Source of the DNA: Sycon ciliatum
Lineage: Eukaryota > Porifera > Calcarea > Leucosolenida > Sycettidae
Direction: 5' to 3'
Length of the DNA stretch: 64,000 nt
Assembly: GCF_964019385.1 (NCBI RefSeq)
Contig: NC_088655.1
Coordinates: forward strand, 16,048,948 to 16,112,947
Below are positions 1-64,000 of the stretch, in pieces. Positions within the stretch are counted from its first letter, which is position 1, and each line of letters opens with the position of its first letter. The position numbers were made by a program, and so were the translations under genes. The notes beneath the pieces are model-generated. The model did no database searches. It worked only from the letters and a program-made list of their open reading frames with translations, and had not been told where the DNA came from.

Positions 1-33
1 TGTGCTAGCACGTGCAGTCTAGATCTATATGTA

Positions 34-330
34 CAGTCGACTCCTGATAGAACGAACACCATTGTGCAGGAGAATTAGTTCTTTATAGCTGAAGTTCGTT
101 ATAACAGAAATGCACTAATATCAAACAAGCACAAGTCATGACTGGTATGTGGCTCATGACTACTGTATGACTGCACTTGGTTATCATGTGGCCTTACAAG
201 AAATTGTTCGTGGTGAACGAAAACAGGGTCAATTTTGTATGAGTTCAAACATGTACAATGGTTCGCTATACATGAACATTGTATCACGAAATTTGCTATA
301 ATGCGAGTTCGTTATAAGTGGAGTCGACTG
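34..330. mobile_element. Tigger/pogo-type MITE, complete, TA target duplication
   Basis: A 297-bp element starting CAGTCGACTCC and ending GGAGTCGACTG. The inverted termini continue inward as ATAGAACGAA and TTCGTTATAAG, and TA stands directly outside each end (32-33 and 331-332). A TA duplication with CAG...CTG termini is typical of the pogo/Tigger branch of Tc1/mariner. There is no transposase reading frame, so the element is non-autonomous. A longer relative lies at 22036-23159. Confidence 0.75.
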
Positions 331-515
331 TACATAGTCATTGCCAATGCCAATGGGTATGCATTCCTCTTGCTTATCACACTTGATCTTTGTACAATCA
401 TGCTGTCAATCTAACATGTATGTGACCGGCACTGCAAGTGCAACTCCACTCCAGAGATAGTGTCACGTGAGTGCCTGTGCGTTTAGACGTGTACGTGTGT
501 ACTCTACGACAATGC

Positions 516-607
516 TGGCAACTGAAATCCGACCCCCTAGCGTCTACTACGAATCGCTAACGCGGCTAGCGCACCGCTAGGGGGGGGGGGTCGGATTTCA
601 GTTGCCA
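516..607. repeat. Short inverted repeat with G-run
   Basis: The arms 516-542 and 575-607 are inverted copies (TGGCAACTGAAATCCGA against TCGGATTTCAGTTGCCA, followed by CCCCCTAGCG against CGCTAGGGGG). A G-run separates the parts of the right arm. The rest of 331-814 shows no gene; 631-658 is a TG tract running into a long G-run just upstream of the first gene. Confidence 0.6.
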
Positions 608-814
608 ACACTGTACTACTACTACTGTGTGTGTGTGTGGGGGGGGGGGGGGGGGGGACTACCGGCTCGTTTGGAGTAGCTCAGCTGATCTCGAAAGCTG
701 AAAACTATTCCAGCTCCAATCTCGAGAAGACGTCGGGGCGTAGATCTACGATTTGTCTTTCTCTCCCTCTCTCTGTCCCACTCACGCCGTGATCCTTCAT
801 TGTAACCACTGAAA

Positions 815-2268
815 ATGGGCACACGGTGGAGTGTTGAAGTGTTCCTTACTCTTCTCTCCATTGGTGGCATCGTCACTGTGTGGTCGGAGGGCGACACCAA
901 TGTTACGACCTGTTCGACGCTGGAAGATTGCAGTGCCGCCGGAGAGTGCGTCGATGGCAAGTGCAAATGCGACCCCGGCTGGACGGGCGAGAGCTGTGGT
1001 CGGCTGGATTTGTCGCCGCAGGCCAATCGTGCGAGCGGAGCAGCGTGGAACTCGCACAACAGCTCAAACTCGAGCTGGTGCATCACCGCTCCGCGCACGG
1101 ACAAGGATGAACTCGGCTATTCGTCCTTCACCAAGTCGGGGACGAATGTCACCTTCCACATATTCGTGTCGCAAATGGTGCCAGGCTGTGGACTGGGCAC
1201 ATGGCTGCCCGGATCGAGAATCGTCCATGCAACGTCAAACAAGGGAGTCGAAGGACCGTATGAATGGGAAAACCAGGTAGGTTTGGCGGTGGAAGCTCCC
1301 AGCATGACTTCACCCACTGAGACAGAGTCACTGCAATCAATGAATTTATGTAGCGCAATTAAATTATTTGTTCGCTATCGTTCTACGATGAATTCTTATT
1401 TTTAGGATGACCCACAGGCTGGTCGCCCATCAAAGGGTTCATAGTCACAGTCTTGACGGATGTGCATAATACTGACAATGGTATGTATAGGAAGTAGTGT
1501 AGCATGCTTGGGGACGTACATACTGCGAAGGTGGGTGTGTGTGGGGGGGGGGGGGGAGAGAGAAAGGGGTGGAGATATGTACACGGTGTGTGTGTGTGTT
1601 TGTGTGTGTGTCTCTGATTTAGCCACCCACACTAGTACCAAGTACATGTATTACCTTCACTGGGGGCAGGGGTAACTGCGGTTGGATCCCGGGACGGATA
1701 CCCTGATGCCGTCAATCCTTTTTCTGCACCTTGTCCTCACCCACTTACTGAGGTGTGGTGAGCCCATAAGTGGGATTATTTCAAGTCCACCCTAGTTTGG
1801 GGATTTCAGGGGTGTCGGCCGTTGGGTGGTTCAATAGCCATTTGAGTCATCTTTCCAAGATTCCTTTTGAGTCTCTCTCCCCTCTCCTGGGGAGACCCAC
1901 GTGACCAGTTTTGGCAGTGAGCAAGTAGAAGTAGAAGTACAGGTGTGTGTGTGTGTGTGTGTGTCAGCAAGTGTAGGGTGTGCATAGATAACTGTCTTGG
2001 CCGTTTTATACCGATGTGCTCCGTGTGGTGTAGACCAGGTGTGCATTGGTGGTTGATTCACATGGCTTCGCCAGTTGTGTGGATTGGACAGTTATCTGGC
2101 GCAAGTCTTGATCTGTCTCATTCAGATCTTGTTCGCTATCGTTGCTATAAGAGAAAATCTGTGGGTGCACATCCAGTGCATTTGCAGATTTGCGTGCTTC
2201 TCTTGCGACGGGCGTATACATGGTACATGGTACATGGTGTGTGTGCGTGTGTGTGTGTGTGTGTGTGC

Positions 2269-2350
<82 letters not shown>

Positions 2351-4033
2351 AAGCATATCAGAAAGAAGACCACTACGTAAAATTAGGGCTACTTGTTTGC
2401 TGGCAAGTGGGTGCGACAAGCCTTAGGATGTAGGGTGAGGAAGGGTTACATTGGCTGGAAGTAGCACATAGACACAACTACCATGACTGCAAAAAGAGAG
2501 AGAGAGAAGGGGGGGGGGGCGTCACCAATAGGCCGTAGCCTATACAACGAGACTAAGCTCTATCGTTCAATGCTGTCAACAGGTGATCAATTCCTGTGTG
2601 CTCTTATCTCAATCTCACTGGTCCAGGTGTTCTCATCTTTTCACCACAATCCACACCTGACACGAGCATCGGATGGAACTTGGCTACTCTACTTCAATGG
2701 TCGCCACTGGCCAGAGGACGACTTCAACCTGCATACGTGCCACCAGAACTCAACCTGCCCGTCGACGAGCGGCTTCTGGGAAGGTGACTACTGGCATGGC
2801 GGCGGCGACTGCAAGTCCGACGGTGATTGCAAGTTCACGGCAAACACGGGCGTTCTCTCGCCGTCGGAGCATCTGCGTGGAGTGTCCCGCGGCTCGAGCT
2901 GTGTGAAGGGCCACTGTCAGTGTGAGCACCATTACTTTGGCAGTCACTGCGAACACCTGACGGAGACGGTGAACTTGGCGTACGCCGACAGTTTGGACGG
3001 ACCCTGGACCAAGCTGCTGGAGGACGGCGCGGCGTTCTTCGACGATGGCATCGAGTCACTGCATCTCTCTAACCCGGTCGCCTGGCCGCTGGCCAACGGC
3101 ACGGTGATAATGGCGTACTCGCGTGCGCCGAATTTGGGCATTGCGGTGGCACCTCACTGGAAGGGTCCGTACACACGTCTCTATCTGACCACTGCAACAG
3201 GAGAAAAGAATTATTCACTGATCAATCCTGACGGTAAGGAAATGGGATACAGTCATGTACTATGGTTATGGAATTTTGTCGTGTTGTTCTTTTCAGGTTT
3301 TCAAGTTTGCCGTCAAACCACTGAATGAGGAGATACAAACCCACGCTTCCGAAAATCAATTCCCCAATGACTGCAAGATGCATTACAGCCGGGAGCTATG
3401 AGTCGTCTTTAATCGTGCTTTTAATACACTCTCTATCGCCTGCTCTTCAGCTACATCTTTACTGCACTGTACTACATTGTACTTCACATCACTTCAGCTT
3501 GGAACACTTATCACTAGACTTGGCTGAGCAGTCCGAGCATACTCCCTCATCTACTTAAAAAAAGGTACATGGATGCGAATGGCAGGCAGTTTCTGTGTTT
3601 GTTCATTTTCAATGCACACACGCTGTAAAAGATTCTCTACGTTCGATCTAAACTTGATGTTTGGTAATGTGCTGCAGGAATGTTTAACAACACGCTGGAA
3701 AAGGGTGGAGAGGATCCATTCCTGTACCAGGACGCCAGGGGTACGTGGCATGTGCTCTTTCACGGCTACGGTGGTGACAAGAGGTGGACGGACGGACAGG
3801 CGGCTCACTCCAGCGACCTGCTTCACTGGACGTGGCAGCCGGAACCGGCCTACTCCTCCACCATACAATTCCAGGATGGGACGGCCGAGACGCTAAGCAG
3901 ACGAGAGCGGCCCGCAGTGGCCGTGGACAAAAGCGGTGCACCGCTGTACCTACTCAACGGTGTGGAGCCAGCATACCCTGGCAACTCACACACATATTCG
4001 TATATACACGCAACGAGTGCGAGTCGACAATAG
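815..4033 (+). CDS. Secreted EGF-like / beta-propeller (GH43-like fold) protein, three exons
   Basis: Exons 815-1276, 2627-3233 and 3678-4033 join in phase (0, then 1) across GTAGGT...CAG and GTAAGG...GCAG introns to give about 474 residues. The ATG at 815 has a good context (AAAATGG) and opens a hydrophobic signal peptide (residues 7-23). Residues 33-61 form an EGF module (CSTLEDC...CKCDPGWTGESC). The second exon holds HHNP followed by DGTWLLYF, a second Cys-rich EGF-like insert (CVKGHCQCEHHYFGSHC) and DGPWTKL. The third has EDPFLYQDARGTWHVLFHG and ends LLNGVEPAYPG. The repeated D-G-x-W strands and HNP motif recall GH43-type five-bladed propeller proteins with EGF inserts known from algae, choanoflagellates and some invertebrates (recalled, not searched). 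A glycan-binding or hydrolase role is inference only; catalytic acids are not assigned. A further 3' exon cannot be excluded. Confidence 0.8.
1277..2626 (+). repeat. Intron 1 of the EGF/propeller gene, microsatellite-rich
   Basis: The intron opens GTAGGT and ends in a pyrimidine-rich tract plus CAG. It holds TG tracts near 1587-1611, 1942-1963 and 2239-2284, the last running directly into a GA tract (2285-2350), and G-runs near 1540 and 2510. The long open frames over these tracts are artefacts of the repeats. Confidence 0.7.
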
Positions 4034-5414
4034 ATCAACATTGGCACTATCAGTAACCCAAAATTTTCATGTCCTAAGCAGTATGGTGAAATGTACGGGG
4101 CATGAAGTACATGATATTTTGCTTCTTATTTATACATTTGTCTCGGCTAAACAGAAGCACAGATCCGGTACGTGTGTGTGTGTGGGGGGGGGGAGCTGCA
4201 CGGGTGAGTGTGTGGTCCATCTTTCTGAGAGTGTCAGTTGATACCCTTTCATCCTGGTAACTATAGTGTTTGCTGTGACGGTGCCTCTGCTTCCCTGCTA
4301 TTTCTTGCTGGCGTTTGCACCATGATGGTTTGTGGCTATCTTGTAAAAAAGAAAGAAAAAAAGTGCTTGCACTATGTTGGGCTGTGCTGTTCTTCGCTAC
4401 TCACACAAAGCAAATGTTTGAGGTACAGTGAAACCTGTCTAAGACGACCGCTCAAGGGACCTTCGGAATCTGATCTCTGTTACCAGGTGGTCTCCTTATC
4501 CAGGGTCATTGGACTGGAAAGAGCATTCCTTGGTCCTGGTTCCAGTGGCCTTCTGGGACAGGTGGTCGCCGTATCCGAGTGGTCGCCTTGACAGGTTTTA
4601 CTGTACAGCCAGTAGAATACCTTTTCCAATTCACAAGCCTGCTGGTCAGTGGCTGGGACATGGACTTTGTTCTATGAGGCTAGACCTTGGCCATAGGCAT
4701 GCATGGTTGAAGTAAATTTATACATGACGACTTCGTGTCAGCTATTACGTACTGATGACGTAATGTTCACGTGCTGACTTGATACATTACACATGCCGGC
4801 CAGCTAAGTTTCCAAGGTAACAGGGCCATTTGAGGGCACATAAGTGTATCTCCAGTGATGTAATGGTGGCAGCAGAATACATTGTACGGTAGTATGTGTA
4901 AATAAATCCCTACTTACTTCAAGAAGCTGCAACGGTACGGAAACGGGTAGCAAATTGTGGAAAAAAACACGCGGATACATTATGGTTGGACCCAAGCATG
5001 TGCATGCAGCAGTCAAGCCAGTTGAACCGAAATACATGGACAAGATACACCGGAGGATGTACCCAGTGTGCTGGCGGTGCTCAACTCCGCGGGGTGGACA
5101 ATATACATGTAGGTGTGTCCGATATTATGACAACTATAACGCTTACACAGGCTTATCATTAATGAAGAACTCTGAACATGTCAGACAACGTTGCGCTATC
5201 CTTACAGCATACGAGCATAGAGAATGTAGATGCAGGTGCTAATGCTAAACCATCTTATGTAGATACTCCGCACTGGATCACACCACAGTGCATGCCTAAA
5301 ACTAAAACAACAAACACTCCGTATACACGTACCTCTCTACGCAAGCATGCCACATGTTATCAAAGGGGAGTTCCCGGATAGCAACATGAAGGTACCTATG
5401 GCGACGTGAGCATT
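4034..5414. other. Intergenic stretch between convergent genes
   Basis: Apart from the MITE at 4426-4603, nothing recognisable is seen. Open frames here are short and without codon bias or domains. No clear polyadenylation signal close to either gene end could be chosen. Confidence 0.5.
4426..4603. mobile_element. 178-bp TA-flanked MITE
   Basis: The termini are CAGTGAAACCTGTCTAAG and its inverted counterpart ending GACAGGTTTTACTG, each flanked by TA (4424-4425 and 4604-4605). Subterminal GACGACC/GGTCGCC pairs continue the inverted repeat. The same terminal family is found at 59143-59588 and, truncated, at 49154-49211. Confidence 0.75.
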
Positions 5415-8054
5415 TCACCAGGACAAAATCTTGGATCTAGGAACGTGCAGAAGAGGATCATCCATTGTCGTCAAGGCGACGAAATAGAAGAAAAGGGCAG
5501 CGGCAGACAAGAAATGCCAAAGGGCGTGGTTGTCGTAAAAACCCATCAGCAGGCAATCCTCGTTTAGTGCTCGCGAACCAGAAGGACTGTGTTCCCAGTT
5601 TGTGACGTTGCTCGTGAAGAAGAACATGGCTGGAATTCCAAAGGCCAGGAAAAGAACCGTGCACACTTTCGTAGCCAGCCGGAAGCGCTCATGATGGGAA
5701 ACTTTCATCACAATATAGAACAGGAGATAGAAAATGAGATTCGCAACGAATACGTTTAGAAGGTAGGAGGGGAAGTCGCCTGGTCTGACCGACAGGCCAT
5801 ACAGTGCAAGTCCCAAGTTCAGGCAGAACGACAGGATAACCAAAATGAAGTGGCGAGGGTACGATATGGGCAAGATGGCTCGCGCACGCTGCATATCAAC
5901 AACTCGCGCCCTAAACCGGGCGAAGTTGCCAAAGTATAGTCGTAGGTGAGCCCACACATTCCCGACCATATACAGAGCAAAGAATACGCACCAGAAAGGC
6001 AGGCTGTTGCCAAGAATGCCAAAGACCACGATGAGCACAACGTGAGCAACGAACATCGCCACCTTGTCCGCTCTTGTGACGGCGTCCGGGTTTCGACTCT
6101 GGTATAGGTACAACAAGGAGAGTACCACTATGAAGTACATAAACGTTGTGTCGAACTGGAAGTTGATGGGCGTCGGGCAGACGTGGTAGCATGCGCTCAG
6201 CACTCCCTCCATGCACAGGGCCAAGCCGAGAGCAAAGAGCAAGCCGAACACAGGCACAATGCCCGTCCGGGTGAACTGCAGCGGGTCGCGGGCCATCGTG
6301 CGCGAGAACATCCGTTGACGGCGCATGGTCAAAAGTATGAACAGTACGCCCAGCATCACATAGCCTACGTTACTGAAAACGGCGTTGAAAGAGGTCAGCT
6401 GACCGTAACGTCGGTTGCAGCGAAAGTTGAAATAGCACAGATCCTGGTTACCCGTGGCAAACAGAGTTCGTTGGTGGTTGTAGACCAGCTGAACGACGGG
6501 GACACCGTAGAACACACCAACTATGCCCACAATCCATGGAGATGTGTGGAGTCGTTTGTCTAGCACTCCGGACGGTGGTTTCTCCACATCAGCCAAGCTG
6601 AAACGCTTCCCCGTTGAGTCAAAGGCCGGACAACAGCACGGTGGCTCAAGAATCTCGTTGGTCTCCGTGCTGCTGCTGGGTGATGCCAATGGAGAATCGT
6701 TGAGATCTTGCCCCCTTGTGTCATCCGCAGTAGTAGTCGGCTGCGTGTCAGCCTCGTTAGCCTCACTAATGTCCTGATCTCTGAGCGGCTCCCCGCCTGG
6801 CTGTCCCGCTTCAGTGCCAACGTCACTCCCGTCGTGGGCCTCGTAATAGATGGAGACTTCGCTGCGGCTCGACGCAACTGTCCGGCGGCGCCCCCTCGAC
6901 GTAACCCCAGAGTTGGTCAGGATCATACTGGTGTCAGCTTGTGTTGTCGCAAGTTCAGGAAAGAGGTCTACTGATCCTAGGATGAACTCCATGAGGGAGG
7001 CATCACCGAGCTCCTCCTTATGCATGTAATAGAAGATTACAAGAGATGCCAAAATGGAAATGTAGAAACAGCCACAGAAGACGATTGAAAGGGCAACTGG
7101 CGCGCGATAATCGTCGGAAATCTTAGAGATCTGAATCGAAACGGAATGGTTGTAGAATGGTGCATTGTGGCCATTGCCAGCTTCGAACTGCTCACGATTG
7201 CGAGAGCTGCACTGCCTGTCCGTGCTCAAACCCAGTAGCACAACGTAGAACGAGTCTCCAGGAAAGTCGCTCCGCTGCACGAGCAGTGTTGATGAGGAGC
7301 TGAAGGTTTGATACGCCCCGGAGTATTGGATATCTCGAGCCAGGTCGTACACTGGACAGAGCGCATCTTGGACGGATGCTATTCCGCACTCCATCTCGTT
7401 AGATTCTATGCCAACTGTTATCTGTTGATCTCCCGGCTGAAACATGTACTGGTAGTACACTGGAGCGGTTGGAGTCAGTCTAGTCTCATGCTTCTGGTCT
7501 GCAACCAGACTGAAATCTTCCACCGGCGAAGCGATAAGCGTGTATCCCAGCGGTTCCCTGGATAGCGCTGAGACGTCAACGATGAGAGTGTGATTGTAGC
7601 TAGGAGACGTCTTTGTTGTGTTGTCGGTGTTCAGGGTAGCCTCGCTGAGGTTCAGGCAAATGATACGTGAGCTAGTGCTGGACGTAGTGGAGCCGAGACC
7701 TTCAGCGCTGAAAGGCACTGACCAGGATATTTCGCTCGCCGCATTATGTGAACGAACTTGCACTGACACGTGATTTCCAGCACTGGCATTATCACTGGCG
7801 ACGTGAATGCGCATAGGCCTTGGAGTGACCATGGCAGCAGCATTTCCGGTGCTGTTTGCCGTGTACTGTGGCGTCCAGGTAAAAGTGAACGTGTCCGCAC
7901 TGTCGTACGATACCATTCTCTCATACACCGTATTGATGTCTCCGTTCATGTTTTCTGCACCGACATCAACGCATTGAAGCGCCAACCAGAGGAATACGCA
8001 TACGAGACGAAGACCGCGGCACGTTAGCAGCATTGTCCGCCTCTCTCCAGTCAT
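5415..8054 (-). CDS. SIDT: SID-1 transmembrane family protein, single exon
   Basis: One uninterrupted frame gives 879 residues from the ATG at 8054. The frame also holds an upstream ATG at 8105, but the 8054 ATG has G at -3 and is followed directly by a signal peptide (MLLTCRGLRLVCVFLWLAL), so it is preferred. Numbered from 8105: an extracellular N-terminal region with many NxS/T sites (50-335), TM1 at about 336-361, a long acidic Ser/Thr-rich cytosolic loop (362-522), then a multi-pass block to the C terminus. Family hallmarks are FSNVGYVMLG (577-586), SACYHVCPTPINFQFDTTF (637-655) and NHALWHFLSA (859-868), which supply the Ser, Asp and His residues of the CREST hydrolase-like superfamily. 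SID-1/SIDT proteins are linked to dsRNA uptake and lipid/cholesterol handling; which applies here is unknown. Length is slightly above the usual 780-830 because of the loop. The absence of introns is unusual for an animal member. Confidence 0.93.
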   Translation of the reverse strand: MTGERRTMLLTCRGLRLVCVFLWLALQCVDVGAENMNGDINTVYERMVSYDSADTFTFTWTPQYTANSTGNAAAMVTPRPMRIHVASDNASAGNHVSVQVRSHNAASEISWSVPFSAEGLGSTTSSTSSRIICLNLSEATLNTDNTTKTSPSYNHTLIVDVSALSREPLGYTLIASPVEDFSLVADQKHETRLTPTAPVYYQYMFQPGDQQITVGIESNEMECGIASVQDALCPVYDLARDIQYSGAYQTFSSSSTLLVQRSDFPGDSFYVVLLGLSTDRQCSSRNREQFEAGNGHNAPFYNHSVSIQISKISDDYRAPVALSIVFCGCFYISILASLVIFYYMHKEELGDASLMEFILGSVDLFPELATTQADTSMILTNSGVTSRGRRRTVASSRSEVSIYYEAHDGSDVGTEAGQPGGEPLRDQDISEANEADTQPTTTADDTRGQDLNDSPLASPSSSTETNEILEPPCCCPAFDSTGKRFSLADVEKPPSGVLDKRLHTSPWIVGIVGVFYGVPVVQLVYNHQRTLFATGNQDLCYFNFRCNRRYGQLTSFNAVFSNVGYVMLGVLFILLTMRRQRMFSRTMARDPLQFTRTGIVPVFGLLFALGLALCMEGVLSACYHVCPTPINFQFDTTFMYFIVVLSLLYLYQSRNPDAVTRADKVAMFVAHVVLIVVFGILGNSLPFWCVFFALYMVGNVWAHLRLYFGNFARFRARVVDMQRARAILPISYPRHFILVILSFCLNLGLALYGLSVRPGDFPSYLLNVFVANLIFYLLFYIVMKVSHHERFRLATKVCTVLFLAFGIPAMFFFTSNVTNWEHSPSGSRALNEDCLLMGFYDNHALWHFLSAAALFFYFVALTTMDDPLLHVPRSKILSW

Positions 8055-8710
8055 TGCTGCAACTTCATGAACCACAATGCCGGGTTTGAATTCGTACGAA
8101 TACATGTATACGGTAGTCCACGCTCCTCCAGCACACCGCTCCTTAAACGTTCGCTGATTCTTAGCTCAATGCCGGATTGCGTCCTCTTGCGCTCCGCATG
8201 CGCGATCTGTCCAATCCTAATTGAATCTCCAACACCTGGCTCACGAACGTAAGATGTGCCGTGACATCAACCACAGTGCGTGCAAAATCTCGCTAGGGGT
8301 AATGCGAAGCAAACGTTTACGCGCACTAACTCGTATAATGTCCTGAGGTACCGAAATTGCTGAAAAAAGGCTTGTGACAAACGTAGAAGCTCCTTAGAGG
8401 TGAGTGGCGAATCGATAAACCCACCATTGGCTACTACCTTCCAAACTATACGAAAAACACGTAATATCAAACAAACATGAGTGCCGCAGAATATGTTTTC
8501 GAACTGAGTGCAAGCCTCACGCGCTCACGGATCGATGTTTCTGGCAACACATCCCACGGCCGATCGGGAAGCGAGGTAGCTACCTGTTGTGCTGCAGGAG
8601 ATGGAACTGTGGACGTGTGGTCAAGCGTGGAGGCAGTGATGGTACGGAAGCCTTCTAAAAACGGCTATAATTATATTTAGATAAGTGACTAAGTTGTAAT
8701 GTACCTTTTA

Positions 8711-8758
8711 CACCTCACTTCATCTATTGCGTTAAAACGCAATAGATAAAGCGAGGTG
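8711..8758. repeat. 48-nt near-perfect hairpin
   Basis: The arm 8711-8733 (CACCTCACTTCATCTATTGC...) pairs with 8736-8758 at 21 of 23 positions around a 2-nt loop. The loop is too tight for a standard microRNA precursor, so a palindromic repeat remnant is likelier. Confidence 0.6.
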
Positions 8759-9246
8759 CACAATGTCATGCAACTCTCTCACACACACTCGCGCACATAC
8801 ACATACACCCACCGATCGCATGGGTTAGGTATCCTTGAACGTGTTCATTGCCATCCCGTCAGAAGGAATTTTACGGTCGTAACAGATAATCTAACCAGAT
8901 CGACAGCTAACTATCCCAAGACGTATTGAGTGATATTCTTCCTCACCTCGGCTGCGCTGAGAACTCTTTCCTGCTATGGTCAAAGATACCTACCCTCGTG
9001 CGGAGCCCGCTCTTGGAGCAATTTGACTTTCATGCTTTGACTCTGAGCCTTTTAGAAATTCTCTGTTATAGACTTCACTGTGGTCAGTTAAGCCATTGGC
9101 TCTAGCTCTGAGCTCCACTAACGAGACCTAGCAATGGCGAAATGACTAGCGGTGCCTAGATTGGATAAGTACCTTTTAAAAATTGGTAGAGTTTCTATAG
9201 CCCGATGCTCGTGAATAGGTGAAACTCGGAGTTGCGACACATCTTC

Positions 9247-9249
<3 letters not shown>

Positions 9250-9316
<67 letters not shown>
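9250..9316. repeat. CT dinucleotide microsatellite
   Basis: About 33 uninterrupted CT units. Confidence 0.95.
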
Positions 9317-9318
<2 letters not shown>

Positions 9319-9799
9319 AGTAGGGTTTTTCAAATAAAAGGAAGGACAACATTGTATGAGTTATGCCTAAAGATCTACCAATGTAACAGCGTGCATAATC
9401 AAGACTGCCAGTATTTACTCGTGCACTCCAGGTAAAGTGTATTTGATGACTCCCCGGTGTACCAGCATTGGTTGACTGTGCTGTCACCTTTATGTCTCAT
9501 TATTCGCTGGTGTTCCTGTTCGGCGCAAATGATGATGAGCAGTACATGTATTGATCTGGAGACTCTTGGTCGGCTTAACTGCTCCTACCCGGCCTCCACT
9601 ACCTTAGCTACCATTCCCTTTGGGCTTCCGGTGGTATCCTGCAGGCATTTGCATCATGGTGGCCTGTGGCTCACTTGTGGAAAGAAAAAGGGTAGCAACT
9701 CAAACTAAAACGGAGAGAATACAGGACAAAGGTTACCTAAGAATTCGCTAATTCCATTTCAGGCATTTACACACAACTTACAACATCCAGTTCAAAAAT

Positions 9800-10180
9800 T
9801 AGGGGTGAAACAATTATACCGAGTACTCGAGTACTCGCTCGGTTTTTTAATCGTACTCGGAATAAATCAGAGTACTCGTTCATACATGGTACTTGTATTT
9901 ACTACAGAAATCTGCAGTTTCAGGGCAGCAGTCGGCAGATGGTGATGTGCAGGCTGTGTGGTGAACATTTGTTCACGAGTAGAGAGAGCCCAAATGACCC
10001 ACCAACCAATACACCCGAGAAAAATGACTGCTACTCGGTTCAATCAGGGTTGTATCATGTTATTTTAATGCCCTTGGTGTGCAATTTTTAGGAGATGAAA
10101 AATACTCGAATACTCGAATATTCGATCGGAGAAAATCAGAGTACTCGAACTCGGGATCTCAGTGCCAACTTTCACCCCTA
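9800..10180. mobile_element. hAT-type MITE, 381 bp, exact 8-bp duplication
   Basis: The ends are TAGGGGTGAAA and TTTCACCCCTA. The 8-bp sequence TCAAAAAT is present directly outside both ends (9792-9799 and 10181-10188), as expected for hAT insertion. The interior is rich in AGTACTCG/CGAGTACT motifs and has no transposase. A partial relative, beginning TAGGGATGAAACGATTA, is visible at about 38808. Confidence 0.85.
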
Positions 10181-10188
10181 TCAAAAAT

Positions 10189-10575
10189 CCTTAGCTTTTC
10201 TGGACTCTCAGCGATTGTACGTTGTGGCTTTTTATCTATTCTTGGCGTTCCTTTTCTCTCCTCCTTTGCCTCTTCCCTTCCATATTCGCCTTCATGTTAT
10301 TGGTGGATGATCAAGGAGAGGAAATGGAACGCGACCTTAAAGCAATGAAACTCGAACATAAAGCGGCATCGCCTCCGCCACAGCTCCCGACGGCGACACC
10401 AAGAGAGCTCCCCGAGGGCTGTAACGAAGGCAGGGACACCAGTTCGCTACGTGCCTTGCAACATCAACGCACACAATTTCAAACTGGTTTCCAGCACCGC
10501 ATGAAAAATGTGTTTGTTGTCTCCCCGAAATCAATATACGAGTACATGATTGTACTCAATATAAACACTCTTGTA

Positions 10576-10621
<46 letters not shown>

Positions 10622-11168
10622 GAAGTACATGCCATTGTGTGCACTATAGGTTCTAGACAGCTCATGAAGACAGCATAATTCCCCTAACCTAGACTCTGCT
10701 GCAATATTGCAATGTCGTCCTGAACTACTAAAATATTGTACATTGGGCTCTTGTTCAAAGCCAAGAGACGAAGGTGGAAATCAAGTATTTGCGTTAATCC
10801 TCACACCACTTCCTGCATGGAACCAACAACCCGTTACTCGCTGTGTTCACATAACGTTCTCTGCTGGACTGTGTACTGGTATACTTCAGATGCTCAGTGT
10901 TATAAAACTCGCAATGTGTGATAGCAAAGTTACGCTGTATAAGGTGTTGACATCGTGCCTTCACATTCCTCAATGATGTTGGCGGAAACTTGAGAAGATC
11001 ATCTCACCAGAGTGGCGGTGGACTGTGGAGTGTCGGCTTGCAGAGTGCCTCAGGATGGTCTCTCGTGTTACGCTCACGAAGTTACGAACGTCTTTTGTTA
11101 GGCGTTACGGTCACTATTACCGGTACAAAGAGCCTCCATGTCTACAGCTCAGGGGTCGGTTTGTGTTT
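10189..11168. other. Intergenic stretch with a TG microsatellite and an unassigned frame
   Basis: A TG tract occupies 10579-10616. A plus-strand frame at 10222-10656 includes an ATG at 10291 followed by an acidic/basic stretch (DDQGEEMERDLKAMKLEHK) and a Pro-rich part. It runs into the TG tract and matches no family I know. It may be a chance frame or an isolated exon. Confidence 0.35.
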
Positions 11169-11250
11169 GTTAGTTTACCGTTTGGGCCTGGTTTAAAATC
11201 TGGCTTTGGAAATTTTTATTTTTCATTGCTATCAGGTTCGGCCTCGTTTT

Positions 11251-11307
11251 CTCTGTGCTGCGCTGATGAGTCCACAAAGGACGAAACAGTTCTGTCGGCA
11301 GATTGAG
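11251..11307 (+). ncRNA. Hammerhead ribozyme, type I, intact catalytic core
   Basis: The core is CTGATGA (11263-11269), then stem II GTCC/GGAC (11270-11273 with 11279-11282) around the loop ACAAA, then GAAA (11283-11286). Stem III is ACAG/CTGT (11286-11289 with 11292-11295) closed by a 2-nt loop, and the GTC cleavage triplet is 11294-11296. Stem I pairs 11258-11261 (CTGC) with 11298-11301 (GCAG), followed by an internal loop and an outer CTC/GAG helix (11251-11253 with 11305-11307). The only flaw is a G-G apposition at the first stem I position (11262 with 11297). A tiny stem III is typical of the type I hammerheads of animal retroelements and retrozymes, which act best as dimers. The 12-nt GTTAGTTTACCG occurs at 11169-11180 and 11307-11318, possibly marking a repeat unit. 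Confidence 0.8.
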
Positions 11308-11318
11308 TTAGTTTACCG

Positions 11319-14300
11319 ACATGTACATGTTAGCTCAACCTCTACATGCACACGCATGCACGTAACATCTAACTTGTCCATGAACTAGTATTGGGTTATA
11401 TAATACCGTGTACAATGTATACTGTATACTGCACCTGTGGGCAGACGACGAACTCCACTGCACCCGCCACCGGGCTAGCATCTAGCAGCCAAAGGTGGGG
11501 CCATACATCATAATAATTATGGATGTTAACGCGGTACACAATGTTATAGAGGAATACTTTTGAAAACTGCTTTAAGTTTAAAAACAACGCATCAACGTTT
11601 TCAACTCTCCCTCTGTCTCTACTGCTCTGCACAGTGGAGTTAGTCCTGTGTTCTCACAGTGCTTTTCTAAAAGCAAGTTAACACCTCAAAAGCTTTTAAA
11701 TGCAGACCTTCTCTACAAAAAAGGGTAGAACGAGGTCGTATCGCCATTGAAGTGTCACACGTACACGTACATGTACATGTACATGTACATGTATACCAGG
11801 CACAAAGGTACGTGTATTATCAAACGAGGGAAATGGGCTCATAATATCAAACACGATAAATAAATCATGTTGCGCATTCAAAACACACACCGTTGACACA
11901 GGTTAGATTTACTTGAACGTTTTCGTTGCCATCTCTTCAGAAGGAATTTACTGGCAAAGGTAATTCAATGAGCAACACAATAATTATAAATACTCAAAAT
12001 GCTGTGTGAGGTGAAATAATACAACTTACAAGAACGTGTTTTGAATGCGCAACTTGCTTTGCTTATTGCGTTGATTTCATTTCTGTCTCCACGAAAACTG
12101 AACAGATCAGAGTGAAGTGATTAGGGGTGGTGCCTTGTTCAAACAACCAGGCAGAAGTACGCTACGAATGTACATGTACATGTATATTGTATATTGTATA
12201 ATTATGGATCAAAGGGTGCTTCCTGTTTGGGATCTCGAATTTCGTGTTCTGTTGCCAGACAAAACAACATCAAGTCATCACAAGAGTGGATGTTGCATGT
12301 GTGGCATGTACAATAGTGGTACTTGTCTATGCCCATTTCGTTTTGTTATCTTACCTTCTTGTTCTGGCGTGTTCATGCTCAGCGTTTAGACAGCGCTACA
12401 CTTCACACCCTGAATTCTACGGCTCGGATTTCTGACAGGCTGACAAAGCGAAACACGCACTTCACGTCCGCTGGCGTATCGCATTAGCTATCTGTGTACT
12501 TTCAAGTTTCGCAGGACATCGAGGTGAAAGGCCTACTTTGTTTGGTGAAGTCCCAGGTTCATTCTTGTTGTCAGTCCCTCGAGAGGAAGTGCACCACTTT
12601 CATTGCGGTTTGGTGCGCGAGCTGGGCCCAAGTCTGACGAGAACCTTTAAAAAGGTGCGTTCAAAATTGGTACAAATTGCCGCTCGTGACGCGCCGTCAT
12701 GACCGAGGGAGATAACAACCACACATGGGGTTGTCGTTGATGGGATATTATCGCTGTCCGGTGTCTTTCGCGCTACTACGTTCCGCTGTATTGTGTGTCC
12801 GGGGTGCTCGGTCGGCCCGTCACCGTCCAGTTCACATGCTTCGTGAGTTGGCGATGGTGGAGGGTCGGGTTCCCCTCCCGTGATTAGTGCTCCACCGAGC
12901 TTGTTTTGTGTGAAAGTATATTATAATTATTCTTATTCTTATATTTAGAAGTATTACAAAAATAATTCAGAGGCTTTGAATCGTTTTTATCAAAATCTAA
13001 ATATTTGGCGGGTTGGAAGGTGGGACCACCCATGGGGTAGTGCTTGACCGGTGTACCGGTTGAATAGAAGTACTAATATTCTCCGGCAATGCGGATTTTT
13101 TTCTACAAAATCCACATATCTCCAGACACTGGGGTGAATGATGGATGTCATAGATTCGTACTAGAGAATGGGTCTCGCCGACATCCTCCGACGCAACAAG
13201 TACATGTAAGTGTTGCTAAGAACTTCATGGCTCATGCCCTCTGGCAGCTTTAGCTCACAATAGGTATTGCTTCTACATACATGACGATTGTATACAACTC
13301 ATGTAGGATTGGAGCTCAATGTCTGGCACAGTCATGTGGCACAACTTCACTTCAACTTCAAGCGGAATGCGTTCCGCATAGGGCCAGTAGTAATAGAGAC
13401 GGTGACAAGTCTTCTTACTTTTAAAACGCTCATCCCGCACTGGACAAGAGCAAAGGGACCTACCCCATCACACAATGCCGAAACCTCAGGTCGGCGCCTT
13501 GGCGGAGCCATCAATGCCCCACCATCACTGCTGCGGCTCGGTGCCGCCCCTGTTCAGTAGTTGTCTCGTTTTTCCGATTTTCAGTATCGTTTTTCATTAT
13601 TATTTTCGAGCTGGGCATGTTATAGTAAAAATAAAACGAACGAAACAACAACATTCAGGTCAAAGCAGGTCGAAACCCTGACGTCAGAAGTTCCTTGTAT
13701 AACAGTTACTATTAGTGAAGCGACCACACAGCATTTGGGGGTCTTGTCTCATGCAAGAAATTGCCACGCGTGTTGTTCAGGCTGACTGATCCATCAAATC
13801 CCCAAGGCCCAACACACCAAATCCCCCAAGTTGGCAGCAAACCTGTACTGTTGTTGCTAGCGCCAAGCTTTATATTATGACGTCATGTTGACACCAATAC
13901 GTACTAGATCTCTTTTGTTCAGACTTTATTTGAAGGATTCTCCCAAAGTAAATGGATATTTATCAGGGGAGTTTCCCGGAAGGGTGGATGGGATGAAAGG
14001 GAAGTGAAAAAGGTCAAGGGAAAGGACTTAGAGCAGATTTGGTCCCATGCCTCGTTGAAGTAGAGATAAAGCAATTTCAGAAAGTGATTAACGTGTGCTA
14101 TGCACGTGACTCATTTATGCCATTAATTTTATATTCACATGAAAACTAAAAAGTCAAGTTACAGATCAGCGGAACAAGGACGTTTTAAGCGGGCTTACGA
14201 ATTATGAATGAAGAATTCAATCGATAGTTGAGGAAAGTAGTCTCTTGATGGATCTGTTTGTAGTGTGTATGCGTCTTCAGAATAATAATGTTCGCGTTTA

Positions 14301-14544
14301 AAATGTCAACAATCCCCTCAAGTCATAATGACCAAACATTCGTGTTTTAATGGCATCTTCAAATTCAACCTCACGACACAATTGCCTTAACGTGAAATTG
14401 ACAAGCTTTAGCGGCCAGTTCGTCGTTATTGTTAAGCTGTCGCCTTAAATTATTGCACCAATGAGCTCTATAAATAGTAGAATCGATCTTCATGTTGCGT
14501 GTTCTTTCGCCATGATTGCCATGGATACAGAGTGGAGGTGATAC
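11319..14544. other. Gene-poor region downstream of sFRP
   Basis: No protein gene was recognised. ACATGT palindromic tracts lie at about 11760-11793 and 12170-12186. The stretch 13084-13145, near a CAGACACTGGGGTGAATG motif, recurs inverted at 26433-26480, and 13475-13535 has a relative near 26385-26420, so this part contains an old dispersed repeat. A minus-strand AATAAA (TTTATT at 13925-13930) could serve the sFRP transcript but is about 600 bp from the stop. Confidence 0.4.
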
Positions 14545-17500
14545 CTAATGGATACCCATCCAGTATCGCAGCCACTTTGGTAAGATCTTTCTCAGATTGT
14601 GCCGCCGTCCCTGGTACAGCACTGCAGCATCTCCCTGGCGCATGCGCAGGTCGTGGCTGTCGCCAATACGTCCGGTCAGGATGTAGCGTCGCCGCCGCTT
14701 CAGCTGCGGACATGCGCAGCCGGTGGACTTCTTGGCCTTGACGGTGACACGAACAATTGAGCCCTTGTTGAGTTGATTGAGAACTTGGACGTCGGACGTG
14801 GTCACTCTCAGAGGTTTGAAGATCTTGATCTGGTAGGAGATCTTGCCAGACGGTAGCGGAGAGACACTCTTGACTTTGCCAATGATAGCTGATGACAAAC
14901 GGAACAAGACAATGAACAAATAAAAAACGGATTAGCCTAAGAAGTGAAATCTCAAGGCATCTGGCTGGCTGGGAGGCGAGTTTACGTTAGTCTAGTCTAC
15001 ACACACAAACATACACGCACACACACACAAACACACACACACACACATACACACACACACACACACGGTCTCATGCCCCAGCATTCTCTCCATACCATTT
15101 CAACACTAAACCGGCTAGCAATTTGTGAAGCCTCCACCTATCTTACCTAGGGGATCATACACATAGTGCCAGAGGTGGTATACACGATTGACGTGCTCAC
15201 CCACGGCCAAGTCCCTATAAGTGTGAGGAGAGGGTGCAAGAGAGATGAATTCCATTTTCACACCCAATTCTCGACTCTCGTGTTCCGGGGCAATTCGCGG
15301 CACTTCACTGAAGAAGAAAGCTTGAGAACATGATCCCAAAGAACGTCTCTGAAGTCCAAACACACCCTTGAAGGTCCTGGCACAAACCGCCCAGGGATGA
15401 GATTTGCAGACTATGCTTTTTTTTCCTGCGGGACTCGGGAAAGGTGGCGTAGATGGTTGTGCAGAGTGCGAGCACTTTGGAGCAATCAATCTCCAATGAC
15501 AGGAACGTGACACCTCTAATGTATGTACGCACAGACTATGCCTGTTTACAGCTATCACCGGTGAACAGTGAACAGTGTACGTACATGTACATGTACATAT
15601 ACAATGAGTCGAGTCTAGAGAGTGAGGTGGGGGTTCCGTTCTCCTAGCCAAGTCTGACAATGCATCTTTCGTTGATCATGTACGCATAGTTGAGCTGGTT
15701 GTCCGGGTTCCGACGCACATGATAGTGTAGTGCACCGGTGCGTTTTGTGTACAGTCTACCTCAGGAGATAACGTTTCTGTCACGCTTCCTGAGTTTCTCT
15801 TCCTTTGTGCCAGACCAGGGCGTCGCAAGTGCTATCTACATGATTGTACAGTACGACAATGGTGAAGTGTCGGACTGGCTGCAGGGGCATCCTTTTAGCT
15901 CTTCTACACCATCACCCAATGAGTACTTTCCTGTGCTCATAATTTCGTAGCGACACGGTTACGCCCAAGATAATAGGAATGTCGCTGTCGGTAAGCAAGC
16001 TTCCATCAATGTACTGCATATAGAAACTCTTCGGCGAGCACCTCTATCAGATGTCATTCGGGTGACGATTATCAACAAACACCTAAAAACATAGTTTTAC
16101 TTCTGGTCAATTGCGAACCAATTGCACTCAGATTATCCCGGTAAGTATTTGAAAATTCACAAACCCCAGACTACAACACACGTGCTTAGAGTGAGCCCTA
16201 TCGTATTGTTGTAGAACAATTTGTGACATAATTATCATAAGTCAAGTTTGGAGGATGCACGCTAGGCACGATTACTCTTCTTTTGAAAGTGCTCCTCTCC
16301 ACCTTGCCTCATAATATGCTGTCCGAATGCCCTACGCCTGGTTTGGTATGTGTAATTGTTTTGCATCTAAACTTTTTTTCTATTTTTCTTGCAGATGGTG
16401 CTATTCAAGCAGAGGTGCGATGCTTGGAGATGGATATTACAGTTAGTTTGTCTGTATAAACCTGACCGCAGTACATGTACTCCTACAAGCTGTTGAGTTG
16501 ATCTCACCAAATTGATTTGTGCTAGTTGCATGACTGTCAGTGTCACACTCTGGTAGCAACCTGTTATGGGACTATACTAATAATATTAATATCATGTTGA
16601 TCATATTGAGGTGGCTGCTCTTTTGTTTTCTACTGCAGTGTTCTTACTTGTGGTTGACAATGCCATTGTCAGCAAAGAGATACTTGATTATTGCTTGAGG
16701 CTCAAGAAGAGGATTGTATGCATTGCAGTCACTAACGCAAGTGAGAGAGCCCCTGAGGGCGATTTAAGTCCAGCATTCTGCTCCAGAATTAGCGCCACGT
16801 TCTATTTCCTTCTGCTTCAATGCCACTACTTTATCGCATGACCTGCTGATTCAGCCCTAGAGCAACACTCTGCCATGTTGGATGTCTAAAACACTGGACG
16901 AGGACGCTGCGTGGCATTGAAGCCTTACACGGGTAGAGCACAATCTGCCACGCGTTTGCAGTGTATCGAATAATTAATTAAATGTTGGAGAGCTCTTGAT
17001 CTATTTTCAGTGCCTGTTGCTTCATGCATGATCCTGGCGCGGATGTTCAGATGGTCGCATGGTGACTGTGCTGGTAATCAGGAGCTTCTGGAGTGTGTCA
17101 ATCAATCCAGATTCACAGGCAGTCTCTATGGAATAATTGATGGCATGCGCGCTACAGAAGTTTACGATGGGCCTTTGGCCTTCATTACCGGCACGCCCAA
17201 GTGTGTTTTGTTCTCGGAGGCAGATCAAAGAGCGCCCCGGGAGCAAGGTCCCTACGCGGGCCACTTCATCAGATCCTGTGTGACACATGGACTGAGGCAA
17301 GGGTGCAAAGGCTTGTGCCCTCTGGAACAAGAACGATTGAGAGGAGCTCCTCTTGAATAGTAGCACTCCACATGATATTCTGTCCCCGTGTTTGACAGCT
17401 AAGCGCATTGTGTTTTCTACACTGCCTCCTCTTGTTCCAACATTCATTAGGTGACACAGTACAGTAGGTGTGCGTGTCGGAATGTGCAAATGCTTTTCCC

Positions 17501-18895
17501 CAGCAAGAATTAGAGACCAAATTTGCGCCACCAAATTTTTGATCGTTCATAAAGTTCACACAATTTTCGGACGATCTGCGAGAAACGCACATAAAGTAGC
17601 TTTATGGTACACGTTTCGCCAAACACTCAGATCGCCTATAGTTTTGTCATGTTTCTCATGCAGCACAGGTGTTGATCCTACTACAAGCATAATCGAGAAT
17701 TTGCTGTAGGGAGTTGTATACACCCTACACAACTCCCCGATTTGCAGTGAAAGATTCTAAGCTTCCCGCCGGTAGTGTTCAACAGTAAGCGACGACAGTA
17801 CCTGCATGTATGAAGCCAGAGTATATCACGTGTCCCTATCTCTTAACCGCTTGCTCGCACATTCGCAGTTCGTATACATGTACAATGTACCTAGTAGTGT
17901 AGTGCCTTCACCTCTTTCGTTGTCAGTAACATTCTAGTTTCCCTTTGTTGCATAATGCGTATTAGAAAGCGGAGCTGTTCAGGTGGACCAAACTGCAGGG
18001 CTTTTTTTCACTACATTGATCATCCCACATTGACCATTACACTGCTCTCCTCTTCACGAGCAGAACAGTATAAAGGGTGAATGGCTCATGTAAATGTACA
18101 GTGATCTCGCTTACCCCACTGCGTTCGGCTGGGCTGTCTCTTGGAAATCCGCACGCCGGAGCATCGCGCCTCGCAACTGATGTTTGTTGTCTCCAGCACG
18201 GGTGGAAGAAGAGGACGTGGTGAGACCACCTCTACACTTGTTTCTGCTCCCCGTGGTGTGTCTGCTTTGGCTTTGCTGGGACTAGACGGGTAAGTTGCGG
18301 TGATCTGGGTTGGCGGCACAACATCGCCATTTTCTTGAGAGTTAGGGCTGTTTGGTGTGGACGCAATTGGACCGACTTTGTTGACGCATACCTCGGGGCG
18401 CCCGTCACACACGGCTGACCGGTCCAATAGGCGATCACAGGCCAGCGCAGAGGGCCAGCTGTATCCCTGCCGCTGCAGCAAAGGCGCACAACCGTCGCGG
18501 ACACGCTCGCACATGGCCCGACATGGCTGCACAGGGTCGTTGAGCTGGGCCAAGCAGATTGGAAAGTGGAAAGTGCACAACAGAAACTCCAGTTCAGCAC
18601 TGCAGTTGCTGGCAATCAACTGGTCGAAGTTGTGCAGCTGTTTGCTGGCCTCTCGCTGCGATTCGTGGTTGAGAAAGTTGCGTTCAGTGGTGTGCGCATA
18701 GCCATATTTGGCACACCTGTTCTCCACCAGAGCCTTGCAGTGATGGCGACCATTCAGAGTGTAACGGTGCCTGTATTGCTCTAACACAGGTGAGGCACAG
18801 CCATTCTCTCCAGTTTGACCCTGCACAAACCGTGTGCAGGCCAACACACACAAGAAGCAGACCATCAAACAGGGAAGTGAGCAAGAAACAGCCAT
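14545..18895 (-). CDS. SFRP: Secreted Frizzled-related protein (CRD + netrin-like domain), two exons
   Basis: Exon 1 is 18895-18115 and exon 2 is 14888-14545 (stop 14547-14545). The donor GTAAGC and acceptor CATCAG join in phase 1 to give 374 residues. A predicted signal peptide (MAVSCSLPCLMVCFLCVLAC) is followed by a Frizzled cysteine-rich domain: CKALVENRCAKYGY, then FLNHESQREASKQLHNF, CSAELEFLLCTFHFPIC, QPCRAMCERVRDGC and GYSWPSALACDRL, i.e. the ten-cysteine pattern. After a Ser/Pro-rich linker, CEARC and exon 2 form the NTR domain, with GCACPQL and YILTGRIGD matching the sFRP type. CRD+NTR proteins bind Wnt ligands outside the cell. An upstream ATG at 18949 exists, but a TATA box at 18969-18963 would place transcription start below it and the 18895 ATG has a strong AACCATGG context. 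The 3.2-kb intron contains an AC microsatellite (15001-15066) and plus-strand candidate exons. Confidence 0.9.
16395..17073 (+). other. Three candidate exons inside the sFRP intron (opposite strand)
   Basis: The segments 16395-16441, 16639-16740 and 17011-17073 each follow a strong pyrimidine tract plus CAG and precede GTTAGT, GTGAGA or GTAATC. All three junctions keep phase 1, so they join openly. The middle one reads FLLVVDNAIVSKEILDYC and LKKRIVCIAV, and the last includes FRWSH. This faintly resembles the later strands of a TIR domain, such as the SARM1 WSH region. That similarity is weak. No start, upstream or downstream exons were found, so this may be a pseudogene fragment or chance. 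Confidence 0.25.
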
Positions 18896-18962
18896 GGTTG
18901 ATGAGGAAAATACTGCTGAAGAAACTCTTGAATCTGATACGGCTACCATCGTGGTTAGGAGG

Positions 18963-18969
18963 TTTTATA
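18963..18969 (-). promoter_or_regulatory. TATA box of the sFRP gene
   Basis: TATAAAA on the minus strand lies 68 nt upstream of the chosen ATG (18895). A start about 30 nt downstream (near 18938) would leave a 5' leader of about 40 nt and exclude the ATG at 18949. Confidence 0.5.
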
Positions 18970-18975
18970 CTTGCC

Positions 18976-21900
18976 GCGCGCGGTCGCTTTGGTGTCACGT
19001 GCGGCAAAAACCTTCCCATGTCGGAAGTGGCGCGGATTTCTGACATGGTCGAGCACCATCCAGCCACATGCACACAGGCATCGCGCTATCTGGACCCGAC
19101 TACGGCCCTAGCCCTCTTTGAATGTATCGGTCACAATCGGTCATAGTTCGTGCTATGCGATCTGGACTGACGATATGCTGCATACGGGGGAGCATGTCGA
19201 GGCGAAGGCATGCCCCATGAGTATGATAATTGTGGCAACAGCGTGAACGCATGCAGCGTGCACGCGATGCAGGACCATTGAACACTGAATCGGGGTCTTT
19301 GACTTTGTTTGACGCTTGGTGCCCGCGAAGTCACCAACATGCCATGGCTGTGCTACTCCATGAAGTGTCCCTTTCTAAAAAATTAAAATCGTCTGGTCAA
19401 AAGGCAAGATGGAGCGTGATCTAAGTGGACACTAGAACATCCAAGAGGTTACAGGCCTCCGGTATTGGCAGCATGTGAGTTGTCACTAACCGGATTGGGC
19501 TGTTTGATGTACTATTGAGCGGTAGGAATGCAAAGTAAGTTGTACATATTCTAACAATGGTGTGGCACGGCGCGGTGTTGAAGAATACAAAAATATTTTG
19601 CACTGTCAACGAACTTTGCGCATGTCCAATGCACTTGAACGCTAATGTATTTGTCGGCAGGGGTACCAGACAGCATAGCGACAGAAGGGCACTATCCAGA
19701 AAGGACTCGCCGACCATGCGCCAGCACTGCCCTGTCCAGTAATCATGTGGATGGCTGCACGACACGACAACTGGCGGGCTACATGCGTTTCATTGCCCTG
19801 CGGTTCGCACCCACTATAGTTGCAAATCAGGGCGCAGTTGGGGAAAAGTAGTATGCTGCATTCTGCCGCGCAGCGTGGCGCTCAGACAAACATCAGAAGG
19901 TTTTGAACACCCATACGATGACGACGGTATACCATCACTGAAAGGAGAAGTCCGCTGCTGCAGTTTCTGCCCCGGACCGAACGGATTACTGTACGTGGTA
20001 CATCATGTAGCACTGCCCTAGCCATCGCCAACGGTGGATGGTTTCAGGGCCCAGGTTCAGACAAGGCCTAAGTGATCTACATGTTCATGTCCATGATGCA
20101 GAAGTGGTCCGGAAGAATTGAACATTTGCTACACTCAACGTGAGGGCCCAACACGACCTCGGGTTTTGCTTCCAAGTAGGAAGATCGCGCCTGAAGTCAA
20201 CATTTGACCACATTTTCTGATACTTGATCGCCTTCTTGGCCATTGTAATGATATTGGCCAGGCGCTGGGGGTGTTATTGGCGTTGTTCAGCATATTTGAT
20301 ATCCCCTGGCTATGGTAGAGCTAATTCTGGTCAAATGTTATGACTGGAAGAACACCATAGTCATCTTCAAGGGCAGTGAAAGGCGAAAGGGTGTGACAAA
20401 GAAGTTCTGAAGGTCTTCAATGCCCTACTAGCAAAAATAGCATTTCACATAATGACATGAATGTTGCAGACCACAGGTGAAGATCTTCTCCTTGTCTAAC
20501 AATGGATATTACTAGCGTGGAGACATTGAGCATACATGTATTACAATAGGAAGCCAAAACGCAAGCGATGAGCGCGACACGTAAGGTCAATAAAACCAGA
20601 GGTCGAAGATGGTGGTTACAAGGGCATGGTGTACTTGCGATCACCGACATGGCGACACCTGTCACCGACATTCACGCCAGGACGAGGCTGCTTTCCACAA
20701 GAGCAATTTTTAGTGCTCGAACCTTTAAAAAACGGTCCGAGCACTAACGTGGGCGAGTCTTGTCAGCCACATCCAACAGCAAGCAAGACCATCCATCTAC
20801 TATCTTGCATAATATCTGTATCTGTTTACTATGTCAGAGAATCATGAAGGGGACTCGGATGGAGAGCCAAGGGTAATGTATACTAAAGAAAAAGGACCAT
20901 GAGCTGATTGCTTAGTAACTGGTGGTGTTAGTGGACATTATACTAGCGTAACTTGTAGTTCCTAGGTCCTTTTTCTTTACTATACATGTACATGTAAATC
21001 ATGAAGTGGCAAATTCATTATTTCACGCCATCATTCGCTTAGTACACGACATACATGTACATGTACGTATGAAAGGACGTGTGAACAGTTCACGGTTCAC
21101 GTGAGACTTGGCTGGAGGTATCTGTAGGAACGCCAACACCTAACTGGCCTAAGCGGCTAAGGATATCAAGGCGCAGATGAAGCTCCTATGTTTCCCTCGT
21201 GCCCGGCCACAAGTTCCCGTGTACGTGTGAGTTTCAGCACGGCTGGAAAATATCCTTCCGCTTCCAAGCAGGACTTGGTTTTGAAACACCAAAACGTAAC
21301 TTTTTGTTGTGTTTGTCCAGTGCAAATACAGTGTAGTGAGGGGAGGGTGTTGAGAAGTCAGAGAGAAGAAAAAGTGCCCGGGTTGGACCGGAGATGGGAA
21401 AGCATGGATTCGAATTAGTACGTCTTTCACACGCTTTTCTACGCAGTCACTAACGTAACTCCTTACCCGGCTGGACAGCTAGTTTTTTTTAACCACGCCT
21501 AGCTAGCCTTCCGCGTGACTGTTCATTGATGGCTTATGATGCAGCGTGGAGAGCGGCACGGTTCGTTTGCATCACTAGTTACGTGCGACAGGCACTGGAT
21601 GGCGGCTATGCGGCTATGCGCACCGAGCGCAGTAAGTCACATTGTATACGTTCCTTGTGTCACCAAAACACAGTAATGTCTTGTCTAACAAGGGCAGTGA
21701 CCCGGTGCATGTCGCATGCCTAGATGCTTTCTAGATTGCTGCGACAGGCCGCTGGGCTGAAATGGTAGGTCGTGTTCGATAAGAGACGGAAGCCAACTCT
21801 ATTCACCATGGAATGGGTGTTTGCAACTCGATCTACATGTACATGTACATGTACCCATTTCTTGCCTTCTTCGTTCCAAGCATGCTTATTCAAAGCTGCA

Positions 21901-22035
21901 CACTGTGCGTGAAAGATCCCCCCACAGGGACGATAGCACGTCGACTCAGCCATTTTTGCTAGCGCTGCAACTTTTGTTCTTCCTTAGCTAATGAATAGGT
22001 AATGGGTGTGTATTTCAAGCACAAAAAACAAAATA
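18976..22035. other. Region without a recognised gene
   Basis: No domain-bearing frame was found. A 106-bp hairpin element occupies 20879-20984 (arms TATACTAAAGAAAAAGGACC and its inverse, 19 of 20 matching). Short ACATGT palindrome runs occur at about 20985-20997, 21053-21066 and 21836-21854. Confidence 0.4.
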
Positions 22036-23159
22036 CCTCTGATATAACGAACACCATTGCGCAGAAAGATTAGTTCTTTATAACGAAGTTCGTTATAACA
22101 GAAATGCATTCACAGAAGCATCAAGTCTTGACTGGCAGGTGGCCCATGCCTGTATGCAGGTACGAGTGCCCTTGCCTTGCACTTGGTTAGCAAAATGCGC
22201 CCCTTCAACTTAGACATGGTTCGCTACAAAGCCTGGAGCCGTCAGATGAGAAAACAGACCTTATCGCAAAAACTGTACAGTGCAGAAAAGTGCACTTGAA
22301 AGTAGGCGAGTTTACCCACTGGTGCGTCTGGACAACCAAGCTACAAACCGTCGTATTTCAGTCTTTCAAGACAATCCAAGTATGTAAATCGAAGAGAAAA
22401 CTCCAAGGAATCCAATGCAGCAAGCGCGATCGCGGCACGATGCTGCGTTCCCGAGATGCGAAGCCTGCAAGATACGTCACGGCACTTTGCATTTCTACAC
22501 GCGAGTCAAACGCTCCAGACCTGGGGTTTCCCCCTTTTCAAGCGATCTACGATCTCGGCAACAGGCTCAGACGTCTTGGAAGCTCTCTGCATCTTCACGA
22601 AAAAAATTGGGCGTCCTGGGATAATGGAGATGGAATTGGCGAGCGATTTTCGTGTGACGGCGCAAGTCTAGCGCTGAAGCGATGTCTGCAGCTTGATGCG
22701 CTGGAGCTGTGCTTTATTTGCTATCGGATTTGGGCCCAACGGGTTGCTTGTCGCCAGAGCTTTCCAGAAAGCCCAAGTTTGTGGAAATCGGTCAAAGGAA
22801 ACAGAAAATATTATCCAAAGTAGGTGAAACAATTGTTGGTATTGCACCCAAAATTGAGGTGCAATTTGTAATGGTCTCCTACTGTCGAGGCTATAACTTT
22901 GCTTTCCCTGGTCCAAATCAACTCTAGTTTTCTGCATACGATTCCTGGTGCTCCTGGCAATCAGATAGTACCACAAACAAAAATATGACTTTTTTGTGAT
23001 AAGGTCTGTTTTCTCATCTGACGGCTTTTTACTGTCTGGTTACTGTCTGGTCTTAGGGTCAAATAATAAAATATGGGTTCAAACTGGGACATGGTCAGCA
23101 GTTCGCTATAATGAATGATCACAAAATAATCGCTGAACTGTATAAAGTGGAGTAGACTG
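22036..23159. mobile_element. Longer Tigger/pogo-related element with internal inverted repeat
   Basis: Its left end (from TA at 22034-22035, CCTCTGATATAACGAACACC) and first 130 bp match the MITE at 34-330. Its right end (TATAAAGTGGAGTAGACTG, then TA at 23160-23161) matches the other end. Inside, 22238-22272 (GCCGTCAGATGAGAAAACAG...) is repeated inverted at 22990-23024, which may be a second nested element. No transposase motif was recognised. Confidence 0.6.
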
Positions 23160-24297
23160 TAGAAACCAAGCGGCCTGTTCCAGATAACCAACAACGCACC
23201 ACGCGTGCTTATACACTGTACCACCTGCCCATGTCCCGACTATGTTGTCGTCCTCCAGGAGTAGGTGCACCAGGCTCACGTACATGTACATGTACCATCA
23301 CTGCATCAGCATTGAAATGCATGTATTATCTTTCGACACCATCGCATTTGTCTATTTGTCGGTTGGTTGCTGGTTGGTCGGTTTTTTGTTTTGTTGGTTG
23401 ATTGATGCACTCAGCGCGTTAACGGAACGACATGTTTTATGTTCTTACCAAAGACTACTTGGAAGTACCCCAAATGGGATTAGCGTTATGCATTGAATTG
23501 GCTGAGCAAACTGAGAAGCAGCGCGTCCAGTACACAGTCACTATTCAGGCTCTACAAATTCAGGCTCTACCATAATGTGAACTGTCGGCATGTCGTTTGT
23601 GGGCTGGGAAAATCCCATGACTGTACAAGAGGCTAATAGTGACCGTCGAATAATCTCAGGACACTGCAAGCTGTGTTTATGGCAGTATTAAAGAGCTCTG
23701 ACTTCGATGCTTTGGGGCGGTATGCTTTGTCATTCATTAGACTTCATTGCCATGCACCGGTTCGGCCAATAACTCCGAGTTCCGCTGCTGACGAGATCTA
23801 ACAAGTGAACAGTTTGAAACAGCTGGCTGCACGGAGATTGGGTACAGGTATACCTTCATGGATACCTTCATGTAAGATTAAATGTGCCCTCATTATCACA
23901 CACACACACACGCGTCGAGTGGACCCCGGACGTTGTTCTGCTGATAATAGTCAGGTATGTAATTAACGTTGTACTGAATTAATCTCTGAAGAGAATGGAG
24001 GAGAAGGGAACAGGTACATAGTGGCGGTGTGTTTGTCATCTGTGCATGCGGCAAGAGGTGCACTTCATTCACCGCCGTGGTGTCAATGTTAAACATAGTT
24101 TGTACAATGTGTACTTGCAGTTTGCTGTTAGGTCGCGAAACCAGGAACAGCATGCATGCACTACAGTACAGACAAGTACTACGATTTTAGTTTGACAGCA
24201 TAAAAGGTGATGGAACACCGTGTTCGGAAACAAGTGTCCCTTACTAGAGCCATCCATGGTTTGTAGAGCCCCGGTCTTGCGACCATCTGAACGTAAG
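23160..24297. other. Region without a recognised gene
   Basis: Only short open frames without domains are present. An ACATGT run lies at 23279-23294. Confidence 0.4.
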
Positions 24298-24300
24298 GCC

Positions 24301-24389
24301 GGGTGTTAGACCCGGTTCTGACCCTCATTATACTAGGGGAGTTAGTACTATAGGGGGAGTTATGAGGGTCAGAACTGGGTCTAACACCC
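24301..24389. repeat. Inverted repeat beside the satellite array
   Basis: Arms 24301-24331 (GGGTGTTAGACCCGGTTCTG...) and 24362-24389 are inverted copies separated by about 30 nt. Confidence 0.6.
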
Positions 24390-24417
24390 ATACGGATCAG
24401 ATAGTCGCTAGGGACTG

Positions 24418-25190
24418 GCGGATTCTGCTCGAAAAGGTGGCAGATTCTGCTCGAAAAGCAGTGAAATTGGCAGAACCATACAAACCTTATGGCGGGCAAT
24501 TCCTCGAATTCTGCTCCATTTCTTTATCCACATACCAAACATGCATGAAACTTACCCGAAAAAGTACCGAATTCTGCCAATTTTTCATGTATTATCCCAG
24601 TTCTGCACTAGGGGTGTGCGGATAATGCTCGAAAAGGTGGCAGATTCTGCTCGAAAAGCAGTGAAATTGGCAGAACCATACAAACCTTATGGCGGGCAAT
24701 TCCTCGAATTCTGCTCCATTTCTTTATCCACATACCAAACATGCATGAAACTTACCCGAAAAAGTACCGAATTCTGCCAATTTTTCATGTATTATCCCAG
24801 TTCTGCACTAGGGGTGTGCGGATAATGCTCGAAAAGGTGGCAGATTCTGCTCGAAAAGCAGTGAAATTGGCAGAACCATACAAACCTTATAGCGGGCAAT
24901 TCCTTGAATTCTGCTCCATTTCTTTATCCACATACCAAACATGCATGAAACTTACCCGAAAAAGTACCGAATTCTGCCAATTTTTCATGTATTTTCCCAG
25001 TTCTGCACTAGGGGTGTGCGGATAATGCTCGAAAAGGTGGCAGATTCTACTCGAAAAGCAGTGAAATTGGCAGAACCATACAGCCTTTATGGCGGGCAAT
25101 TCCTTGAATTCTGCTCCATTTCTTTATCCACATACCAAACATGCATGAAACTTACCCGAAAAAGTACCGAAATCTGCCAATTTTTCTGCC
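24418..25190. repeat. Tandem array of about four 200-bp units
   Basis: The motif CGAATTCTGCTCCATTTC (TGAATT in later units) recurs at exactly 200-bp spacing (24506, 24706, 24906, 25106). The units are nearly identical, with a few substitutions in the last two. The first is entered part-way and the last decays after 25185. The repeated 94-codon frames over it are a by-product of the period. Confidence 0.9.
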
Positions 25191-26579
25191 GGCATTACCC
25201 CATATGCATATTCTGCACGCTTACAGTCATAATGTTCAAGTGCAGAGCTCTGCCCTAGACGGTATGTCTTTATCTCTTTCTTTGCTCACCTATTGCTCAT
25301 CACTTCTTTTACTGATTTGGTATTAAGGAAAGTTTGGAAACTCCCTCGATAGGCGACAGCCTTTGGGGAATCCTTCAAAAACAATACTGAAAACATTTAC
25401 AAAATTACAAGGTTCATCTAATGCAGTCCCAGACAAGTACTACAGTACAGTACATTGTAGTAGCAATGAACCTGCAATGAAACTGTCTCTCCGACTACCG
25501 GTACTCGCCGACCTGCTAGGTGTTTTAGCGGAGTTCGGTTTGCATGGTTTGATCCACCACCAGGAGAAGTAGACAGGTGATCGGATGTGGCAAGGATTTT
25601 ACAACATCAGGACTAGGGGTATAGCCAGCAGCTAATACTAAGACTATGTACCGGTAAGATGGATGGACTGTTTTTTGTAACTCGGATGGTGAGCCAATTT
25701 TAAAATTATTGTGAACAGAAGAAGGACAAAATGTTTATTACATAAACTTGAGCCTCCCAAGTTGGGTGGTCTGTTGCTTTGCGTCGTCGACTTGTAGTAA
25801 GGCCGGTATGTCCAATAGTCTTACTAGTTTCGTCATCATCCAGTAACTTTCGGCATTCTTTGTTGCCGTGATGCGTAGCTCGTACTCTTCTTCGTTTCGC
25901 TTTCTTTCCCCTCTTGGACCTTTCCGAACCTGAGCCTTCCAAGTTGGAAGGTTGTTGGTTTGCGCCTTGGAGAAGTGTTGGAGCTAGGTGTCAGGTGGCC
26001 GAATGTCTCAGTACTCCTTGTCAGTTTTGTGCCATTTTGTCGCACTGGCTGACTGTACAAGATCTGGTTACGTTGGTGGACAGTTAGAACTGTTTATTAT
26101 TATTTATTTTTACTGGGAACACAGCCCTACAAAGAGACATGTGGAGACAAACACAACACAAGACACAGGGGATGTATGGACTGTACGGGTTCAGGAAGAG
26201 ATGAGGCCACTTGACAGATCGCGAGACGCCGACTGCCAAGTGCCATCAAGATGTTGGGAACCGTCGACTGGAAGGTATCTCCAACCGATGCCGTGGTGAA
26301 ACGCTGCATCCACGTCACTTAACGTCCATAATACCGTAAGCAATTGTGATACCGATACCAAGCTGTGTCCATGGAGCTATGAAGCCGAGACCTCTGGTCG
26401 GCGGAGCTTAATGGGCCCCACCACCACACTCCAACATTCACCCCAGTGTCTGGAGATATGTGGATTTTGTAGAAAAAAAGAAAGAAAAAAGCACGTACAG
26501 GTACCTGGTCCTTTCTCGATTTACAAAAATCAAAGTCGAATCTTACCGGTCAGGTGGATTTTCAGCTATAGTCAGAAGG
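25191..26579. other. Region without a recognised gene
   Basis: No domain-bearing frame was found. 26385-26480 is a degenerate inverted relative of sequence at 13.1-13.5 kb (see that entry). Confidence 0.4.
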
Positions 26580-27080
26580 TAGCTGATCCCAGTCGTTGGA
26601 GCTCACGCTTCCTGCTGACTGACCTGACACTTGACTAATAATTCACGATTGCCATGTGGAGCACACGAGAAGCACGTCGAACCATCCACTTAGAAAACCT
26701 GGAAGAAAGCACGGCTGCTGCTGCTCAATACACAGTGTATATTTTATTAAAACGGATTCACCCCTGATCACGTGAGCTTTGAGTAGGCACAAGAAACGTT
26801 TTCTACAACAGCATTGCATTATTATTATAGTACTGCCAGAACCAACGAATAGTAGACAATGTAGGGTTACCAGTGACGCTCCGTTTCCAGCGCGACAAAC
26901 ACCTCGAAGGCGCTCGGTAGCAGAAGAGCCATGTCGCACATGCCATGCATGGGGTTGTGAGAACAGACACTGAGGGGCCATTGACCATTCGCAACGCTGT
27001 CACCTCCAACCATCTTGTCGCATTCCGGCGCAAGTGACAACAATGCGGAGTATTAAAGATGTTGCGACATCGGCGGTAAT
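26580..27080 (-). mobile_element. Hammerhead-bearing inverted-repeat element, degenerate copy
   Basis: Related to the copies at 34940-35440 and 37480-38610. It shares GGAGCTCACGCTTCCTGCTG at its left side, the GAGCACACGAGAAG block, and GCGCGACAAACACCTCG on the right. On the minus strand the ribozyme position reads CCTACTCAAAGCTCA, then CGTGATCAGGGGTGAATCC and later CACTGTGTATTGAGC. The stem I strands survive, but CTGATGA and GAAA are lost. Confidence 0.55.
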
Positions 27081-29082
27081 ATTACACTGGAACAAAACCG
27101 CTGGCATCACCATTGCTCTCTGAAGATTACCCGAATACAGTGACTTTTTTATGTACCGGTAGTCATGAAACTAGGACTAACAACACAAATGTAGCCTTCT
27201 TCCAGTGCAAACGTGTGACATTTTGCCCTGCGCTCGTGGTATTGAGCACCTTTGCAATTATTATGGTAGCAACTAAGCCTGCGCTGGCTTCATCCATGCG
27301 CCGCGATACCATAGAGCCATGGCAGCAGGAAGACGTTTGCGCTAACAACAACATTCACCTTGAGGCTTGAGTCTTGACCACACGCTGCCCTGTTTTCTGC
27401 TGCTAAAATAATTTATCATGACTGTAGAGTCTAGACCTCCAGTGACGTCATTTGTGTGGGTGTGGATCATGCAAGGAAGGTGTATACAGCCTACAGCCTA
27501 GGTCCGACTCATACTGTCATATATGCATAGTCCGCCGATTTTATGTCGGAGTCGGTGTCGGAGCATCGGCCGAAAAATAATATTATTGGCCTACTTGTGA
27601 GTGTGGTGTGGACCTGAGGCAGTAGCAGAGTTTACAGAGAACTAACGACGTTACTTCCGACACGATCACAATGCATGTCTGAGTACACCAGGGGCCAGAG
27701 TGCAGTCAAGGTTCAGTACTGTATACAGTAGTAGATCTACTGTAGTAGTTTTTTTGTAGGCACGAGACACAGACTCTTCTTCAGTACTGCACAATGTCCG
27801 TGTGAGCGTCTGTTGCACTTCATCTTCAGTTCACACCTTTCTCGCCAGACATTTGCTATCACACGTCTGCTCGTCCTATTGATTGTTGCTACAGTATTAT
27901 AGTACTAGTTATTAGTCATGTATCACATGTAGCACACCCTGTGTGCAACATGTAACACACGTTTTGCACTTCGTCGCTACTCCAGTACACTTGCTTGCCG
28001 TGTTGCCGCCATTGCGAAGCCCAACCACGGCATCCAACTAACTTCCAAGGAAAAGAGTCCGAAGGCTCTATGAATCTTTCTCTTGTACTTGTAGCGTTCC
28101 CTCCCGCTCAGAAAAGAGTAGCGGGATGCCATTGTTACGTCTGTTTCGAAGTAGGCAACCTGACCCAATTTCATGGCTTTCAAAGTGTTCTTGGGACCTG
28201 TGGTAAAATTTCGACATGCGATGGCGTTGGCGAATGGGCCGTGAAAGGTGAAGAATGTTGCAAAGAAACTGTTTAGTGCGTCGAGCTTGCGTTATGAGCT
28301 ATAGAAACTGACTACAAACAGAGGTATTGTCATTGTAGTCGTCGTTAGGCAAGAGAGTAAAGCAAAGTCTTGGCTTGAGCCTTGAGGCGTGGAGCGGTTT
28401 GCTTGATGCTATTATCCCGTATACCTGGTATACTCACCCGTACCGTAACCTCCGGAGGCTAGGCAGTCATGACAAAAAAAAACCACGGTGATGGCGGAAC
28501 ACCTGCCCTTTGCGCGTCCAGGCTCTCGCTCTTCTGGACGAAGCCCTGAAAGATCTGCATACCCCTCGTTTGATAAGAGGAGGTCTACTGATCTCGCTGA
28601 TTGGAAATAGCCCATCTTTCGTGAACGCGAAGCTGAAATGCCGTTCTGTTTCAGCTGTACCAACGACATCGCCCCCACATCTGTCAAGCTCCCTACTTCT
28701 TATGCTATCTCGTACGGGATACGGTATACGGGAGGTGTGTATGATGTTTGGTTATGCGATTCCCGTACAGCGAGCAAGCGCGGCGCAGCCTTCGCGAGCT
28801 CGGTCGCCGTTCAGTTCCAGTAATTCCCGTTTGCAGGTACACGCACGACGACGACCATCGTCACCCCCAAGGCCAGAACTTCGTTGAAGAAAGTAACTTT
28901 TCGTTACTCGGCCAGCACAGCACAGCACAGCACAGCACAACACAGAACAGAACAGAACAGCAAATCAACGTCGATCCGCCACTACAAGACAACCTCACAG
29001 GTGAGAGCACTATTTTGATTATGTTCCTGTTCGTTGCCCCTCTCCCTCTGACTGCGTGAATTTAATGTATGCCACTACATGT
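27081..29082. other. Region without a recognised gene
   Basis: Frames at 27995-28276 (+) and 27977-28183 (-) overlap each other and have no recognised domain. A CAGCA/CAGAA pentamer run lies at 28914-28960. Confidence 0.35.
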
Positions 29083-29245
29083 ACACTCTCCAAACGGTCT
29101 CTGGGTTACACGAATCACAAAAAGAAAAAGAGATACTAAAATTATTCGAATTCCTGAAGATGGGCCTTGCCCGAAAATTCGAATAATTTTAATATCTCTT
29201 TTTCTTTTAGTGATTGGTGTAACCCAGAGACCGTTTGGAGAGTGT
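29083..29245. repeat. 163-bp near-perfect hairpin
   Basis: The sequence from ACACTCTCCAAACGGTCTCT inward is matched by its inverted complement ending AGAGACCGTTTGGAGAGTGT, with arms of about 70 nt. No convincing target duplication is seen. It may be a foldback MITE. Confidence 0.75.
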
Positions 29246-29657
29246 TGTGAAGATGTATGGATATAGTGGATGGCTACAGTGGAGTCTTCGCATTTTGCGA
29301 TACATGTCATGTAACAGACATATTGTCTACATTAAATTACAGGGGAAGTTAAGGCTAAAATCAATTTTTACCAGTTGTAGTCTTCGGGGTGCTGAGTTGA
29401 ATGGTCTTGGTCCGAGGAAGCTGAAACGCTCCCTTCCTTCTTTATTCCCAATCGAACTCGCGCACTTCCACCGAAACTGTGAGACTGCGCCCTACTAGAT
29501 GGGGATATTCAATTGGCTGTCTTGACATGCCACGAGGTGCAGAAATAAATAAATAAATAAATATGTATGCAAAATCTCACTAAAAGCGCCATGTCGTTCT
29601 TATAAAAGCACACATGACCGCGATTGGCCCATATGTTGTAGTCTTTTGGACGCTGAA

Positions 29658-29993
29658 TCGACTGGTTTTGGTCCGAAAAGGCTGTGATGTAGCGTTCGGA
29701 CCTTATTCCCAATCGAACATGGCTGGACAAGCGGTCACGTGCTCGTGCGTACGCCAGTCACGTGGTCGCCGTGCCTGTAGGCTACTACTTACAGCATGTT
29801 TGGGCGAGTTTCTGTCACTCGAGTTGAACCTTTGAACCTTTGAGTTGAACCTTGGTGTGAAATTTATCGCCTGCTGGCGCGGTGATCAGGTGACTGGTGT
29901 ACGCAGGAGCACGTGACCGCTTGTTCAACCATGTTTGATTGGGAATAAGGGCCAAACGCTGCATCGCACCCTCTTCGGACCAAAACCAGTCGA
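29658..29993. mobile_element. Foldback element, about 105-bp arms
   Basis: Arms 29658-29763 and 29887-29993 are inverted copies, beginning TCGACTGGTTTTGGTCCGAA and including TTATTCCCAATCGAACATGG. A third, partial copy of the arm lies in direct orientation at about 29377-29460. Confidence 0.65.
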
Positions 29994-30413
29994 CTTTTTT
30001 TTTGCCCCAGGGGCACTAGTCGTGGCAAGTACCGTAGGCATGGCAAAAACCACACACAGGATGAGCTTCCCAGGCCTCACCATCACTGCGGTTTCTGTGT
30101 TGCCTTCTCTATACATACACATGCAGTACACTGTATAATTATAATTATGCACATTCACATGTCTGAAGGTTTGTGGTTTTTAATATTAAAAAAAAACCCA
30201 GAGCAAGATGACGGTGTCGCTGTAGAGGCAGTGTTGTGACCACCCCAGAAAATGCTTCTTTGGTTACTGCAGTTCTCCGGAGCTGTCAGAGTGGAGCTGT
30301 TGTTTTCCAAATGAGCAAGTAGTTTTTTGGTATTGAGGAGAGCATAAAGACACATACATTATATTATGCAGGTGCACGAAGTTCATTTTTTGTTTTTTTG
30401 TCATCCATTTCAG

Positions 30414-30629
30414 GTTGGAAAGCGCTAAGCGAGCTCTTTGTAAAGAAATGCTGAGCTGTGATATGTCACGTTTCAACATTGGGATCTTTCACAAGGAGAC
30501 AATTTGCAGTGATTTGAAAATGAAACAAGAAAAGAAAGCACAGCAAGAAAGGCGACTGGGTACGAGCGAGCATGGGAAAGTCCCTAAACGGATCAGACGG
30601 GCAGAGAATGCGGGCGTTAGCGGTACCAA
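30414..30629 (+). other. Candidate coding exon, unknown protein
   Basis: A long pyrimidine tract plus CAG (30386-30413) precedes an open frame reading KRALCKEMLSCDMSRFNIG, then a Lys/Gln/Arg-rich part (KMKQEKKAQQERR). A possible GTATGG donor follows 30629; beyond it the frame enters repeat sequence. No family is recognised and no partner exons were found. Confidence 0.25.
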
Positions 30630-31464
30630 AGTATGGGTGGGCAGTGCACTTGACGTATGCAGAGTTCAGGCACAGTGTTTGATGTGTTCAAGGGGGGTTC
30701 CGGGGGCCTTCCCTGGGAAAATGTTCAAAAAAATTAAGCAAAATCCTGCATTTTGAGCGAAAAAGGGGGGTTCCGGGCACCCAGGAACCCATACGGGGCA
30801 CGGCACGCGCCTGGTGTGAAAATGTACTAAGAGACTGAGCGAGCTTTCGCAAATGCTAACTTTTGTTGACTCTCTACGCATAACCATACATTCATTTCCC
30901 ACATGGACATCACTGCTGTCTCTGGCAGATCGTGAAGGCAGAAAATCAGCAGCGGCTTGTGCGTCCAGTTCAGTAGGGCGTGAGAGCAAGCTTGGAAAAT
31001 GCCTCTACGACCCACACCAATAAATAATTATGCCTTGCTGGCTTCCATTTTCCATCCACAGCTCTACGCCGTCAGACTTTGTTCATGTGCGACTGAGCTA
31101 CAGTGGTCTAGCAGAAGACCGACATGCAAAAAAACGTTTTTAAACTTTTTTGAAAAAAGAAAAAGGAACCTGACGATGACTGCTAGCATCCGGACTAACC
31201 TAGCGGAAAATGCAGCGCCTTACGGCTGGGGGAGGGGAATGCTCACACTTTCACAACCCATGGCGAAAGAGTCAATCCGCCTCACTGGCCTAACCCGAGT
31301 ACCCCATGTGCCTGGCCACAAGTTCCCAGTGGACTATGAATAGCATCATGGCTAGAGAAAATATCCTCAGGCTGATCCCTGGGTAGTGCTGCTGGGCGCA
31401 ATATCCTCAGGCTGATCCCTGGGTAGTGCTGCTGGGCGCATCATGAAGCCACCTGTGCTTTTAC
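30630..31464. other. Repeat-bearing stretch without a gene
   Basis: 30686-30800 holds GGGGGGTTCCGGG motifs and ends ACGCGCCTGG, resembling the termini of the element at 47081-48109. A 40-bp tandem duplication (CAGGCTGATCCCTGGGTAGT core) covers about 31359-31441. Confidence 0.45.
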
Positions 31465-31802
31465 CAAGAGTACATACCCCCCCCCCCCCCCAAGAGTGTG
31501 CAACTCGACTATGGTTGCTGTCCCGACAGAATTCCAAGTTCACGTCATTTTTGTGATGCAATGCGCACTGTAACTGTTACACAGAATATCAGACGAATCC
31601 GTGACCTGTGGTGGACCAAAGCCCATCTGATGCTGTACATGTTATTGCAAAGAAAAACGTGTGACGCTTGACACCCGTACACATGTTGTAAATTTACTGG
31701 TGCAAGGAGCATTGCATCGTAAATAATGACGTCAACTTGAAATTCTGTCGGGACAGCAGGGTATGTGGGAGTTGCACACTCTTGGGGGGTTATGAACTCT
31801 TG
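31465..31802. mobile_element. 338-bp inverted-repeat element with 7-bp duplication
   Basis: The ends are CAAGAGTACATA and TATGAACTCTTG. CTTTTAC lies directly outside both (31458-31464 and 31803-31809). Subterminal sequence AGAGTGTGCAAC and GTTGCACACTCT continues the inverted repeat, as does CTGTCCCGACAGAATT with its inverse. A relative sits inside 47081-48109 (47649-47930). Confidence 0.7.
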
Positions 31803-32065
31803 CTTTTACCCGGCCGCGGCCACTCACAGTGACTTCCGAGTCCAGTTACTGAAGGTAGGAATAGGACATTTTTAGCAAACAAGCAGTGCAGTGCTACCAG
31901 TTGGAAACATTGTCGGTGTGGGCTTCACATGTACTGGAACTGAATGTCGGGTCATTGAATTTCCTCAATACACGAACTCTGTGCATGTTAGGGCTGATCT
32001 GTCGCATCACCTGTTTGGTTACTATTAGGAGCGAGTTGTGAATCGTTGCACCTGAATTCAAGTTT

Positions 32066-32439
<374 letters not shown>

Positions 32440-32655
32440 TAATATATATTTTAGTGACTATAGTGACTTCAGCCACATATTCAGCAAGACCCTCTTTCAC
32501 TCACGAAGGTAGAGATCCTATTCAAACCAATTTTTTCGCCATACTTCCACATCAAGTGAGTGCGGACGAAATCATCAAGAAATCCGAAAGACCGCTCTAT
32601 CAGATCTGAACCGAACACAAAGGTAATTCTGATTATATTTTTGGTGATTGTTGTG

Positions 32656-33061
32656 TAGGGGTCAAAGGGGTGTTCCGGGTACCCGGGTACCCGACCGTTA
32701 ATCTCTGGTACCGTTAGTAAAAGGGTACCCGTTTGGATTTCGATGATCCAGTCAGTACGGAACGACACTGCTAGGATTGCGCATTCCAGGCGGGAGTCAA
32801 TTATTTACAACTCCACGCTGGATGTCTGCATTGTTGTTGCATTTGTGAACCTAGTAGATCTACCTCCGCAACTATCAGACACAAATCAATTTGCGAATCA
32901 TAATGTGATATCAAAATTCAACCTGAGAACAGTTAAATTTATATCATGATTTATGTAAAAATTGCGCAAAAATTAAACATGGCGGCCAAAGGGTACCCGT
33001 TAACCCGCTCGTTAAGAAAATTACCGGGTCGTTAGTTAAAGGTACACCCGTTTGACCCCTA
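32656..33061. mobile_element. hAT-type MITE, 406 bp, exact 8-bp duplication
   Basis: The ends are TAGGGGTCAAA and TTTGACCCCTA, with TTGTTGTG present on both sides (32648-32655 and 33062-33069). The interior has GGGTACCCGTT repeats in both orientations and no transposase. Confidence 0.85.
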
Positions 33062-33294
33062 TTGTTGTGTGACGTTAGCGGCGGTGACAAAGAGAAACGT
33101 GTCACCTTTTGTATTGGAACATGCACAGTTAACCCACACTCCTTGGTAATCGAGATTCCTACGCCAACAGCTGAATATTGGATGATATTTTAAGGCAATT
33201 GTCATCATTGGACTCTATGCACCAACTGCTCTATTCGTTTCGAATGAATATGGTCATCGCTGCTCCCAAAGATTCCAATTGTAAAAAGTTCAAA

Positions 33295-33665
33295 GTAAAA
33301 GGACAATTATGGAAACGAGTTAAGAGTAACTCTCCACCACTGTCATTATACAGTCAGAAAGTGCAACAACTACAGTCCATTTCAAAACTATAGACGCGTA
33401 CCTAGGCAAAAACCGTTATGCCAGCATCTATACCACATAAAATCTGTGATCACTTTGTGCATAAATTTTTCCAAATTGGGCGTCTGTTATCCAATCCTTT
33501 AGAAACTATATGAGAGTAATTGTGGAGCGATCCTGAGCAATATTCCGAAAACTATTCTCAAAAAGTTCCAGCCAAATTTGAAATATTTCAAAAACCCTAC
33601 GCGTCTATAGTTTTGAAATGCACTGTAGGCACAAAACTCTTAACTCGTTTCCATATGTCCTTTTT
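33295..33665. repeat. Inverted repeat, probable foldback remnant
   Basis: AAAGGACAATTATGGAAACG at about 33297 is matched inverted by CGTTTCCATATGTCC at 33646-33660, and TTTCAAAACTATAGACGCGT at 33379-33398 by its inverse at 33598-33617. No gene is seen between 33062 and 34100. Confidence 0.55.
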
Positions 33666-34103
33666 CCTTTCTACATTTATAATTGGCTCAATACCCGAGT
33701 TGGAAAAAAGTTCATTCACATTAAAATCTTCTGATTTATGTAGACACACTACGCCACTACTAACAGTCCTATGTAGAGTCATTTGAACAACAAAGAAAAA
33801 TGAGGCTAAACCTGTTAGCAATGGAAACTGCATTCAAGATACCAGAGCCTTAGCAATTATATTCCCCTGGGATGCAGACAAGCACACACACACCGCTGGT
33901 AAAAATGATCCTGTTGTTGAATTTAGCTGAAAATGCCAATGAGAAAGCAAGTGGATATTCTAGTTTGACGGAGTGGAAATCAATGGTGGAGAATTGGAAT
34001 ACTTACACACTATAATAATTATTACTTTTCCAGTGCATTATAATGAAATATCTGCCCCAGCATTCACACTCGCAGTTGCTACAAACATCCACACCCACTC
34101 ACC

Positions 34104-34240
34104 CCCCCCCCCCCCGTCACGCACACACACTAGCACACACACACACGCACACACACTAGCACACACGCACACACACACTAGCACACACACACTAGCACAC
34201 ACGCACGCACACACACACACTCACGCACGCACACACACAC
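34104..34240. repeat. AC-rich microsatellite with C-run
   Basis: A C-run followed by interspersed CACACA, TAGCACACA and CGCACACA blocks. Confidence 0.9.
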
Positions 34241-34808
34241 AGCCTTCCCAAATGCCAAAGAGAATTCACTTGGAAGCAGTAAACCTTAAGCAAACCAATC
34301 GTGATACGAAAGCACAGCTATTACCCCAGGAAAGAGTTACGCAATGTTGGCAGCGTGCTGCATGCAACCCTGAGTGCATAATCGCCTACTCTTGGCGTCA
34401 TGCAGTCTTGATATCTGCTGATATCTGGGGCGCTGATTTTGGAGTCTCTCTGGAACATGCGTCTGGACACCCTGATGCTCAAGATTGGTGTAGGCAATGT
34501 TAGTTGAAAATCCCAAGAAAACCTGACTGGGCTGCACATTCAATTTAGTTTTGCTTTGATTCGAAGTATTTCTGACATGTTCAAGGGTCACGCAAATGGC
34601 TGTTCAGGCTGTGATACTGAATATCTGCATTAATGTACCTCATAGCAGCTTGCTGATGAAAGGGTTATTGCTCGCATGGAGATGGTTTCCACTGCACATC
34701 AGAATCAAACGGCAAGTTGCTCGTCTTCTCAAGAACTCTCTCAGAACACGGTGCAATGCACGCACAAGAAGCGCCTTGTGCACGAAGGCAAAAGGAGAGT
34801 GCACTTAG

Positions 34809-34898
34809 TGGCATATGGCGTCACAGCTGCAGCTCACATCGATTGCGTGATCGTGGCATATGGCATCACAGCTGCAGCTCACATCGATTGCGTGATCG
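34809..34898. repeat. 45-bp tandem duplication
   Basis: Two copies of a 45-bp unit (core CACAGCTGCAGCTCACATCG) differ at one position. The frame across it is not recognised as a gene. Confidence 0.85.
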
Positions 34899-34939
34899 AG
34901 CGCAGACGAGGCATAAAGAAAAAGACAAAATAAGAAAAC

Positions 34940-35440
34940 AGAAGAGTGTAGGAAGAGTGTGTTGCTCCCTACATTGGAGCTCATGGTTTTCCTGCTGACT
35001 TGATTTCTTACTTGACTGACTCACAACTGCCATCCAGAGCACACGAGAAGTCCATCGAACCGTCCACTCGGCAAACCTGACTCGCGCTGCTATCTGGTGT
35101 TCACGAGGTGTTTGTCACACTGGAAACGGAGCGCTGGAAACAGAGCGTCTCTGGAAGTTTGTATCCCTGGTGATGTTTGTGCCTGGAGAGCATTATATAA
35201 GTGGTGCTCTTCAGGCACAATCTTCCTCAGCCTACTCAAGCTCAACTGATGATGGGTGAATTCCCCGAAACACTGTGTATTGAGCAGAGAGTGGTGCTTT
35301 CTTGCGGGTTGCCGAGTGGACGGTTCGATGGACTTTTGTGTGCTCTGGATGGCAGTCGTGAGTCAGTCAAGTGAGAATTCAAGTCGGCAGGAAAACCGCG
35401 AGCTCCCATGTAGGGAAGAACACACTCTTCTCCTACTATC
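34940..35440 (+). mobile_element. Inverted-repeat element carrying a hammerhead ribozyme (copy 1)
   Basis: Long inverted arms (about 34945-35082 and 35310-35435) share blocks such as GAGTGGACGGTTCGATGGAC and GTGCTCTGGATGGCAG with their inverses. The centre holds GAGGTGTTTGTCACACTGG, a TATATAAG sequence and then the ribozyme at 35231-35294. No protein-coding capacity was seen. Hammerheads in animal repeats are known from Penelope-like elements and retrozymes; assignment to either is inference. Confidence 0.6.
35231..35294 (+). ncRNA. Hammerhead ribozyme motif, type I, slightly decayed stem II
   Basis: Stem I is GCTCAA (35240-35245) with TTGAGC (35280-35285), plus an outer helix CC(T)ACT (35231-35236) with AGTGG (35290-35294). 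The core is CTGATGA (35246-35252) and GAAA (35267-35270). Stem II is GGG/CCC (35254-35256 with 35263-35265) with a T-C mismatch at its base. Stem III is A-C-A with T-G-T (35270-35272 with 35276-35278), loop CTG. The cleavage triplet is GTA, ending at 35279. Stem II looks like a GGGTGAATTCACCC palindrome that has lost one base. Confidence 0.65.
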
Positions 35441-36551
35441 GCTGAAGTCGCTGCACCAACCTCTTCTTCCCATTAGAAAAGAGTGAAGTGAATTTTAATC
35501 GCAGTGCGAAGCTTTGAAAGTAAATAAACATTGAGAGAAGGAAAGTTGTGCAAGTACGACACTGCGGAATAATGGCAATCACAAATAGAACTAGAAGCTG
35601 GATAACTCACAGCATAGACCGAGCAAGCGCGTGGCCTGGATTACAGATCTCGTAAGTAAGGCAATACAGAATGCAATAAATTAATCGAACGAACAATCAA
35701 TGCAACTTCAAACTGCACACTCATGTCATTGTTCTGCAACTCCTCAGGCATTGTAGCGGCAATAAATAGTCCTTGAGACAAACGCTGCACAAATCATCAA
35801 CCACACACTGCGACAGAAAATCGCAGGCTCCAAATGCATAAACAATACAAACAATATCCGAATGCATGTAGTAGGCTGACTCGGCACTGACTGAGAACAG
35901 CACTGCAATAACCGTATTAATGCACACACTGCATGACACACGAACGCACAGAGAGCACATGGAATGCACAGAGAGCACACAGAGAACACACAGGGAATGC
36001 ACAGGGAATGCACAGAAAACACACAGACCACACACCACTGCATGCCGTCTTCCGAATATTTATTAGTGGTCTCCAATTTCAGGGGGGAGTTTTTGTTCAT
36101 AGTGGAAGCTCCTGCTCTTGCTGTTTTGCTTAACCGTATTTTTCCGAATGTAAGTCGCACCTTTTTACACTGAACTTCAAGGGCAAAGAAGGGTGTGCGA
36201 CTTACGGTCGAGTGTGATTACCTACTTATGTGAATGTATTGAAGCAACTTGCCAAGGCTCAGACCTGAAAATGGGTTGCGACTTAACATTAAGTGGGACT
36301 TATCACTTTAGGAAACTTCACTTCTCAACTCAAAGCGGTCTCTTCACTGCGGTTCAAATTAAAATTAAGATTTACATTACACCAAGTTTTCGGGCCTGGC
36401 TTATCGTCGGGTAAATGATTAAAGAGAAGTGTTCATGACGGATTTTGCAGCTCACGAGAGCAAGAGGGTTAGTTCTTGTTATAAATCTCTATTGATACGA
36501 AAGTCAGTTGATTTGGCTATCAATCCCTCGCTCTATATCTGTTTCTTTCAT
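35441..36551. other. Region without a recognised gene
   Basis: 35940-36020 is a loose CACAGAGAACACA repeat. 36136-36200 (CCGTATTTTTCCGAATGTAA, with GTGCGACTTAC inverted nearby) looks like the end of a small DNA element. No coding exon was recognised. Confidence 0.35.
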
Positions 36552-36559
36552 TATAAATA
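36552..36559 (+). promoter_or_regulatory. Possible TATA box before the mini-exon gene
   Basis: TATAAATA lies 32 nt before the ATG at 36591, which would leave a very short leader. Alternatively the ATG exon is internal, because AACACAG and CTACAG could act as acceptors just before it. Confidence 0.25.
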
Positions 36560-36590
36560 CAGTTCACGGGCTAACACAGCTACAGCAACC

Positions 36591-36629
36591 ATGTCTGGAG
36601 CTTATGGAAGCGGACATCCCAATAACTCG
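36591..36629 (+). CDS. Mini-exon 1 (possible start exon)
   Basis: ATG followed by SGAYGSGHPNNS, then the donor GTGAGT. The context CAACCATGT has A at -3. Unlike the later exons, its downstream intron sequence is not a member of the repeated intron family, so an unseen exon may lie between this and 41254. Confidence 0.4.
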
Positions 36630-39600
36630 GTGAGTTTAAATGTACTTACAGTCCATCCATTGGAAACTGGCTCCCTAACTTTTTGGTGTCTCTCTCACAT
36701 AGTTGTAGATATCGTGAAAACAACAGTACATCCTGCATTGTGCTACCCGTGCAATTACTCCTTGCCACATTTGAGGCCAGAAAAGTCCAAGAACAGGGAA
36801 ATAGAAATTCAGCCAGGTTTTACAAAATTAGGACAGGTGTGCCATGGCAAAATGTATGGAGAAGCAGATCCAAAACCCAGATTTTTGAGATTGAAAGTGG
36901 GTTTTTGATCCTCAGTTCGGCCCAAATCCGACTTTCAAAAGCCAGCGGGCCAGTTTCCGATGAATGGACTGGAGGGCATTCATTTCTTTTCTGGTATACC
37001 ACGCCAGACGTTCGTTCCTCGATCGAAAGACCCTTGACGTTGTTGCATTTATCACAAATTGAATATCTAGGAAGGGAGTTATTCATTATTATTTGCCTGG
37101 CGAAGTGGTCGGTAGCACCAGGCTGGTCGCTAGTCACGGTGGTTTTTAGTCACAGGTTTTACTGTATTACTGTAGTGTAATACTCATAGCGTTCTCATTC
37201 TATAGAAATTTGGAAAATGCAAATTAGTATTCTTGCTGTGAACTGGCGTTGCATTCATACGGAAATTTGCCAACTCAAATCAATAATACTGCCAAAAGGA
37301 GGACTATATTTTAGCTGTAAGATTTCCTATTTGTAGATCTGCATAAGGATAATGTCACAACGATCATTCTAGTGCAAGCAATGAGAAGAAACAAAGGATT
37401 GGTTCAGAACTGTTTCTTGGTACGATCATAAGTGAATATACGCAACCATGATTGGGGACTACTTCAAACAAATCTTATTATGTGCAGAAAGGATTTGCTC
37501 CGAATGTCGGAGCTCGCGCTTCCTGCCAACTGACTTGACATTTGACTGACTCGCGACTGCATCTGGCACCTTCGGAACCTTCCACTCGGCAAACCTGCAA
37601 GAAAGCACCACTCCCTGCTCAATACACAGTTTTTCAGGGACTTCAACTTTCATCAGTTGAGCTTGAGTACTGTAAAAGCCATAATGAAGTGCTAACTCTA
37701 ACGAGTTAACGATGAGAAATCTGTCGTCAAAATAGAAATCGTTATACAGAATTGATACATATACTGCCGTATTGAGCGCTGAGAATGAGTGAGAATAGTA
37801 ACCTTTGGTACGCATAAACTAGTCAATTTTGGGAAATCGCAATATATGCGCCTCGTTAGACTAATGGCTTTAACAGTAGGCCGAGGACGATTTTGTCTGA
37901 ATAGCACCACTTATATCATACTGACCAACCACCAAAATCTCAATCCCTTGACGAGACATGCAGAATTCCTGGATTTCTCTCAAAATCCCTGGATGGCACA
38001 ACACAATCTAAACAAGTGAAAAGAGCTTTTCCCGCCAGAAAATGTTCGTCTCTGCAGATCTGGGTACAGCAGAGTTCGACCCTGCAGTGCAGTTCAATCA
38101 GTCGGCGCCCGCCTGTCAGTGCAGATCTTGCAGGCTAGGCCGGTCAGATCTTGAAAGTGCCGAGCAGAGTTCAAAGTGCGAGTGGGCACCGTACATATTA
38201 AAAAAAAAAACGGGACATTCGAGGCGAATCCGTGGAGTTTTGAGGAAAATCCTGTCTCAGGCACAACTGTGACTTTTCCGGGAGTTTGCTTGAAATCCCC
38301 GGGACCCCAGGAGTAGTGTTGATTTCCCGGGATATTCCCGGGAAAACCGGAAGGGTTGGCCAGTATACTTATATAATGCTCTCATGACCAACCAATCACC
38401 AGGGATACAAACTTACACAGACAGTGACTCCGGCATCAAGCGCGACAAACACCTCGTGAGCACCAGGCAGCAGCGTGAGTCAGTGTCGCACATGGAGTTG
38501 TGGCTCGACGCGGAGTATCAAGTCAGTCGGCAGGAAGCGCGAGCTCCGGCGTTCGAAGCAGACACTTTCTTCACAAATAACCGCCGATGTCGCAACATCT
38601 TAGCTCTCGAAATCCTATACCGGTATGCACAAATTGAAGGGAAATAAGGGGAAAAAGGAGAGAAACAATAAGGTGGCAATACTGCATGTATACAGCAGGA
38701 GATGAGCAAAACACAAGCAGACGGGAGGAAAGTGTAAAGGGAAAAGGGGGGGGGGGGGGGACAATCACACTCACCACACACACACACCATACTATAGTAG
38801 ATAATAGGGATGAAACGATTACACCGATTACTCGGAACTTACTCCTTATCCCTATGATCACTACTCGTTATGCTGTTATCCAGTATGCACTACTTGTACA
38901 ATGTACATAACAATGTCCATAGTACTGTACTACTAGCGAAGTCACCGCACTGTCTGCATACTGTAGACTACAGTTGGATGACGTGCTGGGGTTGACTACG
39001 GTATAGTAGGTTGACTACGGTATAGTCTACCCCAGCACTTCATCCAAGGTGACAAAATTCACACCTTTTCCTCGTCACCTTCACACTTTTGGGATCCGGT
39101 GTGTGTACCACCGGTCACCCAGCAGTAAAACAAACTGGCTGTGCAGGATTTGATTATCAGTGCTGGGAGTGGATGGAGGCGCCTGTTTGTAGGACACCGG
39201 GCACTTTTCCAGGCTTCAGAAAGACAAGCGCAGTGGGAGCAGTACAATCGCGTACTTCGAAGTTGTGGGTGGAAAGCAGGGTGAAGATGCGAGCGAAACG
39301 GCAGCAGGAACAACGCCAGTGTCGACATCCTTCCGTAGCGACCAAAAAAATTACTTGTACTAGTTACGCATACAACACAGTTCTAGACGAGATGTCACAG
39401 AGCTTCCGAGATGTGTTATTCCATTAGTCAGCATTCCGAGATGTGTTATTCCATTAGTCAGCATTCCGAGATGTGTTATTCCATTAGTCAGCATTCCGAG
39501 ATGTGTTATTCCATTAGTCAGCATTCCGAGATGTGTTATTCCATTAGTCAGCATTCCGAGATGTGTTATTCCATTAGTCAGCATTCCGAGATGTGTTATT

Positions 39601-42600
39601 CCATTAGTCAGCACTCCGAGATGTGTCATTCCATTAGTCAGCATTCCGAGATGTGTTATTCCATTAGTCAGCATTCCGAGATGTGTTATTCCATTAGTCA
39701 GCATTCCGAGATGTGTTATTCCATTAGTCAGCATTCCGAGATGTGTTATTCCATTAGTCAGCATTCCGAGATGTGTTATTCCATTAGTCAGCATTCCGAG
39801 ATGTGTTATTCCATTAGTCAGCATTCCGAGATGTGTTATTCCATTAGTCAGCAAAAAATGAACACTGATAAAACAAACTTTCGCTTAAGACAAACTAGTA
39901 TTCATAACTCTATTGGATTCATCACTGTGTATTCACTGGGTAAGGCATATGGATAAGAAGAACTCCCGTTATTGCGAACAAATCCCGTCGGTCCCTTGTT
40001 GTTCGTCCTAAAGAGGTTTGACTGTACATGTACAGTTACATGTACATGTACATTTACATTTACATGTACATGTACATTTACATGTACATTTACATTTACA
40101 TTTACATTTACAGGTATGAGCATACTAGTACACTGTATTGTTACTGTATTGTTACTGTCTGCGCAAGTCATTCATGCGCCATTATCATGTTTCAGAGACC
40201 AGTGCAGTACAATTTTGATATGTCATACATATCCAGCATACTCGTTTTATGATAACTCGATCGTTTATAGTAAACGGTACTCGATAAGAAGAAATGGATG
40301 ATCGTTTCATTCCAAGCTAGATATGGGTTATTATGTGCCCTTTTGATTTTTCACATGTTATCACTATACTGTTAAAGCCATTATTCTAACGAGGCGCATA
40401 TATAACGATTTCCCAAAATTGACTGGTTTACGCGTACCAAAGGTAACGATTCTCACTCCTTCTCAATGCTCAATAGGACAGTATTATGACGTATCGATTT
40501 CTGTATAACGATTTCTATTTTAACGACAGATTTCTCCTCGTTAACTCGTTACAGTTAGCACTTCGTTAGATATATGGCTTTCACAGTAGCCAGTATATCA
40601 CTCATAAAAAGGACACACTTCAGGCTCATTACAAACATCTTGAAAGTTTTTGTCTTCACAAGTATACTTTCGAGCCTTCTCGTCAGGTGAAATACAGGCA
40701 AGGGAAAAGGAAAAAGAAACTTTCAAGATGTTTGTAATGAGCCTGAAGTGTGTCCTTTTTATGAGTATTATCGCATTTTTGTCTCAGAGGAAACAGTATA
40801 TCACTACAGGCGATTTTCAACAGTGTGCATCGTACATGCACGGTATACACGTGTGGGCACTCAATCGCGCTAGTGTAGCGTACTGGGGCAAGTAGTGTAC
40901 CATGTACAGTGTGTGGGTAGTACACAATGGCTACAAGACTGCGCGAGCTACGCTTGCTGCATGCAGAGCATGCGTGGTGCGGGGCAAGGCCAGCCTTTCC
41001 CTCGGTGACTTTTGCCCTTTGAATATTGTTGTCGTCTTGTCAAGGAGAGTTTCAGTCGTATTTCTCGTTCCTGAATTTCGTGATTTGCATGGTGGAGGCT
41101 AGTGCGAAGATTGCTATAGGGTACCCATTAGCCCAACTGTTAAGAGAACTACGCATTTCTTTGTCTAAGGTACATGTACATGCATTTGTCACCTAGTCAT
41201 TTCGCAACTAAACTCTGTCCTGCCCTCTGGCATGCACTTTTATTCTTGCGCAGGGGAATGGTCAAGCGGCTCGTAACAGAAGAATGTCTACATCTTCCGA
41301 CGGGCGTTCTGCCAAGAAGGTAACTGACCTATGAATGTCACTTGTGGACTGCATCCACTCAATGATACCCTTTCATGAAACTTGTTGTGAACGTTTGGCT
41401 CTTTTGGCAAGTATTGCCTTCTATGAAATGCCACTCTCTGCACAGTACACCGAGAAGATCATTGACGGCCTTTTCAGTGCAGATCATACAGCTTCCAGGT
41501 CCAATGGAGGAAGATAGTGGAGTGGGTGTGCAGTGTTACCAAGTGCCCTCTACCCCCATCCGTATTGCTCAGTGCCATTTTGCGAAATTTTTCAGCGTTT
41601 TCCATACTCGTTTTTTCAGGTCAACATTCTCACTGATTATTAGTGTAATTTGGAGAAAAAAACAAAAAAACAATACTGTCCAACCACAGAGTTCAATTGT
41701 GAAGCGTACGATTTAAAATTTCATGAAAGTAATTCCCTTTTTGCTATTCGTTATTCCTGGCGGTAGCAACCACGACTCTTTGAAGCAAGCGGTAGCTGTT
41801 TTCGGCTTTTTCTTCAATGCAGCTTCTTGCCTAGGTTCCTCGTCAGAATCCATGCTTGTCCACTTTGTTGTCCACTTTGTTGTCCACTTTGTTGTCCACT
41901 TTGTTGTCCACTTTGTTGTCCACTTCGTTGTCTGCTTCGTTGTCCGCTTGGTTGTCCGCATCGTTCATCTGGCTGAGACTGACATTGAACACAAAGCTAA
42001 ATGGTCGATCGAAAATGCTCTACGTACATAGAAGCTCGACGTACAAGGTCGACGCACAAGCTCGACGTACGAGCTCGTACAAGCTCGTACGTGAGTCGTA
42101 CAAACTCGTGCAAGCTCTGAATAGGACGCACGTCACATGGCATGACTTGTGTGTGCATGTGCAGTTTGCACAGCATGCATGGTGCACATACCGCGTAGTA
42201 CAATCATGCACATGTATTGCGCATGAATATGCACATGTACTGCACATGAATATGCACATGTACTGCACATGAATATGCACATGTACTGCACATGAATATG
42301 CACATGTACTGCACATGAATATGCACTTGTACTGCACATGAATATGCACATGTACTGCGCATGAATATGCACATGACATGAACATGGCATGTACAGCGCA
42401 GAGTGCATGCAGGCTGCATGCACTCTGCGATCCGATTTTGGGTAGATTGATCGATGGCACGTGGATGGGCGTCTTCTGCACCCTTTTCCCCTCCTTTCGA
42501 AGACACCTTTATTTTATTTTCTTTTTTTCGTTTTTCCGGGATAATTCGATTGAAATCCGTACTGCGGACAAAACTTCGTTTTCCGTAAAAATACGGACAA

Positions 42601-45600
42601 ATACGGGCAGTTGGTAACACTGGGTGGGACACACTAAGCACTGCTTCTGCTTCTGCCAGAAATTCTTAATAAGAAAGCTTATACCTACCTTAATATACAC
42701 CCCCATTCATCACACAGATCCACTGCCAGTGTATATTCATTGTATTTGTTCAAGAATGAAATTTAAGGAAATATACTGTTAATAGAGAGGTTCCGGGGTA
42801 CGATTTTCCGTGCCAAAATCCGTGTGGGCGCTACGGATTTTTTCCAGGCGTGCTCCATACGATTTTTCGGCACGGAGAATCCGTGTGGACTGGCTTTCAC
42901 ACGAACCATGTTTTGTATGGAGATTTTGCGTCATCGGGTGCAGAAAGATTTTTCGCGTACAAATTTGGTATGAGAAACATGGATTTTCCGCGGGAACTTT
43001 TGATTTCGGTACAAATTTTCAAAATAAAAAGGCATGGCGCGGGAATGTGACGTGTTTGGGCCCGTAACCTAGGCAATGACGGCAAACACATAAGTTCCGT
43101 ACTCCGGAACATTTCACTGCTTGAAAACGACGTATAAAAATCCGTAGGGCCTCTACGGATTTTTGGCACGAAAAATCGTACTCCGGAGGAACCTCCCTTA
43201 GGGCCTGGTCAGACTGCGGCAAAATCGAAATAATCCTAGGATTATAATCCGAATCTCCATAGTAACTTGCCGCCAGAGCGGCAAAAGCGAGAGTTGACGC
43301 TCCAAAAAAAAAGCAAGAACGGACCACGCTTTTCCGCTCCAAACAGGATTTGACGCTGATACGCCATTGACGCTGATAATCACTGATTTTTTCATCTCGA
43401 TATCGAGGAGCTAATTGGCCACGGACAACAACAAAACTCATAAGGATGGTTGCAAGGATTGCACTGAAGGTGTTGGCGATCCCCAAGGTGAAGGAATTTG
43501 ACGTCGTTCGTGGAGATTACCACTTGACGCTCGAAATGAAGTTTGAATTTTCACTCTCCCCACATGTGTAGTGTGATCGCGATTCAAATTCTGGACGCTG
43601 TTCTGTTTTCGTCAGGCAACCAAAATTTGCCGCAGTCTGACCAGGCCTGTAGAGAAATAAATACTGTTAATATATACTCCTTTTTAGGATTCAGAAGAGG
43701 GACTTCGAAATTTTCTCTCCACTTCAAAAAGAAAATTGAAAGAAAGAAGACAAAGGAAGAGAACAAGCAGGATTCGAACCCACAACAGTATGAATCTCAA
43801 GCAACCCCTTTTACCACCCAGCCACTGTGCTGCAGATGCTAAACCCTGTTGTTCTTACAATCTTGTACCCAAAATAGGCAACATCCCACATGTATGTACA
43901 CTATAGTACAAATGCTATACTAAAACGGTTAGTATAGCATTGTGTGATGAATGGGGGTGAATATTGAGTTAGGTATAAGTTGGATATACCATTCGCTGGA
44001 GTGTATATGGAAAATATACACCATCATACAAACCTCGGCCTGCGGCCTCGGTTTGTATTTGGTGTATATATTTCCATATACACTCCAGCTCAGGGTATAT
44101 CCTATACATATCTGAAAATTCTTTTAAAATACATGTAAAAGTTGATCTCTCCAATTTTGCCCAAAATTTCATGTAAGCTCACCTTGGGGGTGTAGATCAA
44201 CAGTGCAAAGCTCATGAAAAGTTTCTGAAGGAAATCTTGAATCTGGCATACCCTTAGAAGTGGGCCAAAGTCACATAATCTATAGGTGTATATACGAGTC
44301 ATGCCACCGTGTACACGAACTAACTACGAAAAAAACTTCATAAAACTGACATTGCCACAACTTTTGATTTTGGGTGCAGTACCAATTAGCCACGTCAGCA
44401 TCACAGAATGCCGAGGGTCATCAACCCCTGACGCCACAGATGATCGTCTTGAAAATAGCCAATTTACGAGCACTGATAAAACTACGAGCTACTCCCCCAT
44501 TTAGCAAGAACTATACACCGGCGGACAGTAGAATATCTCTACTAGGAGTGAAAACATGTCCCCCATCTTCGTTCTAAGGTTTTCTTGAACAGATGTTTTT
44601 TGAAATTTTCCACTCCACCATGCTGAAATACGGCCAAACTTGCACCTGTGCAGGAAAGCTCGCCCCTCTGCGACGTCAGCATTTTCTACTCCAACACTAC
44701 TCCTGGAGCTGAAGAAGAAAGTGTATTTTTGATTCATACAAAGAAAAGCACCGGTGAGCACTTGTCACTCCAAACGACAAACTTCTCCTTGCGCCACCAA
44801 CACATTATTGGTGCGACCGGTGATGCAAAAGTGACTGAAGTCCTGAGCACGGTTGTTGAATTTCACTGCAAGAGCCGCAGTGAATCACTTGCATCATGAC
44901 ACAAGAATGCCAAGTCTCGTGGATCACGCAGACCATATTCGGCATTGCAGGAGTTAGATGCAAAGGTACAAGATACATTGCTCACCACCTCCTGCCCACA
45001 CCAGCCACATTTCATTCATCTTGGGCACCCTGTAAGAAGACCTTAGGGTCTGTTGGGAATGCCCAAGTAAAATAATAAAATACAATACAAAAAATACATA
45101 ACTCTCCTTGCTGTGCATGGGATTATTTCAACGGCCTATTGGCATTGCAACATTCCTAGGGCAGTTTGTGGGGGTTTTGAACCGACTCTGCAGGAATTAC
45201 AGCGCATCTTACCTCAGCCATCATGTTTCTTTCAGAGTAGCGTGCCAGTCACGACTGTGATTGCTTTGTGTTGTGATCCGGAAACGTCATTCCACGTCAC
45301 AAATCACGCGATTTCACCGTGGCCTCTACAGTAAAATTCAAAACCGCGTTCAGGACTTCAGTCACTTTTACATCAAAGGGTCGCACCAAACAATAGAAGT
45401 GGCTCCAGGAGAAGCCTGTCGCGTGGAGTAACAAGTGATCACCGCTGCTTTTCCTTGTCAGAATCAACAATACACTTTGTTCCGCAGCGTTGAGAGTAGT
45501 GTTGGAGCAAAAATTACCGAGGAGACGTCGCGGAGGGGCGAGCTTTCCTGCACAGGTATGAGTTGGGCCGTTTTTGAGCATGGGAGTGGAAAAAATCCAA

Positions 45601-48600
45601 ATTGTTTGTTTCAAGAAAACCCAAGAAGGAAGATTAGGGACATGTCCTCAGTACTAGAAGAGGTGTTCTACTATCTTTCAGTGCATATGTCTTGCTACTT
45701 GGGGGCATGGCTCATAGTTTTATCATCGCTTGTATATTGGCTGTTTTCAAGACATTCATTTCTGGCGTCAGTGGTTGATGGCATTTGTCTTCTGGGATGC
45801 TGCCGTAGCTAAACTGTAATGCCCCAGAAATTATTCTAAGGTGAGGCAATGTTGGCTTGATGGAGCTCTGTTTGTAGCTTGTTTGTGTACGCTGTGGCAG
45901 GACTCGTTTTTGGACATTTGATTCATGTGATTGTTTCGACCATTTTTGAGGGTATGCCAGATTTAAGGGCATCGCACAGTCAATGTGTTGAGTACGAAGG
46001 GGAGTTGTACTCCCTAGGCACAAGGGACAACGGGAACGGGCAGTTGGGAAGACATTTATAATAGACGAAGAGACGGAGACCAGGACGAACGAAACGACTA
46101 TATCATGGAAGAGAGAGAGAGAGAGATCGAATCAGGGCGGCAAGATAAAGCGTCTGGGTAGCCATGTCAAATATGGGCGTGGAAGCAGCTACCCAGGCCA
46201 ACGGAACGAAAGGTGACAAAAGGAGACAAAAGGTGAGTGCGAAGATGCAAGCAGGCCAGCTTACAAAAGGTTGTAGAATGTATGGGAGGAGGTACCTAAC
46301 AGATGTGCACCCCAAAGGGAGCTTACCTGCACAGTTTGAGCGAAATAGGAGACATCTACTTGCGTCCACACTTGAGTATTCTTGGACATGCTCTCCCGAA
46401 AGTTAAAAATGATGTACTGGATTCAGTTGATCGTACCGTTAGATAAATATTTTAAAACTATTTTCATTTTGAGATCGGCCTATTTATCGCCTAGCTGTAC
46501 TGATGAGGTCTTCAAGGCAGGAACAGCTTGCTGTCTACAGCATCGGGTAACACTATTTAAGTTGATAATTTCAATTCTGTTGGTGTGCCTACAATGTACA
46601 AGAGCTTGTGTGAAGACTGATTAATCCGACCTTGAAGTTTCAAAAGAGTACTGGCAAGTTGGCCAAACCGCTTGTCCTGGGTCATTATTGTCCCCAAATT
46701 TCCAGAATGCCCTAGGATCCCTTCATGTCCATTTGTCATTTCGCAGGTTAACTCTATCCTGTCCTGTGACATACACTTTTATTCTTGAATAGGAGTACGT
46801 GCTGTCTGCAGATCGCTTCGGAGGGGCGTCTGGAACTTCCGACAATTGGGATTATCAACCTGCCAACCAGGCCGTAAGTGACCTATGAATGGCAATAGTG
46901 GACTGCATTCACTCCTTCATACCCTTTCATGATAGTTTTTGTAAATGTTAAGCTCTGTTGGCAACCCTAAAGTACTGTTTTCTATGAAATACACTCTCTA
47001 CAAACTATACTGAGAAGACCATTGGTGGCCTTTCCACTGCACAAAGAGCTGCTACCAGGTCCAATGCAGGGAGATAGTGGCAGGCGCATACGCAGGGGGG
47101 GGGTGTTCCCGTTGCCCGGAACCCCCCCAAATGTTCCAAACAGGGAACGTTTTTGGGCATTTTCTGGTAGGGCGCACGATCGATCTGGCAAGAATGCAAA
47201 ACTTCAACAGATCGTAACTCAGGCAAATCTTGCTCAAATTCAACGATCGAAATATCCGGGTAGAATAGAAAACTCTCAGCTGTCGTTTGAAACAATTTGC
47301 AACGCGCTGCGATCAACGTCTCTTGAGATAAATCATTCGTAAGTTCAGCCTCGATGTCGCAATTTCAAAAGCGCGCGGTGCGACTCGAGCATCGAGAATT
47401 TGAGACTTTTCATCACGCTGACTTGCTCAAATTTGCTGGGGCTTCACTTATGATATTTTCAGGAGTACACAGGAAAAAAATCGAAACTCTGCGATGAAGA
47501 AAAACAAAATCGCTGGAGCAGGACGCGTTTGGGCCTTTGGGCCATTTTTACGCGCCGTCGCTGCACTGCACCGCTATAGCCTATAGCGCTGGATGTGTAC
47601 ATGACTGTACTGTGTCCTGGCTATCATGGTCGACCTCATTCTCTCCCTGGTACCAAGAGTACATGAAAACCAGAGTGTGCAGCTCGGATGGGTTGCTGTC
47701 ACGGCGAAATTCCGTGATTACATCATTTTAGTGATGTAGTGCGTACAAGCAGGATTCAAGCAGGTCTCTTTCTGCACAACTGCTGCTCAGTTGTACGCAC
47801 TACGCCATTTCCCGCCTCAGATCTGGGCCAAATATGATGTAATCACGGAATTTCGCCGTGACAGACACCCATAGCAGAAAAGGCACCAAGCTGCACACTC
47901 TGCTTTTCATGTTGCTGGTACCTGTCCACTTCCGGTAAGCTCAAGATAATAAAGATTGAGTGAGTAGAACTGAAGTTATGATCCAAAGAACACGAAAAAT
48001 GCATAAATTTGAAAAATGACCTAGGGCTCTTTAGAATGGGTTAAAAAACGAGTCATTGTTTGGGATTCGGTTGGAAACCCCCCTAGAGGTGACCCTGCGT
48101 ACGCGCCTGAGTGGAGTGGGTGGGCCACAGCAAGCTCTGCTTCTGCTTCGCTGAGTAATCCTGAAGTTGAAAAAGGTGTATTGGATTCACTTGATCGAAA
48201 CGTTACATTAATATTTCAACTACATTGGCAAATACAATTATGTTGGTGTGTGCCTACTTCCTCCGGAAATAACAACTTCGAGACTTTTTTCACTACTTTT
48301 TGCTGCTGTTATTTCACTCTCTCTCTCTCTGGTTTTGCCAGCTTCAAACACTGACATGACATTTCGGAATCATATAAATGCATGATTTATATTTTGGAGA
48401 GCCGACAGTCGTCGCAAAGCAAGGGTGTCGACGCTGCAGACAAACCAAAAAGGAACATGTTTTTTCATTTTTGTCCATCAGGCGCAATGGGAAGAAAAGC
48501 ACTACGCTCTCTGCTCGTCGTAGCTATTTTGTTAGGTCAGAACTTGACAGAGCAGGACAATGGCACCGAGGAGCAAGAGGAGTGGAAAATGAAAAACAAT

Positions 48601-51600
48601 AGCAGCTAGCGTTTTGAAATCTTCGCCATCCCCGAAACGCCTGTCTGGATGGGACCAGGTCGGCAAGATTTCAAAACTCCGAAACACAGAGATGTGACAG
48701 TCGTCACTTCATGCAGCAGAGCAAGATGAACAAGTTCAAAATAGCTGGAGTGACATTTGACGCCAAGCTGTCAGTCCGGGATCACTTGCACTCGATTGCG
48801 ACATGTGGCTGCCAGAAACTGGGTGTTCTCCGTCGGGCTTGCATTGTGTTAGATTACCATGGCATTGTGTTAGATTACCATGGCATTGTGTTAGATTACC
48901 ATGGCATTGTGTTAGATTACCATGGCATTGTGTTAGATTACCATGGCATTGTGTTAGATTACCATGGCATTGTGTTAGATTACCATGGCATTGTGTTAGA
49001 TTACCATGGCATTGTGTTAGATTACCATGGCATTGTGTTAGATTACCATGGCATTGTGTTAGATTACCATGGCATTGTGTTAGATTACCATGGCATTGTG
49101 TTAGATTACCATGGCATTGTGTTAGATTACCATGGCCGGCTTTGTGCAGCGTACAGTAAAACCTGTAATGGCGACCACTCGGATATGACGACCACTCGAC
49201 CATGGCGACCGCTGACATTGCCACAACTTTTGTTATTTGGTGCAGTACCAATTAGCCACGCCAGCATCACAGAAATCGAGGGTCATCAACCCTGACGCCA
49301 CAGATGATCGTCTTGAAAATAGCCAATTTACGAGCACTGATAAAACTACGAGCTACTCCCCCATTTAGCAAGAACTATACACCGGCGGACAGTAGAATAT
49401 CTCTACTAGGACTGAAAACATGTCCCCTATCTTCGTTCTTAGTTTTTTTTGAAAAGATGTTTTTTGAAATTTTCCACTCCACCATGCTGAAATACGGCCA
49501 AACTTGCACCTGTGCAGGAAAGCTCGCCCCTCTGCGACGTCAGCATTTTCTACTCCAACACTACTCCTGGAGCTGAAGAAGAAAGTGTATTTTTGATTCA
49601 TACAAAGAAAAGCACCGGTGAGCACTTGTCACTCCAAACGACAAACTTCTCCTTGCGCCACCAACACATTATTGGTGCAACCGGTGATGCAAAAGTGACT
49701 GAAGTCCTGAGCACGGTTGTTGAATTTCACTGCAAGAGCCGCAGTGAATCACTTGCATCATGACACAAGAATGCCAAGTCTCGTGGATCACGCAGACCAT
49801 ATTCGGCATTGCAGGAGTTAGATGCAAAGGTACAAGATACATTGCTCACCACCTCCTGCCCATACCAGCCACATTTCATTCATCTTGGGCACCCTGTAAG
49901 AAGACCTTAGGTTCTGTTGGGAATGCCCAAGTAAAATAATAAAATACAATACAAAAAATACATAACTCTCCTTGCTGTGCATGGGATTATTTCAACGGCC
50001 TATTGGCATTGCAACATTCCTAGGGCAGTTTGTGGGGGTTCTGAACAGACTCTGCAGGAATTACAGCGCATCTTATCTCAGCCATCATGTTTCTTTCGGA
50101 GTAGCGTGCCAGTCACGACTGTGATTGCTTTGTGTTGTGATCCGGAAAACGTCATTCCACGTCACAAATCACGCGATTTCACCGTGGCCTCTACAGTAAA
50201 ATTCAAAACCGCGTTCAGGACTTCAGTCACTTTTACATCAAAGGGTCGCACCAAACAAAAGTAGTGGCTCCAGGAGCAGCCTGTCGCGCGGAGTAACAAG
50301 TGATCACCGCTGCTTTTCCTTGTCAGAATCAACAATACACTTTGTTCTGCAGCGTTGAGAGTAGTGTTGGAGTAAAAATTACCGAGGAGACGTCGTGGAG
50401 GGTCGAGCTTTCCTGCGCAGGTATGAGTTTGGCCGTTTTTGAGCATGGGAGTGGAAAAAATCCAAATTGTTTGTTTCAAGAAAACCCAAGAAGGAAGATC
50501 AGGGACATTTCCTCAGTACTAAAAGAGGTGTTCTACCATCTTTCAGTGCATATGTCTTCCTACTTGGGAGCATGGCTCATAGTTTTATCATCGCTTGTAT
50601 ATTGGCTGTTTTCAAGACATTCATTTCTGGCGTCAGTTGTTGATGGCCTTTGTCTTCTGGGATGCTGCCGTAGCTAAACTGTAATGCCCCAGAAATTATT
50701 CTAAGGTGAGGCAATGTTGGCTTGATGGAACTCTGTTTGTAGCTTGTTTGTGTACGCTGTGGCAGGACTCGTTTTTGGACCCATGATTCATGTGATGGTT
50801 TCGACCATTTTTGAGGGTATGCCAGATTTAAGGGCATCGCACAGTCGATGTGTTGAGTACGAGGGGGAGTTATACTCCCTAGGCACAAGGGACAACGGGA
50901 ACGGGCAGTTGGGAAGACATTTAACTTATAATAGACGAAGAGACGGAGACCAGGACGAACAAAACGACTGCATCATGATAGTTTTTGTAAATGTTAAGCT
51001 CTGTTGGCAAGCCTTAAGTACTGTTTTCTATGAAATACACTCACTACAAACTATACTGAGAAGACCATTGATGGCTTTTTTAGTGCACAAAGGGCTGCTA
51101 CCAGGTCCAATGCAGGGAGCTAGTGGAGTGGGTGGGACACAGCAAGCTCTGCTTCTGCTTCTCTGACTAATCCAGAAGTTGAAAATGGTGTATTGGATTC
51201 ACTTGATCCTGACGTTACATTGATATTTCAACTACATTGACAATTTCAATTCTGCCGGTGTGCCTACTTCCTCCGGAAACGAAAACTTCGTGACTATTCA
51301 CTACTTTTGGCTGCTGTTATTTCAGTCTCTGTCTCTGGTTCTGCAAGCCTCAATCACAGACATGATATTTCGGAATCGTAGGAAAGCTTCATTCATATTT
51401 TGGAGAGCCGACAGTCGTCACAGAGCAAGGGTGTCTGACGCTGCAAACAAAGCAAAGCGAACATGTTTATCATTTTTCGTGCATCAGGCGCAATGTGAAA
51501 AACCCTGCGCTTGACTGCTGGTCGTAGCTATTTTTTAGCTAAGAACTTGACAGAGCGGTACAATGGTACCAAGGAGCGAGAAGAGTGGAAAATGAAAAAC

Positions 51601-54600
51601 ACTAGCAGCTAGGGTTTTGAAATCTTCGTCATGACCGAAACGTCTGCGTCCATGGGAACAGGTCGGGCAAGATGTCAAAACTCCAAAACGCAGAGAGGTA
51701 ACAATCGTCACTTCGCGTAGCACAGCAAGATGAACAAGTTCAAAATAGAAGTCGTTCAGCCACTGCTGAGCCCAGACTTCAACGTAGATGATCTCATCTT
51801 TTCCAGTAGCCTCGACGATGTGTCCTTGGTAGCAAAGGAGAAGGCGAGATCAGACCTCGGTAGTCGGGAAGTGCTGGTATGACTATGATATCCCTCGGAG
51901 GAAAGTTAAAATGTTTGGCATTGCCTGTGTTTCTTGTTCTGGGGCATCCTCGAGCAAGAGCGGAGGCGGTAATGAGTACCAGCGCTGGCGCACTCCCGTG
52001 GTCCCCACCGAGAAGTTGGAGAAGGCATTCGGGTAACAGCGAAGACGATCAGGGACGCTTAGAAGCTTCTCCATGACATACAACATCGCGTCAACAGACA
52101 TTCTACTTGGAACAGTTAAGTGGTACGAGTCGAGCGATGGGGACCCAGACTAAGACTCGACTCCCACTAGTCGATCCTGTAGATATTGTACATATGCCGG
52201 TTGTATGTGTTAAAGTGTTTCTCTTCCAAAAGAACACTTTTGTTGAGCACAGTAACTCCTTGAAAAGTCAATTCAAAAAATCAGTAAGTTGTGTCCGGAG
52301 AAAGCACAATGTATAAGAGCTTGTGTGGAAATCGATTACTAGTAATCATACTTTGAAGCTCAAAAGAATTGCTAGATACTTGGCCAAACGTCTTGTCCTG
52401 GATATTTGATGTCCCCAAATTTCCAGCATGCCCTAGGATCTCTTCATCTCCATTTGTCATTTTGCAGGTTAACTCTATCCTGTTCTGTGACATGCGCTTT
52501 TATTCTTGTATAGCACCAACAGCTGAGTGTACCTACGCAGTATGCAGCGCCTCTAGGTTCTAACACTTTTCCGCAGCAGGTACCGGTAAGTGACCTATTA
52601 ATGGCAATAGTGGACTGCATTCACTCCTTCATACCCTTTCATGATTGTGTATTGTAAATGTTAAGCTCTGTTGGCAAGCCTAAAGTACTGTTTTCTATGA
52701 AATACACTCTCTACAAACTATACTGAGAAGACCATTGATGGCCTTTTTACTAAGTTTTTAGTGCACAATGGGCTGCTACCAGGTCCAATGCAGGGAGCTA
52801 GTGCAGTGGGTGGGACACAGCAAGCTCTGCTTCTGCTTCTCTGACTAATCCTGAATTTGAAAATGGTGTATTGGATTCACTTGATCCTGACGTTACATTG
52901 ATATTTCAACTACATTGGCAATTTCAATTCTGCCGGTGTGCCTACTTCCTCCGGAAACGAAAACTTCGTGACTATTCACTACTTTTGGCTGCTGTTATTT
53001 CAGTCTCTGTCTCTGGTTCTGCAAGCCTCAATCACAGACATGATATTTCGGAATCGTAGGAAAGCCTCATTCATATTTTGGAGAGCCGACAGACGTCACA
53101 GAGCAAGGGTGTCTGACGCTGCAAACAAAGCAAAGCGAACATGTTTATCATTTTTCGTGCATCAGGCGCAATGTGAAAACCCTGCGCTGACTGCTGGTCG
53201 TGGCTATTTTTTAGCTAAGAACTTGACAGAGCGGTACAATGGTACCGAGGAGCGAGAAGAGTGGAAAATGAAAAACACTAGCAGCTAGGGTTTTGAAATC
53301 TTTGTCGTGACCGAAACGTCTGTGTCCATGGGAACAGGTCGGGCAAGATGTCAAAACTCCAAAACGCAGAGAGGTAACAATCGTCACTTCGCGTAGCACA
53401 GCAAGATGAACAAGTTCAAAATAGAAGTCATTCAGCCACTGCTGAGCCCAGACTTCAACGTAGATGATCTCATCTTTTCCAGTAGCCTCGACGATGTGTC
53501 CTTGGTCGCAAAGGAGAAGGCGAGATCAGACCTCGGTAGTCGGGAAGTGCTGGTACGACTATGATATCCCTCGGAGGAAAGTTAAAATGTTTGGCATTGC
53601 CTGCGTTTCTTGTTCTGGGGCATCCTCGAGCAAGAGCGGAGGCGGTAATGAGTACCAGCGCTGGCGCACTCCCGTGGTCCCCACCGAGAAGGTGGAGAAG
53701 GCATTCGGGTAACAGCGAAGACGATCAGGGACGCTTAGAAGCTTCTCCATGACATACAACATCGCGTCAACAGACATTCTACTTTGAACAGTTAAGTGGT
53801 ACGAGTCGAGCGATGGAGACCCAGACTGAGACTCGACTCCCACTAGTTGATCCTGTAGATATTGTACATATGCCGGTTGTATGTGTTAAAGTGTTTCTCT
53901 TTCAAAAGAACACTTTTGTTGAGCACAGTAACTCCTTGAAAAGTCATGTCAAAAAATCAGTAAGTTGTTGTGTCCGGAGAAAGCACAATGTACAAGAGCT
54001 TGTGTGGAAATCGATTACTAGTAATCATACTTTGAAGCTCAAAAGAATTGCTAGATACTTGGCCAAACGTCTTGTCCTGGATAATTGATGTCCCCAAATT
54101 TCCAGCATGCCCTAGGATCTCTTCATCTCCATTTGTCATTTTGCAGGTTAACTCTATCCTGTTCTGTGACATGCGCTTTTATTCTTGTATACCACCAACA
54201 GCTGAGTGGACAGACGCAGTATGCAGCGCATGGAGGGTATTACACTGCTCCGCAGCAGGTACAGGTAAGTGACCTATTAATGGCAATAGTGGACTGCATT
54301 CACTCCTTCATACCCTTTCATGATTGTTTTTGTAAATGTTAAGAGAGCATGTCTGAGAATACCAAAGTATGTGTGCAAGTGGATCTCTCCGATTTTGCTC
54401 AAAATTTGCAGGTAGGTTCCCTTTGGGGTGTGGATCGATTGGGCAAAGCCCTTGAAAAGTTTCTGAAGGGAACCTTGAAATTTGCATACCCCTCAAAAAT
54501 GGCCGAAATATCACATTATTTATGGGTCTAGAAACGAGTCACGCCACAGCGTATACGAACAAGCTATGAACAAAACTCCATCAAGCCAACATTGCCTCAC

Positions 54601-57600
54601 CTTAGAAGAGTTCCTGGAGCAGTACCGCTTAGCCACGCCAGCATCCCAGAAGACGAGGTCCATCACCCCCTGACGCCACAAATGATCGTCTTGAAAATAG
54701 CCAATTTACAAGCGCTGGCAAAACAGCCAGCTACGTCCTCAATTGGCCAGAACTATACACCGGCAGATAGTAGAACACCTCTTCTAGCGCTGAGGACATG
54801 TCCCCCATCTTCCTTTTGGGGTTTTCTTGAAATAAACTTTTTTGAATTTTTCCACTCGACCATGCTGAAATACGGCCAAAGTCATACCTGCGCAGGAAAG
54901 CTCGCCCCTCCGCGACGTCTCCTCGGCAATTTCTACTCCAACACTACTCCCAAGGCCGCAGAACAAAGTGTAGTGTTGACTCTGACAAGGAAAAGCAGCG
55001 GTGATCACTTGTCACTCCAAACGACGAGCTTCTCCTTGCGCCACCAATAATTTTTTGTGCGACTGTTGATGCAAAAGTGACTGAAGGCCTGAGCGCAGAT
55101 TTTGAATTTTATTGCAAGATGCACGGTGAAATCACGTGCCTTGTGACGCAAGAATGCCAAGTCGTGTGGCCCACGGCTCACGAAATTTCAGAGTGACCTT
55201 TGTCAAGTGCGCTTGTTACTCGCCTTGAACGCCCGTGGCTGTGGCGTTGGTCTGGAAGTGATCACACTTGTGTTGTTACTGCTCTCAAGAACACGCTGAC
55301 CGTGCTGTAGGCCTATGAACCGGGACTTTCCCTGACCATGTAGGTCGAAGACCAGGGAAATGATGATGAAATCACATTCTTTATGACGTAAGAAATCTCT
55401 CATGCAGTTCACGCGACAAGTGCGTGCAACCAGTGCTGCTCGCGTGCCAGTCAACACAAAGGGACCGATCTAGCCGCTTTTGTCGAGCATCGACATGAAA
55501 ACTAGGGACTTTTACTGTTGGACTATGTTCGGGATTGCAGGAGGTAAGTGTGAAAGACGAATAACTGTCCATGCTGTACGGGGGCATATTTCAACGACTT
55601 GCTGCCATTGCACCACTCCTAGGACAGTTTGGGGTTTTTTTTAGCAGATCAAGCAGGAAATGCAGCTCATCTCACCTCTGCCATCATGGTCTGTTCCGAG
55701 TAGCGTTCCAGACACGTTCGCGATCGATGGCTGCGTATCGTGATGCAGGAAGCGTCATCCTACGTCACAGAGCACGCGATCTCACCGTGCATCTTGCAAT
55801 AAAATTCAAAAACTGCGCTCAGGCCTTCAGTCACTTTTGCATCAACAGTCGCACAAAAAATTATTGGTGGCGCAAGGAGAAGCTTGTCGTTTGGAGTGAC
55901 AAGTGATCACCGCTGCTTTTCCTTGTCAGAGTCAACACTACACTTTGTTCTGCGGCCTTGGGAGTAGTGTTGGAGTAGAAATTGCTGAGGAGACGTCACG
56001 GAGGGGCGAGCTTTCCTGCGCAGGTATGACTTTGGCCGTATTTCAGCATGGTCGAGTGGAAAAATTCAAAAAAGTTTATTTCAAGAAAACCCCAAAAGGA
56101 AGATGGGGGACATGTCCTCAGCGCTAGAAGAGGTGTTCTACTATCTGCCGGTGTATAGTTCTGGCCAATTGAGGACGTAGCTGGCTGTTTTGCCAGCGCT
56201 TGTAAATTGGCTATTTTCAAGACGATCATTTGTGGCGTCAGGGGGTGATGGACCTCGTCTTCTGGGATGCTGGCGTGGCTAAGCGGTACTGCTCCAGGAA
56301 CTCTTCTAAGGTGAGGCAATGTTGGCTTGATGGAGTTTTGTTCATAGCTTGTTCGTATACGCTGTGGCGTGACTCGTTTCTAGACCCATTAATAATGTGA
56401 TATTTCGGCCATTTTTGAGGGGTATGCAAATTTCAAGGTTCCCTTCAGAAACTTTTTCAAGGGCTTTGCCCAATCGATCCACACCCCAAAGGGAACCTAC
56501 CTGCAAATTTTGAGCGAAATCGGAGAGATCCACTTGCACACATACTTTGGTATTCTCAGACATGCTCTCTTAAGCTCTGTTGGCAAGCCTAAAGTACTGT
56601 TTTCTATGAAATATACTCTCTACAAACTATACTGAGAAGACCATTGATGGCCTTTTTACTAAGTTTTTAGTGCACAATGGGCTGCTACCAGGTCCAATGC
56701 AGGGAGCTAGTGGAGTGGGTGGGACACAGCAAGCTCTGCTTCTGCTTCTCTGCCTAATCCTGAATTTGAAAATGGTGTATTGGATTCACTTGATCCTGAC
56801 GTTACATTGATATTTCAACTACATTGGCAATTAAAATTCTGCCGGTGTGCCTACTTCCTCCGGAAACGAAAACTTCGTGACTATTCACTTCTTTTGGCTG
56901 CTGTTATTTCAGTCTCTGTCTCTGGTTCTGCAAGCCTGTTTCACAGACATGATATTTCGGAATCGTAGGAAAGCCTCATTCATATTTTGGAGAGCCGACA
57001 GTCGTCACAGAGCAAGGGTGTCTGACGCTGCAAACAAAGCAAAGCGAACATGTTTATCATTTTTCGTGCATCAGGCGCAATGTGAAAACCCTGCGCTGAC
57101 TGCTGGTCGTGGCTATTTTTTAGCTAAGAACTTGACAGAGCGGTACAATGGTACCGAGGAGCGAGAAGAGTGGAAAATGAAAAACACTAGCAGCTAGGGT
57201 TTTGAAATCTTTGTCATGACCGAAACGTCTGTGTCCATGGGAACAGGTCGGGCAAGATGTCAAAACTCCAAAACGCAGAGAGGTAACAATCGTCACTTCG
57301 CGTAGCACAGCAAGATGAACAAGTTCAAAATAGAAGTCATTCAGCCACTGCTGAGCCCAGACTTCAACGTAGATGATCTCATCTTTTCCAGTAGCCTCGA
57401 CGATGTGTCCTTGGTCGCAAAGGAGAAGGCGAGATCAGACCTCGGTAGTCGGGAAGTGCTGGTATGACTATGATATCCCTCGGAGGAAAGTTAAAATGTT
57501 TGGCATTGCCTGTGTTTCTTGTTCTGGGGCATCCTCGAGCAAGAGCGGAGGCGGTAATGAGTACCAGCGCTGGCACACTCCCGTGGTCCCCACCGAGAAG

Positions 57601-60600
57601 GTGGAGAAGGCATTCGGGTAACAGCGAAGACGATCAGGGACGCTTAGAAGCTTCTCCATGACACACAACATCGCGTCAACAGACATTCTACTTGGAACAG
57701 TTAAGTGGTACGAGTCGAGCGATGGGGACCCAGACTGAGACTCGACTCCCACTAGTCGATCCTGTAGATATTGTACATATGCCGGTTGTATGTGTTGAAG
57801 TGTTTCTCTTCCAAAAGAACACTTTTGTTGAGCACAGTAACTCCTTGAAAAGTCAATTCAAAAAATCAGTAAGTTGTTGTGTCCGGAGAAAGCACAATGT
57901 ATAAGGGCTTGTGTGGAAATCGATTACTAGTAATCATACTTTGAAGCTCAAAAGAATTGCTAGATACTTGGCCAAACGTCTTGTCCTGGATATTTGATGT
58001 CCCCAAATTTCCAGCATGCCCTAGGATCTCTTCATCTCCATTTGTCATTTTGCAGGTTAACTCTATCCTGTTCTGTGACATGCGCTTTTATTCTTGTATA
58101 TCACCAACAGCTGAGTGGACATACGCAGAATGCAGCGCCTGTAGTTTCTTACACGCTTCCGCAGCAGGCACCGGTAAGTGACCTATTAATGGCAATAGTG
58201 GACTGCATTCACTCCTTCATACCCTTTCATGATAGTTTTTGTAAATGTTAAGCTCTGTTGGCAAGCCTAAAGTACTGTTTTCTATGAAATACACTCCCTA
58301 CAAACTATACTAAGAAGACCATTGATGGCCTTTTTAGTGCACAACGGGCTGCTACCAGGTCCAATGCAGGGAGCTAGTGGAGTGGGTGGGACACAGCATG
58401 CTCTGCTCCTGCTTCTCTGACTAATCCTGAAGTTGAAAATGGTGTATTGGATTCACTTGATCGTAACGTTACTTTAATAATTCAACTACATTGGCAAATA
58501 CAATTATGTTGGTGTGTGCCTACTTCCTCCGGAAACAAAAACTTCGAGACTTTTTTCACTACTTTTCGCTGCTGTTATTTCACTCTCTCTCTGGTTTTGC
58601 CAGCTTCAAACACTGACATGACATTTCGGAATCATATACACGCATGATTTATATTTTGGAGAGCCGACAGTCGTCGCAAAGCAAGGGTGTCGACGCTGCA
58701 GACAAATCAAAACGAACATGTTTTTTCATTTTTCGTCCATCAGGCGCAATGGGAAGAAAAGCACTACGCTCTCTGCTCGTCGTAGCTATTTTGTTAGGTC
58801 AGAACTTGACAGAGCAGGACAATGGCACTGAGGAGCAAGAGGAGTGGAAAATGAAACACAATAGCAGCTAGCGTTTTGAAATCTTCGCCATCCCCGAAAC
58901 GTCTGTCTGGATGGGAACAGGTCGGCAAGATTTCAAAACTCCGAAACACAGAGATGTGACAGTCGTCACTTCATGCAGCAGAGCAAGATGAACAAGTTCA
59001 CAATAGCTGGAGTGACATTTGACGGCAAGCTGTCAGTCCGAGATCACTTGCACTCGATTGCGACATGTGGCTGCCAGAAACTGGGTGTTCTCCGTCGGGC
59101 TTGCATTGTGTTAGATTACCATGGCCGGCTTTGTGCAGTGTACAGTAAAACCGGTAATGGCGACCACTCGGATATGGCGGCCACTCGACCATGGCGACCA
59201 CTTTTCCTTGTCACGGACGCATTCACGTTCAAAACACCTCGGATAAGGCGACAACTCGCTCAACGCGACCGACAACCACCCACCCGCGACCGCGTAGCAC
59301 AGTGTTACTCATGTAAGGGACGCATTGCATGGTGCACCAGGCATGGTAGATCTACACATCAGTGCAGGAAGTGTAGATGTACATGGTGCATGCACGACAT
59401 TTGACAGGTCTGAGGACTCCAGGCACATGAGTCGTGCTAGAGTAGCATAGATGCGTGCACTGCGATGCACTGAACAAAATGATGTATCACATTTGGGTAT
59501 GGTCACGTGACCCACTGAACCTGGATAAGAAGTCCACCTGGCCATGGCGACCACTTTTCTCGTCCCTTGAGTTAAACAGGTTTCACAGTACAAGGGAGTT
59601 GTCCGACCTGTCCTTGAGTATGCTCCCCTTGTGTGGATGGGAGCTGCATCCAGCCACGTGACCTGACTCGACCGGTTGCAGAACCATGCAATGGCCATTA
59701 TTGGTCCTGGTGCCCTTCTCCAAAGCCTGTGCCGGCACCGTCGGATTGTATCTGTGCTGGTATACCTGTATAAGCTCCAGTGCACCCCAGGACCACCCCA
59801 GCTCATCGCCATGGTCCCCCTCCAGCCAACCGTGTAGAAGCTCGGCACACCCGGAGTCAACCCCCTCCTGGCCAGCAGCACCATTTGCAGCTGCAGCAAG
59901 TCCTGGACAGGAGAGCACCAGCCTATCCTTCTCGCTCCTTCCCGTTTTCTGTCATCTCAGTATGGAACAGCTTGCCAAGCGATATTGTCAGGGCTACACT
60001 CAGCTTGAAGCGACCTTCAAAAAAGATGTTCATAAGCACCTCACGCACCAACACTGGTGGATGGCTACCAACGTCTACGGATAAATTCTAGATTGTTGCA
60101 CGGGTCATGTTCCTTGGTTCGGCTATGCTGATGATATTGGGCTTCATTTACTTTTATTATTAGTTTGTTTTGTTTGTTATGATTTCTTGGTTTTTCACCC
60201 CCTTTAGTTATAATTTAAAATATTTATTATTTGGTGCAGCTTTAGAGCTATGTGGTTTTTGATTTCCCTTTTTCTTAATTTCGTAATTAGCGCTTTTGAG
60301 TGTCATTATTTTCTTATTGTTTCGGACGAAGTTAATATTTTTGTGGTATTCTATAGCTTCAGTTTGTTTTGCAGTTGCTCTTGTGCATCCCCCCCCCCCA
60401 ATTTTTTGATGCCTAGTTGCAACGCTGACATCAAGACCTCTGGTCAGTTGAATTACTCCCAGCACATCGGCATGTCGTCCATACATCCCCTGTGTTTTGT
60501 CCTTTTCTTTGTTCCTTTTTGTTCTCCACCTGTTTTCCAGTAGGACTGTTTCAATAGTAAAAAAAAGAAGAAAAAATGAAGTCATTCAGCCACTGCATAG

Positions 60601-62534
60601 CCTAGACCTCAACGTGAATGATCTCGCCCTTTCCACTAGCCTTAACGATGTGTCCTTGGTCGCAAACTAGAAGGCGGAATCTGATCGTGGCAGTTTGGAA
60701 GTGCTTGTACGACTAGGATATTTCTCGGAGGGAATTTGAAATGTGTGGCGTTGCCTGTGTTAATTGTTCTGGGACATTTTCGAGCGAGAGCGGAGGCGGT
60801 AATAAGTACCAGTGCTGCAGCGCTACCATGATCTCTACCATGATGTTGGAGAATGCATTCAGGTAACAGCAAAGACGATCAAGGACGCTGACGAGCTTCT
60901 CAATGACATACGACATCGGGTCGATCGACCTGCCACTTGGAACGGTTAAGTGGTACGAGTCGAGCGATGGCGACCCAGACTGAGACTCGACTCCCACTAG
61001 TCGATCCTGTAGATATTTTAGATATGCCGGTTGTATGCGTTAAAGTGTTTCTCTTCCAAAAGAACACTTTTGTTGAACACAGTGCGGAGGATTAGCAAGA
61101 CGAAATTCGCGTTCGCGTTCGCTCTCCAAAGAAAGTCGAACTCAGTGACGGAATTCGCGTTATGAGAAGGATTAGCAAACAGAATTCGCACATGCATGAT
61201 GTTGACACGACGTAGGCAGTACAGCGTGGTAAATTTATGACTGCCCTGACACGAATCCACGATTCGTGTTCCGACTACTTTTCCGAACGAAAAATGCGAA
61301 AGTTCGCAATCCAGTTCGCGAACTGAAAAATGTTTGCGAACGCGAACGCGAATTTCGTCTTGCTAATCCTCCGTAGTAACTCCTTGAAAAGTCATGTCAA
61401 CAAGTCACGAAGTTTTTGTTTCCGGAGGAAGTACAATGTACTAGAAATTGTGTGGAAATAGATTACTAGCAATCCTACTTCGAAGTTCAACAGAATTGCT
61501 ACTACCTCCGACAAGCGAAACTTGGCGCGTTTTTTGTTGTTATTTTTTTTGTTTTGGTACCACAACTTCACAAGGCTGTGAGGTACTCGTACGACCTACT
61601 TGTAGCTCCATGCAACCAGTTGCAGGAAGCCAAGCGACGGGCTGGTGAGTGGCACATGGCTCAGACATAGTCAGAGGCAAGCCAGTCTCTCGTGTACCAG
61701 CAAAACAGTGCGCGCGTCCCTTCTGCGAAGGAGAATCGTCGTGCTTTCGCGTTGCAATGGAAAACCAAGGAGTTCTCTCTCTCTCTCCACTTGGTCACTC
61801 CGCCAGCACAGAGTCCATACGTCCATGCCAAACAATCCTAGAGTCTTTCGAAAGCCACCAGAGCGATCGCCAGGAATTGCTGCAGGCAATGTTGGACAGT
61901 TGGCGAGAATACCAGGCAAAACTGTTCGAGTCCAGGCGCATGTGGAGGTGTTGCACAGTTCTTACCACGTCAACCTGGACAGTGGCGGTGGAAACGACTA
62001 CCCTTGACACCGTGGCTCTAGCACAGCACACAGGAGCGACATCGAGATTTTCAGAGCGATTACAACAGAGGTACTTGCTGCAACTGAATCCGCTTTAGTC
62101 GCACTTTCGTCTCAAAACAGGAACAATTCCTCTCCAGACGAAACTGCGATCTCTGAATCAAAGGAGAGTGATTCAGGCGAACAGATGTCTCTAATGTCCT
62201 TGTTGAGCAATACAAAGTTGAATTTTGGTGAGTCAATCATTAGTTTTGATTGTAAAGTGAGAGTTATTTCTAGTAATTTGAAGTAAAAAACGCGCCAAGT
62301 TTCGCTTGTCGGAGGTAGTAGATACTTTGCCAAACGCCTTGTCCTGGATAATTGATGTCCCCAAATTTCCAGCATGTCCTAGGATCTCTTAATGTTCATT
62401 TGTCATTTTGCATGCAGGTTACCACGGGGGTAGCAGGTGCCGCGGCGCCCTTAAACCCGACGTACCAATTTCAACAAGGTGGTTTTGACAGTGGACGGTC
62501 GACTAGCGGGAGTGGTTACATGCATGAACAATAT
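36591..62534 (+). CDS. Mini-exon gene for a low-complexity protein, split by homologous introns (partial, continues right)
   Basis: Seven short exons are proposed: 36591-36629, 41254-41319, 46793-46873, 52514-52585, 54202-54264, 58111-58173 and 62418-62534. Every one is a multiple of three and phase 0 at both ends, so they join openly into at least 167 residues rich in Gly, Ser, Ala, Gln, Tyr and Pro, with no cysteine and no recognised fold (intrinsic disorder is inferred). Donors from the second exon on are GTAAGTGACCTAT or close variants. Acceptors follow TTTATTCTTG...AG, or a nearby AG. The introns are copies of one ~1.6-kb sequence enlarged by transposons. Exons 4-6 resemble one another; the others do not. 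The protein identity is unknown; a prion-like or transactivation-type region is possible. No stop is reached before the window ends. Transcript evidence is needed to confirm the model. Confidence 0.5.
37617..37662 (-). ncRNA. Hammerhead ribozyme motif, decayed copy
   Basis: On the minus strand GCTCAA, CTGATGA, GAAA and TTGAGC are all kept in the same order and spacing as at 35240-35285. Stem II (AAGTTGAAGTCCCT) and stem III (A-A-C against T-G-T) carry mismatches. The outer stem I is split by the MITE at 37670. It is probably inactive. Confidence 0.5.
37670..37876. mobile_element. 207-bp TA-flanked MITE, copy A
   Basis: The termini are CTGTAAAAGCC and GGCTTTAACAG, with TA at 37668-37669 and 37877-37878. 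Removing it restores the sequence GAGTAGG found uninterrupted in copy 1 of the ribozyme element. The inverted sister copy is 40369-40586. Confidence 0.8.
37917..38366. mobile_element. 450-bp hAT-like MITE with 8-bp duplication
   Basis: The ends are CATACTGACCAACC and GGTTGGCCAGTAT, with ACTTATAT on both sides (37909-37916 and 38367-38374). The interior has CTGCAGATCTGGG-like and GATCTTGCAG motifs; no transposase. Confidence 0.7.
38611..39407. other. Stretch without a recognised gene
   Basis: 38808-38850 resembles one end of the hAT element at 9800. 38972-39048 is a small inverted repeat (TTGGATGACGTGCTGGGG with CCCCAGCACTTCATCCAA) around a duplicated GGTTGACTACGGTATAGT. Confidence 0.45.
39408..39853. 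repeat. 30-bp minisatellite, about 15 units
   Basis: The unit is ATGTGTTATTCC, ATTAGTCAGC, ATTCCGAG (30 bp), almost invariant; the unit near 39608-39637 has two changes. Because 30 is divisible by three, both strands stay open (MCYSISQHSE or MLTNGITHLG repeats). No start context, splice signals or unique flanking coding sequence supports a protein. Confidence 0.92.
40022..40112. repeat. ACATGT / ACATTT tract
   Basis: Tandem TACATG and TTTACA hexamers, self-complementary in large part. Similar short tracts recur across the whole window. Confidence 0.85.
40369..40586. mobile_element. 218-bp TA-flanked MITE, copy B (inverted relative of 37670-37876)
   Basis: The termini are CTGTTAAAGCC and GGCTTTCACAG, with TA at 40367-40368 and 40587-40588. 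The interior aligns with copy A in reverse orientation, for example CCCAAAATTGACTGGTTTACG. Confidence 0.8.
40600..40767. repeat. Perfect 50-bp inverted repeat with 68-nt spacer
   Basis: Arm 40600-40649 and arm 40718-40767 are exact inverse complements. CAGTATATCACT occurs at 40591-40602 and again at 40794-40805, a possible 12-bp direct repeat around the structure. The spacer holds a hammerhead-like motif on the minus strand. Confidence 0.85.
40654..40692 (-). ncRNA. Compact hammerhead-like motif with reduced stem II
   Basis: On the minus strand stem I is TTTCAC (40692-40687) with GTGAAG (40559+100 offset, i.e. 40659-40654): five Watson-Crick pairs and one G-T. CTGACGA is 40686-40680. Stem II is only GA/TC around the loop AGGC (40679-40672). 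GAAA is 40671-40668. Stem III is the self-complementary AGTATACT (40668-40661), which has no loop in a monomer and so would need a dimer. The cleavage triplet is CTT ending at 40660. The order and spacing fit a minimal type I hammerhead, but activity is uncertain. Confidence 0.45.
41254..41319 (+). CDS. Mini-exon 2
   Basis: 66 nt, phase 0, between TTTATTCTTGCGCAG and the donor GTAACTGACCTATG. It encodes GNGQAARNRRMSTSSDGRS followed by Ala and two lysines. Both flanks belong to the repeated intron family, though more diverged than the others. Confidence 0.5.
41861..41965. repeat. 12-bp minisatellite
   Basis: About eight units of TTGTTGTCCACT, degrading at the right end. Confidence 0.85.
42205..42375. 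repeat. 23-bp minisatellite, about seven units
   Basis: The unit is CACATGTACTGC followed by ACATGAATATG. A period not divisible by three gives shifted frames on each unit. Confidence 0.85.
42786..43197. mobile_element. Inverted-repeat element, about 411 bp
   Basis: GAGGTTCCGGGGTACGATTT at the left is matched by AAATCGTACTCCGGAGGAAC at the right, and CCAAAATCCGT by ACGGATTTTTGG. No target duplication was confirmed. Confidence 0.6.
43201..43650. mobile_element. Inverted-repeat element, about 450 bp
   Basis: GGGCCTGGTCAGACTGCGGC at the left and GCCGCAGTCTGACCAGGCC at the right. It abuts the previous element. The minus-strand frame at 43019-43486 crosses both elements and is not called as a gene. 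Confidence 0.65.
43768..43830 (-). repeat. tRNA-derived SINE head
   Basis: On the minus strand a box A-like TGGCTGGGTGG is followed, at about the right distance, by a perfect box B GGTTCGAATCC. A full tRNA cloverleaf cannot be drawn (the anticodon stem fails), so a SINE or tRNA pseudogene is likelier than a working tRNA. Confidence 0.5.
43973..44095. repeat. Palindromic repeat
   Basis: GCTGGAGTGTATATGGAAAATATACACC is matched inverted by GGTGTATATATTTCCATATACACTCCAGC around a GGCCTGCGGCC centre. The longer motif is given only to locate it at 43993-44020 and 44062-44088. Confidence 0.7.
44096..46391. mobile_element. TTAA-type foldback element, diverged copy 1
   Basis: Related throughout to the complete copy at 54343-56569: long inverted arms (about 44096-44700 and 45430-46391), sharing ATGATCGTCTTGAAAATAGC and CTATACACCGGCGGACAGTA. 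The right arm carries a foreign segment of about 150 bp near 46110-46260. It ends GGACATGCTCTC but without TTAA, so it is old or rearranged. Frames over it have no recognised domain. Confidence 0.65.
46164..46232 (+). other. Candidate alternative first exon
   Basis: ATG (G at -3) opens 23 codons, MSNMGVEAATQANGTKGDK then RRQK, ending exactly at AAAAG before GTGAGT. It would be phase 0, as required to splice into the exon at 46793, and lies in a segment missing from the other TTAA-element copies. It may be an alternative start of the mini-exon gene or a chance frame. Confidence 0.3.
46793..46873 (+). CDS. Mini-exon 3
   Basis: 81 nt, phase 0, between TTTATTCTTGAATAG and GTAAGTGACCTATG. It encodes EYVLSADRFGGASGTSDNW followed by DYQPANQA. 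It shares no sequence with exons 4-6, although the intron bases on both sides are about 90% identical to theirs. Confidence 0.55.
47081..48109. mobile_element. 1.03-kb inverted-repeat element with 5-bp duplication and visible empty sites
   Basis: The ends are CAGGCGCATACGCAGGG and CCCTGCGTACGCGCCTG, with AGTGG on both sides (47076-47080 and 48110-48114). The uninterrupted site AGTGGAGTGGGTGGG is present in sister introns near 51120, 52800, 56707 and 58378. The interior includes an inverted-repeat relative of 31465-31802 at 47649-47930. No transposase was seen and the superfamily is not assigned. Confidence 0.8.
48745..49153 (+). mobile_element. LINE fragment with an internal 21-bp expansion
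   Basis: It encodes AGVTFDAKLSVRDHLHSIA and QKLGVLRRA, the usual sequence C-terminal to the reverse transcriptase core of CR1/L2-like LINEs. The codons for IVLDYHG are expanded to fourteen 21-bp units (48842-49135), whereas the sister fragment at 59007 has one. It is cut off by a TA-flanked MITE remnant (49154-49211, CAGTAAAACCTGTAATGGCG). Confidence 0.7.
48842..49135. repeat. 21-bp minisatellite, fourteen units
   Basis: The unit is CATTGTGTTAGATTACCATG plus G, identical in all fourteen copies as far as read. This points to a very recent expansion. Confidence 0.95.
49212..50967. mobile_element. TTAA-type foldback element, truncated copy 2
   Basis: Over most of its length close to copy 1 (44340-46090). 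It begins abruptly at TGACATTGCCACAAC after the MITE remnant and ends at the join to GATAGTTTTTGTAAATG, a sequence that normally follows a mini-exon. Both ends are therefore rearranged. Confidence 0.65.
52514..52585 (+). CDS. Mini-exon 4
   Basis: 72 nt from the acceptor TATTCTTGTATAG, or 63 nt if the in-frame AACAG at 52518-52522 is used; donor GTAAGT. It encodes (HQQ)LSVPTQYAAPLGSNTF then PQQVP. The two acceptors differ by nine bases and both keep phase 0. Confidence 0.5.
52586..54201 (+). repeat. Prototype of the repeated intron (about 1.6 kb)
   Basis: This intron carries no obvious late insertion. It opens GTAAGTGACCTATTAATGG and ends TTTATTCTTGTATACCAC then CAACAG. Copies fill the gaps around exons 2-7. 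A 52-codon frame (MNKFKIEVIQPLLSPDFNVD...) occurs in each copy at about 53406-53564, but it is short and its role is unknown. Confidence 0.7.
54202..54264 (+). CDS. Mini-exon 5
   Basis: 63 nt, phase 0, acceptor AACAG (the upstream TATAG of exon 4 is TATAC here), donor GTAAGT. It encodes LSGQTQYAAHGGYYTAPQQ then VQ. The exon resembles exons 4 and 6. Confidence 0.5.
54343..56569. mobile_element. Complete TTAA-targeting foldback element, 2.2 kb
   Basis: The ends are GAGAGCATGTCTGAGAATAC and the inverse GTATTCTCAGACATGCTCTC. TTAA stands outside both (54339-54342 and 56570-56573). The empty site GTTAAGCTCTG is present in sister introns at about 46956, 51000, 52663 and 58253. The arms are about 0.8 kb and nearly perfect, with a ~0.6-kb centre lacking coding capacity. 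A TTAA duplication is the rule for piggyBac and Kolobok; which one is not decided. Confidence 0.85.
58111..58173 (+). CDS. Mini-exon 6
   Basis: 63 nt, phase 0, acceptor CACCAACAG, donor GTAAGT. It encodes LSGHTQNAAPVVSYTLPQQ then AP. The intron before it contains the complete TTAA element. Confidence 0.5.
59007..60577 (+). mobile_element. 5' truncated LINE with A-rich tail, inserted in a repeated intron
   Basis: It opens within the region after the reverse transcriptase core (AGVTFDGKLSVRDHL, QKLGVLRRA). After the nested MITE (59143-59588) it continues VVRPVLEYAPLVWMGAA and YPSRSFPFSVISVWNSLPSD, typical of CR1/L2-like LINEs. It ends in an A-rich tail (60559-60576). Stops and a frameshift show it is dead. 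Intron sequence resumes at GAAGTCATTCAGCC, matching the uninterrupted site near 53425 and 57334. Confidence 0.75.
59143..59588. mobile_element. 446-bp TA-flanked MITE nested in the LINE
   Basis: Begins CAGTAAAACCGGTAATGGCG, ends GGTTTCACAG, with TA at 59141-59142 and 59589-59590. Removing it rejoins the LINE frame as CAVYKGVVRP. Same terminal family as 4426-4603. Confidence 0.75.
61084..61374. mobile_element. 291-bp inverted-repeat element
   Basis: The inverted ends are CGGAGGATTAGCAAGACG... and ...CGTCTTGCTAATCCTCCG, perfect for about 38 bp and rich in TTCGCG/CGCGAA. AGT stands outside both ends (61081-61083 and 61375-61377), and the empty site CACAGTAACTCC is seen in sister introns (for example 53924 and 57833). 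Confidence 0.75.
61502..62319. mobile_element. 818-bp TA-flanked element with open frames
   Basis: The ends are CTACCTCCGACAAGCGAAAC and its exact inverse, with TA at 61500-61501 and 62320-62321 and the empty site TTGCTAGATACTTGG in sister introns. Inside, a plus-strand frame at 61649-62098 reads QTILESFESHQSDRQELLQ, then a further amphipathic stretch. It is not a recognised transposase; it may be captured host or element sequence. Confidence 0.75.
62418..62534 (+). CDS. Mini-exon 7
   Basis: 117 nt, phase 0, between TTTTGCATGCAG and GTAAGTGATCTATGAATGG. It encodes VTTGVAGAAAPLNPTYQFQQ followed by a Gly/Ser-rich part and GYMHEQY. The exon is unrelated to exons 2-6, but the downstream intron start matches theirs. 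Confidence 0.5.
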
Positions 62535-62594
62535 GTAAGTGATCTATGAATGGCAATAATCCTACTCCTTCATGATAGTTATTGTAAATGTTAA

Positions 62595-63404
62595 GAGAGC
62601 ATGTCTGAGAATACCAAAGTATGTGGATCTCTCCAAAAGTCAGTGGATCTCTCCGATTTCACTCAAATTTGCAGGTATGTTCCCTTTGGGGTGTAGTTCG
62701 ATTGTGCAAAGCCCTTGACAAAGTTTCTGAAGGGAACCTTGAAGCTTGCATACCCCTCAAAAATGGCCGAAATATCACATTATTTTATGGGTCTGGAAAC
62801 GAGTCACGTCACAGCGTATGCGAACGAGCTATGAACAAAACTTCATCAAGCCAACATTGCCTCACCTAAAGAGTTCCTGGAGCAGTACCGCTTAGCCACG
62901 CCAGGATTCCAGAAGACGAGGGCCATCACCCCCGTGACGCCACAAATGATCGTCTTGAAAATAGCCAATTTACAAGCGCTGACAAAACAGCCAGCTACGT
63001 CCTCAATTGGCCAGAACTATACACCTGCAGATAGTACAACACCTCTTCTAGCGCTGAGGACATGTCCCCCATCTTCCTTTTGGGGTTTTCTTGAAATAAA
63101 CCTTTTTGAATTTTTCCACTCGACAATGCTGAAATACGGCTGAAGTCATACCTGCGCAGAAAGCTCCCCCTCCGCGCCGCCTCCTCAGCAATTTCTACTC
63201 CAATACTACTCCCAACGCTGCAGAACAAAGTGTATTGTTGACTACCAGGACTGAAACATGTCCCCCATCTTCGTTCTTAGGTTTTCTTGAAAAGATTTTT
63301 TTGAAGTTTTCCACTCCACCATGCTGAAACACGACCAAACTTACACCTGTGCAGGAAAGTTCGCCCATCCGCGACGTCAGCATTTTCTACTCCAACACGA
63401 AGTG
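62595..63404. mobile_element. TTAA-type foldback element, partial copy 4
   Basis: Follows TTAA at 62591-62594 with GAGAGCATGTCTGAGAATAC and tracks the left arm of 54343-56569 to about 63240. A second arm-like segment follows (63245-63404), related to copies 1 and 2, and is broken off by the retrotransposon fragment. Confidence 0.7.
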
Positions 63405-64000
63405 CGACGGTGTGAGAGGCGATGGATCCTGCGCATCGGAAGGTACAGCTGTTAGCGGCCGAGAGTTAAGCAGGCCTTCAGCTACCACCATTGCTGTCAG
63501 TAACTCTTCGTCGGTGAGACTGACTTGCGATAGTGTAGACATCATAGCGCGCTTTGCAGCTTTCACCATACTCTCAAATACACCACCAAAGTGAGGCGCT
63601 GCCGGGGGATTGAAATGCCAGTGAATACTATGACTGGCCATGTACTCAGTCACTTGGCTGCAATCCAGAGCTTTGACTGCTTCTCGAAGCTCACGCTCTC
63701 CAGCTACAAAGTGTGTCCCATTGTCGGACACAACTTCTGTTGGAACTCCACAGCGTTTGCAAAATCTTGTGAACGCCAACAAGAATGAATCCGTGTCCAT
63801 GCCGTATGACATCACCAGGTGGCAGGCTCTTGACTGTAGGCACGTGACTACACAGACATAGCGCTTGAGCTGACTCTTCCCACGACCTTGCTTTGTCAGG
63901 AATGGGCCGGCATAATCGATTCCCACTCTCGAGAACGCACGGTACGGCGGAGTTGTACGGAACAGAGGTAGCGGAGCCATCTTCTGCGACGCTGCTGCTG
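63405..64000 (-). mobile_element. BEL/Pao LTR-retrotransposon integrase, partial
   Basis: The minus-strand frame enters from beyond the window edge (AAASQKMAPLP precedes the internal Met at 63980) and covers the integrase catalytic core. GIDYAGPF carries the first Asp, VVSDNGTHF the second (64 residues on), and APHFGGVFE the Glu (50 residues further). LLNSRPL and LTPSHF follow, in the order typical of BEL/Pao. The frame stops at 63387, just after crossing into foldback sequence at about 63404, so the fragment is 3' truncated. All three catalytic acids are still present. Confidence 0.85.

Follow-up and report, generated by a model that had tools for sequence, protein, structure and literature searches.

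A probable tandem exon array in one gene of the sponge Sycon ciliatum, with coding pieces more diverged than the introns between them

At a locus on C14 of the calcareous sponge Sycon ciliatum, copies of one ~1.6-kb intron alternate with short phase-0 exons from 41.2 to ~99.1 kb (window-extended), with a divergence between the coding pieces eight to ten times that between the intervening introns. We consider it likely that this is a tandem exon array produced by repeated unit duplication, fast exon change and intron mixing, which together mimic a mobile intron. The window, i.e., the whole stretch of DNA that was analysed, is 64,000 nucleotides long (C14:16048948-16112947; genome 538 Mb). Coordinates above 64000 are window-extended, the same numbering being carried past the window end. 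The alternation of ~1.6-kb intron copies and short phase-0 exons reported in the earlier note was confirmed and proved to be larger, comprising 12 exon units (e2–e13) and extending ~35 kb past the window end. The array sequence compared excludes positions 75001–80000 and 82501–90000 (window-extended). The exons and introns of the locus are as follows.

36591–36629, plus strand: putative exon 1 (MSGAYGSGHPNNS), absent from the RefSeq protein; the 5′ end of the following intron is non-family.
41196–41248, plus strand: 3′ end of intron 1, a 53-nt fragment of the intron family with 81–85% identity to other copies.
41254–41319, plus strand: exon 2, 66 nt, phase 0 (GNGQAARNRRMSTSSDGRSAKK).
41320–46792, plus strand: intron 2, a diverged family copy with 73% and 83% identity to intron 4 at its two ends and a mostly replaced middle.
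46793–46873, plus strand: exon 3, 81 nt, phase 0.
46874–52522, plus strand: intron 3, with a 5′ copy (46874–48744), a second, 3′ copy of the A type (50973–52522) and insertions between them.
52523–52585, plus strand: exon 4, 63 nt; alternatively 72 nt with a start at 52514 and a TATAG acceptor, the RefSeq choice for e12.
52586–54201, plus strand: intron 4, an uninterrupted 1616-bp family copy.
54202–54264, plus strand: exon 5, 63 nt, homologous to exons 4, 6, 8, 9 and 10.
54265–58110, plus strand: intron 5, a family copy carrying a ~2.2-kb palindromic element (54340–56573).
58111–58173, plus strand: exon 6, 63 nt, with a terminal branch of about zero in the exon tree and the intron tree alike.
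58174–62417, plus strand: intron 6, A-like in its first ~218 bp, the remainder belonging to a B lineage common to the 5′ half of intron 3; carries insertions.
62418–62534, plus strand: exon 7, 117 nt, with an acceptor AG upstream of that in other units.
62535–67780 (window-extended; window part 62535–64000), plus strand: intron 7, with mainly its ends kept.
67781–67873 (window-extended), plus strand: e8, from the intron alignment, border confirmed in the RefSeq protein.
70205–70267 (window-extended), plus strand: e9, from the intron alignment, border confirmed in the RefSeq protein.
72592–72678 (window-extended), plus strand: e10, from the intron alignment, skipped in the RefSeq protein.
81456–81521 (window-extended), plus strand: e11, from the intron alignment, border confirmed in the RefSeq protein.
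91812–91898 (window-extended), plus strand: e12, with the RefSeq acceptor.
98716–98760 (window-extended), plus strand: e13, with the donor at 98760 taken from the RefSeq protein.

The array introns contain segments of a single 1616-bp sequence; the segments mostly keep their order but are interrupted by insertions or partly replaced. Intron 4 is the only uninterrupted copy, introns 7 and 12 retain mainly their ends, and intron 3 consists of two overlapping family copies, the 5′ one being close to intron 6 beyond nt 218. The similarity begins at GT and ends at AG in most units; the deviating sites are the acceptor side of e7 and the donor side of e13. Several details of the earlier note were borne out by measurement. 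Exon 7 takes an earlier AG (...TTTTGCATGCAG) and exons 5 and 6 an AG 9 nt downstream, with the addition that either AG is possible for exon 4. Intron 1, said to be devoid of the 5′ half of the family, carries just the last ~53 nt of it, and the ~94% identity given for the sequence after the donors of exons 3 and 6 was measured as 94.7% over 207 nt. High similarity before the acceptors of exons 3 and 4 was also found, but the figure of ~88% has to be replaced by 92% (8 differences in 101 sites). As first delimited, 11 of the 12 array exons were open and a multiple of three in length, and e13 is likewise with its donor at 98760.

The introns also contain other sequences. The palindromic element of intron 5 has arms of 98.6% identity and is inserted at TTAAG; its relatives were found at 62591–63243 and at 44107–46107 and 49212–50977, and its end sequence was seen by eye at the equivalent spot in introns 7 and 12. 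Two minisatellites are present, a 30-bp unit repeated 15 times in intron 1 (39404–39853) and a 21-bp unit repeated 14 times in intron 3 (48841–49136). On the minus strand, the A-type introns 8 and 9 carry ORFs of 129 aa (69565–69951 and 71236–71622, window-extended), with shorter counterparts in introns 3, 4, 5, 6 and 10, some of which may be cut by the slice ends. As regards a nested intron gene, two minus-strand intron ORFs, one of them a 129-aa ORF, gave no Pfam match, nor did two short plus-strand intron ORFs. Elsewhere in the window, three minus-strand ORFs were noted: an 896-aa ORF at 5415–8105 with a SID-1 RNA channel domain (PF13965) and two Sycon ciliatum proteins at 49–50% identity, an ORF with a Frizzled cysteine-rich (Fz) domain at 18086–18949, and a putative retroelement integrase-like ORF recognised by eye at 63387–63980, which we take to be Pao/BEL-like.

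The array probably sits in one Sycon ciliatum gene, with partial RefSeq support in that the predicted model LOC135829215 spans its downstream half. This model, the sole protein returned by a search with the joined exons and the sole support used for the exon chain, includes e8, e9, e11, e12 and e13; e10 is skipped, and e1–e7 are absent, the latter being a point against the array explanation. The junctions of e8, e9 and e11 match borders that had been set beforehand from the intron alignment, and e12 begins 9 nt upstream, at a TATAG acceptor. In addition, the model has a first exon at 67144–67242, 24 residues between e11 and e12 with no counterpart in the sequence read, and end exons at 105992, 114829 (21 nt), 116867 (30 nt) and 126488 (window-extended). 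A codon-usage scan for more exons over 98.7–202 kb had given nothing usable, and it was the RefSeq protein that placed them. The junctions of LOC135829215 that were checked are in phase 0, including those of non-family introns.

One search with the C-terminal region of this protein (165 candidates, E 0.01) found no homolog other than the region itself. No Pfam domain scored above the cut-off, CRAL_TRIO (E 0.1) and ATP-grasp_3 (E 0.18) lying below it, and the structure model of the LOC135829215 protein was unusable (mean pLDDT 38.6). A paralog of the C-terminal exon with 42% identity lies ~430 kb away on the minus strand (C14:15743505-15743945), and no unit array was found in the 20 kb read upstream of it. 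A role of the encoded protein as a variable scaffold or in recognition is speculative.

Six of the array exons (4, 5, 6, 8, 9 and 10) are homologous. At the nucleotide level, all 15 pairs gave p 0.002, the minimum with 500 shuffles; at the protein level, 4 of the 15 missed p 0.05, which we counted against the duplication reading. Maximum likelihood (ML) trees, drawn without branch support values, gave the same topology, (e4,e5,(e6,((e8,e10),e9))), for the six exons and for ~258 bp of their intron flanks, which indicates that exon and intron were duplicated as a unit. The duplication of exons 4–6 proposed earlier is thus supported, and on the grounds of homology and the shared tree it also covers exons 8–10. 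Exons 2, 3, 7, 11, 12 and 13 had no clear homology to the six or to each other (51 pairs), which we likewise counted against the duplication reading. The best of these 51 pairs, e2–e3 (p 0.0012), becomes marginal after correction (~0.06), so this similarity is not claimed; apart from it, the earlier observation that exons 2, 3, 4 and 7 have no sequence in common holds. Based on these results, the duplicated unit would be one short symmetric phase-0 exon together with its ~1.6-kb intron, and the intron copies may have served as the platform on which unequal exchange multiplied it. Symmetric phase-0 exons could be gained, lost or skipped without loss of frame.

For the six units, the excess of exon over intron divergence is firm, more so than any cause proposed for it: the exons differ by 31.0% and the introns by 3.8% (258 columns), the top exon-length window placed in intron sequence only reaching 4.1%. 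For e4/e5/e6, the values are 17.5% and 1.8% (1515 columns), with a top intron-only window of 4.2%. Less clean sets gave 25% for the exons against 10.6% for the top intron-only window (e4/e6/e9), 31% against 16% (e8/e10) and 60% against 33% (e3/e4), the 33% window being the sequence upstream of exon 3 compared with intron 3b. Codon positions 1, 2 and 3 diverge by 31, 40 and 21% (15 non-independent pairs pooled), which is the opposite of purifying selection. A codon ML analysis of the 6 alignable exons out of the 12 estimated omega at 3.06 (2ΔlnL 9.5 versus omega 1). When the exon branches were tied to the intron branches, the neutral exon rate was 5.1 times the intron rate (2ΔlnL 10.6).

The codon ML result provides moderate evidence in favour of positive selection on the exons, and we suggest that the coding pieces may be under diversifying selection. 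However, synonymous sites are also ~5-fold above the introns, and selection on amino acids alone is therefore insufficient. Furthermore, omega may be too high owing to multi-nucleotide changes. Singly changed codons, counted in two sets of three near-independent pairs from the six exons, had nonsynonymous to synonymous ratios of 23:5 and 25:4, not significantly different from neutral (p 0.26 and 0.11). Looking for an odd mutation process, we obtained transition to transversion ratios of 23:45 in the exons, ~1:1 for intron copies compared with intron 4 and 5:17 in the short intron flanks. Diversification limited to the exons, for example by error-prone copying from spliced RNA or by a spread of introns within the gene through reverse splicing, seems very unlikely to us. 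If true, it would entail more synonymous change in exons than in introns and unrelated exons between near-identical introns, and variable peptides attached to a constant C-terminal part would form a combinatorial repertoire in a sponge.

The introns have exchanged sequence with each other. Compared with the A-type introns (3b, 4, 5, 8 and 9), introns 3 (5′ half), 6, 10 and 11 differ by 2.4–4.9% in the first ~218 bp and by 9.4–13.3% in positions 219–839, cells with less than 40% of positions being left out of this segment-wise comparison. These four introns thus switch their relationship near position 220; for intron 6 against intron 4, the divergence is 2.4% in nt 1–218 and 12.8% in nt 219–839 (p 4e-6). 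Introns 3, 6, 10 and 11 can be paired with A-type introns 4, 5, 8 and 9 in 16 ways; all 10 of these mosaic-versus-A pairs that were compared had the same contrast at p ≤ 0.014, and none of the five A–A pairs compared had it (p ≥ 0.3); for intron 3 against 6, p was 0.52 and for intron 10 against 11, 0.03. Because the contrast occurs in the mosaic pairs but not in the A–A pairs, exchange accounts for the low 5′ divergence better than constraint does. The mosaic introns consist of segments swapped between copies.

This mosaicism, with introns 3, 6, 10 and 11 A-like at first and diverged thereafter, together with the excess at synonymous sites, is also what would be expected if gene conversion had homogenised the introns and selection had held the exons apart, with exon rates nearer to ordinary. 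There is a precedent in the primate L/M opsins, in which, according to part of PMC3213168, exons are more diverged than introns, as in Sycon, conversion tracts are mostly intronic, and introns have a lower ratio of inter-gene divergence to polymorphism than synonymous sites do. However, the opsins are a pair of genes in which introns and exons give conflicting trees (PMC3213168, in part), whereas the Sycon locus is a 12-unit array in which exon and intron topologies agree for six units, and the intron divergence of e4/e5/e6 is even across 1.5 kb. We regard homogenisation of this kind as a serious possibility, though somewhat less likely than not. It overlaps with the tandem-array explanation, which itself includes intron exchange, so that the likelihoods given to the two are non-exclusive and those of all readings do not add up to unity.

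Slow change of the introns could, in principle, also reflect function, such as that of RNA elements that guide alternative splicing. Introns 3–6 and 8–11 differ by just 0–8% in the first 75 nt and by 0.7–6.9% in nt 76–218, and the skipping of e10 in the RefSeq protein would agree with such a role. Nevertheless, the first 218 bp of the A-type introns have changed no more slowly than the 621 bp that follow (the five A–A pairs above), no Rfam family was found in the window at the gathering score, and the first 225 nt of intron 4 fold no better than shuffled sequences (z +0.49). The even A-type divergence and the lack of an Rfam match or an unusual fold weaken this candidate, and we hold it to be very unlikely.

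The earlier note had favoured an introner-like mobile sequence. In such a scenario, a mobile intron would have been copied into one coding sequence at several sites, the exons would be unrelated from the outset, and exons 4–6 and 8–10 would have been duplicated later. The flush position of the intron similarity at the splice sites agrees with it, as does the fact that the introns after e3 and e11 start just 1–7% off the A-type introns, yet e3 and e11 have no clear homology to the six. In addition, the starts of introns 3 and 10 are identical over 75 nt, with no significant alignment between exon 3 and exon 10 (p 0.09). On the other hand, a search of the 538-Mb genome with probes for the two intron ends gave at least 13 matches for the 5′ probe (164 nt) and at least 11 for the 3′ probe (167 nt), and every match lay in the array (C14 16.0903–16.1478 Mb). 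These counts are lower bounds: the search recovered array copies down to 77% identity but overlooked two array pieces, one at the 3′ end of intron 1 and one at the beginning of intron 7. There was no signal of a target-site duplication (TSD) in 11 introns (89 matches between exon ends and intron ends versus 89.4 in shuffled data, p 0.58), and inspection of intron 4 by eye revealed no terminal inverted repeat. According to part of PMC9860276, TSDs and/or terminal inverted repeats occur in 59.2% of 130 introner families and both are lacking in 40.8%, so their absence here is compatible with introners. The uniform phase 0 is uninformative on transposition because the non-family introns of this gene are in phase 0 as well.

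Like introners, the Sycon introns are highly similar and flush with splice sites, some of them between non-aligning exons; they differ in being confined to a single gene, in showing no TSD signal and in flanking six homologous exons (compared with PMC9860276, in part). Thus, among the features expected of introners, flush boundaries were found in most units, and neither a spread over many genes nor general non-homology of the flanking exons was. Among those expected of tandem duplication, the co-duplication of exon and intron was found for six units, and the exons are symmetric and frame-keeping. As evidence against its own proposal, the earlier note had named a repeat that never coincides with intron ends elsewhere and exons that align; the genome search yielded the former, and the latter was found for only 6 of the 12 exons. 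Since the probes matched the array alone and no TSD signal was obtained, a genome-wide introner is unsupported. Given, in addition, that no terminal inverted repeat was seen and that exon and intron-flank trees agree for six exons that are clearly duplicates, intron transposition at this locus is unlikely, although intron copying confined to this one gene may have taken place.

Under the preferred explanation, a tandem array, the flush GT...AG edge would be the place where a fast exon and a slow intron meet. Conversion between introns would halt at this edge, where non-homologous exon sequence begins. For the identical starts of introns 3 and 10, conversion halting at a non-homologous exon, a crossover near the exon and copying of introns within the gene all fit. 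The initial argument for a mobile sequence was that tandem duplication predicts conserved exons and drifting introns. This premise does not hold, a counterexample being the Plasmodium var genes, in which fast exons go with retained intron similarity and which are named as a false positive in section 15 of the introner survey (PMC9860276, in part).

Coding sequence that evolves faster than introns is also described for snake venom toxin genes in part of PMC2711939. The Sycon gene resembles the toxin and var genes in this respect, and its codon model gives an omega above 1. Those are separate paralogous genes, however, whereas the Sycon repeats are exons inside one gene with no sign of a toxin. 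The micro-exons of schistosomes are symmetric. The micro-exon genes share with the Sycon gene fast protein evolution and very short exons (21 and 30 nt in Sycon, outside the array); the Sycon gene differs in that evidence of secretion or a parasite setting is lacking and its exons are visibly duplicated in tandem with their introns (PMC4350168, in part). A row of duplicated exons within one gene is likewise found in Dscam-type arrays, and one exon is skipped in the Sycon model. Dscam exons encode Ig domains or their parts and are mutually exclusive (PMC3236188, in part); in contrast, several of the Sycon exons co-occur in one model, and no domain was recognised in them. Fast exons and intron homogenisation are thus each already known, and it is their occurrence together inside the exon array of one gene that is less usual. 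A limited literature search found no report of both within one twelve-unit sponge exon array.

Since duplication with fast exon change copies a hallmark by which introners are called, this locus is a useful control for intron-gain surveys. As phase-0 exons can be added or skipped in a frame-neutral way, the array would give a variable, probably disordered stretch before a constant C-terminal region. The locus would thus represent a non-bilaterian gene, with a C-terminal region lacking homologs beyond its own genome (E 0.01, one search), in which short frame-neutral exons have been multiplied and diversified. The question of whether exon arrays serve sponges in recognition or in other functions that call for variability thereby becomes open to testing.
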